A DNA stretch of 64,000 nt from Argopecten irradians (Eukaryota; Mollusca; Bivalvia; Pectinida; Pectinidae): the NCBI RefSeq assembly GCF_041381155.1, contig NC_091142.1:8861340-8925339 (forward strand). Direction: 5' to 3'. Numbering within the stretch: position 1 is the stretch's first letter; each line of letters opens with the position of its first letter. Shown piece by piece: positions 1 to 64,000 of this stretch. Under the pieces are notes generated by a model. It was given only the letters and a program-made list of their open reading frames with translations. It ran no database searches and had not been told where the DNA came from. The position numbers and the translations under genes are program-made.

Positions 1-870
1 TTATCATGACATCACAATAGAGACATCAACGTTGCATATTGATTTATAAAAGATAATCCATTGGAAAATCAATGGAATCATACGTTAAAACATATTTTAT
101 GTTAACAAATTGTCTGAAAAATTAATTATAGGCATTGATGTAATAATTTTCAACTTCATGGGGTTATGAAATAAATTTTGAATGAATGAGTTGTATTTTG
201 CATACGAATGTACATTTTAGCTATATGTATAGGATGTGCTCAAAGTTGTGAAGTTCCTTAACAGGCCTCTTGTTCATTTTTATAAGGGGATACTACACAT
301 ACAATTATACCATGTACTAAGCAAATATGTAAATCATACATTTACCACATATGAAATACACTGACATGCAGCTACAAAAAAAATGGAAACAATCCATAAA
401 TTTCTATATACATGTAAATAGCTTATCTAAAGAAAGACCAAGGTAAACATTTCGTGTAAATCTCTTTTGTAAAAATGTCCAGTATCATCTAATTGCATTT
501 ATTTTCAGGTGTATACTATAGTGTAGATTACATATTTTAGCACACTTTGTGCTTTAAGCTTAGAGGTAAAATATTCCTGCTCTGCAAGTTGATTATTAAC
601 CATATATATGTGTATATGATCTTAATGAGTATTCATTTCATATGAGAATTTGTGAAACATTTCTTAAGAAGTTTCGAGACAAGACGTTTCATAAAATCTC
701 ATGTGAATGAACACAATTTAAGTTACTTCTGATTTAATGCTACTTTTTGCTTCTTTTCTTAGCTATAAATATCTATTGAACTAATAAAATTATAGAAATT
801 TTACATAATCTAATTTATATTGAATATAAAAAGAAATATGTGATTGTAATGCTTAATATTCAGTTAAGAA

Positions 871-1092
871 TACAGTAGTCTGTGGTATTGTGGTTAGATC
901 GTGAAAATTCAGTAGTATTGTGATTAAATCAAAGAAATACAGTAGTCTGTAGTATTGCGATTAAATCATGAAAATTCAGTAGTATAGTGATTAAATCATA
1001 GATATTCAGTAGTCTGTAGTATTGTGATTAAATCATGAATATTCAGTAGTCTGTAGTATTGTGATTAAATCATGAATATTCAGTAGTCATTA
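871..1092. repeat. Minisatellite, unit about 37 bases
   Basis: About six copies of a unit containing 'cagtagtctgtagtattgtg' followed by 'attaaatcatgaat', with shorter variants at the 5' side. It lies in the upstream PITPNM intron. Confidence 0.85.
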
Positions 1093-1462
1093 TTGTGTTA
1101 TTTGCTTATTTTAATGTCATGCCCGTACACTATTGCCTTTCAGGGAATTCATTCAAACTGTATTTTTCACTGAAAAATTGTGCCCCCCCTCATCATATGC
1201 ATGCACTTTTACTGGAAACAATAAACTAATCTCGCTGTATCAATATTACATACTTTAACAAGGTGATTGGGCACAGCTGAGCAATTATTGAAACCATATT
1301 CTTGTGACATCTTGTGAACTTTTAAATGATATGATAATGTAAGCATTGCTTCAATTCTGCTTATCACAATTTTAGCATTGAAGTAGGAAGACCAATATGA
1401 TATATACTATGTAATACATCCAATGCATGCTGAAATCTAAAATGTATAATTACGTATATGTA

Positions 1463-1825
1463 TTAAAGATGCTCCACCACTGACAAATGGTATTTATTCA
1501 CTATAAAAAACAGGAGCAGACAATTTAGTATTTTTTTTCAGTTACAAATGTTACTTACTTTACACCATTACCACCACTGAAAAGTTTGACCTTCTAATTT
1601 TACTCCAAGTTAAAAATATGAAAAATAATTAATTGCATCTCGAAAAATTCCATGACACTATATTCTGTATGGAATGAAGTACTGATTACACATGCAGCAC
1701 AGGCGAAATAAATTATTTTATATTATTTTTTGTGTTAATTAGGCATATATATACACGATTAAACACCAATTATTGTTCAAATGATTAATATCATTTATGC
1801 TCTGTCGGCGGTGGAGCATCTTTAA
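1463..1825. mobile_element. TTAA-flanked non-autonomous DNA element, copy 1
   Basis: Ends are inverted copies: TTAA AGATGCTCCACC at 1463-1478 and GGTGGAGCATCT TTAA at 1810-1825. A second copy with the same ends and TTAA on both sides is at 16868-17205. TTAA target duplication is the mark of piggyBac-type transposition; no transposase is present. Confidence 0.7.
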
Positions 1826-2024
1826 TAGTTTTATCAATTAAATATGAGGTTCATGTAGATATGAAGAGAAAAATGAGTTATATCTTATATTATACCCCAA
1901 TGTGTGAACCCAGATTGAGAACAATCACCAGTTAACCAACGGGAAATTATAATTATGATGTGACAATACTATAACGATGTCACATCATGATTGTTCAACA
2001 GAAATACTATACATTAGTTAATAT

Positions 2025-2215
2025 GGGAGTTTTGAGATTCTAAAATGATATGGTTAAAGTATGATTTATCATCAATAGGTCCCACCTCTGGGTGATTGTG
2101 ATGTCAATAAACTGTGTCAAAATATGACACTGCATATTACAAGACGGTGGTTTGATTAATTGATGGTTAATCATGCTTTACCCACATCATTTTGGGATCT
2201 TGAATCCTATGTATT
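2025..2215. mobile_element. Non-autonomous element with inverted halves, copy 1
   Basis: The left part reads 'gagattctaaaatgatatgg' and the right part 'cccacatcattttgggatct', approximate inverse complements. A longer relative lies at about 40775-41000 ('gattccaagatcccaaaacg' ... 'cccacattgttttggaatat'). Confidence 0.5.
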
Positions 2216-2430
2216 GGGCATTAGTTCATTCAACTCAGTACTTTGTGGTGAGAAAGTTAATCTTATGATTTAGTTAACCCCCTCGCACATTGAAAGAAAA
2301 TGTTTTAATTGAGGTTATTCCTTCTTAAAAACAAAAATGAACAAAATGTATGAAAAATATTTTTAAAATTAACTGAGTTAAATGTCCAGTATGGCTCTTG
2401 TTTCAATCTGTTTGAATTTTTTCTTTACAG

Positions 2431-5400
2431 AGGAATCTGACTGTGCAGTGATGGTTCGATCCTCATCCAACGAACTCATCAACAGTAACGATGAATTTTC
2501 AGACGCTGTATCCACCATGTCCTTTGATCCTAATGGTATGTTGTCATCAAGGTTAAAGGTCATTTCACATACCTATCTACTTTTCAGGGACCGCATTATC
2601 TATGTGGTTAAAATGTTCTGACATTACCACAAGCCCTCCACCTCTGGTTTGGTGCAGTTGCCAGATATTGGCTGGTAGTTAGTGGTTTTTCTCTGAGTAC
2701 TCGGTTTTTCCTCCCCCAACACACCTGGCACGTCGTTAAATAATCCTAGCTATAAATAGGACGTTAAACTAATAAAACAAAACCTTGACTTTTGATTCCA
2801 ATCTCTCCCAGGGTGCATTGCGGTCCCCACAATTTCACCTATGTAAACGGCCCTGCGAAATTTCAAGATTCTTGAAAAACGTATTTATGACACATACTAA
2901 GTTATTAAGTACCTATTGTAAATTTCTTTTTGTATCGTTTTCCTGTAAACGAGTGTTGGTTCTGACGTAATATAATTTGATTATTCAATATCAAACCAAA
3001 CAATATTGGATTCTTTTGCGGATACACTAGATAATGGTACATGGCGATAAATATCTAGGTCAAAGGTCATCCCACATGGTACATTAAAAGTACTAGATGC
3101 CATTGAGAAAACAGATAAGAGAAATAGTGAAATAAAAGCAATATTGTCAGTTGAGAATCTTATCATGTGTCTTATAGTGGCGTGAATATAAAATATGCAG
3201 TAAATCTGTGATTTATAGAAGTGTAACAGGCGAGGTTTTCACCTGTCTAGATGTGAACAAATATAGTTACCCAGGTTCGGTACTCTGGGTTCCGTACCAG
3301 TTATGATATAAAAAGTTGAGGAAAGAAAAAGTCAAAATCAGTACTCAAACTTAGGACCTTTGAACTACTTTACAGATTAAACCCTTATTCGTGTATTAAA
3401 TTAAAACCTTAATATTTAAAAAAAAGTCATTGTTTGCATATCACTTCATATCATGTGAATATGCTTTAAATTCTACACTGATGATTCACAGAAATAAAAC
3501 CGCCACAAAATTTTACGCCCTTCAAATTTAACAGCTAAACAGTATAGAGACGTACCACACAATTTAATAACTTAGTCATCTGATCACCTGTAGTCAGCTC
3601 AGTCCAGTTCTGTAAATGTAACAGCAGCTGATGACACTATAGCTGAGAGTTATCTCCCTTGCCTTGTCAAGTTTAGAAATAAAAAATTTTTTTTTATTGT
3701 TTTCAGATTCTCCTTTTGAGCGACGCCTGACAAAGTACAAAATGCATTACCATGACCGTCACCAGGATAAAGAAACGTCACCCCCACACTCTGCAGGCTG
3801 TAAATCCAACGTGTTGTTTTTGGTGTTACATGGAGGTATTTAAGTTGTACTGTTCGTTGCTTTCAAATAAAACGTCAGATATTTAGATTGTCATTGAAAG
3901 TGTTCATCTAATGTTGTTTGTACAAATAATATTTGTTGATCTTAGATAATGTAATAAAATTACCGTATTTAGCGGTAGTTTTATTTTAGTGGTTTTCGCA
4001 GGCTGTCTTAAAATTTAAAGAACAAATTCATATACAGCGGTAATTATGTAAAAGGATATTTCTTTCATTTAATCACCCCATTGCAATAATTGATATGCGC
4101 ACTAATAAATTATTATTTATTATTTTTGCATTTGCACTAAAATGTGACTGCTAAATTAAGTATGTTTACAATAACTAAGTGCTAGTTTGGGTGACATGTG
4201 TAATGTTTAGTAATACCTATTACTTATATATTGCCATATTTGTTTGTGACTCTAGGAAGTGTACTGGACTCCAGTAACCTTGAACAAGCTTCCAAGCGAG
4301 TGGATTTCAACATGATCAAGTCAACGTTTGAATCTGTGATACGTAACAACTATCCCGGAGCCCTCGGCCATATTGCCTTCCGTCTCGTTCCCTGTCCACA
4401 GATCTGTACAGAAGCACTTAGTATATTGTCCAGGTAAATTGCCAGATATACTCAGTATATGGTCCAGGTAAATTGATTATTAAATTTATTATTAAATTTA
4501 CTCTGTATATGGTCCAGGTAAATTGATTACCAAATTTACTCTGTATATTGTCCAGGTAAATTGATTACCAAATTTACTCTGTATATTGTCCAGATAAATT
4601 GATTAATAAATTTACTCTGTATATTGTCCACGTAAACTAATTACCAAATTTCTGTATATTCTCCAGGTAAACTGATTAATAAATTTACTCTGTATATTGT
4701 CCAGGTAAATTGATTACTAAATTTACTCAGTATATGGTTCAAGTAAACTGATTACCAAATTTACTCTGTATATTGTCCAGGTAAATTGATTACTAAATTT
4801 ACTCAGTATGTGGTCCAAGTAAACTGATTACCAAATTTTCTCAGTATGTTATCCAGGTAAATTGATTACCAAATTTTTGATTACCAAATTTACTCAGCAT
4901 GTTGTCCAGGTAAATTGATTACCAAATTTACTCATTATGTTGTCCAGGATTACCAAATTTACTCAATAATTTGTCCAGGTAAATTGATAACGAAATTTGC
5001 GTAATGTAATTAGAATTTATCAGGGTTGACTTATTTTGTGATATAAATCAAAGTGAAACATTTTATCTTGATACTCAAGTGTAGCATTCTTGCCAAATAT
5101 TTTTAACATCTTATTAACAACCAGGGTCATTTAAGGTCTATGAGATGTAGGAAAGTCAGAGTACCCAGAGAAAGACCAATAACCTACAGTCAGCACCTGG
5201 CAACAGCCCCATATGGATTGAAAACCTTCAGGGATGAAGGTATATTGTGGTTATATGACATCTTAACCCCTCGCCAGCAAGACCCCAATTTTGTGTAAGC
5301 AAGACCCCAATTTTGTGTAAACAGGTAAAGTTTAGATTTTTACCAGTGTTTAAGCCTGTATTGATTGCATTTTTTTATCTTTCAGTGTAAGTCCGTACAG

Positions 5401-8400
5401 TTTTGAATCTCTCGCACCAAACACTGGGGAATCCGGGGTGATTTGGACTCAAGAGTTCGTTCCCTTGGGAGCCATCTCGCTATTTGTGACTTCAAATCCA
5501 GACTACCATGAGTATGTCAACAAAATGGTCGCTAAAGCGAACCTAGTCTATCACGAGTTTATGTTGTCAGATGAGGGTAAAGGTTTCACTGGTCAGGTAA
5601 GTATCTATAGACTGGGAGGGAGACATGTGGGCTGGGTAATTCTATGAGGTGGGAATTTTTGTGAAGTGGAAAATTGTGTGAGATGGGGAATTGGAGATGG
5701 GAAATGATGTGAGGTGGGGAATTTATATTTGAGGTAGGGATTTATGTGACATAGGATATTACATCAGAAAGAAAGTGATACAATAAAGGAATTTTCATAG
5801 AAAAAAAATATGGAGTGGGAATTGGATCTATATTATTGGAAATATGATAGAAATAATATTATCTATTTTCAGCTATAAATTTATGACAAGGTTATATATA
5901 TATATATATATGTATGTACATGAAGGTTTCTGACACTAACGATTGTCACCTCTGATGTAAGATATCATCTCTAATGTTACAGGTTTGCCTGCTTGCCGAT
6001 GCTATGGGCTCATTGTTAGGGTATGATGCCTTATGTCAGGCTAACGCTAACTACACGCGCGGTCTCAGTACGTTTGACAGTCATTGTAGTCTCAATGATT
6101 CCGACTCCTCAGCCATTCGTCAGGAACAAGACCAGGATTCCACCCTCAAGCGTGACGCTCAACTCGATCCGTCAGCATCAGCATTCAGACGAGGAGAAAA
6201 CACACAGAATTCTGGGAAATCTAACCTAGAAACATCACGGCAACTGAGTCACAGTGACCCAGATTTGTCAGCAGGAGGAAGCCTGAGTGACAAACATTTT
6301 AATAGAAGTGATTTTGTGTCGTCGGAGTGTAAACTACGGCGTCAGTGTTCTGCTAACGTACGCCCACACCAGACTCACCTGAGCGTCAGTGATGGCGCGA
6401 AGGACGAGTGTGGGCGCAGGACTAGTATGGGCAGTTATAATGACGGCTCTGTTATAAAGTTTGACTTTGATGTCTCAGATTTCTTTATGTTGGGATCGCC
6501 CCTTGGACTTGTTCTGGCCTATCGTCGTATGTTTTTCGGGGATGATCGTAATTGTAAGTATATTTTTAATTACTATGACTCAATAAATTTTCAAATCTGA
6601 ATGTTAATCAAATACATTTTTAGCCCACCATCATCAGATGGTGGGCTATTCAAATCGCCTTTCGTCCGTGGTCCGTCCGTCCGTCCGTCCGTCCGTTAAC
6701 AATTCTTGTTACCGCTATTTCTCAGAAAGTACTGAAGGGATCTTTCTCAAATTTCATATGTAGGTTCCCCTAGGACCCTTATTGTGCATATTGCATTTTG
6801 GGACCGATCGGTCAACAAGATGGCCGACAGGCGGCCATCTTGGATTTTGATAGTTAAAGTTTGTTACCGCTATTTCTCAAAAAGTGCTGAAGGGATCTTT
6901 CTCAAATTTCATATACAGGTTCTACTAGGACCCTAGTTGTGCATATTGCATTTTGGGACGGATCGGGCAACAAGATGGCCGACAGGCGGCCATCTTGGAT
7001 TTTGATAGTTAAAGTTTGTTACCGCTATTTCTCAAAAAGTACTGAAGGGATCTTTCTCAAATTCCATGCATAGGTTCCCCTTGTACCCTAGTTGTGCAGA
7101 GTACCTTTTAGGACTGATGCATAATGCCTTTCAGGACTGATTGGTAAACAAGATGGCCAACGGGCCGCCATCTTAGATTTCATTGTTGAAGTTTGTTACC
7201 ACTTTTCTTAGAAAGTACTATAGCGATCTGTCTCAAATTTTATATGTAGTGTGTTTGAAAAAGTTTGAAAAGCAGGGAAAAGATCCCTCTTTCCATTGTC
7301 AGACATAGATCATTCTTTGGTGGGCGCCAAGATCCCTCTGGGATCTCTTGTAACACAAATGAATCAAAACAATGAAGTTTGAAATATTGATACTTTTGTG
7401 GTCTCAGGTTGTCCTATGCCATTTTAGAGTTGTTTATATAAAACTAGTGAACAGAAGTTTTTTGTTGTTTCAGGGTGCCTTATGTAAAACTATTGATGTT
7501 TTTGTCGTTTCAGGGTGCCTTATGTAAGACTATTGATGTTTTTGTCGTTTCAGTGTACCCTATGTTAACATATTGATGTTTTTGTCGTTTCAGTGTACCC
7601 TATGTTAACATATTGATATTTTTGTCGTTTCAGGGTGCCTTATGTAAGACTATTGATGTTTTTGTCGTTTCAGGGTGCCTTATGTAAGACTATTGATGTT
7701 TTTGTCGTTTCAGTGTACCCTATGTTAACATATTGATGTTTTTGTCGTTTCAGGGTGCCCTTGTAGTCCTGCGTGCCATCAAGTGTACAACATGATTCAC
7801 TCCAGTGACCCTACAGCCGCTCGCCTGGAACCATTACTCCATAACAGTTTTAAACACATCTTCCCCGTTAAAGTGCCACGCTATACAAAGTTCCCAGTAG
7901 GTGACGGAGAGCCTATACATGTGGGTAAGTCTCCTGATATCTCTGCTGAAATCTGTAAATTGTAAATACCAGCAAAACATTTTGAATTCCTCTACTGTTA
8001 TGCAAGCATGTTAACATTTCATAAAGAGGAATCAATGTACCTGTATATACCTGCAGAAAAAATTAAAACTAATCTATTGCAATTCTCAAAATGGTGTTGT
8101 CTTTTGGTGGTGAATAAAAAAGCATTTGTCAGTATGAAAATTATGGCACATGTTATTTTAAGCCATGTGAGCTATACAGGTCCTGTAGGCCTTTTGTGAT
8201 ATTTTGTATGAAATAGATTACTGTTTTACTAAATCTGTTAAATGTTCTTGATAAAAAAAAAAAAAAAAAAAAAAAAAATGTTTTTGATAAACAGGTGAAT
8301 GGTTGTTATGTAGGAAATACTGCATCAATATTTAACTTATTCAGGATTTTGAAATGGTTCAAAGTTGGTAGATATTTTGATAATATCAGTCAATTATTAT

Positions 8401-11400
8401 TGGGCAACAATATCAATCTAGTTAAAATTAGACTTGTAGCAAATCTCTGCGATGGCCTGCTGAGGTGACCCTGAGCAGGGTGTTGTTAGATTTTGTTTAA
8501 AAGCATCATAGTGAAGTGGAATTACAAGTCTAATTTTAATTAGATTGGCAACAGTATTGAACATCGCTTAGCTTAACATGTCAGTTGAGCAATACAGGCC
8601 CTGTGGGCCTCTTGTTACCATATGAGGTAGATACTAGGTAAGTGTTTTGCTGATCTGAGAATCAAAGTTTGATAACCATGTGACTGGTTGTTACAGTTGA
8701 GACCATACAGAGTAACCTGTCCCTGTTCATCAATAATCGGCGCGGATCGGCCGGGCCCAGTCTTCAGCGACAAAACAGTGTGTCCAGTGTCGTCAGTCAA
8801 ATCTCCGGACTTGGAGAATCCATGGTGTCCAGTATAACAAATGGTAAGTCTGTCCAAATTAAGATGATTCCATGATAATGGTCTGTATTGATGCTATGTA
8901 TGATCTTGTATGACCTTGTGTGACCTCTATGTCACAGTGACCAGTAAATGGTGGGATATCTTATTTTGTTTCAGTGAACAGTAACTTTAGCTGTGTTTGA
9001 CCTTGTATGACCTTGTGTGACCTCTATGTTTCAGTGACCAGTTACTTTAGCTGTGTTTGACCTTGTTTGACCTTGTGTGACCTCTATGTTTCAGTGACCA
9101 GTAAGTTTAGCTGTGTTTGACCTTGTATGACCTTGTGTGACCTCTATGTTTCAGTGACCAGTAACTTTAGCTGTGTTTGACCTTGTATGACCTTGTGTGA
9201 CCTCTATGTTTCAGTGACCAGTAACTTTAGCTGTGTTTGACCTTGTTTGACCTTGTATGATCTTGTGTGACCTCTACGTTTCAGTGACCAGTAAGTGGTG
9301 GGGTAACAAGCGTATAGATTTTACCCTATACTGTCCTGAAGTTCTCCACTCCTTCCCTACATCAGCCTTGCCTCATCTCTTCCACTCCAGTTTCTGGGAA
9401 TCTTCCGATGTAGCTGCCTTTGTACTCCGACAGGTAAAACGACAACTGACCACTGGTCAGATTTGTTTATTTGGACGCATGCTACCTAAAGATTTTCACA
9501 ACACTCTGCCTTAACAAGGTTCATGCGTTCTTGATGGAAAACAAAATTTAAATAAAACATAAGCACACAAATGTACAAAATTTGGCTATGTACGTACTGG
9601 ACAGTTGTTAAATTTTGCAGGTGTAAAATTTCTCAATCTAATGTTTGGAACTTAATCACAATGTTTATTTTTGAAAAATATTTTTAAAACCTTTAAATGC
9701 ATCATTTATTCGACAGGCTGTAATATTTAAAACTATGATTTTAATAAATTTCACAAGGTATTACACTTAACGAATTTGGATTGATCGAAGAATTAAGCAA
9801 AATTACAACCCTTGCAAATATTTGCAGCTATACATTGATGTTTCGATAAAGATGACAAAAATGTTACTTTTTTTCAGATTTTACGACATGACATCCTCAG
9901 TTTGGACATGGAAAAAGATCTTGACCGATTGACCGTCAGTCCAGAGTCTGCCAACCTTCCCCGAGAAAAATGGCTCAAAAGGAGAACCACCATCAAAGTG
10001 AAGGTTAGAGTTCAAAGGGTTGAGGGTTAAAGGTCATAATTAGTTCAGATATTATAATGTAGTCAAGTGATTGATATTTAAGGTCATCAACCAAAAGATT
10101 AAGGGTTAAAGGTCATTATTCAAAAGTTGATACTACTTAAAGGTACCTAACTTAATCAAAATGACTTTAAATTTTTAGAAGATTTGTTTACCAATAGAGG
10201 GATTTTCCTACATTTGGAATAAAAAAAATTGAAATAAAAATGGGATCTCATGTATTTGGTTAATATGTGTACAAAATAAAATGCATTTAATTTTAAAGTT
10301 GATTTTCAAAAAAAAAAAAAAAAACAGAAAAACAGAAAAAAAGAAAAATGTTACTTACATTTATATGCAGTGCACATATTGATGCAAGGCTGACAAGTTA
10401 AATAAGAATGATTATTTTGTGTTGTAGAATCTGCAGCCCAATCACCGTGGTAATGATGTTATAGTAATGGAGGACACAGCTCAGGAACTAAGTGCTCGCT
10501 TCATGTATGGCTCTTTTGATGTCACCTCATTGTCAGGAGAAAAGGTAGGCTATAGCAGAAACAAGGTTAAAGCAGCAGAGTCAAGGTCATATCTAAGAAA
10601 GTCAAGGTCACATATAAACTAGTCAAGGTCACTTACAACAAATTCAAAGTCATGTTATAATACCAATAATATCATATTCATTTTGTACCTCACAATTAAA
10701 TTAAGACAGAATACTGATTTTTAATTAGCTACACACATGGGTACTGTGCAGCAATCTAAATGGTATGATATTGAATGTGAACCTATTGTGACGTTACCAT
10801 GACAGGACACCAAACTTGCTGGGAGCCCAAGGGACTGGATTAAAAGTGATCAATTTAGCCATATTGCTATAAATATATTCTATTCTGAAAGTTATGAATG
10901 GATGTTGCTGATATTTCTTATGTAGCATCCCTATGGGATATGGTTTAAATTTTCTTTTGAATTAGAGAGCTTCATGTTACAGTCAAACCTCGATGTATCG
11001 AAGTTCAAGGGACCGTCAGAAAAAAACTTCGAAACATCAAGACTTCGAATTATTCGTGGTTGAAATTAGACCGATGTTTTTTTTTTTTACCATGACCAAC
11101 TGTGGTAGTTATGTACATGTCGTCTCCGTTCCGTAAACTTTATACACATTGCATTTACCACAAGCAAAAGAAAATAAAAACGAAGTATGCAATTAATCAT
11201 ATGTATTGCTATCGTTAGTAATATTACGGAATGAATATAAAAACGAAAACACGTTGTAAAAACGAAACTAAAAAGGAGGAACCGAAAGCGTTACAACACC
11301 TACAAAATACTTCGATTTAGAATGATCGATTTGCTCCAGTATTTATGCCAAAGTTGTGCAATGTAACAGTTTTGAGTATGAGTTTATTAATAATGTGGCT

Positions 11401-14400
11401 CGCTATTTACCGTTCCGTAAATTCTACAAACCGCTACCAATGGCGGCGGCGAACATCAAAAACGACTAACTGTATCTTTGCCATACTAATGATTTAATAA
11501 TGCAGCTTGTAAAAACAAAGCACCAGGTATCGGCCTGATTAGTGATATTAATTATCTTGATGATATCAAGCAAGCAACACAAGCTGTCATAATCCCTATT
11601 GTCCAGCGAAGGGCCGTCGCGAGACAGCTAACGTAGCTGTGACAGCATGCCGCGGGGTATCGGCGAACACCTGATCTGTACAGGTAAATTTTTATTCGAA
11701 TCATCGAGTGTCAGTAACCTATGATTCTATAACAAATGGTCTATGAAAAAAGTTTGATACATCGAGAACTTCGATTCATAAAACTTCGATTCATACATGG
11801 GTTAGTTAGTAATGTTATATAGTGAAGAAATTCGGGACCAGACAAAAAGTTCGATACAGCGAGAAATTCGATTCATCGAAGTTCGAATCATCGAGGTTTG
11901 ACTGTAATTGAATCCGTAACTGCAATACATGACACTGTTTTGTCACGTTCTAAGCCAGAAAAGATTTTGTTAATATAAAATATGAGTTTTTGTCATATTT
12001 ATTGAATCAGGTAAGAGATACAGGTCCTCTGGGCCTCTTGTCTAATCCTAGTGTTGATCTAATACCAGTAAATACTCTATGTATAGGTGGACATCCATGT
12101 AATGGACCAGTTGACAGGGGAGTGGAAGTTTCTGGGAACGGCCGTCACAGACAAACATGGCCGCCTCAACTACACCATCCCGGAGGATAAACGCCTACAC
12201 CAAGGAATGCATTCTGTCAAGATTGTTGTAAGGTAACCATGGCAACCACAGCCTAAATTAGCAATTTTATTTTAGTCGTGAAAAAGGTAACAAAATCCAT
12301 AATTTATCCTGATTTCTGCACATAAAAAATCTTCACAACTGACACTAACTTTATTTGTTGATTTTGACAGAGGGGACCACAGTTGTGCAGATTTCTTCCT
12401 GACAGTTTTACCAAAGAAGACAGAAACTGTCGTTTTCAGCATTGATGGTTCATTTACTGCAAGTATGTCGATCTCGGGTCGCGACCCCAAAGTCCGAGCC
12501 GGAGCAGTAGATGTTGTTAGGTGAGTTTACAGTAAACTGCTTAAAACAGGAAAATAATGTCCATGAAACAAAATGAGGATTCATATAATGGATTTCAAAC
12601 ATTCTCTTGTCTGTTATTAGTAGAATAATAAACACAGAGGTGATTGATTAACAGAGCGCTGACAAACTTATCTCATGACTTAATAGTTTTTCTCTGACTC
12701 TATTTGCTGCTTTTCAACAAATTTGATATTAATTTTAATGGCTTGGTTTTTCAATGGATTTTTTGTTTCATTTACACGTATACGTTCATGCAGACATCGC
12801 GAAATATGCCGGTCCGACGGACAAGTCCGGCAAAATTTGACTCGGACCGGCTATTTTAAAATGCAGTCCGGACCGACCGTCCGGCAATTATTGAGTACCA
12901 GAAGTAGTTAGAAATGGTGTCTGAAGTATTATGCAGGTGCGGAATGTGGCAAAAATGTTAACTGCATAAGATAATCATGAAAACAGCTGCTTGGATACTA
13001 ATAGCAGGAAGTAATGTTTACTTAAAAAATTCACATTAATGTTCGGTCTAGCAAAATCTTGTTCGGTCCGGCTTACTCACAGTCCTTGCTGGTCCGAATG
13101 TCCGGCCATTTTTTTCAACTTTCACGATGTCTGTTCATGATTATGCTGTGTTGATTTAGATTCTGTTTTACTTTATTTCCCGGTTTTTTATTTGTGACAG
13201 GCATTACCAGGACCAGGGGTACTTGATCCTGTATGTGACGGCCAGACCTGACATGCAGCACCGTAAGGTAGTATCCTGGCTAGCCATGCACAACTTCCCG
13301 CACGGAATGGTGGCCTTCATGGATGGACTGTCTAAGGAGCCTCTCCGACAGAAACTCAACTATCTCAAGGGCTTGGTGTCCAAAGTGAGTGGATAGGCTA
13401 ATTAATTTTCTTTATATAATATTGGTCACCATACATGAATCTGTGAAAATGAAAGATGTGTGAATGGTCAAGATAAAGAAATGTGAAGGATCAAGATGAC
13501 CTAAATTAAGGATGTTAGAGGTCAAGATGATCTAAATTAAGAATGTTAGGGGTCAAGATGATCTATAGCTATGTGTCATGCTTCATTTGATGTGTACTGA
13601 TTTGCACTGTCTTCACTTTTCACATTAAAGCTTCATTTTAAATTCTCATACCGCTTGGATTGAGCAAAATCATAATGTTATGTGATACTGCTGAAGATAA
13701 TTTTAGAGTTCTGTTCCATTGTTGCCATTGTGCTGAGAGTTAGAAGGCCCTTTCATAAAATATTATTTTCCAGCCTCAATAAATAAAATAAGAAAAACAT
13801 CGTCATGGCATTTTGGTGTCAATGTATGACTTAATGTGCACCTGTATAAATTTTGGCCTGACCCCCCCCCCCCGGGGACAGGAGGGGCGGGGCCCAATAG
13901 GGGAAATTAGGTAAATCCTATAAATAGCTACTTGTCCTAGAGGTCTGCATGGATTCTGCTCAAATTCGTCACAAAAATCCTTGAGGGAAGGGGAACAGAA
14001 CTTGTATAAATTTAGGCTCTGACCCCCTGGGGGCAGGAGGGACGGGGCTCAATAGGGAAAATGGAGATAAATCCTATAAATAGCTACTTGGCATAGAGTT
14101 CTGCATGGATTGTAACAAAATTTGGCCATAAACATCTGGGGGAAGGGGAACAAAAGTGCACCTGTTCCAAATCTCATAACTTCTGCCTGCGGCATTGAGC
14201 TAAACTTTGCTGAAATGATAGATGGTCTTGACTAAGTGTTGTTATCTTAGATGACTGCTAACGAAGCTGCGATCTTGAATCTTGAATTCTTGAACCACTG
14301 TTTTTAAATTTTTTCATTTTTTTCCAAAGAAAATTGACTCCAACTTGCCATAAGTGGTTCCAGATATTAGTATCTTAAGTATCACAATATTTTGTATGTG

Positions 14401-15296
14401 TTATAGAGATAGGATGTTGTGATTCAATTGAATTTGGCTTTGATTTTGTATGTGTTATAGAGATAGGATGTTGTGATTCAATTGAATTTGGCTTTGATTT
14501 GTTTTAGGCGGGAATTGTGTACAAGGGTGCTTACGGCTCCAACAAAGACATATATGTATATCGGGAACTTGGACTTACATCTCAGCAGATGTTCATTGTT
14601 GGAAAGGCTTCCAAAAAACAACTAGGACAGGCACAGGTATATCACACATATCTGAGAAAATAATAAATGGTGTCTCTGGTGTATGAGAAGCAAATAAAAA
14701 ACTTACAAGTGACTTTTCCTCATCAATAATCGAAAGGCCTGGGGTACTCTTATTAGGCATGTAGCATGCTTGGATGAAGGGCTACTAAGTTTGCTTAAAG
14801 GAATGACCTTGAATTTCTCTCTCTTTTATTTTTCATTCATTTTTTACAGTTAGTATTTAAATGCAGTTGGGTATAAAACTACATGATGATGAATTGGAAT
14901 TGAAAATTTAAAATGACCCATGTGTGATATTCCTGTTCTACATGTATTTATTTGTGTCTGTAACAGATTCTATCAGATGGGTATGCGGTTCACCTTCAGT
15001 CACTACAGCTGCTAGGACGGGCCGCGGTGGGAAATGCTCGTATGTTTATAAGGAAAGGTTGTATGACAGTCCCTAACCAGAGTGAGACCAGGAAAAGTGA
15101 GGGCAAGCGTGCAGTCAAACGAGTCTCGTCTAACTCAGCTTCAGGTGGCGACTTCCTTAAACCACAGGATGTGTTAATCACAGTGAGCGACACAGGAAAT
15201 ACAATTGTACAAAACAGTCAAGCTGATTTCCGTACAACGGCCCGCGCCCGAGGCTCTTCCCCTCGTCCCAAGGTACCCACAGATGTTCCACGATGA
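2431..15296 (+). CDS. PITPNM: Membrane-associated phosphatidylinositol transfer protein (PITPNM/Nir/RdgB), 3' part
   Basis: Fifteen exons join in frame: 2431-2535, 3707-3835, 4256-4433, 5386-5596, 5983-6553, 7754-7924, 8697-8843, 9285-9433, 9878-10003, 10428-10544, 12087-12232, 12371-12520, 13201-13384, 14508-14636 and 14967-15296 (TGA). All introns are GT-AG. The first exon starts in phase (two bases of a split codon), so the gene continues upstream. The reading gives 946 whole residues. It carries the family's [10 protein letters not shown] block, [14 protein letters not shown], a DDHD domain ([16 protein letters not shown], then [37 protein letters not shown]) and a C-terminal LNS2 domain. 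Family members move phosphatidylinositol and phosphatidic acid between ER and plasma membrane at contact sites and restore PIP2 after phospholipase C signalling. The PITP domain and FFAT motif are expected upstream of this window and are not seen. The family assignment is firm; which vertebrate paralogue it matches is not decided. Confidence 0.95.
2632..2785. mobile_element. SINE-like 3' fragment
   Basis: The stretch 'ctgagtactcggtttttcct', later 'cacacctggcacgtcgttaa' and 'aggacgttaaac' followed by an A-rich end, resembles the 3' portion of short interspersed elements common in molluscs and other metazoans. Family assignment is from memory of the pattern only. It lies in the intron 2536-3706. 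Confidence 0.5.
3955..4155. mobile_element. Non-autonomous element with 'accgtatttagcg' end
   Basis: Opens with 'attaccgtatttagcggtag' and 'ttttattttag'. Near the other end it has 'actaaaatgtgactgctaaa'. A relative with the same order of motifs is at 55235-55440, where 'ctaaaatttgactgcactaa' closes it. It fills most of the intron 3836-4255. Confidence 0.45.
4421..4995 (+). repeat. Donor-derived minisatellite after PITPNM exon 4256-4433
   Basis: About 14 copies of a unit of roughly 38 bases, 'agtatattgtccaggtaaat' plus 'tgattaccaaatttactc'. The first copy is the exon end itself: exon ...AGTATATTGTCCAG|GTAAATTG. Each unit therefore repeats the last 14 exon bases and the donor. It fills much of the intron 4434-5385. 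Confidence 0.92.
5597..5982. other. PITPNM intron with short GGTGGGAATT repeats and a TA run
   Basis: The first 150 bases contain several imperfect copies of 'gaggtgggaatt'. A (TA)n run lies at about 5893-5911. No coding sequence seen. Confidence 0.7.
6621..7351. mobile_element. Bivalve-type interspersed repeat with about 155-base internal units
   Basis: Starts with an inverted 'agcccaccatc/gatggtgggct' hairpin, then a (GTCC)n run at about 6672-6697. Units begin 'gttaccgctatttctca' at about 6708, 6863, 7017 and 7191. It ends 'ggatctcttgt' at 7351. Fragments with the same head or tail occur at 46390-46440 and 51570-51740. It lies in the PITPNM intron 6554-7753. Confidence 0.8.
7464..7763 (+). 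repeat. Acceptor-derived minisatellite before PITPNM exon 7754-7924
   Basis: Eight tandem 40-base units with 'gatgtttttgtcgtttcag' followed by GGTGCC or TGTACC. The last unit is the real acceptor, with the exon starting GGTGCCCTTG at 7754. Seven perfect AG acceptors with pyrimidine tracts thus precede the true one. Confidence 0.93.
8176..8196. repeat. GGCC hairpin repeat end
   Basis: 'acaggtcctgtaggcctttt', a variant of the hairpin 'caggccctntgggcctcttg' that recurs at 8594, 12020, 15920, 34145, 40271, 44197 and 44276. Here it closes a repeat in the intron 7925-8696. A poly-A run lies just after, at about 8254-8278. Confidence 0.7.
8417..8544. mobile_element. Small inverted-repeat element, family 'AATTAGACTTGTA', copy 1
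   Basis: Left end 'gttaaaattagacttgta' (8421-8438) and right end 'tacaagtctaattttaatta' (8523-8542) are inverse complements. The internal 'gaggtgaccctgagcagggt' is shared with the copy at 48983-49258. Confidence 0.75.
8926..9300 (+). repeat. Acceptor-derived minisatellite before PITPNM exon 9285-9433
   Basis: Units of 60 bases with 'cctctatgtttcagtgacca' and 'gtaactttagctgtgtttga'. The true acceptor is at 9284, with the exon starting TGACCAGTAAGTGGTGGGG. About five units carry the acceptor plus the first 11-12 exon bases. The outermost copy (8936-8957, TGACCAGTAAATGGTGGGAT) matches about 20 exon bases, so the array looks seeded by the junction itself. Confidence 0.92.
10128..10345. other. 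PITPNM intron, low complexity
   Basis: The intron 10004-10427 has GGTCA-rich short repeats, then A-rich sequence (10304-10345). Nothing coding seen. Confidence 0.6.
10980..11904. mobile_element. TA-flanked pogo-like non-autonomous DNA element, 925 bases
   Basis: Left end CAGTCAAACCTCGATGTATC at 10980 and right end ATCATCGAGGTTTGACTG ending 11904 are inverted, with TA on both sides (10978-10979, 11905-11906). Near the ends are many CTTCGA/TCGAA motifs. No transposase frame is seen. CAGT..AACCTC ends and TA duplication fit the pogo/Tigger branch of Tc1-mariner. It fills most of the intron 10545-12086. Confidence 0.75.
12020..12041. repeat. GGCC hairpin repeat end
   Basis: 'acaggtcctctgggcctctt', same family as at 8594 and 44197. 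It is 46 bases before the exon at 12087, so it sits close to the acceptor. Confidence 0.7.
12786..13140. mobile_element. Inverted-repeat element rich in GTCCGG
   Basis: The ends 'catgcagacatcgcgaaa' (from 12787) and 'tttcacgatgtctgttcatg' (to 13139) are near inverse complements. Inside, 'ggtccg', 'gtccgg' and 'ccggac' recur on both strands, many as inverted pairs. It lies in the intron 12521-13200, ending 61 bases before the next exon. Confidence 0.65.
13480..13565. repeat. Three copies of a 31-base repeat
   Basis: 'ggtcaagatgatctaaatta' with 'agaatgttag', near the start of intron 13385-14507. Confidence 0.7.
13850..14240. mobile_element. Interspersed repeat with 'ggcggggcccaatagg' units
   Basis: Two units of about 165 bases, each with a C-rich 'tgaccccc', 'aggaggggcggggcccaata' and 'aaatcctataaatagctact'. 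Relatives are at 33990-34165 and 34915-35340. These bodies are usually followed by the GGCC hairpin end. Confidence 0.75.
14391..14507. repeat. Tandem duplication just before a PITPNM exon
   Basis: A unit of about 62 bases ('gtatgtgttatagagatagg' ... 'attgaatttggctttgattt') occurs twice, and the second copy runs straight into the acceptor at 14507. Confidence 0.9.
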
Positions 15297-16300
15297 TCAG
15301 GAATTGTTATATATGAACACTTTATTGTAGGACACCAAAATCATTAATTGTCACAGTAGTGGACAGGCTGTAACAGATACTGGACCAGTTCTCACTAATC
15401 CTCATACACGTACTTACGTGAAAGGTATGGTACGGAGAGTCTGATTTCTCTGTTCATGTCTTATCAACAGTCCTATCTTTTTAGTTTTTCTAACTCAAAA
15501 GGGCAATGGTAGGATGAAGCTCATGCTACGTCACTACATAAGCTGTCCATCCTCCATATTCATCTTCATACTACTTACAAGGTTAAACATGGATATTTCT
15601 GCGAGTGTTTTATTTAGCGATTTGCTCGAGTACATATTTCACAATATTATTAATTTTGCAATATGTATACACCTGCTAATTTTGTGCAACATAGTTTTAT
15701 ATATAGAAAAAATATTGAGAGGGTGAATTTTAGCACTAAAACATCCTTCGCGTAACTAGCGTAAATCTCCTTAGCGTAAATTCCCTAGTTTACATTCACA
15801 AATAGATTTGACCAAAGTTGGTCTGAAGTAACCTTAAGTAAAAGAAAATCAATTTTGCCTAGACTTGGGTCTGGGTCTTTGCCATATTGTGTCCTCATTT
15901 AATTGGTCAGATGTGTATTACAGGCCCTCTGGGTCTCTTGTGTATGTATCGGTTGGCCATGATTTTAAATGTCACCGAAGGCTGTGTCTGTTTACATGTG
16001 ATAACTGTAACAGGTTACTTTCATCGGTTCATATTATTTTGCAATATGAACTGACTTTAGTGCTAAATTATCAAAATATATCAATTCAATAGAAATCAGG
16101 GGAAAGACACAGGAGAGAATAAGCATAATTTAGAAGACTATTTTTAAGATTAGTTAGAGTGAAAGTTATATCAGATCAGATGTGCCATCAGTTAAAGTGC
16201 ACTACAGATCTCGTCATAAGATTAAGTACATATAGTAGAATAGCAAAATATTAAAACATTTTAATATAAATATTATTACGTCTTTTCACATTACAGAGTA
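15297..16300. other. Downstream of the PITPNM stop: probable 3' UTR and repeat
   Basis: No coding sequence is recognised after the stop. A GGCC hairpin repeat end is at 15920-15941. I see no clear polyadenylation signal close to the stop. Confidence 0.5.
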
Positions 16301-16309
16301 ACCTCCCTT

Positions 16310-16680
16310 GTGTGTAAGTATTCATTATAACGTCATTATGTTTTGAGAGTGACATTCACATCATCTTTTTTCTGAAAAGTATGACATTACGCTCGCTTAC
16401 ATGTGACTTCATAATTTATATCTACCCACAAGGGCCGATAACTCTGTAATATGCAAATAAAGATTACATAGGCAACAAGATCTGGTTGACAATCAACTTT
16501 TCGTGTTATTGGTTTTTGAGCCTAACTCTGTAATGTGCAAATACAAACTAGGTAGGCAACAATTTGCAATGAATTCCAAATACAAGAAGATCAAGAGGAT
16601 GATCAACTTTTTGTGTTACCTATGTTTTTGAGCCTAATGATCAAAGGTCATTATCCTCTTGTTATAATATTAGGCAATTT
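16310..16680. mobile_element. Interspersed repeat with internal duplication
   Basis: 'taactctgtaatatgcaaat' at about 16439 and 'taactctgtaatgtgcaaat' at about 16524 begin two related copies. A relative is at 51110-51265 ('ataactctgtaatattcaaa'), preceded in both places by a 'gtaagtat.cattat.acgtc'-like stretch. Confidence 0.55.
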
Positions 16681-16867
16681 AACCATTTTTTATCCCTAGC
16701 AGACCAGAGGAAAATTTACCATTTATAAACTTAAGCATAATAGGACTTAATGAGAAGATTTTAGTAGTGTGTGATGTAGGGGTGTATTGATTAAAAATAT
16801 GGATTGTGGATGTTTTACCCAGATTAGTTGTCAGTTCAGATTGAGTATTTTCTCGATGTGTTGTTAC

Positions 16868-17205
16868 TTAAAGATGCTCCACCACTGACAAAATGTTTTT
16901 TCCACTATCAAAAATATCAGAGCAGATGAATAAATAGTTTTCTTCAGTTACAAAAGTTAAGTACTTTACACCATTACCATCATTGAAAAGTTTGAGCTTT
17001 TAATTTAGCTTGAAGATATATCAAAAGTAATTAATTGCGTCCTGAAAAAATTCCTTGGCACTATGTCCTATATGGAATGAAGAACAAAAAGCAAAATAAA
17101 TTACTTTATATGTAATTTTGTGTTAATTAGATACATAAATTCACAATTAAACATGAACTATTGATCAAATGATGAAATGCTTTGTCGACGGTGGAGCATT
17201 TTTAA
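16868..17205. mobile_element. TTAA-flanked non-autonomous DNA element, copy 2
   Basis: TTAA AGATGCTCCACCACTGAC on the left; GACGGTGGAGCATT TTTAA on the right, one base off the perfect end. Same family as 1463-1825. Confidence 0.7.
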
Positions 17206-18970
17206 GACTGATCGATAAGTTACATTACAGTTACACTTATACCAGTTGGCATTCATCCTCCTGTAGATGCCAGTAAAAATACATGTACCTCAATGCTTAT
17301 ATTTACATGCGATGATAAATTCACAGTACATATGACTAGTCAGTAAGTAAAATTATATACTAAAGCCTAGTCAGTACTGCCTGTAAGTTGCATTGCGTTT
17401 TGTTATAGTTGTACTGTGATGCTATAACTTGCCACAGATTTCAGTCAAAACTTGTGTGATGTTCACACCTTTTTGGATAAAAATAAAGGTTGAAATTGGG
17501 AATGCGAAAATTACGTTGATATAGAAAATTTCAACTGTTTTCATCCCCAAAAAATTACTAGTGCAAACATTATACAAGTTTATACGGTACAGATATTTAT
17601 GGGGGGTCAGGGGGTATTCTAGGTTGGATTTAGATATGGTGATTATTTTCTAAGAAGACATTGAAGTCTTGGTACTTGAACACTGTGTATAGTTTAAATA
17701 GTTGATGCGATTCCTTCCTCTAATTTTAATTATCATGACATAGCTTCCTCCCTAATGACAGTTAAACCTCACTAACTCAAATTTGTATATTTCAAAGATT
17801 TAATTCAAACTATGTTACTGGTACTGACCAGATCTGTATAGTCAGTTACTCTGAATTCTCAAATTAAGTTTTAACGAGCTGACCTAACGAGGTTTGTACA
17901 TATTTGTGTATATACCCATGAGATAAATTCGTTGTGTGTACTAGCTGAGCTAATGGTGCTTAAATGATTTTTCATTTATGTGATGTATATTTTGAAAACT
18001 TCACAAAGTGTGTTTCATAAATTAGATTAAATAGTTATTGTTTAGAAGAAAGTTTTAATCCAGAAATATCACTTATTTTTCATTAAAACTTTAGATTATG
18101 TGAACGTATATAGATGCCATTAATTCATTGTTCTATTCATAATGGTAACAATGAACTATTAGAGGAAAATTGTATTTTACACAACAAAACAGTATCATAC
18201 AACTTAAACTCACAGTAATTCACATTTTCCTAAAGTGGCAAATTAAAAAAATATTCTTCAAAAACCTTGAAAATCTAGCCTTATTTTTTGCGGCTGTTAC
18301 GAATAGTTTTAGGCTTCATTCTAACAAACACCGTATGAATATATCCTTCTGTTCGTTATATCAGTAGAATTATGCTCAAAGATATATTTTAAAGAAGACA
18401 ATCATAGAAATGAAAGGTTTTTTTGTAGCGCTATTTTATTGTTACCCTGAAAATCACATCACAGTTTTATACATATACCCTAATTTCTTGTGCGTTGCCA
18501 GTGTGATATATGGTTAAAACATCTCAAATAACCGCTTGCAAGCTTTCTGATGAACTGGAGCATATGACAAAATTTTAATATTTTGGCTCACATTCCTAAA
18601 GGACTCGTTATGATGTGACATCTATCCTCATCTCGGCATCAACTTTTCCACTTAAACAACTTCTCCAAAAGTAGGAAATCTAGTCCTGATATTGTGCCTA
18701 AAACATGCTGGGATGAAGAGCTATATCAAATTTGTTCAAATGAATGACCTTGGCCTTCATTCAAGGTTACAGGGGTCATGAGAAATCACCAGTGATGGCA
18801 AGCTAATGCAGCGGGCAATGCACAAGAAATTACAGTCAGAAAAAAAGTATTGAAACTTCAATCCTGATACAGTCCAATGATTGTTTATATATACTGAAAA
18901 TTAGCATTTCATAGAGTATTTTTTTAAACAATTGTGATATGTTATCTGTTATATAGTTGCATATGAATAT
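17206..18970. other. Intergenic, nothing recognised except a possible degenerate element
   Basis: 'acagttaaacctcactaact' at about 17757 and 'ctaacgaggtttgtac' at about 17884 may be the ends of a decayed relative of the CAGTnAAACCTC elements. No coding sequence seen. Confidence 0.4.
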
Positions 18971-18982
18971 GAGTTCGTAGGG

Positions 18983-19945
18983 AATCATTCATTCATTATT
19001 TATATGGTAGGAATCTCCCATCATTTATATGGTAGGAATCCCCCATCATTTATATGGTAGGAATCTTCCATCATTTATATGGTAGGAATCTTCCATCATT
19101 TATATGGTAGGAATCTTCCATCATTTATATGGTAGGAATCTCCCATCATTTATATGGTAGGAATCTGCAATCATTTATATGGTAGAAATCTGCAATCATT
19201 TATATGGTAGAAATCTCCCATCATTTATTTGGTAGGAATCTGCAATCATTTATATAGATGAATCTCCCATCATTTATATGGTAGGAATCTCCCATCATTT
19301 ATATGGTAGGAATCTCCCATCATTTATATGGTAGGAATCTTCCATCATTTATATGGTAGGAATCTCCCATCATTTATATGGTAGGAATCTCCCATCATTT
19401 ATATGGTAGGAATCTTCCATCATTTATATAGAGGAATCTCCCATCAGTTATATGGTACGAATCTCCCATCATTTATATAGAGGAATCTTCCATTATTTAT
19501 ATGGTAGGAATCTTCCATCATTTATATGGTAGGAATCTCCCATCATTTATATGGTAGGAATCTTCCATCATTTATATGGTAGGAATCTCCCATCATTTAT
19601 ATGGTAGGAATCTCCCATCATTTATATGGTAGGAATCTCCCATCATTTATATGGTAGGAATCTCCCATCATTTATATGGTAGGAATCTCCCATCATTTAT
19701 ATGGTAGGAATCTTCCATCATTTATATGGTAGGAATCTCCCATAATTAATATTGTAGGAATCTTCCATCATTTTTATAGAGGAATCTCCCATCAGTTTTA
19801 TGGTACGAATCTCCCATCATTTATATGGTAGGAATCAATCATCATTTAGATGGCGGGAATCTCCCATTATTTATATGGTGGGAATCTTCCATCATTTATA
19901 TGGTAGGAATCTTCCATCATTTATATGTAGGAATCTCTCATCGTT
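18983..19945. repeat. Minisatellite, unit about 25 bases, about 38 copies
   Basis: 'atcatttatatggtaggaat' plus 'ctccc', nearly one kilobase, with variants (tcttcc, ctgcaa). Each unit carries GGTAGGAAT, a weak donor-like string. Confidence 0.95.
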
Positions 19946-20224
19946 TATTGTTTCTACATTAATACCGATGTATCCTCATCATATCTTTATAATTTAAGTT
20001 CTTATATGTACCCTAACAATGACAACATCAAGGTAGTATTGTTATAGTTATATTTAGTAACTGTATGTTCCGCCCGCCATATTTGGACTGTATTATTTAT
20101 ATGTTATTTTATTTTCAATATAATAACCACTATGTAATTGGTTGTACGTCAGATAATTGTATGTGTAGTTATGTGTGAAGATTTATACAATATTTGTTAT
20201 ATTGTTAATCCAGTGATCATGGAT

Positions 20225-20790
20225 AAGAGAATTGACAATAATCCAGTTGTCTTGTCTGTCTAGCAGGAGAATCGACAATAACCTAGTTGTCTTGTCTGTC
20301 TAGAAAGAGAATTGACAATAACCCAGTTGTCTTGTCTCAGTGCCCAGAGAGACGGGGTTAAAAATAACACAGCTGTAATAATTTGGCCGTTTGGTTTTTC
20401 TACAGAGAATTTTTAATACCGGTTATGTGGTTTCTCAAGACAGAATTGACAATAACCCTGTTTCGTTTTTCTAGAGAGAATTGACAATAACCCTGTTGTT
20501 TGGTATGTCTACAGAAAATTGACAATAACCCTGTTGTTTGGTTTGTCTACAGGAAATTGACAATAACCCTGTTGTTTGGTTTGTCTACAGGAAATTGACA
20601 ATAACCCTGTTGTTTGGTTTGTCAAGAGAACATTGACAATAACCCTGTTGTTTGGTTTGTCAAGAGAACATTGACAATAATCCTGTTGTTTGGTTTGTCA
20701 AGAGAGAATTGACAATAACCCTGTTGTTTGGTTTGTTTACAGGAAATTGACAATAACCCTGTTGTCTGGGTCTCTATTATCTAAATATGT
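20225..20790. repeat. Minisatellite with an acceptor-like end in each unit
   Basis: About 13 units of 37-38 bases: 'ggtttgtctacag' then 'gaaattgacaataaccctgt'. The tttgtctacag|GAAATT junction in each unit looks like a splice acceptor. After the last copy (20740) the frame reads EIDNNPVVWVSII and a stop. Confidence 0.9.
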
Positions 20791-21159
20791 AACTGGGATA
20801 CACTGGATTAGAAATCTCTATCGGGCGTTGCCCCTGACATTATTATGTTGCAGACACAGCTTAGACGCATTGTCATGTATTTGTTGTAAAATAGAACAGT
20901 GCTGAAAAGTGAATTCTCAGATTTATCATATTTTTATCAATATTGGTTGTTGTGTGTCAAACTTGGAAAATGCGATATTTGTCTTGTTACTTGATGAATG
21001 ATGTAAACAAAATATTGACAATTAAATGTTTTATGATTGAATTATGGATATATGATTTGTTGTTTCTATCGCCCTTTATCATTTGTTTGTTTCATTAATT
21101 CTTCCTTTAATTTTGTTTGTTTCATTATATTTGCATTGTGTCTTCTTGTAATAGAAAAA

Positions 21160-22370
21160 CTACTGCCCTTTTTATAGTACAATCGCACTGAAATATGCTG
21201 CCAAAGATATCGAGCAGCACACCGAACCAGCTCTGATCATACTGACAACATGCGAACCAGTCGTCTTACTCCCTGAATGCCGAACGCTAAACAGGAGCAG
21301 AAACTACCACTTTTGTAGACTTTGATGTCTCTCGGCCAGTGAACAGATCAGAGAGCCTACCTCGAAGGCCAAACGTAAAGCGCTGTCAATGAAGATGCTA
21401 AGAAGTAAGACAGTTAGGAAGAAGAGAAAAGATCGTAGATTTATTCGGCTCTTACATGAAATTGGGACAGCAGGAACAATTTTAACGTCCTACCTTCTGA
21501 GCCATACCCCTTTGCGCCAAGTTTTTTAATGAAATAAACTTTGAAAACTTTTTCCAAATCAAATTATTTATGTTTGCTGTTTACGATGGCTTTGACTCCA
21601 GTAACAAATATTTTTGACAAATATGAATAAACATGTTAGTGCATAATGATAGTACAGTGTGTAAAGTGAATCTATTTTTGCGGGAATTAATGCGTGAATC
21701 ACTCTTTGAAATCGGAACACTCATTAAAAGAAGATGATTTCCAATAAAAATGCTGTTAAATTAAGAAGTTGTCAATACATATACAGTAGTAGTTCAGCAA
21801 AATTGATCATGTTTTAAACAACGACAATTAATACAAAGCTTGGATGTCCTCGCCGACGTCTGAGCAAAAATATATATTTAACATTTTGAGATGATCCCTG
21901 AAACGGTCGAAGTTGGTCTCAGAGTCAAAGAAAACCAGTCTAAATGCGTTCATTGGCCTTTCAAGAATCCTTACTTATCAAATTAAATCGACGGTCAAGT
22001 TCTATTTACGTTGTCTAGTCTTGACCATTGAAATTTTAATGTAAATTTAGTACAGTTCTATAAATAAATAAGCCTACCTCTTTAAAATCGAGGCTGCGTT
22101 GAAATACCAACACGGAGATAATCAGCCGGGAGGACACTTTAGGGTTCCTGTAATATAAAATAATTTCTTAGCATGCCATACGATTTTGATGGAAATTCTG
22201 GATATATTAACACCATTTTTACCGACGTTAACCTTACTTTGTACGACTATTCAATATAACTTTTTACAGAAACTAAGTGCAGAGACAATATTTTGGTAGT
22301 TATAAAGGTGTGTGGAGATTATTGATGAAAACAAATTTTGTATCAATGTCAACAAAAAGGGCAATGATGT
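21160..22370. other. Intergenic, no feature assigned
   Basis: A coding-looking stretch near 21180-21520 (KAKRKALSMKMLRSKTVRKK in one frame) is broken and unidentified. The rest is AT-rich without recognised features. Confidence 0.4.
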
Positions 22371-22434
22371 TCCACGACCATGCTATGTTTTGTAAGACGC
22401 TTTGGAGAGTCTGGCTTCAAATCAGTCTTTAGTA

Positions 22435-22960
22435 ATATGTCCATGGATGGCTTCCAGTCCTTCTCACGTCTGTTCCACAGCCAGCGGAATGCACATTCTG
22501 CAGCCTCTGATAGTCTGCGTACTGCCTTCTTCCTTGTCGTCCAGACTACTCTCAAAGCCTATTGTGTTATCGAGACTGAGCGTGACGGTTATCCACTGCA
22601 GCCTACCTCCACCGGGAACAGCCAAGTACCAGTGCTTCGAATTCGCTCACTGCACTGTTCCATAGGGTGTATATATATGTTAACTATCTTCCCTTATTGG
22701 TCTGCTCAAATCGCTCCTCCCAGGGAACCGTCATTTATGATGGGACAACTTACTATCTGTCCATGGATGGCTTCCAGTCCTTCTCGCGTCTGTTCCACAC
22801 GAAGCCGTCTGCAGACTGCTAGTCTGCTACTGCGTCTTCCTTGCCGTCCAGATCACTCTCAAAGCCTATAGTGTTATCGACACTGAGCGTGACGGTAATC
22901 CACTGCAGCCTACCACTTTCGCTCACTGCACTGTTCCATAGGGTGTATAAACTTTTTGCT
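22435..22960. repeat. Tandem duplication of about 310 bases, diverged
   Basis: 'gtccatggatggcttccagt' at 22439 and again at 22760; 'ctctcaaagcctat' then 'gtgttatcgaga/cactgagcg' at 22552 and 22857; 'gcactgttccatagggtgta' at 22651 and 22929. On the minus strand both copies read AIEQAN.. / GRLQWITVTLSVDN-like peptides with stops, so this may be a decayed coding or mobile sequence of unknown origin. Confidence 0.8.
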
Positions 22961-23058
22961 CCTTTCTTCTCATTGGCCTGCTCAATCGCCCCTCTCAAGG
23001 AACAATCATTTCGATGGCAATGATCTGCCTTGGTCCGATAGACCATATCACCGCACCA

Positions 23059-23919
23059 GAACGCATTGCAATAAAAACATATTTCCGTTATACACTTACG
23101 ATGGCCTGTTTAAAGATACTTTAACTTCGTATCTAAATCGAACCGTTGGGTCGGGATTGAGTGGTATTCCTTACCACTTTATGACCAATGCCTCATCATT
23201 GTACTTGATGTCTGAATTTGATATGTACCCGATAATGCCGGAAATGCCCGACAGGTCGTTGTCCCTTCATGACACCTCATCATCCACATCAAATTGTTGG
23301 TCTACTCCACCAGTTGAAGGCCATGCTAGTTCCGTCAAAGGTCTCTGTTCGGTATGCCTTAGGACATTGCTAGAGTGGCAAAGTGGCAAATTGGCATTAT
23401 CGCAAATGAAGAAGCGCTCCATTTTTCACAACATGCGTTTTCCTGAAGTCCATTTCTGTACAACTGAAGGTGAACATAGGTTATCTCTGCTATTTTCTAA
23501 GAATAGTCTGTGTCTGATCATATCAAAAACGATTAATATTATGTAACATCTTCATACATTCATAGGTGGTGAATTAAAACCCACGTTTGTTGTTTTTCAA
23601 CATTTATATACAGCGAGGTAGTCTTTGATGAGGGAAACCACTTTCACACTTACTACTTTGAACATATTTAATGGCAGGTCATTCACATTATTTGTGGTGA
23701 TTTCCCATGCTGATTTTGCTTTCGACGCATTCGGTCGAAATGTATTATTTGCACTTCCCTCGGACACCACAAAGTACTTTATAAGTCACGCCAAAAGACT
23801 TGTCAACCCCTTGGAAAGAAAGTTTCCTGAAGTAACAGGTGAACTTTGGGGAATTGCCTGGTATGTACCTAAGAAAGCACACGTGTACATACTTTATCCG
23901 AACAGAGAATGTCTGCTAG
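23059..23919 (+). CDS. Unidentified three-exon gene candidate
   Basis: Three open stretches join in phase: an exon ending 23469 (start unclear, shown from 23059; PLYTYDGLFKDTLTSYLN ... VHFCTTEG), 23566-23617 (GELKPTFVVFQHLYTA) and 23678-23919 (RSFTLFVVISHADFAFDAFG ... AWYVPKKAHVYILYPNRE), the last ending in a strong donor (CTAG|GTAAGT). The composition looks coding, with few low-complexity runs. I do not recognise the family. The intron 23618-23677 is only 60 bases, which is short for this locus, and an alternative open stretch (EVVFDEGNHFHTYYFEHI, from 23615) overlaps it, so the model may be partly wrong or the locus decayed. Neither a convincing start nor a downstream exon was found. Confidence 0.3.
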
Positions 23920-25064
23920 GTAAGTTTTTGGTCATGTCACATTTTTTGGTCTCTACTTCGCTGTCGGACATGGCTAGGGACTGTCTTCAGTTTCTTTTTT
24001 AACTCTGACATCCAGCGATCGACTGTAATGTTCTTTGTGCAGCTCGGCATCGCTTACACAATTTTCAAAGGGTTTGATACATCACTAGGTATGATCAAGC
24101 AAGAACGCATAAGGACCGCAGCCCGTTGGACACAAAATTACACAATTAAAATGCATATCTATACCAAGTGATTTTCAGCTAAGAATGGCAAGGATTGGAT
24201 GGTAACATATTCTGCCCTAGATATGAAAAGTTTCAATATTTGTTAACACTTTAAAACATAAAAGCCTCCTGCTGTATCGAAATGTCTATCACTTTCCGTT
24301 CTTTAGCGGCCTTCTCTTTTAACTTTTTTGCTTTCTTGCAATTATTTACATTCCTCTTCCGTCGACGGCATCGTAAGGATTAATGGAATCTTTACCTATA
24401 GAGGGTGTGACACCGAAATCACAACCCGAGTGGAAACTCATGCACGTGATTGATCAGTAATTATATTCGTTTTAAACAAATATTTCTGTAAAATGTCGTA
24501 TCGTAATCTTGTGTGCGACACATTCAACTTCTTAACTCTTGCTAAACAGTACTTCTTACGTAGGAAATAAATTTTAAAACTGTTAGTGATGGATCTTTGT
24601 CCCTGCAGATAAATTGTTCCATTGAAGATCGAATGAAGGACTTCAACCTACCCATGAGCGACGCCCCATAAAAAATAATTATCTGCCGAAAGTAATCTGT
24701 TTGCTCGTTTTCGATTTCAGCTCAATCATCGACCATTGAGCTAGGTATTCCTTGCCAGCCAATCGTCACCCTATAGCATTAATTAGTGATCAATTTAATG
24801 GGTTGTGAAGTAAATCAACGTTTGATGTGATTTCTATGGTAAAACAAATATATTGAAACATGATTATAGCATATGTAACCTGTAGTTGGTACAAAGGGTG
24901 GACTCCTATCAGATTGGTCGTGTTTGGCGTTATCAGGCCACAACACACATGCTCCCTGATAAGCTGTGAAGGTGGGGGTGGTCAGATCGACCAATGTGAG
25001 CAGAGGCGGGGAGCCCGGTAACTATAGCACTGACTTCCTTGACCAACATCTGAACTTAAAGTTG

Positions 25065-25155
25065 ATGATGGCAAAAGATGAACATATTGGTAAGAATGGC
25101 GGATACGTGAACAAAGGCTTGGAACTTGAGGAGGCTCCTCCGGGGGAGAAACAAA
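25065..25155 (+). CDS. Candidate first coding exon, possibly of the SPNS gene
   Basis: An open frame with ATG ATG at 25065 codes MMAKDEHIGKNGGYVNKGLE then LEEAPPGEKQ and stops at a strong donor (AAA|GTAAGT) at 25155, in phase 1. If joined to an acceptor at 29453 (tattcag) the frame runs R-Q-M-S-K-F into the SPNS start, adding about 32 acidic/Gly-rich residues to the N-terminus. The frame is open further upstream, to about 24966. Another 5' exon or an unrelated small gene is equally possible. Confidence 0.3.
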
Positions 25156-25479
25156 GTAAGTATAATAGAATCTTATTCCTTGACCACGTGGTGACTAATT
25201 TACATATACACAAAAGTCATATCATATGATTTTTATAAATATATATAATATGATGATTTCTGAGCATGCTAGCTAGTGGTTTAGGGGAGTATATACTAGC
25301 GATGGACAATGACCTACTAGATCAATGTACAGATAATTAGGATAGACAATGATAAACAATGAACATGTGTACGTGTGTAGACGGAACCACGTGTTGACAA
25401 GACGCGTCGCGTGAACCTGGTTACCCCGGTAAATAGAAAGTGCTGGACGTTTTGATTGGGTGGGGTACGTGGAGATTCC

Positions 25480-26975
25480 TGTCCTAGTTAATTATATCAC
25501 ATTAACGGCCATTTATGTCCTACATTTAGTTAATTATGATAATATTACATTAACGACCATTTCTGCCCTAGTTTATCATGATTATATCACATTAATGACC
25601 ATTTCTGCCCTAGTTTATCATAATTATATTACATTAATGACAATTTCTTTCCTAGTTAATTATGATTATATTACACTAATGACTATTTCTGTCCTAGTTT
25701 ATCATGATTATATTGCATTAATGACAATTTCTTTCCTAGTTAATCATGATTATATTACATTAACGACCATTTCTGCCCTAGTTTATCATGATTATATTAC
25801 ATTAACGACCATTTCTGTCCTAGTTTATCATGATTATATTACATTAATGACAATTTCTTTCCTAGATAATTATGATTATATTACACTAACGACTATTTCT
25901 GTTCTAGTTAATCATTATTATATTACATTAACGATAATTCCTATCTTAGTTATAAAACTATATTACATAAACAACCACTCATGACTTAAATATATTGACG
26001 TCGCGCACAATGTTCGGTCACTTTTATGTAACGTTATTAATGTAAAAGACGTCGTTATCTTATATAACATGACGAGCGCAATTGACGTCATTTCCGACAT
26101 TCGGCAAACCTGCAAGACAAAGAAAAAACGCAATTTTTCGAATACTTTTTTGAATTTTCAGTAGAGATTTCGCACACGTATATTTGAGCAAAAACGTATT
26201 TTTTTTATTCTGAATAGAAAACATACTTCCTAATATAAAGTCATTTTTCAACGTCGTGAACTTGCGTGACAGAACAGTCAATTTAAGAATTTCATTTTGT
26301 GTCATTTCTGCAAGACAAAGGTTTTGTTCGATAAAAAAGTAGAACGACGTCGCAGTCTATATTTTCTGACATGTTATTAAAATAGAAGAAAAACGTATTT
26401 TTATATTAACAATTCATGTCTCTATCTCATGTATTAGTACCGTTTTGTACTGTGTGTATTTGTGTTTTTTCACTTTTTTATTTTTTCTCTTCGGATCTGT
26501 CGATCGGCAAGTCTACAAACAAAGTCCACCATTTTGAAGTATGACGTCACAATTCATTATAACGAAATGACATCACGATAGTTCGTTTTTGGGGAATCTC
26601 TTTGTCAAATTTTACCGCCATTTGGTGTTCAGTATGACCACAGTGACACTTTAACTGAAACCGCATACAGGTGCGTGTTACATCTGTCGCGCCAAAAAAC
26701 GTCATTTTCTCAACAAAAACACATCAATAGAAACATAAATATTACCAATATTTTGATAAAAGTCCTCCCGTAATTGAATAAATATATCCTTTCTGTTTTT
26801 CAATTTAAAAAAATAGTATTGCGCTTATATTATTTTTACTGTTCAACGCTTTTTCCAAAGAAATTCCGGCGTGACGTCATGACTTAAATATATTACATTT
26901 ACGACCATTTTTGTTCAGTTAATTATAATTATAGTACATGAACGACCATTTCTGTCCTAGTTTTAATACGAGTAT
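25480..26975. repeat. Minisatellite, unit about 42 bases, interrupted by an insertion
   Basis: About 11 units of 'tatattacattaacgaccat' plus 'ttctgtcctagtttatcatg' up to 25978, resuming at 26895-26965. The 174-residue open frame through it (repeats of YHDYITLTTISVLV) is an artefact of the 42-base period. Confidence 0.9.
25997..26876. mobile_element. 880-base insertion with 18-base flanking duplication
   Basis: It splits the 25480-26975 satellite. 'tcatgacttaaatatatt' occurs on both sides (25979-25996 and 26877-26894). The ends are inverted: GACGTCGCGC on the left and GCGTGACGTC on the right (one mismatch). Several GACGTC/TGACGTCA motifs lie inside. No protein is recognised. Confidence 0.7.
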
Positions 26976-27709
26976 AACGAACAATGTTTATAACGAAGGC
27001 ATTTTGTTGGTCCATATGGGTTCGTTATAACCGTGTTTTTGTTGTGTTTTTCATATTATTCCATTCTGATCTACTAAATGTAATTGCACTCATTTATCCG
27101 TCATTGCGCGTGGACGTAGTGAAAGGCAATGAAGTAATAATAACTGAATCAGAATCATGGCCCACTGGTCGTTACACTAAAGATTCAACCACTAGTCTAT
27201 TAACCTATATCGTTCTATTTTAGTATGCACGCGTGGTTATCGAGTAATACATCAATGTAGACTTGATATAGAGGTCAGGTAACAATAGAAAGGTATCTAA
27301 TATTACACATACCTGTTGATACAATGGTGCATTCTCCCTCCCACCCTCGATACTCGAGGGGTTACTATCACTGACGTTAAATCCACCCCTGGATTATTTC
27401 ATAGTAAAACTGAAGGCAGCTGAACCACAGTGGACCGCTATACGTCTCTCTTTTGATGTATATCTATGAATAAATTACCTGTTCTGTTCTGTTGTCGCCT
27501 GTTTTACTTTGAGGTAGTGCAGGGGTGCATATAACGTCAGTATTAGTAACCCTTGGAGTATCGAGGATGACTTCCTCCAGCTCCTTGCATTACTTAGCTA
27601 GTGAATGTTGTTAACATTGTCAATAGTCGCAGGCGATAACCGGATGATAATGATTGGCATTCATAGTTCGAGTCTCTATAATTATCGATCCTTCGTGTTT
27701 CGAAATATC

Positions 27710-27945
27710 ATGTCGAGCGCTCAAGATGATACAAATATGTATGTCGAGCAATCCAAATGTCGTGTCAAACGATCAATATATGTCGAACGTTCGAAAAAGT
27801 AAGGCGAGCGCTCGTAAAGCTATGTTGAACGTTCGATAAAGTAAGTCAAGCGCTCGAAAAGCTATTTCGAACGTTCGATAAAGCAATTCAGCCAAGGGCT
27901 AGAGATAATAAGTTGAGTTCTCGAGATGCTATATATTGAATGTTC
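27710..27945. repeat. Array of short palindromes (CGAGCGCTCG / GAACGTTC)
   Basis: Spaced about 28-32 bases, the stretch alternates palindromes: gagcgctc (27716), gaacgttc (27785), cgagcgctcg (27804), gaacgttc (27829), aagcgctcg (27848), cgaacgttcg (27869), gttctcgaga (27917). Between them runs 'ataaagtaagt' or 'aaagctat'. Confidence 0.75.
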
Positions 27946-29280
27946 TATTTTACATGTCCGAAATGTACCACCATATAGTTGTTTTTTTCTTCTTTTTACT
28001 TCTTCCTGGATTTAGCCGGTACTATTCAATTTATTCTTACGGTGGGCCTATTCGGCTTCCGTAGTGCGTTTCCGTTTTGAACTGTATCATCACCGTCTTG
28101 AATTGTTTCCCTGTTAGATCATCAAAAACCTATCTGTAAGTGTTTTGTTGTCTCTAGAAATTTATAGATGTCATTGATTTTAGAGACCGCAATAAATGAA
28201 TAAATGTGCAGTAGGACTTACTTCAAATTCTCAATACTCTACCTACAAAATGTAGCTGCAATATTGTAGCTCAAAAGACTTCTAGACAGGTACATGTAGC
28301 TAAAACATGATTTCGGGAAACATGATTTATCTCGGGGAAACAAATCTTAATGTCTGCCTCACGCCAGGGCAATAAATGTATTAAGTTTCGTTTCTATCCG
28401 TGTAAAGACTTATCTACACGATCCTATAAATTGTCGTTGTTACATGTTCACCCTTGTAACCTAGTCCAATTATGAAAAATTTTTTCTCTTTTTACAGTTC
28501 ATAATTTTTTGTTGAACTAATATTAATATTCTCAGTAAACATATTTAAAGTGGTAGAGCACGATAAACTTAAAATATGAAACACAGATCATCTGCCTATA
28601 CGAAGTCCTTTTTGTCCGAATATATGCAAATTTCGTTATGATCTTTGCGCGATTATTCAATGTTCACACTTCTTTATCATGGTCCTGGTCATTATTGATT
28701 GTTTATAATATATTTTCAATCTTATTAAGGTTAATTAACAGCTTTAAAACTGACCGATTTTCCGTACGTCTAACCCAAGGACGTAAATTCTTGGTCTGAC
28801 CATACCAGAAAAATACGATTTAACATTATTTGGTCAAAATTAGGTTATTAACAAATCATATTGAATTATTTTAATCTCTGGAAAAAAAAATATGTAGCTG
28901 TGGTTACAATCCTATATTTGGGCTACATGTTTTCATAATATAACAAGACTGCCTCACTTCATCCATCCGAAACTCACTTTTATTCATCCGAAATTAAATT
29001 GAAATTCAACTCATGACTGTTACACAGCGTGCCCAATGGGTCATTGAGTTTTTAAAATTAAATATGCTATTTACATGTATATCTCCGATAAAATTTGTGG
29101 AATTAGTTTGGAAAAAAATCGTGGAACTTATTTTTGAAATTGTTGTATTTTGCCACTATTTGTCTCGATCAGCCAGACACTTGACGGTATCAAGCGTCCG
29201 GTTGAGCAAGATATATACTTCCGGTAAATTCGAACACCAAAGATTCTCGTAAATCATAGAAATAGAGATTGGTTCCCTTC
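27946..29280. other. Intergenic upstream of SPNS, nothing recognised
   Basis: AT-rich. A segment at about 28290-28450 ('catgatttatctcggggaaa', 'caataaatgtattaa') is repeated in part at 60140-60200, so it is an interspersed repeat. No coding sequence seen. Confidence 0.4.
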
Positions 29281-29286
29281 ACTTAG

Positions 29287-29442
29287 CTAATGATAAGCAC
29301 GTTATTATTTAGGTTACCACACTTGTGACTGACAGTCACTAGTTTGCTACAGACTGAGCCAATGCTAATGATAAGCACGTTATTATTTAGGTTACCACAC
29401 TTGTGACTGACAGTCACTAGTTTGCTACAGACTGAGCCAATG
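29287..29442. repeat. Exact 78-base tandem duplication upstream of the SPNS start
   Basis: 29287-29364 and 29365-29442 appear identical. It ends 17 bases before the SPNS ATG and carries 'agtttgctacagactgagcc', an acceptor-like site, in both copies. In the second copy an upstream ATG (29440) opens a short frame MCVFRTNE that overlaps the SPNS start. Confidence 0.95.
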
Positions 29443-29458
29443 TGTGTATTCAGGACAA

Positions 29459-32400
29459 ATGAGTAAATTCGTCCCACCTTTCGACGACACCGTTCAACTG
29501 GACGAAATGCCTGTTGATTTTTCAGATACTGCCCCAATCGTTGACGACGATGGCAATCGTCACATGTCCGAAGTTGGAGTTCCTGAACACGTTGTAGTGG
29601 AATCGCAGGGCGATGATTCTATACCGAAGTCTACAGCCTACGCTTCCGTAGCGATTCTTCTATGTATTAACCTCCTCAACTACATGGACAGATATACAGT
29701 CGCAGGTAAAAAAGTTAGCTGGTGTGACCGAACAAATTCCCGAAATTGACATGCACTTTCCGTATTGGCAGTAATTAGCGCTCCTTCCCCTATTAACGCC
29801 CATCTTATCTTCTGTAGAAGGAGTTGATGAAGCTATATAAACGCCCATCATCCATGAATTTAATGATATTTATGCTGAAACATCGAAAATGTAAAAAATG
29901 TTACATGAACTTTCTTGTCTTCCACAAGAATCACTGTGAATCACAGCGTAATAATGTGTTTCAAAGGAAAGAATACATATGCATGTTTACAGGGGCAGAT
30001 TAATGTGCCATATGAGTGAAAATATGGTCGACTATTTAGTCTATTGCACAAGGATATTGTCCACGTACATTTTGTTTACCAAATGAGCTCCCCTCTTCGT
30101 TTTAAGTATTTTAAGTGCCATGCCTCATGAGTGCTAATCACAGCAAATACATTATATTGAGGTTCCCTTTGGAATGTCATCATGTGTTGAAATATGATTT
30201 ATCTGCAGTTAAAAAAAGGTTACGCATTGTGCACGTGGTGTGTAGTACTAGTACTACGAGTGGAGACGGAGTGTAGAGATTTAGACTACAGGTAGACACG
30301 GAGAGCACAAGATTTAGACTACAGGTAGACACATACAGAGTGCACAAGATTTAGACTACAGGTAGACACAGAGTGAAGATTTAGACTACAGGTAGACATG
30401 GAGTGCATAAGATTTAGACTACAGTTAGCTAGACACAGAGTGCATAAGATTTAGACTACAGGTAGACACTGAGTGCGGTGTTCACTACAGGTGGACATTG
30501 TGTCCAGGTAATATGTCCACTACATTCAGACTACGACAGACTAGATGATATGTTACAAAGACTTAGAAAAGATATATTTATTCTGTAGTCTATATGGACT
30601 TTGACAGATAGAAATATTTATTGAGATCAGAAACATAATATTTATGGGAACATAAAATTGCCGTTAATTACTGGAAATAATGTGTACTGTAATGTTGATT
30701 TGAATTTATACATGTTATTCAAAATAAAGTCAAATGTATCAATACATATTATCATACTATTTTATGTATAAATGAGGACGTTTAGTAGATCAGTGACAAA
30801 AGTAATAAAAGCAAATTAACTGCATACAGGCCTAGGTTGTTACGGTAAACCACGAACCAAGGATGTAGATGAAATTCTTGTTCGAACACATCAAGTGATG
30901 AACTTATGTGAAGTAAGATTTTCAATGTTGGCAAGTCATAGCCCAAGAGAATTTTTGATCAGCATTCCCTTTCTATGTTTTGCCAGCTACAGTGTATATA
31001 TTTTTCACCTCATCCCAATTTAATCTTCTCGCCAGGATAAGGTGTACTTGTACATGTTAACCTATGGCCAGGCTCTCCAACATGCATGTACATGTAACTA
31101 ATTAGAATGGTATTGATGTGTTTCAAAATAATAAACCTATATGATTTTTAAACGGTAAAGTATAAGTTTGTCTTAACAAACTTCCATTGAAACAATTCTA
31201 AAATCACATGTATAAATTAAGATACTGCCCCCTATTCTCATAAAGCAGTGCAAACACAACGCAACGATTCTGCAGCCTTCTGGCCATCTATCGATGGTCA
31301 CTTTGAGGTACATGTATAGCTAGATACTGTGGATGACCTGTATGTTTGACAAGTTATAATTATTGGACCATGACACAATATACAGTCATGATAACTTGCG
31401 GGGTTGGGATCATAAACATATATTGTGTTTACCGGTATGATTAAGAATAGAATTGAGCTGATTTGGTACATTCGGCTTTTAATAAAGGATATGTAATTAA
31501 GCTATTTTAATACACATACACTATACTTTTAGAATTTCAAATAACAATATGCAAATGTATCGCTAGGTAACTGATTGATATGCATCAAATCTATTTATTT
31601 AAAAGCTGAATATTTTACTCAGTATATGGTTTTATTACTGATAGCCTATTATAAAATAAAAAATGTCCCAAAAGCACAATTTGACTGGTTTACTGCACCG
31701 ATTCAAATGGAGAGGATAATGAAAGATTTAGGATAATAAAATGAATAACTATTATTTGCTCTTGCAGATATCTAAAAAAAAAAAAATGATTTTATAGGAG
31801 CAAAAGAAATTTTTCCATTTTCATTTTCCCAACAGTAAAAATTGTTTTGTTATTTAGTATCAAATCACGTCATGAAGAACATAGATGAGAAAAGTACCAA
31901 CTCGGGAGTTTAGATTGATTTCTGTGTGATTTCTGTGTGATTTCTATGTGTTTTCTGTGTGATTTTCAATGATGTGTGATTTCTGTGTGATTTCTGTGTG
32001 ATTTCTGTGTGATTTTCAATGATGTGTGATTTCTGTGTGATTTCTGTGTGATTTCCAATGATGTGTGATTTCTGTGTGATTTCCAATGATGTGTGATTTC
32101 TGTGTGATTTCTGTGTGATTTCCAATGATGTGTGATTTCTGTGTGATTTCCAATGATACAATTACATATGATTTCTGTGTGATTTCCAATGATACAATTA
32201 CATATGATTTCTGTGTGATTTCTAATAATGTGTGATTTCTATTTGATGTATGATTTCCAATGAACTACACATGCTTTCTATGATGTGTTGTGTGATTTCC
32301 AATAATACAATAAACATAATGATGGTATTCTGTATGATTTCTAAGATGTGTGATTCTGTGATGATTTCTGTATGTGTGATTTCGTGATTTCTGTGTGATT

Positions 32401-35400
32401 TCCAATGATGTGTGATTTCTGTATGATTTCTAATGATGTGTGATTTCTGTGTGATTTCCAATGATGTGTGATTTCTGTATGATTTCTAATGATGTGTGAT
32501 TTCTGTGTGATTTCAATGATGTGTGAATGATGATGTGTGATTTCTGTATGATTTCTGTGTGATTTCCAATGATGTGTGATTTTTCTGTGTGTGATTTCCA
32601 ATATGTGTGATTTTGTGTGATTTCCAATAATATGATGTGTGTGATTTCTGTGTGATTTCCAATGATGTGTGATTTCTGTGTGATTTCCAATGATGTGTGA
32701 TTTCTGTGTGATTTCCAATGATGTGTGATTTCTGTGTGATTTCTAATGATGTGTGATTTCAATGAACTACACACAATTTCTGTGATGTGTGATTTCTATG
32801 TGTTTTCCAATGATGTGTGATTTCTATTTGATTTCTAATGATGTGTGATTTCTGTGTGATATTTAGTGATGTTTGATTTCGGTGTGATTTACAATGATTT
32901 GTTATATTTACAATGATTTGTTATTTTTGTATGATCTCCTATGATACAACTACACATGATAAATCTATGTACTGACAGGTGTACTGAAGGATATCCAGGA
33001 CTATTACGACTTAGAGAACTCGGAGGACGGACTTATACAGACAGTGTTTGTACTGACGTACATGGTGTTTTCTCCAATTTTTGGTTTCCTTGGCGATAGA
33101 TATACAAGGAAATACATTATGGCTGGTGGGATATTTTTCTGGTCGGGCGTCACATTCGCTGGATCTATGATACCTAGAGATGTAAGTATACAGTTTTATA
33201 ATCATAATTACAACTTTTCTATTGTTTATAATCGTAATAACAACTCTTCTATTGTCTATAATCATAATTACAACCCTTCTATTGTTTATTATCGTATTGT
33301 AATTACAACTCTTCTGTTGTTTATTATCGTAATTACAACTCTTCTCTTGTCTATAATGGTAATTACAGTTCTTCTATTGTCTATAATAGTAATTACAACT
33401 CTTCTATTGTTTATTATCGTAATTACAACTCTTCTGCTGTCTATAATCGTAATAACAGCTCTTCTATTGTCTATAATCGTAATTACAACTCTTCTCTTTC
33501 CTATAATGGTAATTACAGTTCTTCTATTGTCTATAATCGTAATTACAAGTCTCTTCTATTAATCTAATTAATTAATCTAATTACAGCACTTCTATGGTTT
33601 TGCTATAATGCGAGCATTAGTGGGTGTTGGTGAGGCAAGTTACTCCACCATCGCTCCCACCATCATAGCCGATCTGTTTACCGGTGGGATGAGGTCCAGA
33701 ATGCTCATGGTGTTTTACTTTGCCATTCCCGTAGGAAGGTTTGTACATTGTATACAGTAGTGTATAGTAGTTGCTTATGTTCATAGAGGCTCTAATTTTG
33801 CGTAATTTGCGGACCATCCATATTCCAAATATGATGCCTTGCAAAGTTTATCAAAGCAATGGTTTTGCATAAAATATCCTGTCACATGAATGACCTTTTA
33901 AAAGCTATGAAGATAATTTGCAAACAACAATAACACCCTATTTTAAATTTGGCCAAAAACATCCTTAGAAGAAGGGGAATTAGAGTTTGTATAAATCTTT
34001 ATTTTAGTTCTGCTTTTTTGACAGCAGAAGTGGAGCCCAATTTGGAAATTAGACACAATTAGATAAAATGTTACAATCCTTTTGGAAATAAACACTGAAT
34101 ATGTATTCAGAACATCATTTGGCATAACAAACCAGGTGAGGAATACAGGCCCTATTGGCCTTTTGTTTGCTTGGATATCGTAAACATACCAACTAATTCT
34201 GAATCTTTTGTATTTCAGTGGTTTAGGCTACATCGTCGGGTCCAACATTGCTAAAGCTCTAGGCGCCTGGCAGTGGGCGTTAAGGGTAAGAATCGTTAAC
34301 CTATTAAAAAAAAATTTGGTTTAGGTTCTTCTTTTTACTCTACAAGTGTTGAAGATAGTGTTGTAGCCCAAGTGAACACTGTACACATATGTGTCTGTCA
34401 TATATGTGTCCCGAGTGTACATTGACACATGCTATATGTCATTGTGTGAGTGAGAGATGATTGGATGAGAGTGTTGCATCGTCCCCTGCACACCTCATAT
34501 CACTCGTCCCAACCCTAGTCCATTCCTGCATTCCCCATCAGTGCAAACAGGCTTATTACTAGTTCCGGTCAGTGTGTTATGTCAGAGTCTCTGTTGTAGG
34601 TTTATTCTCAATATCTTTTGGGGTAATGAAGTCAGAGACAAAATACCAAAGGACATTCTTCATAGACACGAAGTCCAAAAGATATTGAGAATAATGCTTA
34701 TGATTTAATTCAGATAACTCAATCAGGTTCTAATTTGGCATAAATTTCCTTAATTTTACTTTTGAATTTTGGCGCAATGATATAGAAAATAACTTCAAAG
34801 ATCTAACCAATAGAAATGAGTGTAACATATGAAATTAAATTATAAATAACCAAACTCAGTGTTATCAATTGACTCCTGCGGGGGACATTGTGATCAAGCT
34901 TTCAGTATAGCTTATGTCGTGGCACAGTGTTTTTTTGTCTGCCCATCCATCAGTTGTCCGTCAACATTTTCTGTAAATTACTCCTAGTCATAGAGTTCTG
35001 CAGGGATTATATCCAAATTTGTCCAAGGCAGAGGAACAGAGTTTATTTCATATAAATGTTAGTGCTGACCCGCTGTGGCAGGAGGGTGGGGCCCAATAGG
35101 AAAAATAGACGTAAATCCTTAGCTACTAGTTATAGAGTTCTGCATGGATTATAACCAAATTTGGCTTGAAATATCCTTATTTGAAGGGGAATAGAGTTTG
35201 CATAAATCTTGGCTATGACACCCTGGGATAGGAGGGGCGGGGCCCAATATGAGAAGTAGAGGTTAGTCCTTTAAATCACTACCAGTCAGAGTTCTACATG
35301 GATTTAAACCAGACTTGGCCAGACACATCCTTTGGGGGTAAGATATTTGTACAGGGTTCCCACGCAACCTTGAAAACTGGAAAAAGTGGTGAAAATTGAA

Positions 35401-38400
35401 ATAAAAAATCAGGATAAGGAAACCTTGAGAAACAAGGAAAAATTTGTTGAAAACCTTGATAAAGCCTTCAACTTTATTACTTGCTTTAATTTATTTAACT
35501 GTGTCCGATCAGCAACAAGCTTATTTATTAATCTCTTAACATGAGATGCACTACAGGGAAGCTACACAAACAAACAAATGTAAATATATAGTTTTATCAC
35601 TGTTTTCTTTCATAATGAATGTAGTTTTATGCTGGAATAGGTCCAGTCAACATCATTCAAGTTGTATTACTCCTAAAAATAAGCACACAAAGTGTGAAAA
35701 CATGACTTGAATTTCACTTACTTATTGTCCTTGAAAAAACCTTGGAAAAGCCTTGAATTCTGGTCCAAAAAAATAGTGGGAGCCCAGTGTGTATCAACTT
35801 CTCGATATGTGGAAGGCTTAGAGAACTCAGATATTAGGCCCTGTAGCATGCTGAATAAAACACTTTCAAGTTTGTTCACTTGAATGACCTTGAGCAACTT
35901 TGCTCTGGGACTTTTGTATAAAGTTACGTGAACATCAAAATTCTTGGGCCTATTTATATATAAAGTCACATGCACTTAAAGTGAACAGTCGGGCAAGGAT
36001 GGCTAAAGTCGGTAATAATGGTGTGAATGTATCCAGTATAATTTCTTATGAAATGGAAAAATAAAATCTCTCGTCAAAATCTGTCTGCGTATGAAGAAAG
36101 TAATTTAAAGTATGGGAATTCTAAAACGTCCTCCCGGCTCACTATGTCCGTGGTTACATTTCCACGCAGCCTCGCTTTCAATGCTTTCAACTTTTCTTTA
36201 CTTTAATGGTCAAAACTGGGAAAATCAGCAGAACTTGACCGTCGTATTAATATGTGAGAACTTTTGGAAGGCCAATGAACGCATTTAGACTGGTTTTCTT
36301 TGCCTGACTATTCACTTTAAAAACTCCTGGGCCTATTGTTGAGGTTATATCTTTGTTGCTGTTGGATATAGTTATGAAACTTGTTTTGCAATGTGCTTAT
36401 GTGTTTACAGGTGACACCGATTCTCGGTATTGTATGTGTGGTTCTGATTCTGGTGGTCCTTAAGGAGCCAAAGCGAGGCATGTCCGAAGGTGGAGTTACT
36501 CTCCATAACACAAGTTACCTCACCGATCTCAAGGAAGTTATCAAAATGTAAATACATGTACATCACTTTTATATACATACTCAAAATGTAAATACATCAA
36601 CTCAAAATGTAAATACATCAATTTTATACACATAATCAAAATGTAAATACATCAATTTTATATACATACGCAAAATGTAAATACATCAATTTTATATACA
36701 TACTCAAAATGTAAATACAACAACTCAAAATGTAAATACATCAACTCAAAATGTAACTACATCAATTTTATACACATAATCAAAATGTAAATACATCAGT
36801 TTTATATACATACATCAAAATGTAAATACATACTCAATTTTATATACATCAACTCAAAATGTAAATACATCAATTTTATACACATAATCAAAATGTAAAT
36901 ACATCAATTTTATACACATAATCAAAATGTAAATACATCAATTTTATATACATAATCAAAATGTAAATACAACAACTCAAAATGTAAATACATCAACTCA
37001 AAATGTAACTACATCAATTTTATATACAAACTCAATTTTATGTACATACATCAATTTTATATACATACTCAAAATGTAAATACATCAACTCAAAATGTAA
37101 ATACATCAACTCAAAATGTAAATACATCAACTCAAAATGTAAATACATCAATTTTATATACATACTCAAAATGTAAATACATCAACTCAAAATATAAATA
37201 CATCAATTTTATACACATAATCAAAATGTAAATACATCAATTTTATATACATACGCAAAATGTAAATACTTCAATTTCATACACATAATCAAAATTTATA
37301 TACAAACTCAATTTTATGTACATTCCGTATTCGATCCAATAAGTGTGTCACTCTCTATCAGCACCCTACCCCTTTTTCAGGCCTCAATTTTACTTACCCA
37401 CTTTGACGTAAATACAGGCTAAAGTTATAAAAAAAAAACCATGAATATTTCTCTATTTGATTTCCTTTGTTAATTGAATAATGGCTTACTTTGTACAATG
37501 GTTTTGTTAAATGTTATCCAAAACGTGGTCATATTAAGCGACCTTTCATTTTCCAATTTTTTAAACACCCTAAGGGCATATTGGAAGAATTATGGTAATA
37601 ATTTCATATACAAATTGATATAGTGAATATTATTCTTTCAATAAAAGGGTCCTTAAATATAGAATTTAATTACATACAAACGTAAAATATTCATCATACT
37701 GACTAGTTTCTCTTTTGTTTTCTTCACAGACCAAGTTTTGTGCTGTCCACTATAGGATTTACCTGTGTAGCCTTTACAACCGGCGCCCTTGCACTGTGGG
37801 CCCCACTCTTCATGTACGACTCCATCGCGTCTCAAGGCAAAGAGGCCTCACAGGCTGGGTAGGTATATGTAGGGGTAGTTCGGGGGTATAACTGTCAAGT
37901 CTCAAGGAGGCCACACAGGCTGGGTAGGTATATGTAGGGTAGTTTGGGGTATAACTATCGAGTCTCAAGGAGGCCACACAGGCTGGGTAGGTATACGTAG
38001 CATAGTTTGGGGGTATAACTATCAGGCTTCGAGGAGGCCACACAGGTTGGGTAGGTATATGTAGAGTAGTTTGGGGGTATAACTATCAAGTCTCAGGGAG
38101 GCCACATAGGCTGGGTAGGTAGTTTGGGGGTATAACTATCAAGTCTCAGGGAGGCCACACAGGCTGGGTAGGTATACGTAGGGGTAGTTTGGGGGTATAA
38201 CTATCAGGTCTCAAGGAGGCCACACAGGCTGGGTAGGTATATGTAGGGTAGTTTGGGGGTATAACTATCAAGTCTCAAGGAGACCACACAGGCTGGGAAG
38301 GTATACATAGGGGTAGATTAGGGATATAACTATCAGGTCTCAAGGAGGTCACACAGGCTGGGTAGGTATATGTAGGGGTAGTTGGGGGTATAACTATCAG

Positions 38401-41400
38401 GCCTTAAGGAGGCCACACAGGCTGGGTACGTATATGTAGGGGTAGTTTGGGGGTATAACCATCTGGTCTCAAGGAGGCCACACAGGCTGGGTAGGTATAT
38501 GTAGGGGTAGTTTGGGGGTATAACTATCAAGTCTCAAGGAGGCCACACAGGCTGGGTAGGTATATGTAGGGGTAGTTTAGGGGTATAACTATCAGGTCTC
38601 AAGGAGGTCACACAGGCTGGGTAGGTATACGTAGGATTTAGTTTGGGGGTATAACTATCATGTCTCATGGAGATCACACAGGCTGGGTAGGTATATGTTG
38701 GGGTAGTTTAGGGGTATAACTATCAAGTCTCAAGGAGGCCACACAGGCTGGGTAGGTATATGTAGGATAGTTTGGGGGTATAACTATCAAGTCTCAAGGA
38801 GGCCACACAGGCTGGGTAGTTATATGTAGGATAGTTTGGGGGTATAACTATCAAGTCTCAAGGAGGCCACACAGGCTGGGTAGTTATATGTAGGATAGTT
38901 TGGGGGTATAACTATCAAGTCTCAAGGAGGCCACACAGGCTGGGTAGTTATATGTAGGATAGTTTGGGGGTATAACTATCAAGTCTCAAGGAGGCCACAC
39001 AGGCTGGGTAGTTATATGTAGGATAGTTTGGGGGTATAACTATCAAGTCTCAAGGAGGCCACACAGGCTGGGTAGTTATATGTAGGATAGTTTGGGGGTA
39101 TAACTATCAAGTCTTAAGGAGGCCACACAGGCTGGGTAGTTATATGTAGGATAGTTTGGGGGTATAACTATCAAGTCTCAAGGAGAGGCTGGGTAGGTAA
39201 TTGAAGACAATCAGTAACCATGACCAGTTGTCTCGTCAATGGTATACAGTGAAACCTGACTTTACCGACACTCTGGGACCAAGTAAACATGACAGAAAAG
39301 ACAGGTGTTGATAAAGTAAAAAGTTCGGTAAAGTTTCACTGTATGAGAAATATACTGCATCTATTAGCCAGTTATTTTCGCCAGGGATGATTATTTTGCG
39401 ATTTTTTGGAACATTACTATGTTCATGAAAATTTGAAGAAATGGTTTAAATATATATACCCTTAAAGCCATATTGCAAAAAATTAAAATCGCTGAACTTT
39501 TTATTTTTTCTTGTTTTTAGATCAAATAGTGAAAATGTTAACTCACAAAAACTAATGGCTGTATGGTAATTGTGGTTAACTAAGGTTATAATGGTGTAAA
39601 TATTTAATTCTGGCCAAGCTCACGTGTCTATTGTTTGATAGGCCTAACTACCTATGTTCTGGAGAACCCTTAAAGGTTTGGTAAGTATTTCATTTAGAAT
39701 TTAAAGCTTCATTTTGTTTTTCAGCCTTTGATTTAAATCATGGTGGATGTTTTTTCTCCTAATTTTGATAAGAGTACTATGAAATTTATTTACCTTTTAT
39801 GAAATTTTAGGTCACCCAAGATGAAGTCTCAGTTTAAAGTCATCTATTGTTATCGCCTTTTGTCCGTCCTCATGTGTTGCATGTCAGTAAACAATTAACA
39901 CTTTTGACTTCTTCTCCAAAACTACTGAAGCAAATTCAATGAAATTTTGCATACACCTGCTAATTGAATTGCTCCCCCCTCAGGGGACTGGGAGGAGCCT
40001 AAAGAGGTAAAATTGATTAAAATTTCAAAAATCTTCTCAACTATAGCATTGATGGAATCACATGTTCTTCATAGATTGAAAAGTCTTAAGGCCCTATACT
40101 TAAATTATGAATTTCATGGCCTTGGGGTCTCAGATTTTTACTGAACTGTATATACTTTGTATTTTCACATTAGTTCTGATTGAACCTTAAGAGTTTGATG
40201 GGTGGAAGGGGTTAATATAGTGATTACATGCCTTGTTACATTCTATGTCAGATCTGAGGTGACCCAAATTAAGGCCCAATGGGCCTGGTGTTACATTCTG
40301 TATCAGATCACAGGTGACTGTTAAGGCTTCATGGACCTCTTGTTTAATTTGCTTACACACGAGTCATACTTCTTCATATTAAGTGCAAAAGGTTGAGGAA
40401 ATAAGATCATTGCATGGTGTATGCTTGGAATAGTGTTTGGTAAACCTTTATATATACTAAAGTGTTTATACCAAAAGAATCTTTAAGATTTGCATGTTTG
40501 TAAAGGCTAGTAAGAATATCTTTTTATCTTTTACTTTTTTTATCACTTTTAATTTTTTATGCAATGCTTTCCACCATACCTACAGGAAGTGCTTTCGCCT
40601 GAAAGTTTTTGATGCCATGGTAACAGCTGGTCAGTGTATTTTGACATATATATTATTGTTGTAAGTGGTAAACTTTGTAGGATGTTTACTATCTGGTTAC
40701 CAAAATCAGTAACCTAATTATATGAGACCTGGGCATGGGTATACATTTCAAGGGAAGCCCTAGGCCTGTCTTCTATAGAAACAAGTTCCCGAGGAAAATA
40801 GGGATTCCAAGATCCCAAAACGATATGTGTAAAGTCTGATTTACCATCTATTAATCCCACCTTGTGCTTGTGACATCATATTTTGATGTGATTTTTTTGG
40901 TGTCATAATTACCAAAAGATGAGACTAATTCTTGATTGAATATTTTGCATATTTTACCCACATTGTTTTGGAATATCAAAACCTATGTATTATTATTATT
41001 AAAGAAAGCCGCTTTGTTTCTGTTTTTGAATATTTAAAAATAACTATATGATTATTAAAACCTCTGGATTAGTATTATATTGCTTATGATTATTTTGGTT
41101 CTGTGATGAATGTCCACGAGACTCTTGCAAAAATGTGTCGTAAAAACATAGTGAGGTTCTCTTTCAGACTTAACTTACAACTGGCATTTTTTTTGATATT
41201 TTTATTTGTTATAACATTTGATTCAATTTTAATCAAACATCTTAATAATTATTATCAATACTTGAACATCATGCTATTACCCAACTGTCATACGACTGTT
41301 ACAACAATGACAGGACATTGAAAAATCCAAGATGACGACCTCATAGATCGATGTTATCAGGCAGGTTGTCCGCAAATTTGACCCCTCACCACTTTTGACC

Positions 41401-43658
41401 TTTATTTCTTCTCTAGGAGGGGGGTCTTATTTGCGGTCAAATACAGTATTAGTGTGTGTTTCAATTGTGTTTCATTTGCAGAAATCCATTGATTTGGGGC
41501 TGATCAGATGGTTGTCTTTCAGGATGGTCTTTATAATAGTTTGTTGACCTTTACTTGTACATTTTGCTTTTGATGCAACTTTTATTTCTGAAATTGTTTA
41601 TTTATTTTAACATTTATTCTGTTGCTTTCAGTGTGGCGTTTACCTTTGGAATTATAACCGTGGTTGCTGGGTTTGTTGGTGTGGCATTGGGAGCAGAAAT
41701 TTCACGGCGCTACAAAAAGATTAATCCACGTGCGGATCCTCTGGTGTGTGCCTTCGGCCTGTTGACCTGTGTTCCATTCCTATTCTTTGCCCTGGTACTG
41801 TCACAATGGTACACAGTGGCAACATGGGTACGTATACATATCTTAAGTTGGGTAGTATCGCAAATCTAAAGTTTCAACAGGTTTATAAGTAAAGGGATAG
41901 CCAAGGTAGGATTTATGATCACATTTTTTGGGAGTTTGATAATTTGCTTAATTGTTGTGATAAAATAGTTTGGGGTCAAATGCAAACTCTTATTGTCTAC
42001 AAATCATTATATTGCTTCGATGCAATAACATTACATTTCAGTATATGTAGAATACAGGATTGTGTATCTTTGGTGTAATAAAATTTCAGTACAATATCTT
42101 AAATCTTTGCCATTATAACTATACATTTAGATGGGATGTCATATATGTATTGCTTTTTTAATATTTCAGATCTTGATATTTCTAGGAGAGACAATGTTAT
42201 GTTTGAACTGGTCTATAATTGCTGATATGTTATTGGTAAGTTCTACACTACCTGTGACTTCTATAGAAAAACTGTTACCCTTTGTTACCCCTCGTCATGG
42301 CTACAACTTGTAGTCAGACCTTTTACAGAAGATGAGATAGTATTAAATTGTCCTTCATATTATGAAAATTAAAATCTTCATTTTGCTACTAAAACAAGAC
42401 TAATAGAGCCTTTGATTAGTGCTGGAAAGTAATTTATTCTGAAATTAGAGGTCAACAGTTTTCATATATTCTTATTTGATTTTCAGTATGTTGTTATACC
42501 TACACGGCGGTCGACTGCAGAATCTGTACAAATTCTTTTCTCACATGCCCTTGGGGATGCTGGTAGTCCATACATTGTAGGGTTGGTAAGTAAAAGTTAT
42601 CCGTCCATTACATTTAGGTGAATTATATCATTTGTGCTGTTTTTGTGTTCAACAGTACTTTCAGTACTTTGATTATTTTAGGTGTCCTACAGTCTGTCTA
42701 GTACTTTCAGTACTTTGATTGTTTTAAGTATCCAACAGTCTGTCTGGTTCTTTTGGTACTTTGGTTGTTTTAAATGTTCATCAGCCTGTAGTACCTTTAG
42801 TACTTTGATTGTTTAAGGTGTCAAACAGTTTTGTGTTGTACTTTCAGTACTTTGATTGTTTTAAGTGTCTTGACAGTCTGTAGTACTTTCAGTACTTTGA
42901 TTAGTTTAGGTATCTGACAGTCTGCAGTGCCATCAGTACTTTGATTATTTTAAGTGTCCGACTGCCTGCAGTACCTTCAGTACTTTGATTGTTTTAGGTT
43001 TCTGACAGACTGGCCAAGAATTACAATGCTCCTGCCGATTCACCGTTTGTACAGTTTAAGACTCTTCAGACGGCTCTGTATATCACCCCATTTATTTGTG
43101 TACTTGGAGGGGGATTCTTCCTTGCCACTGCGCTCTTCATAGAGAAGGATAAAAATACAGCCAAAAGAATTACACAAGGTAAGTCTGATAAACTGATGGG
43201 TTTAATGAATTGGGAGATTGAGTTTTTAATGAATTAGTCAGGTTGTGTTGTGAGAGAGGTTTGATGGAATCGGTGACGTGTAGTTGTTATAAAGATTTGA
43301 TAAATTACGCTGTTGAATTGTGAAAAATATTCAACAAACTCCATATCTAATATGATGGGTTGTGTTTTTACAAAGTTTTATAGAATTTTTTTTTTTTTTT
43401 TTGGGGGGGGGGGGTGAGTTTTGTAAAATGCTTGATGAACACTCTAGCTCTACACCACTTTCTTGACTATAGGAAATTAACTGTAATTTGTGAAGATGAG
43501 ATTTATGGATATATGGATGTATTATCCGATGTTTTTGTGTTTTGTCCGTCACTATAACAGGTCAAGCCCCTATACAGGAGGCCAGTGACACAGACAGTTA
43601 CGACGACCCGATCATACTGGGGTCGGAAGACGCGGAGCGACTCGAGGCAGTGGCGTAA
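29459..43658 (+). CDS. SPNS1: Spinster-family lysolipid transporter (SPNS1-like), complete
   Basis: Eleven exons in consistent phase: 29459-29705, 32979-33181, 33587-33738, 34219-34285, 36411-36547, 37730-37858, 41632-41827, 42170-42235, 42487-42585, 42998-43178, 43561-43658. Together they are 1575 bases, 524 residues plus stop, close to the usual length of about 530. It is a major-facilitator protein: a hydrophilic N-terminus of about 60 residues, then [13 protein letters not shown] in the first membrane segment, the loop motif [59 protein letters not shown] and [15 protein letters not shown]...[20 protein letters not shown]1 exports lysophosphatidylcholine and lysophosphatidylethanolamine from lysosomes with protons; SPNS2 exports sphingosine-1-phosphate at the plasma membrane. 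The NPRADPLVC and IPTRRSTAE blocks and overall fit favour SPNS1, but an invertebrate Spinster may predate the split. ATG 29459 was chosen because it opens the frame; see the possible extra upstream exon. Confidence 0.95.
29706..31905. other. SPNS intron 1, first part, with a 'ttagactacaggtagacac' repeat
   Basis: About seven imperfect copies of 'gatttagactacaggtagac' lie at 30235-30500. At 29770-29850 a repeat related to 46020-46220 is present ('attagcgctccttcc', 'aaggagttgatgaagct'). No exon seen. Confidence 0.6.
31912..32935. repeat. Minisatellite before SPNS exon 32979-33181
   Basis: About 40 units of 'gtgatttctgtgtgatttcc' plus 'aatgat', with length variants. On the minus strand it gives spurious frames of [13 protein letters not shown] repeats. 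It ends 40 bases before the acceptor. I do not see exon bases copied in the unit. Confidence 0.92.
33200..33600 (+). repeat. Minisatellite filling SPNS intron 2, acceptor-like
   Basis: About 12 units of 30 bases, 'ttctattgtctataatcgta' plus 'attacaactc'. Several units read attacagTTCTTCTATTG, close to the true junction attacag|CACTTCTATGG at 33586/33587. The array spans the whole intron 33182-33586. Confidence 0.8.
33739..34218. other. SPNS intron 3 with interspersed repeat and GGCC hairpin end
   Basis: Body similar to the 'ggggcccaatagg' family at about 33955-34085; hairpin end 'tacaggccctattggccttt' at 34144-34163, 55 bases before the next exon. Confidence 0.6.
34602..34694. mobile_element. 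93-base inverted-repeat element
   Basis: A perfect 20-base inverted repeat: TTATTCTCAATATCTTTTGG at 34602-34621 and its complement at 34675-34694, with a 53-base loop. It lies in SPNS intron 34286-36410. Confidence 0.85.
34915..35345. mobile_element. Interspersed repeat with 'ggcggggcccaatagg' units
   Basis: Three units with 'agagttctgcatggattata', 'aggaggggcggggcccaata' and 'agaggttagtcct'. Same family as 13850-14240. Confidence 0.75.
36538..37330 (+). repeat. Donor-derived minisatellite after SPNS exon 36411-36547
   Basis: More than 20 units of 19-38 bases built on 'actcaaaatgtaaatacatc' and 'aattttatatacata'. The first copy is the junction itself, exon ...ATCAAAAT|GTAAATACAT, so each unit repeats the last seven exon bases and the donor. 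Confidence 0.93.
37829..39196 (+). repeat. Donor-derived minisatellite after SPNS exon 37730-37858
   Basis: About 21 units of about 64 bases: 'gtctcaaggaggccacacag' + 'gctgggtaggtatatgtagg' + 'ggtagtttgggggtataact'. The exon ends GTCTCAAGGCAAAGAGGCCT then CACAGGCTGG|GTAGGTATAT, so each unit repeats about 26 of the last 30 exon bases plus the donor. The 3' half (38760-39190) is nearly homogeneous, a sign of recent expansion. Confidence 0.95.
39247..39341. mobile_element. TA-flanked 95-base non-autonomous element
   Basis: CAGTGAAACCTGACTTTACC on the left and GGTAAAGTTTCACTG on the right, TA on both sides (39245-39246, 39342-39343). Same style of ends as the 925-base element at 10980. Confidence 0.75.
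39815..40345. mobile_element. Interspersed repeat ending in GGCC hairpins
   Basis: Starts near 'ttttaggtcacccaagatga', passes 'ctccaaaactactgaagcaa', and has 'aaggcccaatgggcctggtg' at 40271 and 'aaggcttcatggacctcttg' at about 40323. It lies in SPNS intron 37859-41631. A related 'ggttttggagaagaagtaga' repeat is at 63540-63800. Confidence 0.6.
40775..41000. mobile_element. Non-autonomous element with inverted halves, copy 2
   Basis: 'gattccaagatcccaaaacg' and 'cccacattgttttggaatat' face each other across about 190 bases. Relative of 2025-2215. Confidence 0.5.
42640..43012 (+). repeat. Acceptor-derived minisatellite before SPNS exon 42998-43178
   Basis: Six or seven units of about 50-60 bases: 'cagtactttgattgttttag' followed by GTGTCCTACAGTCTG, GTATCTGACAGTCTG and similar. 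The true exon starts GTTTCTGACAGACTGG after the same 'gattgttttag'. Each unit repeats the acceptor and about 15 exon bases. Confidence 0.92.
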
Positions 43659-44189
43659 CATTTACATGTAATATAAATAACATGCCTTGTAGCATGACAT
43701 CCTCTCTGTCGCCTCCTGTTGTGTTTACTAGGAAACTAACTGCATGATTTTAACCTCATTGCTCTAACGTTTTATTATTTTATTCCAACTTTTCCAGAAT
43801 GACATGTCTAGGGAGGGTGGAAGGCACTTGTATTCAAGATGGTGAATGTTTTGAATATTTAACAGACAAAGACATCTCTGAATGAATTGCCTTCCATCCT
43901 CCCAAAATTAATAAGCCTACTGTAGCGGTTTTGCTTTAAAGATTTTTTTTGTGTTATAGACATCTATAATCATTATATAGGTTGTTGTGAGTTTATACGG
44001 GTGATCAATGTTTGTAACTTTACAATCTGGGATTTTTATGTCCCCCAAACGTAGTGGGAACACATTGTTTTTGCTCCTTTTCTCAATATTATCTCACCTG
44101 ATCCAAATATCAGCTTAGATAGAAATAGGAATTTTCTTTAGAATGAGAAAACATACATTCATCAAATCAATAGTGGTGCCAAGTTTATG

Positions 44190-44300
44190 AGTTAATACAG
44201 GCCCTTTGGGCCTCTTGTTCTATTAGATACGGAGAGGTTCTGTGCCACATAATCAATTCAACTTGCTGAGTTAATACAGGCCCTTTTGGCAGCTTGCTTT
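44190..44300. repeat. Two adjacent GGCC hairpin repeat ends
   Basis: 'aatacaggccctttgggcct' at 44195 and 'aatacaggcccttttggcag' at 44274, each preceded by 'gagtt'. Confidence 0.75.
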
Positions 44301-45325
44301 ATTAGATATTGAGTTTAAAAACTGTGAATAAGATCATTTGATGTTAATTAAAAAAAAAATAACAATGACCTTTAGGACATCACCCTGAGAAACTCAGTTC
44401 AGTCAATATGATAACATTATATTAACCTGGGTATGGTGGCACAGTAGTCATTTTGACCCGGTATTAACACTTCGGGATGAGTTTCATAAAATAAGAAATC
44501 AACACAAATTTAAGGTACTTTTTATCACAAAACTTCAACAACAAACCTTTATTTCCAAGAATTTCAACCTCAAAATGCAAGCAGAGGCCCCAATTGATCC
44601 TGACATATCACATCATTGTTTACTGACATTAAGTCATGACATCATGATGAACTTCAAGCCAATAAAAATCGCTCCAGGCTACATTATTACACTAGTGACA
44701 TAAAAAAAAATTACATATTTAAGACATATATATATTACAGATATAAGGTGGATTATGAGATAAAATTGAATTAATGATTAATATGCTTTTAAAGTCCACT
44801 AACACATAACCATGACAACTGCATTAGCCAATGAGAAAAAGTCAGAGCACTATAAGTAGTATTTAGCATACACAGGTATAGGATTTTGTTTTGACTAACA
44901 CAGCTTAGCTGGTTAATTTTCCATTTGGTATAATAATAATTTTACTTCTTCTGAATAACTTTTAAACCTTGACACAATGGTCAGAAATACATAACTGTCA
45001 GTAAATGTCATAATTTAAGATATTATTTGTGAATTGTTTTGCCAATTAACTCATCCACCCCTGAAATTTCATTATGGACTAGCCTATTTTATATTTCAGA
45101 AGAGCCTAAATGTGTCCTTAGGGGTGAATGAATTAAAAGATGGGGTGCGTTCTTCAGCTTTTAACCGTTAAGGGAGAGGCGATTATGTTCTTCTTGTTCT
45201 AGTTTCGAATGAGAATTTATTCTTTGGTATATTCATCTGTATTCTATTACTTTAAATCTAAAGATTTGATGTCGGTCTAGTATTAGAAAAAATAATGTAT
45301 CTGATGAGCTTGCTGCAGATTTGTT

Positions 45326-45542
45326 TACTGTAAACAAACTTAATTTGGTGGCGATTTATTTTTTTTGTCGAATGACTTATTACTGCCAATTTCATTTTGC
45401 GACCTATAAATATGGCTTCTATATTAATTATTAATTTCATGTGTTGGAAACAATTTTACGATAATTTATTTTCACGATTTACTTTTGCCACGAAATACAC
45501 AAAAAATGAATTGCATGCAAAAAATAAGTTGGTTTACAGTAT
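45326..45542. mobile_element. CGCGAAA-type inverted-repeat element, copy 1
   Basis: 'tactgtaaacaaacttaatt' on the left and 'aagttggtttacagta' on the right. Relatives are at 54948-55161 and 59856-60043; a looser set at 45720-45940 ('ggttattttcgcgga' ... 'cgaaaataaccagc'). Confidence 0.6.
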
Positions 45543-46049
45543 TTTGATGAATGCATTCTAAAATTTGCTTTCTTTTATTTTGAGAGAGTTTTCTCTTTTT
45601 CACACATTTTTTGTAATTTCCAGCATGAAGGAAGAGCATGCATGATTTGTTGTTTGTTTGTAAATGTTTTCTCAAGTTGTTGTGTAGGGGCACTTATTAA
45701 CAATCTGTTACTATCATATGCCGGTTATTTTCGCGGACCAAAATTTTCACGATTTGATCTAAAAACAAGAAAATCATATGTAAACGATTTTGAATTCTCG
45801 TGATATGGGTTTAAGGGTAGATATCATTCAACTATTTTTCAATGTTTTGTGGTTTAAATTTTCATGATCATAGCAATTTAATGTCCCATGAAATTGTGAA
45901 AATATCACCACAGCGAAAATAACCAGCTATGCAGTATGTGAAATGCTATACATTTTTGTAATTGCATAACTCACTGTTTATATTATTGTCCAATAGCAAC
46001 AGTTACAGTATTTACCATAATTAGCACCCCTCTTACCTAATAAGCATAC

Positions 46050-46215
46050 CCCACCACTCTTCTTGAGAAGGAGTTGAAGTTATTTATAAACACCCACCCC
46101 CATGTTACAACTGGGTGATACTACCTATAAGCATACCCCACCACTCTTCTTGAGAGATGAGAAGGAGTTGAAGTTATTTATAAACACCCACCCCCATGTT
46201 ACAACTGGATGATAC
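46050..46215. repeat. Tandem duplication of about 85-90 bases
   Basis: 'aagcataccccaccactctt' ... 'cccccatgttacaactgg' twice, the second copy with an extra 'agagatg'. Part of a repeat related to 29770-29850. Confidence 0.85.
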
Positions 46216-46675
46216 TTAGAACATTGGTTTTGTATCCCATATTACTTAAAATTCATATTTTGAAATGCATATAAACTTGAAAATATGTTGCAACTGTTAG
46301 TCAGAATCATGGGGAAATAACTTGCTGACCAACATAAGTGTCACATATTTACAAGTTTAGCAAATTAAATTCTTCTTTGCATTGGCTGACATAGATCATT
46401 CTATATGATGGACGCCAAGATCTCTCCGGGATCTCTTGTTTAAACTTCCTGGGTGCTAATTACATAAATTATTGTAATACTCTACCATGTTATTTATTAA
46501 AAACTAAGTATACATTATTAAATTGAATTATTATTATCTGATATATGTTTATTCTCAGTTGATATGGTAAATGATTGCTGTGATAGGACCTTGAGGTGAC
46601 CTTGAGGTGACCAAAGGTGACCTTGAGGTGACCTTGATTATTGTAGTAATACCCTGATTTTGTGGTATTTTACAG

Positions 46676-46779
46676 AAATGAATAAGAAGGATGCCAAGAA
46701 CAGAGACATAACCCTGAAGTCTATAGCTGGTGAGGATGTGGAGTTTGAAGTTACTGTCAATGGAGGGACTGCAATGTGA
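46676..46779 (+). CDS. SPNS1: Candidate alternative last exon of the SPNS gene
   Basis: An acceptor (tattttacag) at 46675 opens a 104-base stretch that continues the phase-1 donor at 43178 in frame and codes EMNKKDAKNRDITLKSIAGE, then DVEFEVTVNGGTAM and TGA. Using it instead of exon 43561-43658 would give a 526-residue protein with a different charged cytosolic tail. The standard exon is the one that resembles vertebrate SPNS1 tails. The phase match (one in three by chance), a good acceptor and the coding look support it; no transcript evidence is available. A 30-base satellite starts inside its last codons. Confidence 0.45.
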
Positions 46780-47145
46780 AGATTTTACTGTCATTGAACA
46801 GAAATGTGAATATTTCACAGTCCATCAACATAAATGTGAAGGTTTCACAGTCATTGAACAGAAATGTGAATATTTCACAGTCCATCAACATAAATGTGAA
46901 GGTTTCACAGTCATTGAACAGAAATGTGAAGATCTCACAGTCATTGAACAGATATGTGAAGATCTCACAGTCATTGAACAGAAATGTGAATATCTCACAG
47001 TTATTGAACAGAAATGTGAATATTTCAGTCATTGTACAGAAATGTGAATATTTCACAGTCCATCAACAGAAATGTGAAGGTTTCACAGTCATTGAACAGA
47101 TATGTAAAGATTTCACAGTCCATCAACAGAAATGTGAAGGTCAGT
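46774..47145 (+). repeat. 30-base minisatellite starting in the alternative SPNS last exon
   Basis: About 12 units of 'gaacagaaatgtgaatattt' plus 'cacagtcatt', alternating with a 'catcaacataaatgtgaagg' variant. The first AATGTGAAGATTT includes the Met codon and stop of the candidate exon 46676-46779. Overlapping open frames on both strands are artefacts of the period. Confidence 0.93.
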
Positions 47146-47149
47146 GAAT

Positions 47150-48980
47150 GGAGATGACATTAAGAAGTGATGTTTACACTCTGCCATCAATCAAATCAAC
47201 AATTCTCAGGGTCATTGTCAGTGAACTTTGACCTACAGTGTGTAACTTAGGGGTCATTTTCTGTAAACTTGACCTAGGTCAGCTCACTTTATATATCTTT
47301 TTGTGGGTCATTTCTTATCAAGAATGCCCTAGATAGCTCATGAACCATCCTTTTAAATTTGACAGCTGTTTCTAATTGCCCTCTTGAATTATTTGATCTC
47401 TTCAAGAGAGTTTTCCAACAGACACAACCATAGTTTTAACCTTCAGACAGCTTCCTATCTGAATAAGCCTTGTCTTCTTGGCTGGACATTTCCCTCCACT
47501 TGATGAGGTCTTTGCTGGCAACTCGACCAGAATTACTCTGACCTGTTGACCAGTACATCTCTGGCCATTTGACCAAAAACTCTCTGGCAGGTTGACCAGG
47601 GCTTCTCTGGTCTGTAGACATACCGTATTGTTCGTCTTCCTCAGTGTCTATGAACAAGCTGTGATATTTTAGACAAAGGCAAAGTTTCATCAAATTCAAC
47701 ATACCCTAACTTTAAGAAATTCTTTGGTTTAAAATTATCCATAGGAAAGCATTGCAGAAGTTAAGAAAAGCTTCTTAACTTAACATTTTTCCTCAACTTC
47801 TATAATGCTTTTAGCTCACCTTTTGAAGATCAAAAGTTAGGATGACTTATTGCCAATGTGTTTCGTCAGTCATCGTGTGTCATGTGTAAAGCTCTTTTAT
47901 TTAAAAACCTAATCCTCCTTAACTTTAATGCGGATCACTACCAAATTTGGGATCCTAGGTAGGGAACATTACTAAAATCCATTTTTAAAATCCTATTTTT
48001 CTTTATTAAACCCTTTAGTGAATTACATATACAGATGGAGCTGGTCCGAACTTTTGGGACACAGGGGCACCAAAAGAGGAATTTTGCTTGAATTTTTACT
48101 TTAAAATTCTTACTCCTTTTTTTTTATGTTTGCATGGATAACAACTAATAAATTTGTCAAACATCATTGAAAGAGGACAACATGCTAAAGTGCTATGAAA
48201 TCCTATAGTCTTTTTGTTAACTTTATTTTGTCAGATGACCATTAAGACCCCTGTAATACGATATTTCAAACTTCGAATCTACAACTTGTAAAAAAAAAAA
48301 AAAAAAAAAATAACTTTGGATCCAAATTATCATTCCTAAACAAAACCAACTAAACAAAACCAATATCTGATCAGCAAACTTGATATGATTTCTTTGTTAC
48401 TTTGTAATGTTGTGGATTTCTTTTATTTTCTTTATTTTTTTTTCTGTAATAATAATTACTGGTATTTCATACCTTTATAATTTTAGTAACAACATCATGA
48501 ACATTTTGCCTACAAAACCTGATAACGTTTGTGATGCACACAGTTCTTTTTTTATGTGTATGTTTTACTTTATGAAAGCATTTCAGAATTGAATGTGTGT
48601 ATGATTGTGTGTGTACACATGTGTAAGGTTTTGTAGTAGTTGTACACAAATGTAATGTTTCCATGTGTGAGGTTTGGTAAGAGTTGTACACATTGTGTAT
48701 GTATATATATTGTGTATGTAATTTGTTATAATATTCTTAATGTGGATTTATTGTGTTTGTGAGGTTTTTAATTTATGAGCATTAGAGGATAATTCAGTCT
48801 GTTGTGTGAAAGTGATACATGAAAGGAATTTGACCAAAAGCATGCTGATTTTTGAGAGAAAAGATATATGATGACAAAGAAAAGAGAGATTATTTTGTGA
48901 GGAATTTGTGGTTCATATCTGATATGTTTGTGATAGTTATTGATTGTTAAACTAGGTCATACATGTACATGTATGTTTGC
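47150..48980. other. Intergenic, nothing recognised
   Basis: AT-rich, with poly-A (48290-48311) and GT-rich stretches (48590-48720). No coding sequence or element end could be supported. Confidence 0.5.
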
Positions 48981-48982
48981 AA

Positions 48983-49258
48983 TCTAATTAAGATATATAC
49001 TTGTAATTCCACTCCACTACGATGCCCTACGATAGGCTCCAATACAAGTTCTAACAACTCCTCATTAGGGGTCACCTCAGGATGACCTCTGTGGATAGCC
49101 AATTAGCGTCTCGCCTATGAATCTTTGGTATGGTTGATTCTATGAAGTATAAAACGCTAACAGTACATCCCAAGATTCTAGGACAGAGATCATACTGAGA
49201 TGACCCTGAATGGAGTGTATCGTAGTGAAGCAAAATTAGAAGTCTAATTTCAATTAGA
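48983..49258. mobile_element. Small inverted-repeat element, family 'AATTAGACTTGTA', copy 2
   Basis: 'tctaattaagatatatactt' on the left, 'agtctaatttcaattaga' on the right; inside, 'ccactacgatgccctacgat' faces 'gtatcgtagtgaag'. Confidence 0.6.
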
Positions 49259-49534
49259 CTTGTATATATAGGGATGCCAATGAATATTCAAATTTGTTGA
49301 CATTTGTTCTGTAGGTCCGAATAAGGAAACACTTTCCAAAAAAACAACTGTTTATTAAACCGCTCCAATATTCGAATAGTGAATTCCTTTAATTGACATC
49401 TCTATATATAGTTTAAGCACACATTATCATTTGGATATATTGTGGTTATGAGATTATTTTATGTTGCTATTTTTATTATTATATTATTAGTTGGTAGTGA
49501 CTTCTATTTCTATGATAGAAGGAAGCTACGGTCA

Positions 49535-49945
49535 TCTGTGATCAAAACATGATGGCAGCTCCTTTTGTATACTCATTGACTTTTAAAGTATGCTGATGCA
49601 GCATGATTGACAAATGGTACAGTTTTACATTCAAAACACATGAATTATTACAGCATGGTTTCAGCATGTGCTATATTGCATCATTGCACTGTGCTGCATG
49701 GCAGTACAAGCTGCAACCATGCTACAATTTTATATCAATTTATAAAGCATTATTGCAGCATGTGCTGTAGTGAAGCATGACAATTAGCAACATGCTGCGT
49801 TTATGCATTGTAGATTGAGATGAAATAGTAACATGCTGCAATAATTTGTGAAACCTGAAGCACTATGCCAGCATGCACAGCAGCATGGTTTCAGCATATG
49901 CTGCAAATGCATTACCTACATGCTGAAAATTGATAGGGCTCCAAA
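49535..49945. repeat. Field of GCATGCTGCA/TGCAGCATG half-palindromes
   Basis: More than ten copies of 'cagcatg' or 'catgctg', in both orientations, within 400 bases ('tacagcatggtttcagcatg', 'gcagcatgtgctgtagtgaa', 'cagcatggtttcagcatatg'). Many pair as inverted repeats, so the stretch can fold extensively. Confidence 0.7.
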
Positions 49946-51570
49946 GTGAACAGTAATATTAATCTAATTACATTGTTCATCTGAAGAAAATATTCCACGA
50001 TTTTGTGAATGTTTTAACTTATCAATAATCAAATTTTTTGGTGAATTTAAAGAAACCTATGTATAGATAAAAATGAATTGCTAGACCTTCCAACATCATG
50101 AGGAGATACCAATCATTTTAGACATTGTATATTACGAGATGAACTATTTGGACCACAAAAACAGTGTTATTAAAATACAGATCACCATTATACACTACGT
50201 TCTTATTATCCATAACAAAGTGTATAGCGTTATCTTTATTTTAATCCGATAGCCAGAAATGGTTTTACTGAGGACTAAGGTATATATTATAACCCAGATG
50301 ATGATGACTTTCTATCTACATGTATTATGATTTAATGGGTGGAGTGATAACTTATTTATATAATGTAACCCTAGCATTCCCTAATATTGTTTCTAAGTAA
50401 AGAGTGGGGAAGATGCAATTGGAACTTCTCAAATGTGTAACATGACCTCAGATATAATGGTGTAAAAATATGTAAGAAAAAACATTTTCTCTACCGGAAA
50501 ACCTTCATGTATTTAAGCACTAATTACGCACAAGAAATTGGACAGTTATTGAAACGTTAAACTACTATAGTCTTATTAAGAAATTGAATAACCCTTTCTC
50601 CTTAAAATTGCACAAAAAACAACATCGGCAAACGCTTTTCAAGGTTTTCAAGTTGTTTATGAAAGTAGCCCCTTGGTTAAGAGGTTAGTAGGGGGGAGGA
50701 TTTTGATGTTTCGTACACATGTTATTCACAAGATGTCCTTTTGTCTCCAAGAAAACCGTTTTATTAGTGCCAATTTTCCAAGAGTTATTGCCCTTTTCCC
50801 GAAAATTATTGATGGAATTTAACGAAACTCGAAAATACTTGATAAGCAAATTAAAATTAAGGTTAAATAGTTTAGATGGAAAGATCATGTGTAAGATGCA
50901 AACAAATCAAAGCTAAGATAAAACGTGTCACAAAAAAATAAAATGAAAATGGGTTAGCTATATATATATAGTTAATTAAATATAATCACTCTTTGGACAT
51001 GCTTCATGCTAGTTAATATTTTCACTCATAGCTACATCTGAGGTGTGGAGGTACATGTATATGATGCTATTATATGCAGTCTTGACATATAAATCGTTAG
51101 CTTCCATACCGGTAAGTATCCATTGTGGCGTCATTATTTTGTTGGCACAACTCCATCATGTCGTTTTCTCCGAAAAAAACGCTCTCAAGTATATGACCTC
51201 ACAATCAATACCTACTGGCAAGGGCAGATAACTCTGTAATATTCAAACACAGAATACATTATTATTGCTGATATCTGTTAATCTGAAATATGCATTCAAT
51301 TTTAGATACAGATTTTCATGGGAATATTTGTTGAGTATTATGAACAGGTAAATGTACTTTTTTTGTGTGAGATATTGAAATGTGATTTGATCACATTACA
51401 GTATGTTTAATGTTGTTTAATATGAGATGGAACAGTTTAAAACAATTCTCACACGATGCGACAGTCACTATGTCTTATTTATGTTCTTTTAAAGTGCTTT
51501 ATAGAATCTTTATGAATGATTATTTTTAAAGCAAATAAAAAATGAAATCTGTATTTGATTTGTATTTTAT
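49946..51570. other. Intergenic, nothing recognised except a repeat relative
   Basis: 51110-51265 is related to 16310-16680. The remainder is AT-rich without supported features. Confidence 0.45.
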
Positions 51571-51745
51571 TAGCCCACCACTTGATTAAGAGAAGACCTC
51601 ATCTATATCCTTGGCCCACCATCATCAGATTCAAATAATCATAAGTCCGTGGTCCTTACCTCCCTCCATCCATCTACAAATCTTTTCTAAAAAATATTGA
51701 GAATATTTCCTATGATGTCTAGTGATGTGTTTTGCATTTTGGGAC
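51570..51745. mobile_element. Fragment of the CACCATCATCAGAT interspersed repeat
   Basis: 'gcccaccatcatcagattca' and 'gtccgtggtcctta' match the head of the repeat at 6621, without its GTCC run. Confidence 0.65.
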
Positions 51746-52129
51746 AAATCCAAAAACAAGACTGACCCCATAAACTATTGGATAAGAAGGGGCCCGGGAG
51801 GAGCTCCGTCGACTAAAGCATAACAGAAGTTACATATTTAGATAGCAGGCCAGAGATCAGGGAATCCAGAGAAGCGGACATGAAAACTATTTGCCTGGTC
51901 AGAAAATACAAATGAAATATAGGATCATCTGTATCGGGGATCTGGGTGCATACTGCATAGGAAAACATTCAGTAGTCCAACAGGGGTTCCACAGGGCTGC
52001 CAACAAAACTTTCTTCCCTTTCTCAATCGCCAGAGTACGATTCCTTTGATAACCAGTGTTTGAAACAGGTCCAGCTGCAGAACACTTACTGATCGCGGGC
52101 GATGGGTGCATTCCAGTCCTTATTCTAAG

Positions 52130-53880
52130 GTATTGTTCCTCCGAGGATGAAGCAGGGGATTTTCACCCCAATCTGTAAGAATAAGGGCATCACGTTTGAA
52201 GCGAAGAACTATAGAGGGATAACTGTCACTCAGGTAGTGACAAAGATACTGGAGCTCCTGTTATAGTGGAGCCAACCTTAGAATCTACACAAAGTGAAAT
52301 GCAGGGAGGTTTCAGTAGAAATCCTTCCCTTTTACTATTCGCTGCGTACGTCATTGAAGAACTAATAAGGGATTTCCAAGATATGAAGAAACCAACATAC
52401 AGAGCCTACTCAGACGCTAAATCAGCTACTGATATAGTCAACCGTAACATTCTTCTCAGAAATTATGTCTGTATGGTATCTTTGGAGAACACTGGCAACT
52501 GATTCGAGATCATAAGGATGCACAGAGTGCCGTCAAATGGAATGGCGAGGCTTCAGAAAGTTCCAGTATCTTCAGGGAGTTCGACAAGGATGGACAGAGG
52601 ATGGTATCGAGTACTTTAATGTACAAGATATTCATCAACGACCTTCTGGATAGGTTACATCATACTGTAGAAGGTGTCAAGATGGGCAACATTCACTTTA
52701 CGGTCCAACCTGTGCATACGACATTGCTTTTATAACAAGGAACCCTTTGGATATGCAGGTATGCCTAGATGCTACCGTGCACTTCAGCAGAAAGAAAAGA
52801 TATTTGCTTCAACCCATGAAAAGTGTGATACTAGAAGTTCCAGCGATGAAAAGCCCTACATCCCGAGAGTCTCATTCATATCGCTTACGATATGAAAAGA
52901 TTGAAATTCAACAATCCACAGGTCACCTATGAATGATCAGAGGAGACTCTCAGTCTACAACTGCAGCAACTGTGGAGACAAACACACAGAAAGCTATAAG
53001 ACTTATGTATAGCCTAATGAGACCTGGACTTCATGGTGAAAATGGACTCGACCCGGTAACATTTTATCACGGTGTATATACTACCAATACCCTTCTGTTT
53101 CATGGAGGTATGTGCCCCTTCCGGGCCTCACCTGCGTACAAAGGATTTGTATCTGTAAAAGACCCTAAAACAAGTCGTCTCTCTGCCAGAAAACACGATG
53201 GACCCTTCTGTATACATCCTTACAGATTCATAAGAAAATCCTGAACCACTACGGTGCTTTTATCAACCAAAGGTCTAGTAGTTTTGAAAGAAAAGTTGCC
53301 GCAAGACAACTGGCAATTATGTCTACTACCAGTAAGAGTTGGTTTACACAGTTCAAGTTCTGATTTGCGTAATGCCATTTGCTGGATGCTGTGGAGCTTC
53401 TACTCAACCCGCCAATAATCCAGAAATGGAAGATTCGCAAACGGAAAAAACATTCAACTATTCTGAAAGATACGTATTACTGAGCAATCGACATCGTACA
53501 GTTCTCTCGAGAATCTCAACGTTCACCTGTATACACTAAACAAACATCACCCATTGCTAGGTACGTCTTATGCTAACCCGCGGCATGTGACAAGACTCCA
53601 TACAAAGTTAAAACCAGCCACGGTAACATACATTCACCAGGCTAACTGGAAGGCAATCAGCCCAATGTGTCTCCAACATGTGAGCTGTGAAAGAAGTGAA
53701 GACGAGGACAAGGAACACCTTTCTCTTGCGTTGCATGGCGACAAGATCAGCGCAGACATCATGGCTAGTTTCGCACTATTGGTATGACAACTAGAGTCGT
53801 GTAAACAAGGAGTTGATCGCCACTGTCGACACGCCATCAGGAGGACGTTTCGTTTACTGACCGATGAACCTGACTGATGA
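52130..53880 (+). pseudogene. Decayed non-LTR retrotransposon, reverse transcriptase part
   Basis: Reading in all three frames gives consecutive pieces of a LINE reverse transcriptase: AKNYRGITVTQVVTKILELL (about 52195), TLESTQSEMQGGFSRNPS then TYRAYSDAKSATDIVNRNIL (52270-52470), GVRQGW (about 52577), MYKIFINDLLDRLHHTVEG (about 52620), TCAYDIAFIT (about 52708), GLHGENGLDP (about 53030) and a C-terminal KSWFTQF / LLLNPPIIQKWKIRK stretch (about 53330-53440). The catalytic pair normally read as A-D-D appears as A-Y-D, and there are many frameshifts and stops, so it is dead. No endonuclease part is recognised upstream; 51780-52130 may hold remnants. Confidence 0.8.
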
Positions 53881-53889
53881 TGAAGATGC

Positions 53890-54510
53890 ATAAGCAGAAC
53901 TCCGACTGTATTTAGGTATGAGCTTAAAACGTCTTTAAACTCACCATCATAAGTGTATAACTGATCAATGTTTCATTGCAATGAAAAGAATAATAGAAAA
54001 TATATGGTTATAGATGAGAGTAGTAATGCTTTATTTGCCTATATATGACTTAATGTAAATGGTTACATTCCAATAATCGGAGAAGTGGATTCTTACTCCC
54101 CTCCCTACACTGTATAAAGAGATGTTACATGCAATACTCTACAACATGAAATGTTCACGTGTACTTCTGTCGTAGTTTGCAGGTGTGACTTAATTTTGTT
54201 GATAAAAATACTCGTGGCTAGCGAGCAATAGTGACAATTCTGTATATATAAAAACAAATGTTGTATTTATATTCGTAGTTCCAAAGTGGCCATGAAAGTA
54301 ACGAAAATTCCTACACAACAAAAATTTCATGAGATACAGTAGCATGTGAACGACACACAAATGTACATGTACCAATTTATCATTCACCAATACATGTACA
54401 TATGAACCACATTTTTGTCACAAATTACAACCAATATCACTTGCCATCAAATTCTTTGTTCGGCAAAGCAATCCCTCCGCGTTTGTAAAATAGGGCCACG
54501 GAAGGGCAGT
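53890..54510. other. Intergenic between LINE remnant and nucleoside hydrolase gene
   Basis: No feature recognised; may include the 3' UTR end of the minus-strand gene near 54516. Confidence 0.5.
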
Positions 54511-54515
54511 ATCCA

Positions 54516-54521
54516 TTTATT
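54516..54521 (-). promoter_or_regulatory. Possible polyadenylation signal of the nucleoside hydrolase gene
   Basis: AATAAA on the minus strand about 48 bases after the stop codon at 54569. Position and orientation fit; the motif is short and the region AT-rich, so it could be chance. Confidence 0.4.
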
Positions 54522-54568
54522 ATTAATTTCTTTCTTAATTTTCAGTTGCTTCTGCCGAAGGTCCAATG

Positions 54569-57126
54569 TTATAGAAGCATTGCATCATATAACACTCTCG
54601 CCTTTTCCACACTGACCGCTGTAACAGCTTTGATATTGACCTTTCGACCCATAACTTTTCTCCAATCACAAACGAGTTGCCCGCGTGTAATGCTTCCACT
54701 CATTTCTACCTCGCCATAAAACTCTTCAGTTTCCGTGGCAACTGATCTATCAATTATGAAAGCCATGGCCAGTAAATCACATGATCTATAATGTGATCTA
54801 TTCGCAGATTTTAAGCGTCCGATGGAATATTGAACAATGCTGTTTTGAAAATGTCCCTTCCTAGTATCTGTTTTAAGCCAGTTCTCTGTCCATGTCTGAA
54901 GAAAGAAATAATAATGTGGAGGTTTGATTTCTGTCATTTAATTGAAGTACTGTAAACCAAACTCCTTTCGCGACCGATTTATTTTCGCGAATTTCGTGAT
55001 CAAGGTAAAGTCGCGAAAGTTTATCTCTGCGAATTCTTGCACAATTAAATACAAAGATTATCTCCATTTAATTTCGAATCCGCGAAACTAAATCTCTGCA
55101 AAAATGTTTTATAACGGAAATCGCGAAATTTTGTAACCGCGATAGAAAATTGGTTTACAATAATCTGTCATTATATCGGTTTTTTAAGATGATAAAGGGA
55201 GATAGAAAGAACGACATCGTACTGTAAACATACTTACTATTTTAGAGGTAGTTTTATTTTAGCGCTTTTCGCTCTGTCTTTAAAGCGCTGATAAATGTAT
55301 AGTGCTAAATTTTGTAAAATGGAATTTCCTAATTGCGCTGATTTATATCCGCGGGAATAAGTCATAATTTACATTTTTTTGGCTTTTCAGCTAAAATTTG
55401 ACTGCACTAAAATAATTCGGTAATATAGTGTCAAAAATATGTATTTTCATACTGAAAGATGATTTCCTAGTAGAATACATTGTTATATTCAAATGTCTGA
55501 ATTCTTTTAGCCTAATATCCTATCCTCGATATTCCAGAGGTTGCTATCACTGTTTGGTCCTTTGATATACATCAAAAGAATTGAATAATATCTTTGTAAT
55601 TGAGTGTCGCTCTTTCTGTAATCTTCAAAGAAAGTTTGCGCATACCTCTGCATGCTTGATTTATAATTTTTTTTTCCTCATGAACTGCCTTTAGTTTTGA
55701 TATGAGATAGGCCATTGGTGGATAAAAGGACATTGACAGTAACCCCTGGAGTATTGAGGATGGACTTACCCATGACTGTCCATTGTCTGCACATGTCTCC
55801 CAGGGAACCAGCAGGATAGGACATCCTATCTCTTTTAATACCACGTGGGCCGCCTCTGGGTCACTCCGGAAATTAAATTCCGCTGCTGGGGACGTGTTTC
55901 CTTTTCCTAAACAAGAATTATCTCTATTTCTATCCGGATTCATGGATGATTAAAAAATTGTCTGTTTTTCTCTACTGCAGTTTTCATACCCTGTATACGG
56001 ATACATTTTTGACCTTGAACTGATAAATGTTTGACATTGGACTGATAAATATTTGACCTTGACTGACTTTGGACTGATAAATGTTTGACCTTGAACTGAT
56101 ATATGAGTGACATAAAACTGATAAATCTTTTACAATGAACTGATAAATGACTGACCTTTAACTGACAAATATTCGACCCTGTACTGATAAATTGACCTTG
56201 GATTGATAAATGACTTGCCTTGAACGTTTCCTCCCATTATCACCATCTCCTTCAGCTTCTTTCCGAAGTCTGGATCAAGTCTCAACGCTACTGCTATGTT
56301 GGTAAGAGGAGCTAAGGCAACTAAAGTTATCTCCCCTGTAAAATATATGTTGATATATAAACAACTATTATTTATTAATATTAACCCAGATACAGCATTC
56401 ACAGCATGCAAGATTTTCTTAGATAAATTTGATACGGAATTCACCTTAAGTTTTCTTCGTAATTATGACGATGACTCATTCGCAGTCACGTTAACTTCAT
56501 GCAAATTTCAGATCAAGCATTTTCTTCACGGAAAATACACCATGTAGACCTACATGTATAGATATTTGCTTGTGTATGGCAATTATTATTTATACGGTAA
56601 TAACAATGAGGACATGGTTTTTTACATAGTTTTCCTTTACCAAAATTCTTATATTTCATAAACACGGGGAAAATGAAGAGCCTATCGAAATAGAAAACTT
56701 TTGCTGTATGACAGTGAATGTATATACATTGTATCTTTATAATTGTTTTACCTGGATACTGGTTTACCAATCGTAATAGAGCTAGAGTCGCGTGTTCTGA
56801 TTGGATGAGGTTCATGTCAACTGGCTCCGGATTGGCTACATCTCCCATACCGTCTCTGCCGTGGTAATGTGTCGCATCTGGACCCTCGCCGGTAAGTGGT
56901 TTTTCACAACCTTTGTATACGGGCACCTAGCAAGAAGGATGATCCATATTGACAGCACATTAACTGGGTTTAATACCGTCTTAAGAAGAGGAGGTTACTT
57001 ATAGTTTGTTTGTTACAGTTATTAATATAACCGTATGTGTAGTGATTTTCATAGGGCCAAAATAAAATTATGTCTGTTTAAGGTTACATTGGCAAAGAAA
57101 ATAGGAACGGTAGGTCGGGAGGATTT

Positions 57127-57158
<32 letters not shown>

Positions 57159-57687
57159 CTTTCACTCTAAAATAATGGCTGGGACATGATTCTGAAATCG
57201 AAATCCCGACTTTTATTTTTTTCCTAGAAATGTGGGGGAAAAATAAGGGTCAAGGGTAAAAAATTAGGGTCGGTAGGGTAACTTTAAACATATTACTTTT
57301 TGGCCTAGTCATGAATCTATAGGAGCTTTGATATGTTATTCATCACAACCAATGATACATACTATACTTACAATACATAGATTTTGATTTATTAAGTAAA
57401 TCAAGAGTTAAAAATAATTTTTAAAATACATTGTAGTATGTCAAAACTTTAGTCCATTTATGGCACCTGTAACTTTAAAGAGAGACAGGGTTACGTACAT
57501 TAAGTCTGTCACACACAGATAGAACTCTTAGTGTGTTCCTACAGACATTGGTTATGTCGACATTTCCCTGGACACACGTAACCGCCAGCACATCTAGAAC
57601 ATCCGGCCTTGAGAGCGCCAGAATGATGGCCTGGGCATCATCAACACCAGTGTCCACATCAATGATGACTTTCTGGGGGCTGGGCAT
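54569..57687 (-). CDS. Inosine-uridine-type nucleoside hydrolase, complete
   Basis: Five exons on the minus strand: 57687-57499, 56926-56752, 56335-56219, 55906-55770, 54895-54569. They are 945 bases, 314 residues, the normal family length. The start ATG has an in-frame TAG three codons upstream. Family marks are the N-terminal ribose- and calcium-binding motif DVDTGVDDAQAI, HYHGRDGMGD, GEITLVALAPLTNIAVAL, VIMGGNVQG, AEFNFRSDPEAA, LVPWETC and SCDLLAMAFIID. The enzyme would split ribonucleosides to base and ribose in purine and pyrimidine salvage, in the cytosol; mammals lack it. The position of the catalytic His of Crithidia-type enzymes is a Cys here, which fits the group of nucleoside hydrolases described with cysteine (group III). 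Intron 3 uses a GC donor (CAAG|GCAAGT). Substrate cannot be told from sequence. Confidence 0.94.
54948..55161. mobile_element. CGCGAAA-type inverted-repeat element, copy 2
   Basis: 'tactgtaaaccaaactcctt' on the left and 'aaaattggtttaca' on the right, with repeated tcgcgaa/ttcgcg inside. It sits in the nucleoside hydrolase intron 54896-55769. A second element, like 3955-4155, follows at 55235-55440 in the same intron. Confidence 0.65.
55985..56225 (-). repeat. Donor-derived minisatellite after nucleoside hydrolase exon 56335-56219
   Basis: Read on the minus strand, about ten units of 'gttcaaggtcaaacatttat' plus 'cag' (21-25 bases). The first copy is the exon end GTTCAAG|GCAAGTCATTTATCA, so each unit repeats seven exon bases and the donor position, with AAGGTCA in place of the real GC donor. 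Confidence 0.85.
56927..57498. other. Nucleoside hydrolase intron 1
   Basis: No coding sequence seen. A poly-T run then GT repeat lies at 57127-57158, which reads as an A-tail on the minus strand. Confidence 0.6.
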
Positions 57688-57699
57688 CCTGCTCTACTG

Positions 57700-58500
57700 A
57701 CCAGTCAACTCCGAGAAAGATGAACTCCGGGTTAAACGCGAGACCTTAAAATAGAAACAACTTTCAACTATTATTGTAAATCACGTTTTGAAAGCGCTCT
57801 GGACACGCAGATACAAATAGTCTAGAAGTCGTGATCATGCATTATGCACATGTGTATACTTGGGAGACTGAAGTTAGTTCCGAGTGCCGAATTCCGTTTA
57901 AGGATTTTGTTTAATTGTTTGTTTGTTGTTGTTGATTTTTTTTAACATTTTACACAGTATATATAAATGGACACCAACACACAAACACTTGCATACGCAC
58001 TCATTCACAATACTTAAAACATCAAGTTGTACGTTATTTTTAGAATAAAATTAAAGAAATTTAGTTCATGTGATTGGAATACATTACAGATGTTGTCTGT
58101 TGTGTTTTATCATGGATAATTTGTGATGAAGTCAGTTTAAATCCATTTTCAGTTAACTCCCATTTCCAAGTTTTGTTTAAGTAAAATGGAACTCGGAACC
58201 AGTTCCGATTTCCGTTTAAGGGAATTTTCTATCATTTTAGATAAATGTTTTACACATATGAGACATGGTGCCTGTTGTGATTAATCCACTTTAATTTTGT
58301 TTTCGATGAACTCCCATTTCCTGTTTCGAGTTCTGTTTAAGGATTTTTTAATAAACGGAACTATCCGCAGAGGCCTTTTTCCGTTGCCATGATTTTTTTT
58401 TACCTGTGCAGAGTTTTGATTTCAAAACACATATGCCTGAAGACATATTTACAAATTTACGAATTTCGGCCTTTCGTTATCATTCGCAACAAAATTTGCC
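57700..58500. other. Upstream of the nucleoside hydrolase gene
   Basis: Expected promoter and 5' UTR of the minus-strand gene. A loose threefold repeat of 'gaactc..tttcc.tttaagg' is seen at 57880-57910, 58150-58215 and 58310-58350. No TATA box could be assigned. Confidence 0.4.
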
Positions 58501-59590
58501 CCAAAAAAATAACAAATTTCTAAGTATGAATTACGGATATATGGATGACGTAGAGCATATTGATGACGAACAAAGAGCGGGTATTTCACGAATAAATGTG
58601 AATTCCTCATCTTGATGCTCTCCCGTGAGGAGTACATTAGATCAAATTGTCCAACATTACGGATATATAACGAACAATTACGAATCATAACACATTGAGG
58701 AAACCGATCGGAAGCATTGAAAATGTTACGAGAACCCGACGGATGTATTGAGAATGCATTGCGCATGTTTAGCGGAAACAAAGGTTTGTGTTGAGCATGT
58801 GGATCAACAGTATTGCGGTCATGAAAGAAGCGTACTCGAGCCTTTCGGTATCACTAATTACAACAACACCACAGCATCAACATTTCAAAGAAGCATAGGA
58901 AGTAGAGATAGAAGGGTTCTTTTGATGCAAAAGAGTGGGCTGCATCCCCCAGCCTACCTCCTTCAGTTTCTGGTCATCTTGATGCCGCCGATGAACCGCA
59001 TACGCTTTCTGCTACTGGCAAAGGGAGGTGGTGCAAGTAGAAAGCAATGCACTAGAAATGGAGAGAAATGTCATGAAGAAACTTTAACTTCCCTACCAGA
59101 ACCAGAGAACACAGCGATTGTGGGTCATTTCTGGTCCTATTGATGCCAGCGATTGACCAGAGACCCTTTCTGGTATATTGGTAAAAGGCTCTTCTGCATC
59201 AACAGCCCATTCTATTTCTACTTCCCCATATTGTTGCAATCGTTGTTGTTGTGAAAAGTGATACCAAAAGGCCCGAGCACGCTTCTTTTATATAACCGCA
59301 ATGCAGATGTCCTAAATGCGCAATACAACCTTTGTTTCCGCTACACGTGCACAATGCATTCTCAATATATCCTAAATGTTTCCGTAACAATCGTTTAATC
59401 TGTTTCATCTATGTGTGCGTTATATATTCGTAATTGTTCGTTACATATCCGCAATGTTAGAGTAATTTACCGATTGTACCCCTCACGTGAGAGCATATGT
59501 TATCGTATTTGCTTTTATTCGTAAAATAGCTGCCTTTGTTCGTCAGAAATTTGCTTACCTTATCAATATATTCGTAATTTAGACTAAGGG
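58500..59590. mobile_element. Foldback element with arms of about 400 bases
   Basis: The left arm (about 58500-58945) reappears inverted in the right arm (about 59195-59590). Matching pairs include 'ttgagaatgcattg' with 'caatgcattctcaa', 'gcggaaacaaagg' with 'cctttgtttccgc', and 'cgaacaattacgaat' with 'attcgtaattgttcg'. The centre carries two direct copies of 'tttctggtc.t.ttgatgcc'. Arms are diverged by roughly a quarter with gaps. No transposase seen. Confidence 0.8.
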
Positions 59591-59855
59591 GTTTATTATG
59601 TTTGGTCAATTTCGTTGCAGATGACAACGAACGGCCAACATTTGTAAACTAAATTCTCGCTTTATTAATCCGCTTTTCAGTGGGACCGTTGAATGGCTAT
59701 TTGTTATTAGACGTTTTTCAAAACTCGTTTTTATAAACAAAACTGTTGTCCTCCTCATATGAATAACATGCGTACGACTACTAGACAATTCTGGTTTTGC
59801 AGACAAAATGACTTTCAAATTGATTAGTTAGCAGAAACACGGCATGATTTCCAAA

Positions 59856-60043
59856 TACTGTAAACAGAATTTATTCGTGAGCGATTTACTTTCGCGATCC
59901 TAGTTTCGCTAAAGTTGATATCCTCGAATTAATATCTACATCACTTATATTGATAGTTTCCATTCAATTTTTAAATCTTCGCAAACCAGTTTTGAAATGG
60001 AAATCGCGAAATCTAATAGCCACGAAAGAAAATTGGTTTGCAG
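59856..60043. mobile_element. CGCGAAA-type inverted-repeat element, copy 3
   Basis: 'tactgtaaacagaatttatt' on the left, 'aaaattggtttgcag' on the right, tttcgcga/tcgcgaaa inside. Confidence 0.6.
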
Positions 60044-61890
60044 GTTTAGGGAAAAACCTATAGTGTAATAATCATGTAACTTATGTAGCTGCCTACATGT
60101 AGAAGATAAAGACCGAGAATATAAAAACGATAAGACGATTCATCTCGGGGAAACAAATCTTCATGTCTACCTCACACCCGGGCAATAAATGTATAAACTT
60201 CAGAATTTAATGTAATTAAACTATATTTGGTATTATCTGCTGTAGTTATTTAGAATATGCTATATATATTTTCTATATCATTTCTTATATACTTTCAGGC
60301 TAAAGAGGCAAGTCGAGAGACAAGGTACGTCGACACATACATCACATATTATTAAAGGAAATGGAAACTATTATTAAAGGAAATGGAAACTATACCACAG
60401 TTGAAAATGAATGTAATGACTGGTGAACATACATGTTAATTCTATATACATATCAGCATATACACGTGGTCGAGAGCAGAAGCTACTTGTTTAAATAGAC
60501 ATCAAACGGAACAATCCACTTATCATATCCATAATCAGGGAAATGGACTAATATATGAAAGCGAAAAACAAATCCAGAATTTAAACCAAACAAAACTTTC
60601 TTTTATTAAAAAATAAATCCCAGGTACCCGTCGTGACGATTGTGTGCTCTTGTTTCTAGATTTGTATAAATTTCATCATTTTATTCACGGTCAATTTCCA
60701 TAATTCGGAAAGGGATTTATTTTCTATCGATCCAGAAAAGGGAAAAGGAGTATGGTAGTTTTAATTCCATATTTGTATAAATATATTCAGATCTAATTCC
60801 ATATGAGACAACAGTTTAATTTTCTGTCAAAAAGAAAAAGAAATTACATATTCTTGACGTGTTTCTTTGCTGTATTCCATGTGTCTATTTTTCATCTTCT
60901 CATCCAGTTCAACATTTTGTATTTTATTTACATGTAAATGACAGCCATCAAACACATCTATCTTGTTGGCTTACTTTTAGCAAGCCTAGCCCACAGACGG
61001 GCAAAAGCAGTAACACTGCTTGATGCAGATAGGATCTATTTTAAGAATAGTATACATACAGCTGTATAGAGGATACACATGTTTTTGTGTGTATGACTCA
61101 CTATCTCTCGCTGGCCAACTGGTTTCTGCCATGTAACTGACAGCGAGCCTGGGTCCAATTCCATATTTCAGTTACATTGGTTTATGTACTAAATAATCTC
61201 AAATGATACAGAAAATGTATATCAATAATGACTTTGCAAAAAAATCTATTTATGGAGGCCTATACCAATACAGTGTATTTATATTATTGACAGAACTCTA
61301 AGCTCACGGGTTTTATACAATAGATATACATTCGTCCATTTTATACGCATGTTTGTACAAACCGAAAGTAGAGTTCGTTGTTGATGTCAATTAAATTGAA
61401 AGATTTGGTATTTACCTTTACAGCTCCGGAGGCGTTGGTTAATTACCGTAAACAATAATAAGCCGTGAAATCCGGTCAGTTGGTGAATCGACACATTCAG
61501 TTAATTGTATTAGAGTTAGCTCCCTTAGGCCATCCTCAACCCACGGTCCATCAGGACAAGTTCGTTCTTCCTTCTTTACCAAACTAATTTGAAACTGGAT
61601 GAGAATAGCATAAAGAGAGTTTCATAATTTGCAAAATGTGAACAATAGGCATTTTTCTTATGAGTTTTAAAAATGCACGTGTCAATAATTCTCGGGATTT
61701 CTTTTAGATAGACATGCATGTGTATACACCTACATGTAAATGGCATGTACAGCTTAATGTAAAAGTCAGACGCATCTACTGTATCGGACAACAAAGACGG
61801 ATAATTTCTATAGGTTATGGTATTTTTGAAGTTGAAAACTCGGAAGAATTTTGGTGAATCTTATAGAATTTGATGGACTGTACACTGTAT
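60044..61890. other. Intergenic, nothing recognised
   Basis: A repeat segment 'catctcggggaaacaaatct' near 60140 is shared with 28330. A string 'ctttcag' to 'gacaag|gtacgt' at 60293-60325 looks like a 26-base exon but has no partner. No coding sequence supported. Confidence 0.45.
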
Positions 61891-61898
61891 ATATGCTA

Positions 61899-62009
61899 GT
61901 CCGCTAAACCTCCCCATATAATTAGATTTAAAAACAAAATTGCCTAATATATATAAAAGGAAAAAAAAAAAAAAAAAAAAAGCTAATAATATAGGCAGGT
62001 TTAGCGGAC
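61899..62009. mobile_element. TA-flanked 111-base non-autonomous element
   Basis: GTCCGCTAAACCT on the left and AGGTTTAGCGGAC on the right, TA on both sides (61897-61898, 62010-62011), with a poly-A run inside. Confidence 0.75.
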
Positions 62010-62399
62010 TATATATATGCAGATTTCATGTTATAGTTCGTCAGAGAAAAATTATCGAGACTGTTAAGTTCTTTACAGTTACATGTATTTCAGACAAACG
62101 AGCAATGTAAGTAAGATATACTTTAATGAAATTAAAATCTCGGAATGGCATTGACTTTGAAAATTTGCCTCAAAATGTTAGACGACCCGGTTATGAAATT
62201 GCTAACTTATGGGACGGTTAATGAATAAGGAAAATATGTAAAACATTCTGGGCTCACAAAAACGATTTAGGACAATCACAGCTTACCGGCAATAAAATTT
62301 TCAAATCAAAATAATTTCTTGTAAAACGAACTTGGCAAAAATTTTAAATATGTTCTGAAGTATTCCATTATTTACCATAATCACAGATTTATAAGCAAA

Positions 62400-63150
62400 T
62401 AATAAATGTCTACGTACTTGTTGTCGAACATGTACCTTAATCACAGTCGCCTTGTTAATATGGCAACAAGCATGCCCTTTCCTTCAACATTCAGCAAAGA
62501 TATGGTATGGAGTTATCTTCTTTTCGGTATGAAGCGCCACTCTGCTCTATTCCAGCTCCCTGCCAGACGCCGTCTCTTCCAAACCTCCCGAAGAAGCAGC
62601 CTGAACCTTCCCAACAGTCTGGGACAGTTCTTGTACATCTGATAAGATACTACATTGCGTCCCGGGCAGATCATGCTCTCACCTACCCAGATCTCTGTGT
62701 CTGTGATGGCTATTTTACCTCTTTTATCTTCGTATTCTGTGCCAGGCCTTCTTCCTCCCTCGGATCACAGCGAGTCCTCCTCAGGTGTTCTTCTACTGCT
62801 TCCTTTGAGCAATTAAATTGTCCAGTTTCCTTACTCCCAAATAAAATTTTAACAAAGTTGAAAGCATTTGCTACAAATTTTGCCCTCCTGCTACTTTCTT
62901 TACGATTATTCATGTTGTTTTCTGCTCGTTTTCGTCTTAGACACTGTGTCAGTTCGATGAGATGTTGTTTCCGAACGTCTGCTGCATCCCTGAATTTTAT
63001 CTTAAACGTTCTTAGTCCCTTCTGGTATTACCAATGTCCTTCTCTCTTCTATTTTTACGGCTCCCAACTCTACCCTTTCTTTTCTTCTGTGTCAAACCTC
63101 TGTATATTCATACGGACATTCCTTTCACTTTCTTGTCAATGTTAACGGCA
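62400..63150 (-). pseudogene. Decayed non-LTR retrotransposon fragment
   Basis: On the minus strand, the stretch from about 63145 down to 62710 reads RDAADVRKQHLIELTQ, then RRAKFVANAFNFVKILFGSK, then FNCSKEAVEEHLRRT. This resembles the linker just before the reverse transcriptase of LINE ORF2 proteins (the 'F..NP..F.K.L..' and 'CS.EEVE.HL..T' blocks). Downstream the frame is broken. The long plus-strand open frame at 62507-63145 is its shadow. Related remnants may extend to 63510. Confidence 0.6.
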
Positions 63151-63514
63151 AAAATTGATTGAGAACATTATCAACGTCCTCATCGAACTGCTGTCATGCT
63201 GCCTTGTTGAAACTCCCTGGCCACTTCACTCTCTTCCTCCGTTCCTCTCTTGGTCTTGTCAAATCTCCAGTCAGCTCCCTATGGGAGTCTGCCTCACCAC
63301 TTTGCACCTCTTTTCTCTTTGATGCTTAAGCTTGGAGACTGTGGTTGTCTCCCAGACCCTTCTCCGTTTTGCCAGATTGCTTGGTGTGTTGGAAGATATA
63401 ACGTGTGTGTAACATTTAGCCCGTTTACTGGTTTGGCTGGTGAAGATCCAACACTGATACTTCTCAGGTAAGTCGAGGAAAGTTGGAGACCATGTGCGAG
63501 ACATGCACTCAAAG

Positions 63515-63830
63515 TTTACTTCATTTGCTTTGACCCCCTTCCCATGAGATAATCAGAATCATGGAATTCACAATATATGTAAAGGGCCTTCAGACCTTTC
63601 AATCTATATGAAGAGAATTTGATTTCACCTTTGGCCCCTCCTACAGCTCCTGGGGGATTAGGGGCCATATAATTTCCAATTTTTATTGGCCTTAAGTCTT
63701 GAAAGGTTTGTGCCAAATTTCATAAAAATTGCTTCAGTGGTTTTGGAGAAGAAGTAGAAAATGTAAATTGTTTACAGACAAACAATGATGAACTGTCTCA
63801 GATGACAAAAATTATGCTCATATGATTGGA
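63515..63830. mobile_element. Interspersed repeat fragment
   Basis: 'ttcagacctttcaatctata', 'ttggcccctcctacagctcc', 'ggttttggagaagaagtaga' and 'gtttacagacaaacaatgat' form a stretch of the kind repeated elsewhere in the window (compare 39815-40345). The rest to 64000 shows nothing. Confidence 0.5.
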
Positions 63831-64000
63831 TAAAAACTATTTGTGTTAGGAATCAAAGTACTGTAAGTACTGTAAGCAGGCATGCTTATGTTAAAAATAA
63901 ACCCAACAAAATCAAGTCCATTTTAGTCTATATCAAGATATGACATCTCAGATTTATTTGGCAAAGTTTGTAGGATCCGACGGGTACTTTCGGTGCCACA

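Follow-up and report, generated by a model that had tools for sequence, protein, structure and literature searches.

Why do so many introns of three neighbouring bay scallop genes contain tandem arrays in which the adjoining exon–intron boundary is itself repeated? The window analysed here is a stretch of 64,000 nt of Argopecten irradians (bay scallop) DNA, and all positions below refer to it. An initial annotation had described eight such arrays, four at donors and four at acceptors, and had suggested either a process that duplicates DNA at splice sites or selection for redundant splice sites.

Gene Models and Boundary-Copying Arrays

The arrays lie in the following genes.

2430..15296, plus strand, 3' part of an rdgB/PITPNM gene, with the 5' part upstream of the window
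25065..43240, plus strand, spinster (SPNS) gene, with alternative first exons at 25065-25155 and from 29459
55570..57685, minus strand, modelled part of an inosine-uridine nucleoside hydrolase gene, ends approximate

The exon models at the junctions were upheld. The reading frame is kept across every junction used in the three models, the rdgB and nucleoside hydrolase models have Pfam matches, the rdgB model is 100% identical to the predicted A. irradians protein P0121, and the SPNS model aligns with the predicted protein P0001 and 17 further homologues. The spliced alignment of rdgB set a false exon on an array copy, and its two introns were merged by hand before counting. Within the window 27 coding introns were modelled (14 in rdgB, 10 in SPNS and 3 in the hydrolase gene), close to the 28 of the initial annotation. 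As a correction to it, three arrays prove to be intronic, namely 869-1088 in rdgB, and 25527-25977 and 27779-27884 in SPNS, the latter two sitting behind the alternative first exon 25065-25155.

All eight boundary-copying arrays are present. The numbers of exonic nucleotides listed are estimates from two computations that differ slightly from each other, and the copy numbers come from a single assembly.

4420..4998, plus strand, donor array in rdgB; unit 38 nt, 13 aligned copies; 13-14 exonic nt and GTAAAT; true donor 4433/4434
7459..7761, plus strand, acceptor array in rdgB; unit 40 nt, 8 aligned copies; TTTGTCGTTTCAG and 6-8 exonic nt; exon start 7754
8905..9296, plus strand, acceptor array in rdgB; unit 60 nt, 6 aligned copies; CAG and 12 exonic nt; exon start 9285
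33197..33600, plus strand, acceptor array in SPNS; unit 30 nt, ~12 copies (TRF); ~14 exonic nt with mismatches; exon start 33587
36538..37305, plus strand, donor array in SPNS; 21/34-nt units, 24 aligned copies; 8-10 exonic nt; true donor 36547/36548
37837..39199, plus strand, donor array in SPNS; unit 64 nt, 21 copies; 21-22 exonic nt; true donor 37858/37859
42653..43012, plus strand, acceptor array in SPNS; unit 44 nt, 6 aligned copies (7.6 by TRF); TTTTAG and 7-15 exonic nt with mismatches; exon start 42998
56000..56226, minus strand, donor array in the nucleoside hydrolase gene; unit ~22 nt, degenerate; 7-8 exonic nt; true donor 56219

The array at 8905..9296 includes more of the exon (ACCAGTAAATGGTGGG) in its outermost upstream copy (~8905-8958), and that at 33197..33600 occupies almost all of its 405-nt intron. 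The weakest of the eight is the hydrolase array; it does copy its boundary, and the donor at 56219 has to be corrected to a GC donor (AAG/GCAAGT).

A blind scan compared every boundary with its own intron by ungapped, in-register alignment and covered the 48 ends of 24 window introns. It returned the same eight ends and no others, with scores of 13-35 at these and at most 9 at the remaining 40 of 48. As a control, each end was also compared with 60 pieces of equal length taken from other introns; the top score was 14 across all ends and 12 among the eight.

Arrays beyond the Window

Three further boundary-copying arrays were found in rdgB outside the window, giving eleven in the three neighbouring genes. 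One of them consists of ~104 near-identical 32-nt units, 28 nt of each being exonic; the spacing is exactly 32 in 100 of 103 cases and two variants make up 88 of 103 units, while the remaining arrays are more diverged. The view that the arrays are not one spreading element and have position as their common factor was borne out, as the eleven boundaries found their best match in their own intron (13-50, versus 8-12 in all other introns; 82 introns scanned).

Other boundary-copying arrays occur on contigs C1 and C2, in a DNAH5-like dynein, a guanylate cyclase-like gene, mitofusin and sepiapterin reductase. The search outside the window, conducted mainly by donor motif, found arrays at donors plus a single acceptor, in the DNAH5-like gene, where a boundary duplication of two copies looks like an early stage of an array. 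The threshold for counting an end was 13, which left out DNAH5-like ends at 10, 11 and 12; no exonic match was seen at those scoring 11 and 12. A DNAH5 array beginning 3 nt inside a donor contains no exonic bases and was excluded from the count, and a DNAH5-like exon first placed on an array copy was dropped, the true donor being upstream. Seven donor-motif arrays, the first listed on contig C1 and hence a non-random sample, were inspected with their flanks. In three the array start coincides with the confirmed end of a coding exon (guanylate cyclase-like, mitofusin and sepiapterin reductase), two have a putative exon end (L038 and L043), and two have none, as L035 shows no coding signal and the array of L036 continues upstream.

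Source of the Copies and Retention of Splice Sites

Judged from sequence conservation, the exon is the source of the array copies, because the copied exonic stretches are conserved coding sequence (YWGMQNKIERFIHDIG and KIYHIGSHLPG in rdgB, and the mitofusin exon end). The opposite direction, in which exon ends are carved from a pre-existing array during intron gain, has been put forward as a route to new introns (Rogers; Zhuo et al. 2007; as cited in PMC3087553 and PMC2812944), but it is scarcely credible here, where the exonic copies are codons common to distant homologues. The exonic share of the unit (13 arrays, hand-entered estimates) has a mean of 0.46 and is compatible with a uniform distribution (KS P 0.46), as would be expected if the duplications were random and the boundary fell inside them by chance. 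The proposed process acting at the splice site is unsupported by these 13 arrays, whose breakpoints have no fixed place relative to it.

Selection for redundant splice sites, the other proposal, is likewise unsupported and appears very improbable. In its favour, GT has survived in the majority of copies in each of six donor arrays (12/13, 22/24, 20/21, 48/49, 103/103 and 5/6), and two acceptor arrays have kept AG in every copy (8/8 and 6/6), but AG persists in only 3/10 aligned copies of the SPNS array at 33197..33600 and 3/6 of another acceptor array. Relative to the other alignment columns, the splice dinucleotides have fared slightly better in 7 of 10 arrays and less well in 3 (sign test P 0.34), and the best-matching copy within 200 nt of the site would shift the frame, if used, in 10 of 12 arrays. 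The predicted protein P0121 joins its exons at the exon-proximal copy in all six rdgB arrays (five joins come from the spliced alignment, and the sixth, at exon 2, from translating the join), and P0001 also agrees with exon-proximal splicing. From these models we infer that the exon-proximal copy is probably the one used in RNA.

Chance Placement or a Splice-Site Hotspot?

The sampling covered selected genes and genome-wide motif counts. Boundary-copying arrays are present in 8 of 27 introns in the window versus 2 of 85 in two dynein genes; the window is exceptionally rich in them, and junction arrays are less general than first stated. Scallop DNA is rich in arrays (in another scallop, 21.7% of the genome consists of tandem repeats; PMC10225492) and several introns are nearly full, so some arrays would inevitably touch a boundary by chance. 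The position of array edges leaves room for this reading. In the window, TRF array edges lie at most 15 nt from a boundary in 9 of 26 arrays versus 4.8 expected (P 0.012), and stricter array sets gave 6/16 (P 0.058) and 5/14 (P 0.075). This comparison with shuffled positions, run on the window, is thus weakly positive, and the edge-based excess is weak because arrays occupy most of several short introns.

Counting instead terminal copies that lie across a boundary, we found 8 of 13 window arrays versus 1.5 or 2.7 expected (P 5e-7 or 1.3e-4), for allowed overhangs of 20 or 46 nt, respectively, both chosen by us, and with the edge of every confirmed spanning array set to the boundary; these P values are optimistic, since the window was selected for its striking look. 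Among 21 intronic arrays from outside the window's gene set, 4 reach across a boundary, where chance would give 1.2 or 2.7 (P 0.03 or 0.28), and in the two dynein genes 1 of 15 does, matching the chance expectation. For all sampled arrays the figure is 12 of 34 versus 2.7 or 5.4 expected (P 8e-7 or 0.0016). The array edges and the other genes leave chance placement some room, while the spanning copies and the genome-wide excess of donor motifs described below speak against it. Chance alone seems a doubtful explanation.

Two donor 9-mers yielded 13.7 and 8.6 tandem triples per 100 single occurrences in the genome, while the same 9-mers reversed yielded 1.35 and 1.06, an enrichment per occurrence of 10.1 and 8.1 times. 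This directly observed excess, together with the spanning arrays of the window, would fit a mutational hotspot, in which DNA at active splice donors is duplicated more often (through R-loops or co-transcriptional breakage) and donors seed arrays. At the locus level (first 100 listed places on contig C1, counted by hand), arrays were found at 5 of 87 donor-motif loci versus 0 of ~93 loci of one reversed motif (Fisher P 0.025), but P rises to 0.11 if six reversed-motif copies 0.36-1.6 kb apart count as an array. The reversed-motif control takes no account of gene content, and the result could also arise if arrays were simply commoner in transcribed DNA as a whole. The acceptor motif shows no excess in the genome-wide tandem count (4700 versus 4918, not scaled per single occurrence), which speaks against a hotspot, as do the unfixed breakpoints and the chance-level dynein arrays. 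A hotspot is in our opinion rather unlikely.

Junction-Straddling Duplications, Probably Tolerated through Splicing

We consider it highly probable that the arrays are mirage-type minisatellites, i.e., junction-straddling tandem duplications that are tolerated since splicing removes the extra copies. A short tandem duplication with a unit of ~20–65 nt would by chance straddle an exon–intron boundary, placing additional copies on the intron side of the original donor or, at an acceptor, upstream of the exon-proximal copy. Provided that splicing continues at the exon-proximal copy, the surplus units would be removed with the intron, leaving the protein unaltered and the duplication tolerated, while an equal-sized duplication within an exon would mostly be purged. 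The array might then be enlarged and homogenised by unequal exchange or slippage. The boundary copies, the exon as their source, the frames left intact by the exon-proximal copy, one nearly homogeneous array and the genome-wide excess at two donor motifs are borne out by the data; the neutrality of the arrays and the expansion process are inferred.

Pure tolerance predicts that junctions resemble intron interiors, yet the window (8/13) and the donor-motif counts are higher, and hence some further factor may be at work. A joint reading can be offered tentatively, as a possibility below even odds: scallop splice donors may be a genome-wide hotspot of tandem duplication, with several percent of strong donors carrying arrays of their own border, introns lengthening as the 5' splice site of each is amplified, and position alone routinely directing the spliceosome to the first of dozens to ~100 near-identical donors.

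For the study of splice-site choice the arrays serve as natural experiments. Of 12 arrays examined, 6 have a copy within 200 nt that matches the site at all of the surrounding 16 nt; the immediate sequence cannot discriminate between the two there, and position or exon definition must. They also offer a simple route for intron lengthening and raw material proposed for intron gain. In a tandem-repeat-rich animal group with genomes at hand, the question of junction hotspots becomes directly countable.

Relation to Known Systems

Introners constitute single families at many loci and are another case of repeated DNA tied to splice sites. The scallop arrays share this link, but each boundary is copied solely in its own intron and no dispersed family was found among the 82 introns scanned. 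Tandem copies bearing splice signals at exon–intron boundaries also feature in models that derive introns from tandem arrays or from AG/GT duplications (Rogers 1989, Zhuo 2007, Gao and Lynch 2009, as cited in PMC3087553 and PMC2812944, the latter dealing with human internal tandem repeats). Those models make a new intron, whereas scallop introns carry the array. Our literature search, which covered few subscription papers, found no report of boundary-spanning minisatellites in molluscs.

The scallop arrays belong to an already known kind, the “mirage” minisatellites named in amphioxus, where the consulted text of PMC3087553 describes them in Adh3 and the globins BflGb6 and BflGb9, with regular splicing by RT-PCR and length instability. 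In both animals the repeat unit includes the exon–intron boundary, arrays occur at donors and acceptors, and units differ from locus to locus. Unlike those of amphioxus, the arrays described here come from a mollusc, number eleven in three neighbouring genes with others on contigs C1 and C2, reach ~104 copies and are accompanied by a measured genome-wide excess at donor motifs. Mirage-type repeats are now traceable in a second animal group, and while the amphioxus work, as presented in that text, rested on few genes, scallops offer counts at the genome level.

Gene Models in the Window

The window was placed at G000:C9:8861340-8925339 in the 846-Mb assembly, and its three gene models are rdgB/PITPNM (+), spinster/SPNS (+), and an inosine-uridine nucleoside hydrolase (-). 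The predicted A. irradians proteins P0121 and P0001 are 100% identical to rdgB and 98% identical to SPNS, respectively, and all junctions used in the three models are in frame and agree with Pfam or homologues. SPNS has an alternative first coding exon at 25065-25155, matching the start of P0001, so the arrays at 25527-25977 and 27779-27884, formerly considered intergenic, are intronic. Its intron 6 contains a 39-nt cassette exon (39642-39680) with AG and GT at its flanks, and Ylistrum protein P0004 has residues homologous to it. Immediately before the second start codon of SPNS lies a perfect 78-nt tandem duplication with AG-like ends (29286-29442), in which a 5' untranslated exon could be involved. 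The broken open frames at 52215-53540 resemble, at first sight, a decayed retrotransposon reverse transcriptase.

Boundary Copies within Introns

Every exon-intron boundary was aligned without gaps, and in register, at successive positions of the intron it borders. Among the 48 ends of 24 introns, exactly eight scored 13-35: four donors (4433, 36547, 37858, and 56219 on the minus strand) and four acceptors (7754, 9285, 33587, 42998). These are the same eight ends at which the initial annotation had placed boundary-copying arrays, and they alone were recovered; the remaining 40 ends scored at most 9, and the highest score against pieces of other introns was 14. The second scan extended the first 24 introns to 82 (164 ends) by adding one further SPNS intron, eight from rdgB (five lying upstream of the window, one crossing its start, and two within it), and 49 from a DNAH5 gene on contig C1. 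Scores of at least 13 were found at 11 of the 164 ends, comprising the eight window ends and three in the five upstream rdgB introns, and at none in DNAH5. The difference between 11/33 introns of the window genes and 0/49 in DNAH5 (Fisher P = 1.4e-5) marks the window genes as unusual. Overall, boundary copies occur in 8 of 27 coding introns within the window, 3 of 5 upstream rdgB introns, and 2 of 85 introns in two dynein genes.

Among the 36 introns of the DNAH5-like gene on contig C2, an array was found at one donor and a two-copy duplication at one acceptor. In the latter (L040:5364-5620), 21 nt of the exon start are duplicated about 50 nt upstream with two or three mismatches, possibly the first stage of an array. 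A DNAH5 array with a 39-nt unit (L034:5021-6260) starts 3 nt into the intron and contains no exonic bases.

Upstream of the window, rdgB exon 2 has about 104 copies of a 32-nt unit made up of 28 exonic bases and GTAA; two variants account for 88 of 103 units. Another unit, of 61 nt and present at a later exon in about seven copies, includes 46 exonic bases encoding YWGMQNKIERFIHDIG. The exon 1 unit fuses the coding exon's start to its end, the middle being absent (16 copies of 144 nt by TRF; 49 donor copies aligned). Since the copied stretches lie in protein-coding exons found both in P0121 and across the phosphatidylinositol transfer family, the array derives from the exon. Amplified units representing an exon end minus an internal piece were seen in two arrays, rdgB exon 1 (L030:6290-6720) and sepiapterin reductase (L044:1200-1600), the latter lacking about 14 nt of the exon end.

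Chance Placement

Copies spanning a boundary were found in 12 of 34 intronic arrays, against 2.7 or 5.4 expected under uniform placement with an allowed overhang of 20 or 46 nt (P = 8e-7 or 0.0016, respectively). When arrays were judged by their TRF edges, 9 of the 26 in introns of the window genes lay within 15 nt of a boundary versus 4.8 expected (P = 0.012), and stricter arrays gave P = 0.058 and 0.075; these values are weak because arrays occupy much of several short introns. The window set supplies most of the spanning excess (8/13 arrays), and its P values are too optimistic because the window was chosen for its striking look. In other genes, including one array inside the window (869-1088), 4 of 21 arrays spanned a boundary versus 1.2 or 2.7 expected (P = 0.03 or 0.28); the dyneins alone (1/15) showed no excess over chance.

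Origin of the Arrays and Splice-Site Choice

A tandem duplication across a junction would probably leave the exon-proximal copy in place, the remaining copies falling in the intron. Across 13 arrays, exonic bases made up between 0.15 and 0.88 of the unit, a spread compatible with a uniform distribution (KS P = 0.46; a small sample of hand-entered estimates). Such a spread would be expected of random breakpoints taking in the boundary, but not of cuts made at the splice site itself. Selection for redundant splice sites, one of the initial suggestions, found no support: relative to the other columns, splice dinucleotides showed slightly better conservation in 7 of 10 arrays and poorer conservation in the remaining 3 (sign test P = 0.34). 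Splicing at the copy within 200 nt that matches best would cause a frameshift in 10 of 12 arrays. In 6 of the 12, this copy shows no difference over 16 nt, so the spliceosome would have to choose by position. Judging from the predicted proteins, the exon-proximal copy would be the one used.

Donor Motifs Genome-Wide

Tandem triples of a donor motif were counted genome-wide against the reversed pattern; overlapping triples were counted, so large arrays weigh heavily. For CAGGTAAGT with gaps of 12-41 nt, 2652 triples versus 73 reversed, from 19,404 versus 5,409 single motifs, correspond to 13.7% versus 1.35% per occurrence (10.1 times). For AAGGTAAGT, the figures were 1128 versus 207 triples and 13,185 versus 19,562 single motifs, or 8.6% versus 1.06% (8.1 times). 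The acceptor motif TTTNCAGG showed no genome-wide excess (4700 versus 4918 reversed, as counts without single-motif normalisation). At the locus level, tallied by hand among the first 100 places listed per search, five arrays were found among 87 donor-motif loci, whereas about 93 loci for one of the reversed motifs included none (Fisher P = 0.025; 0.11 when six reversed-motif copies in a looser cluster are taken as an array). Among seven donor-motif arrays with inspected flanks, the first listed on C1, three begin at coding exon ends, two are unproven, and two do not.

Donor-motif arrays beginning at coding exon ends, contig C1
Guanylate cyclase-like gene (Pfam PF08376, PF00211)
Mitofusin gene (PF04799, PDB 1t3j)
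Sepiapterin reductase gene (PDB 6usn)

Relation to Known Mirages

Tandem repeats are abundant in scallop genomes, at 21.7% in A. pleuronectes (PMC10225492). Mirages is the name given in amphioxus to tandem repeats across exon-intron boundaries of the Adh3 and globin genes; that work reported regular splicing as well as instability (PMC3087553). The scallop arrays match that description in the testable features, and the kind is therefore already known. Within the literature searched, outside which most subscription journals lie, the occurrence in a mollusc and its scale appear to be new, as does the donor-motif count.
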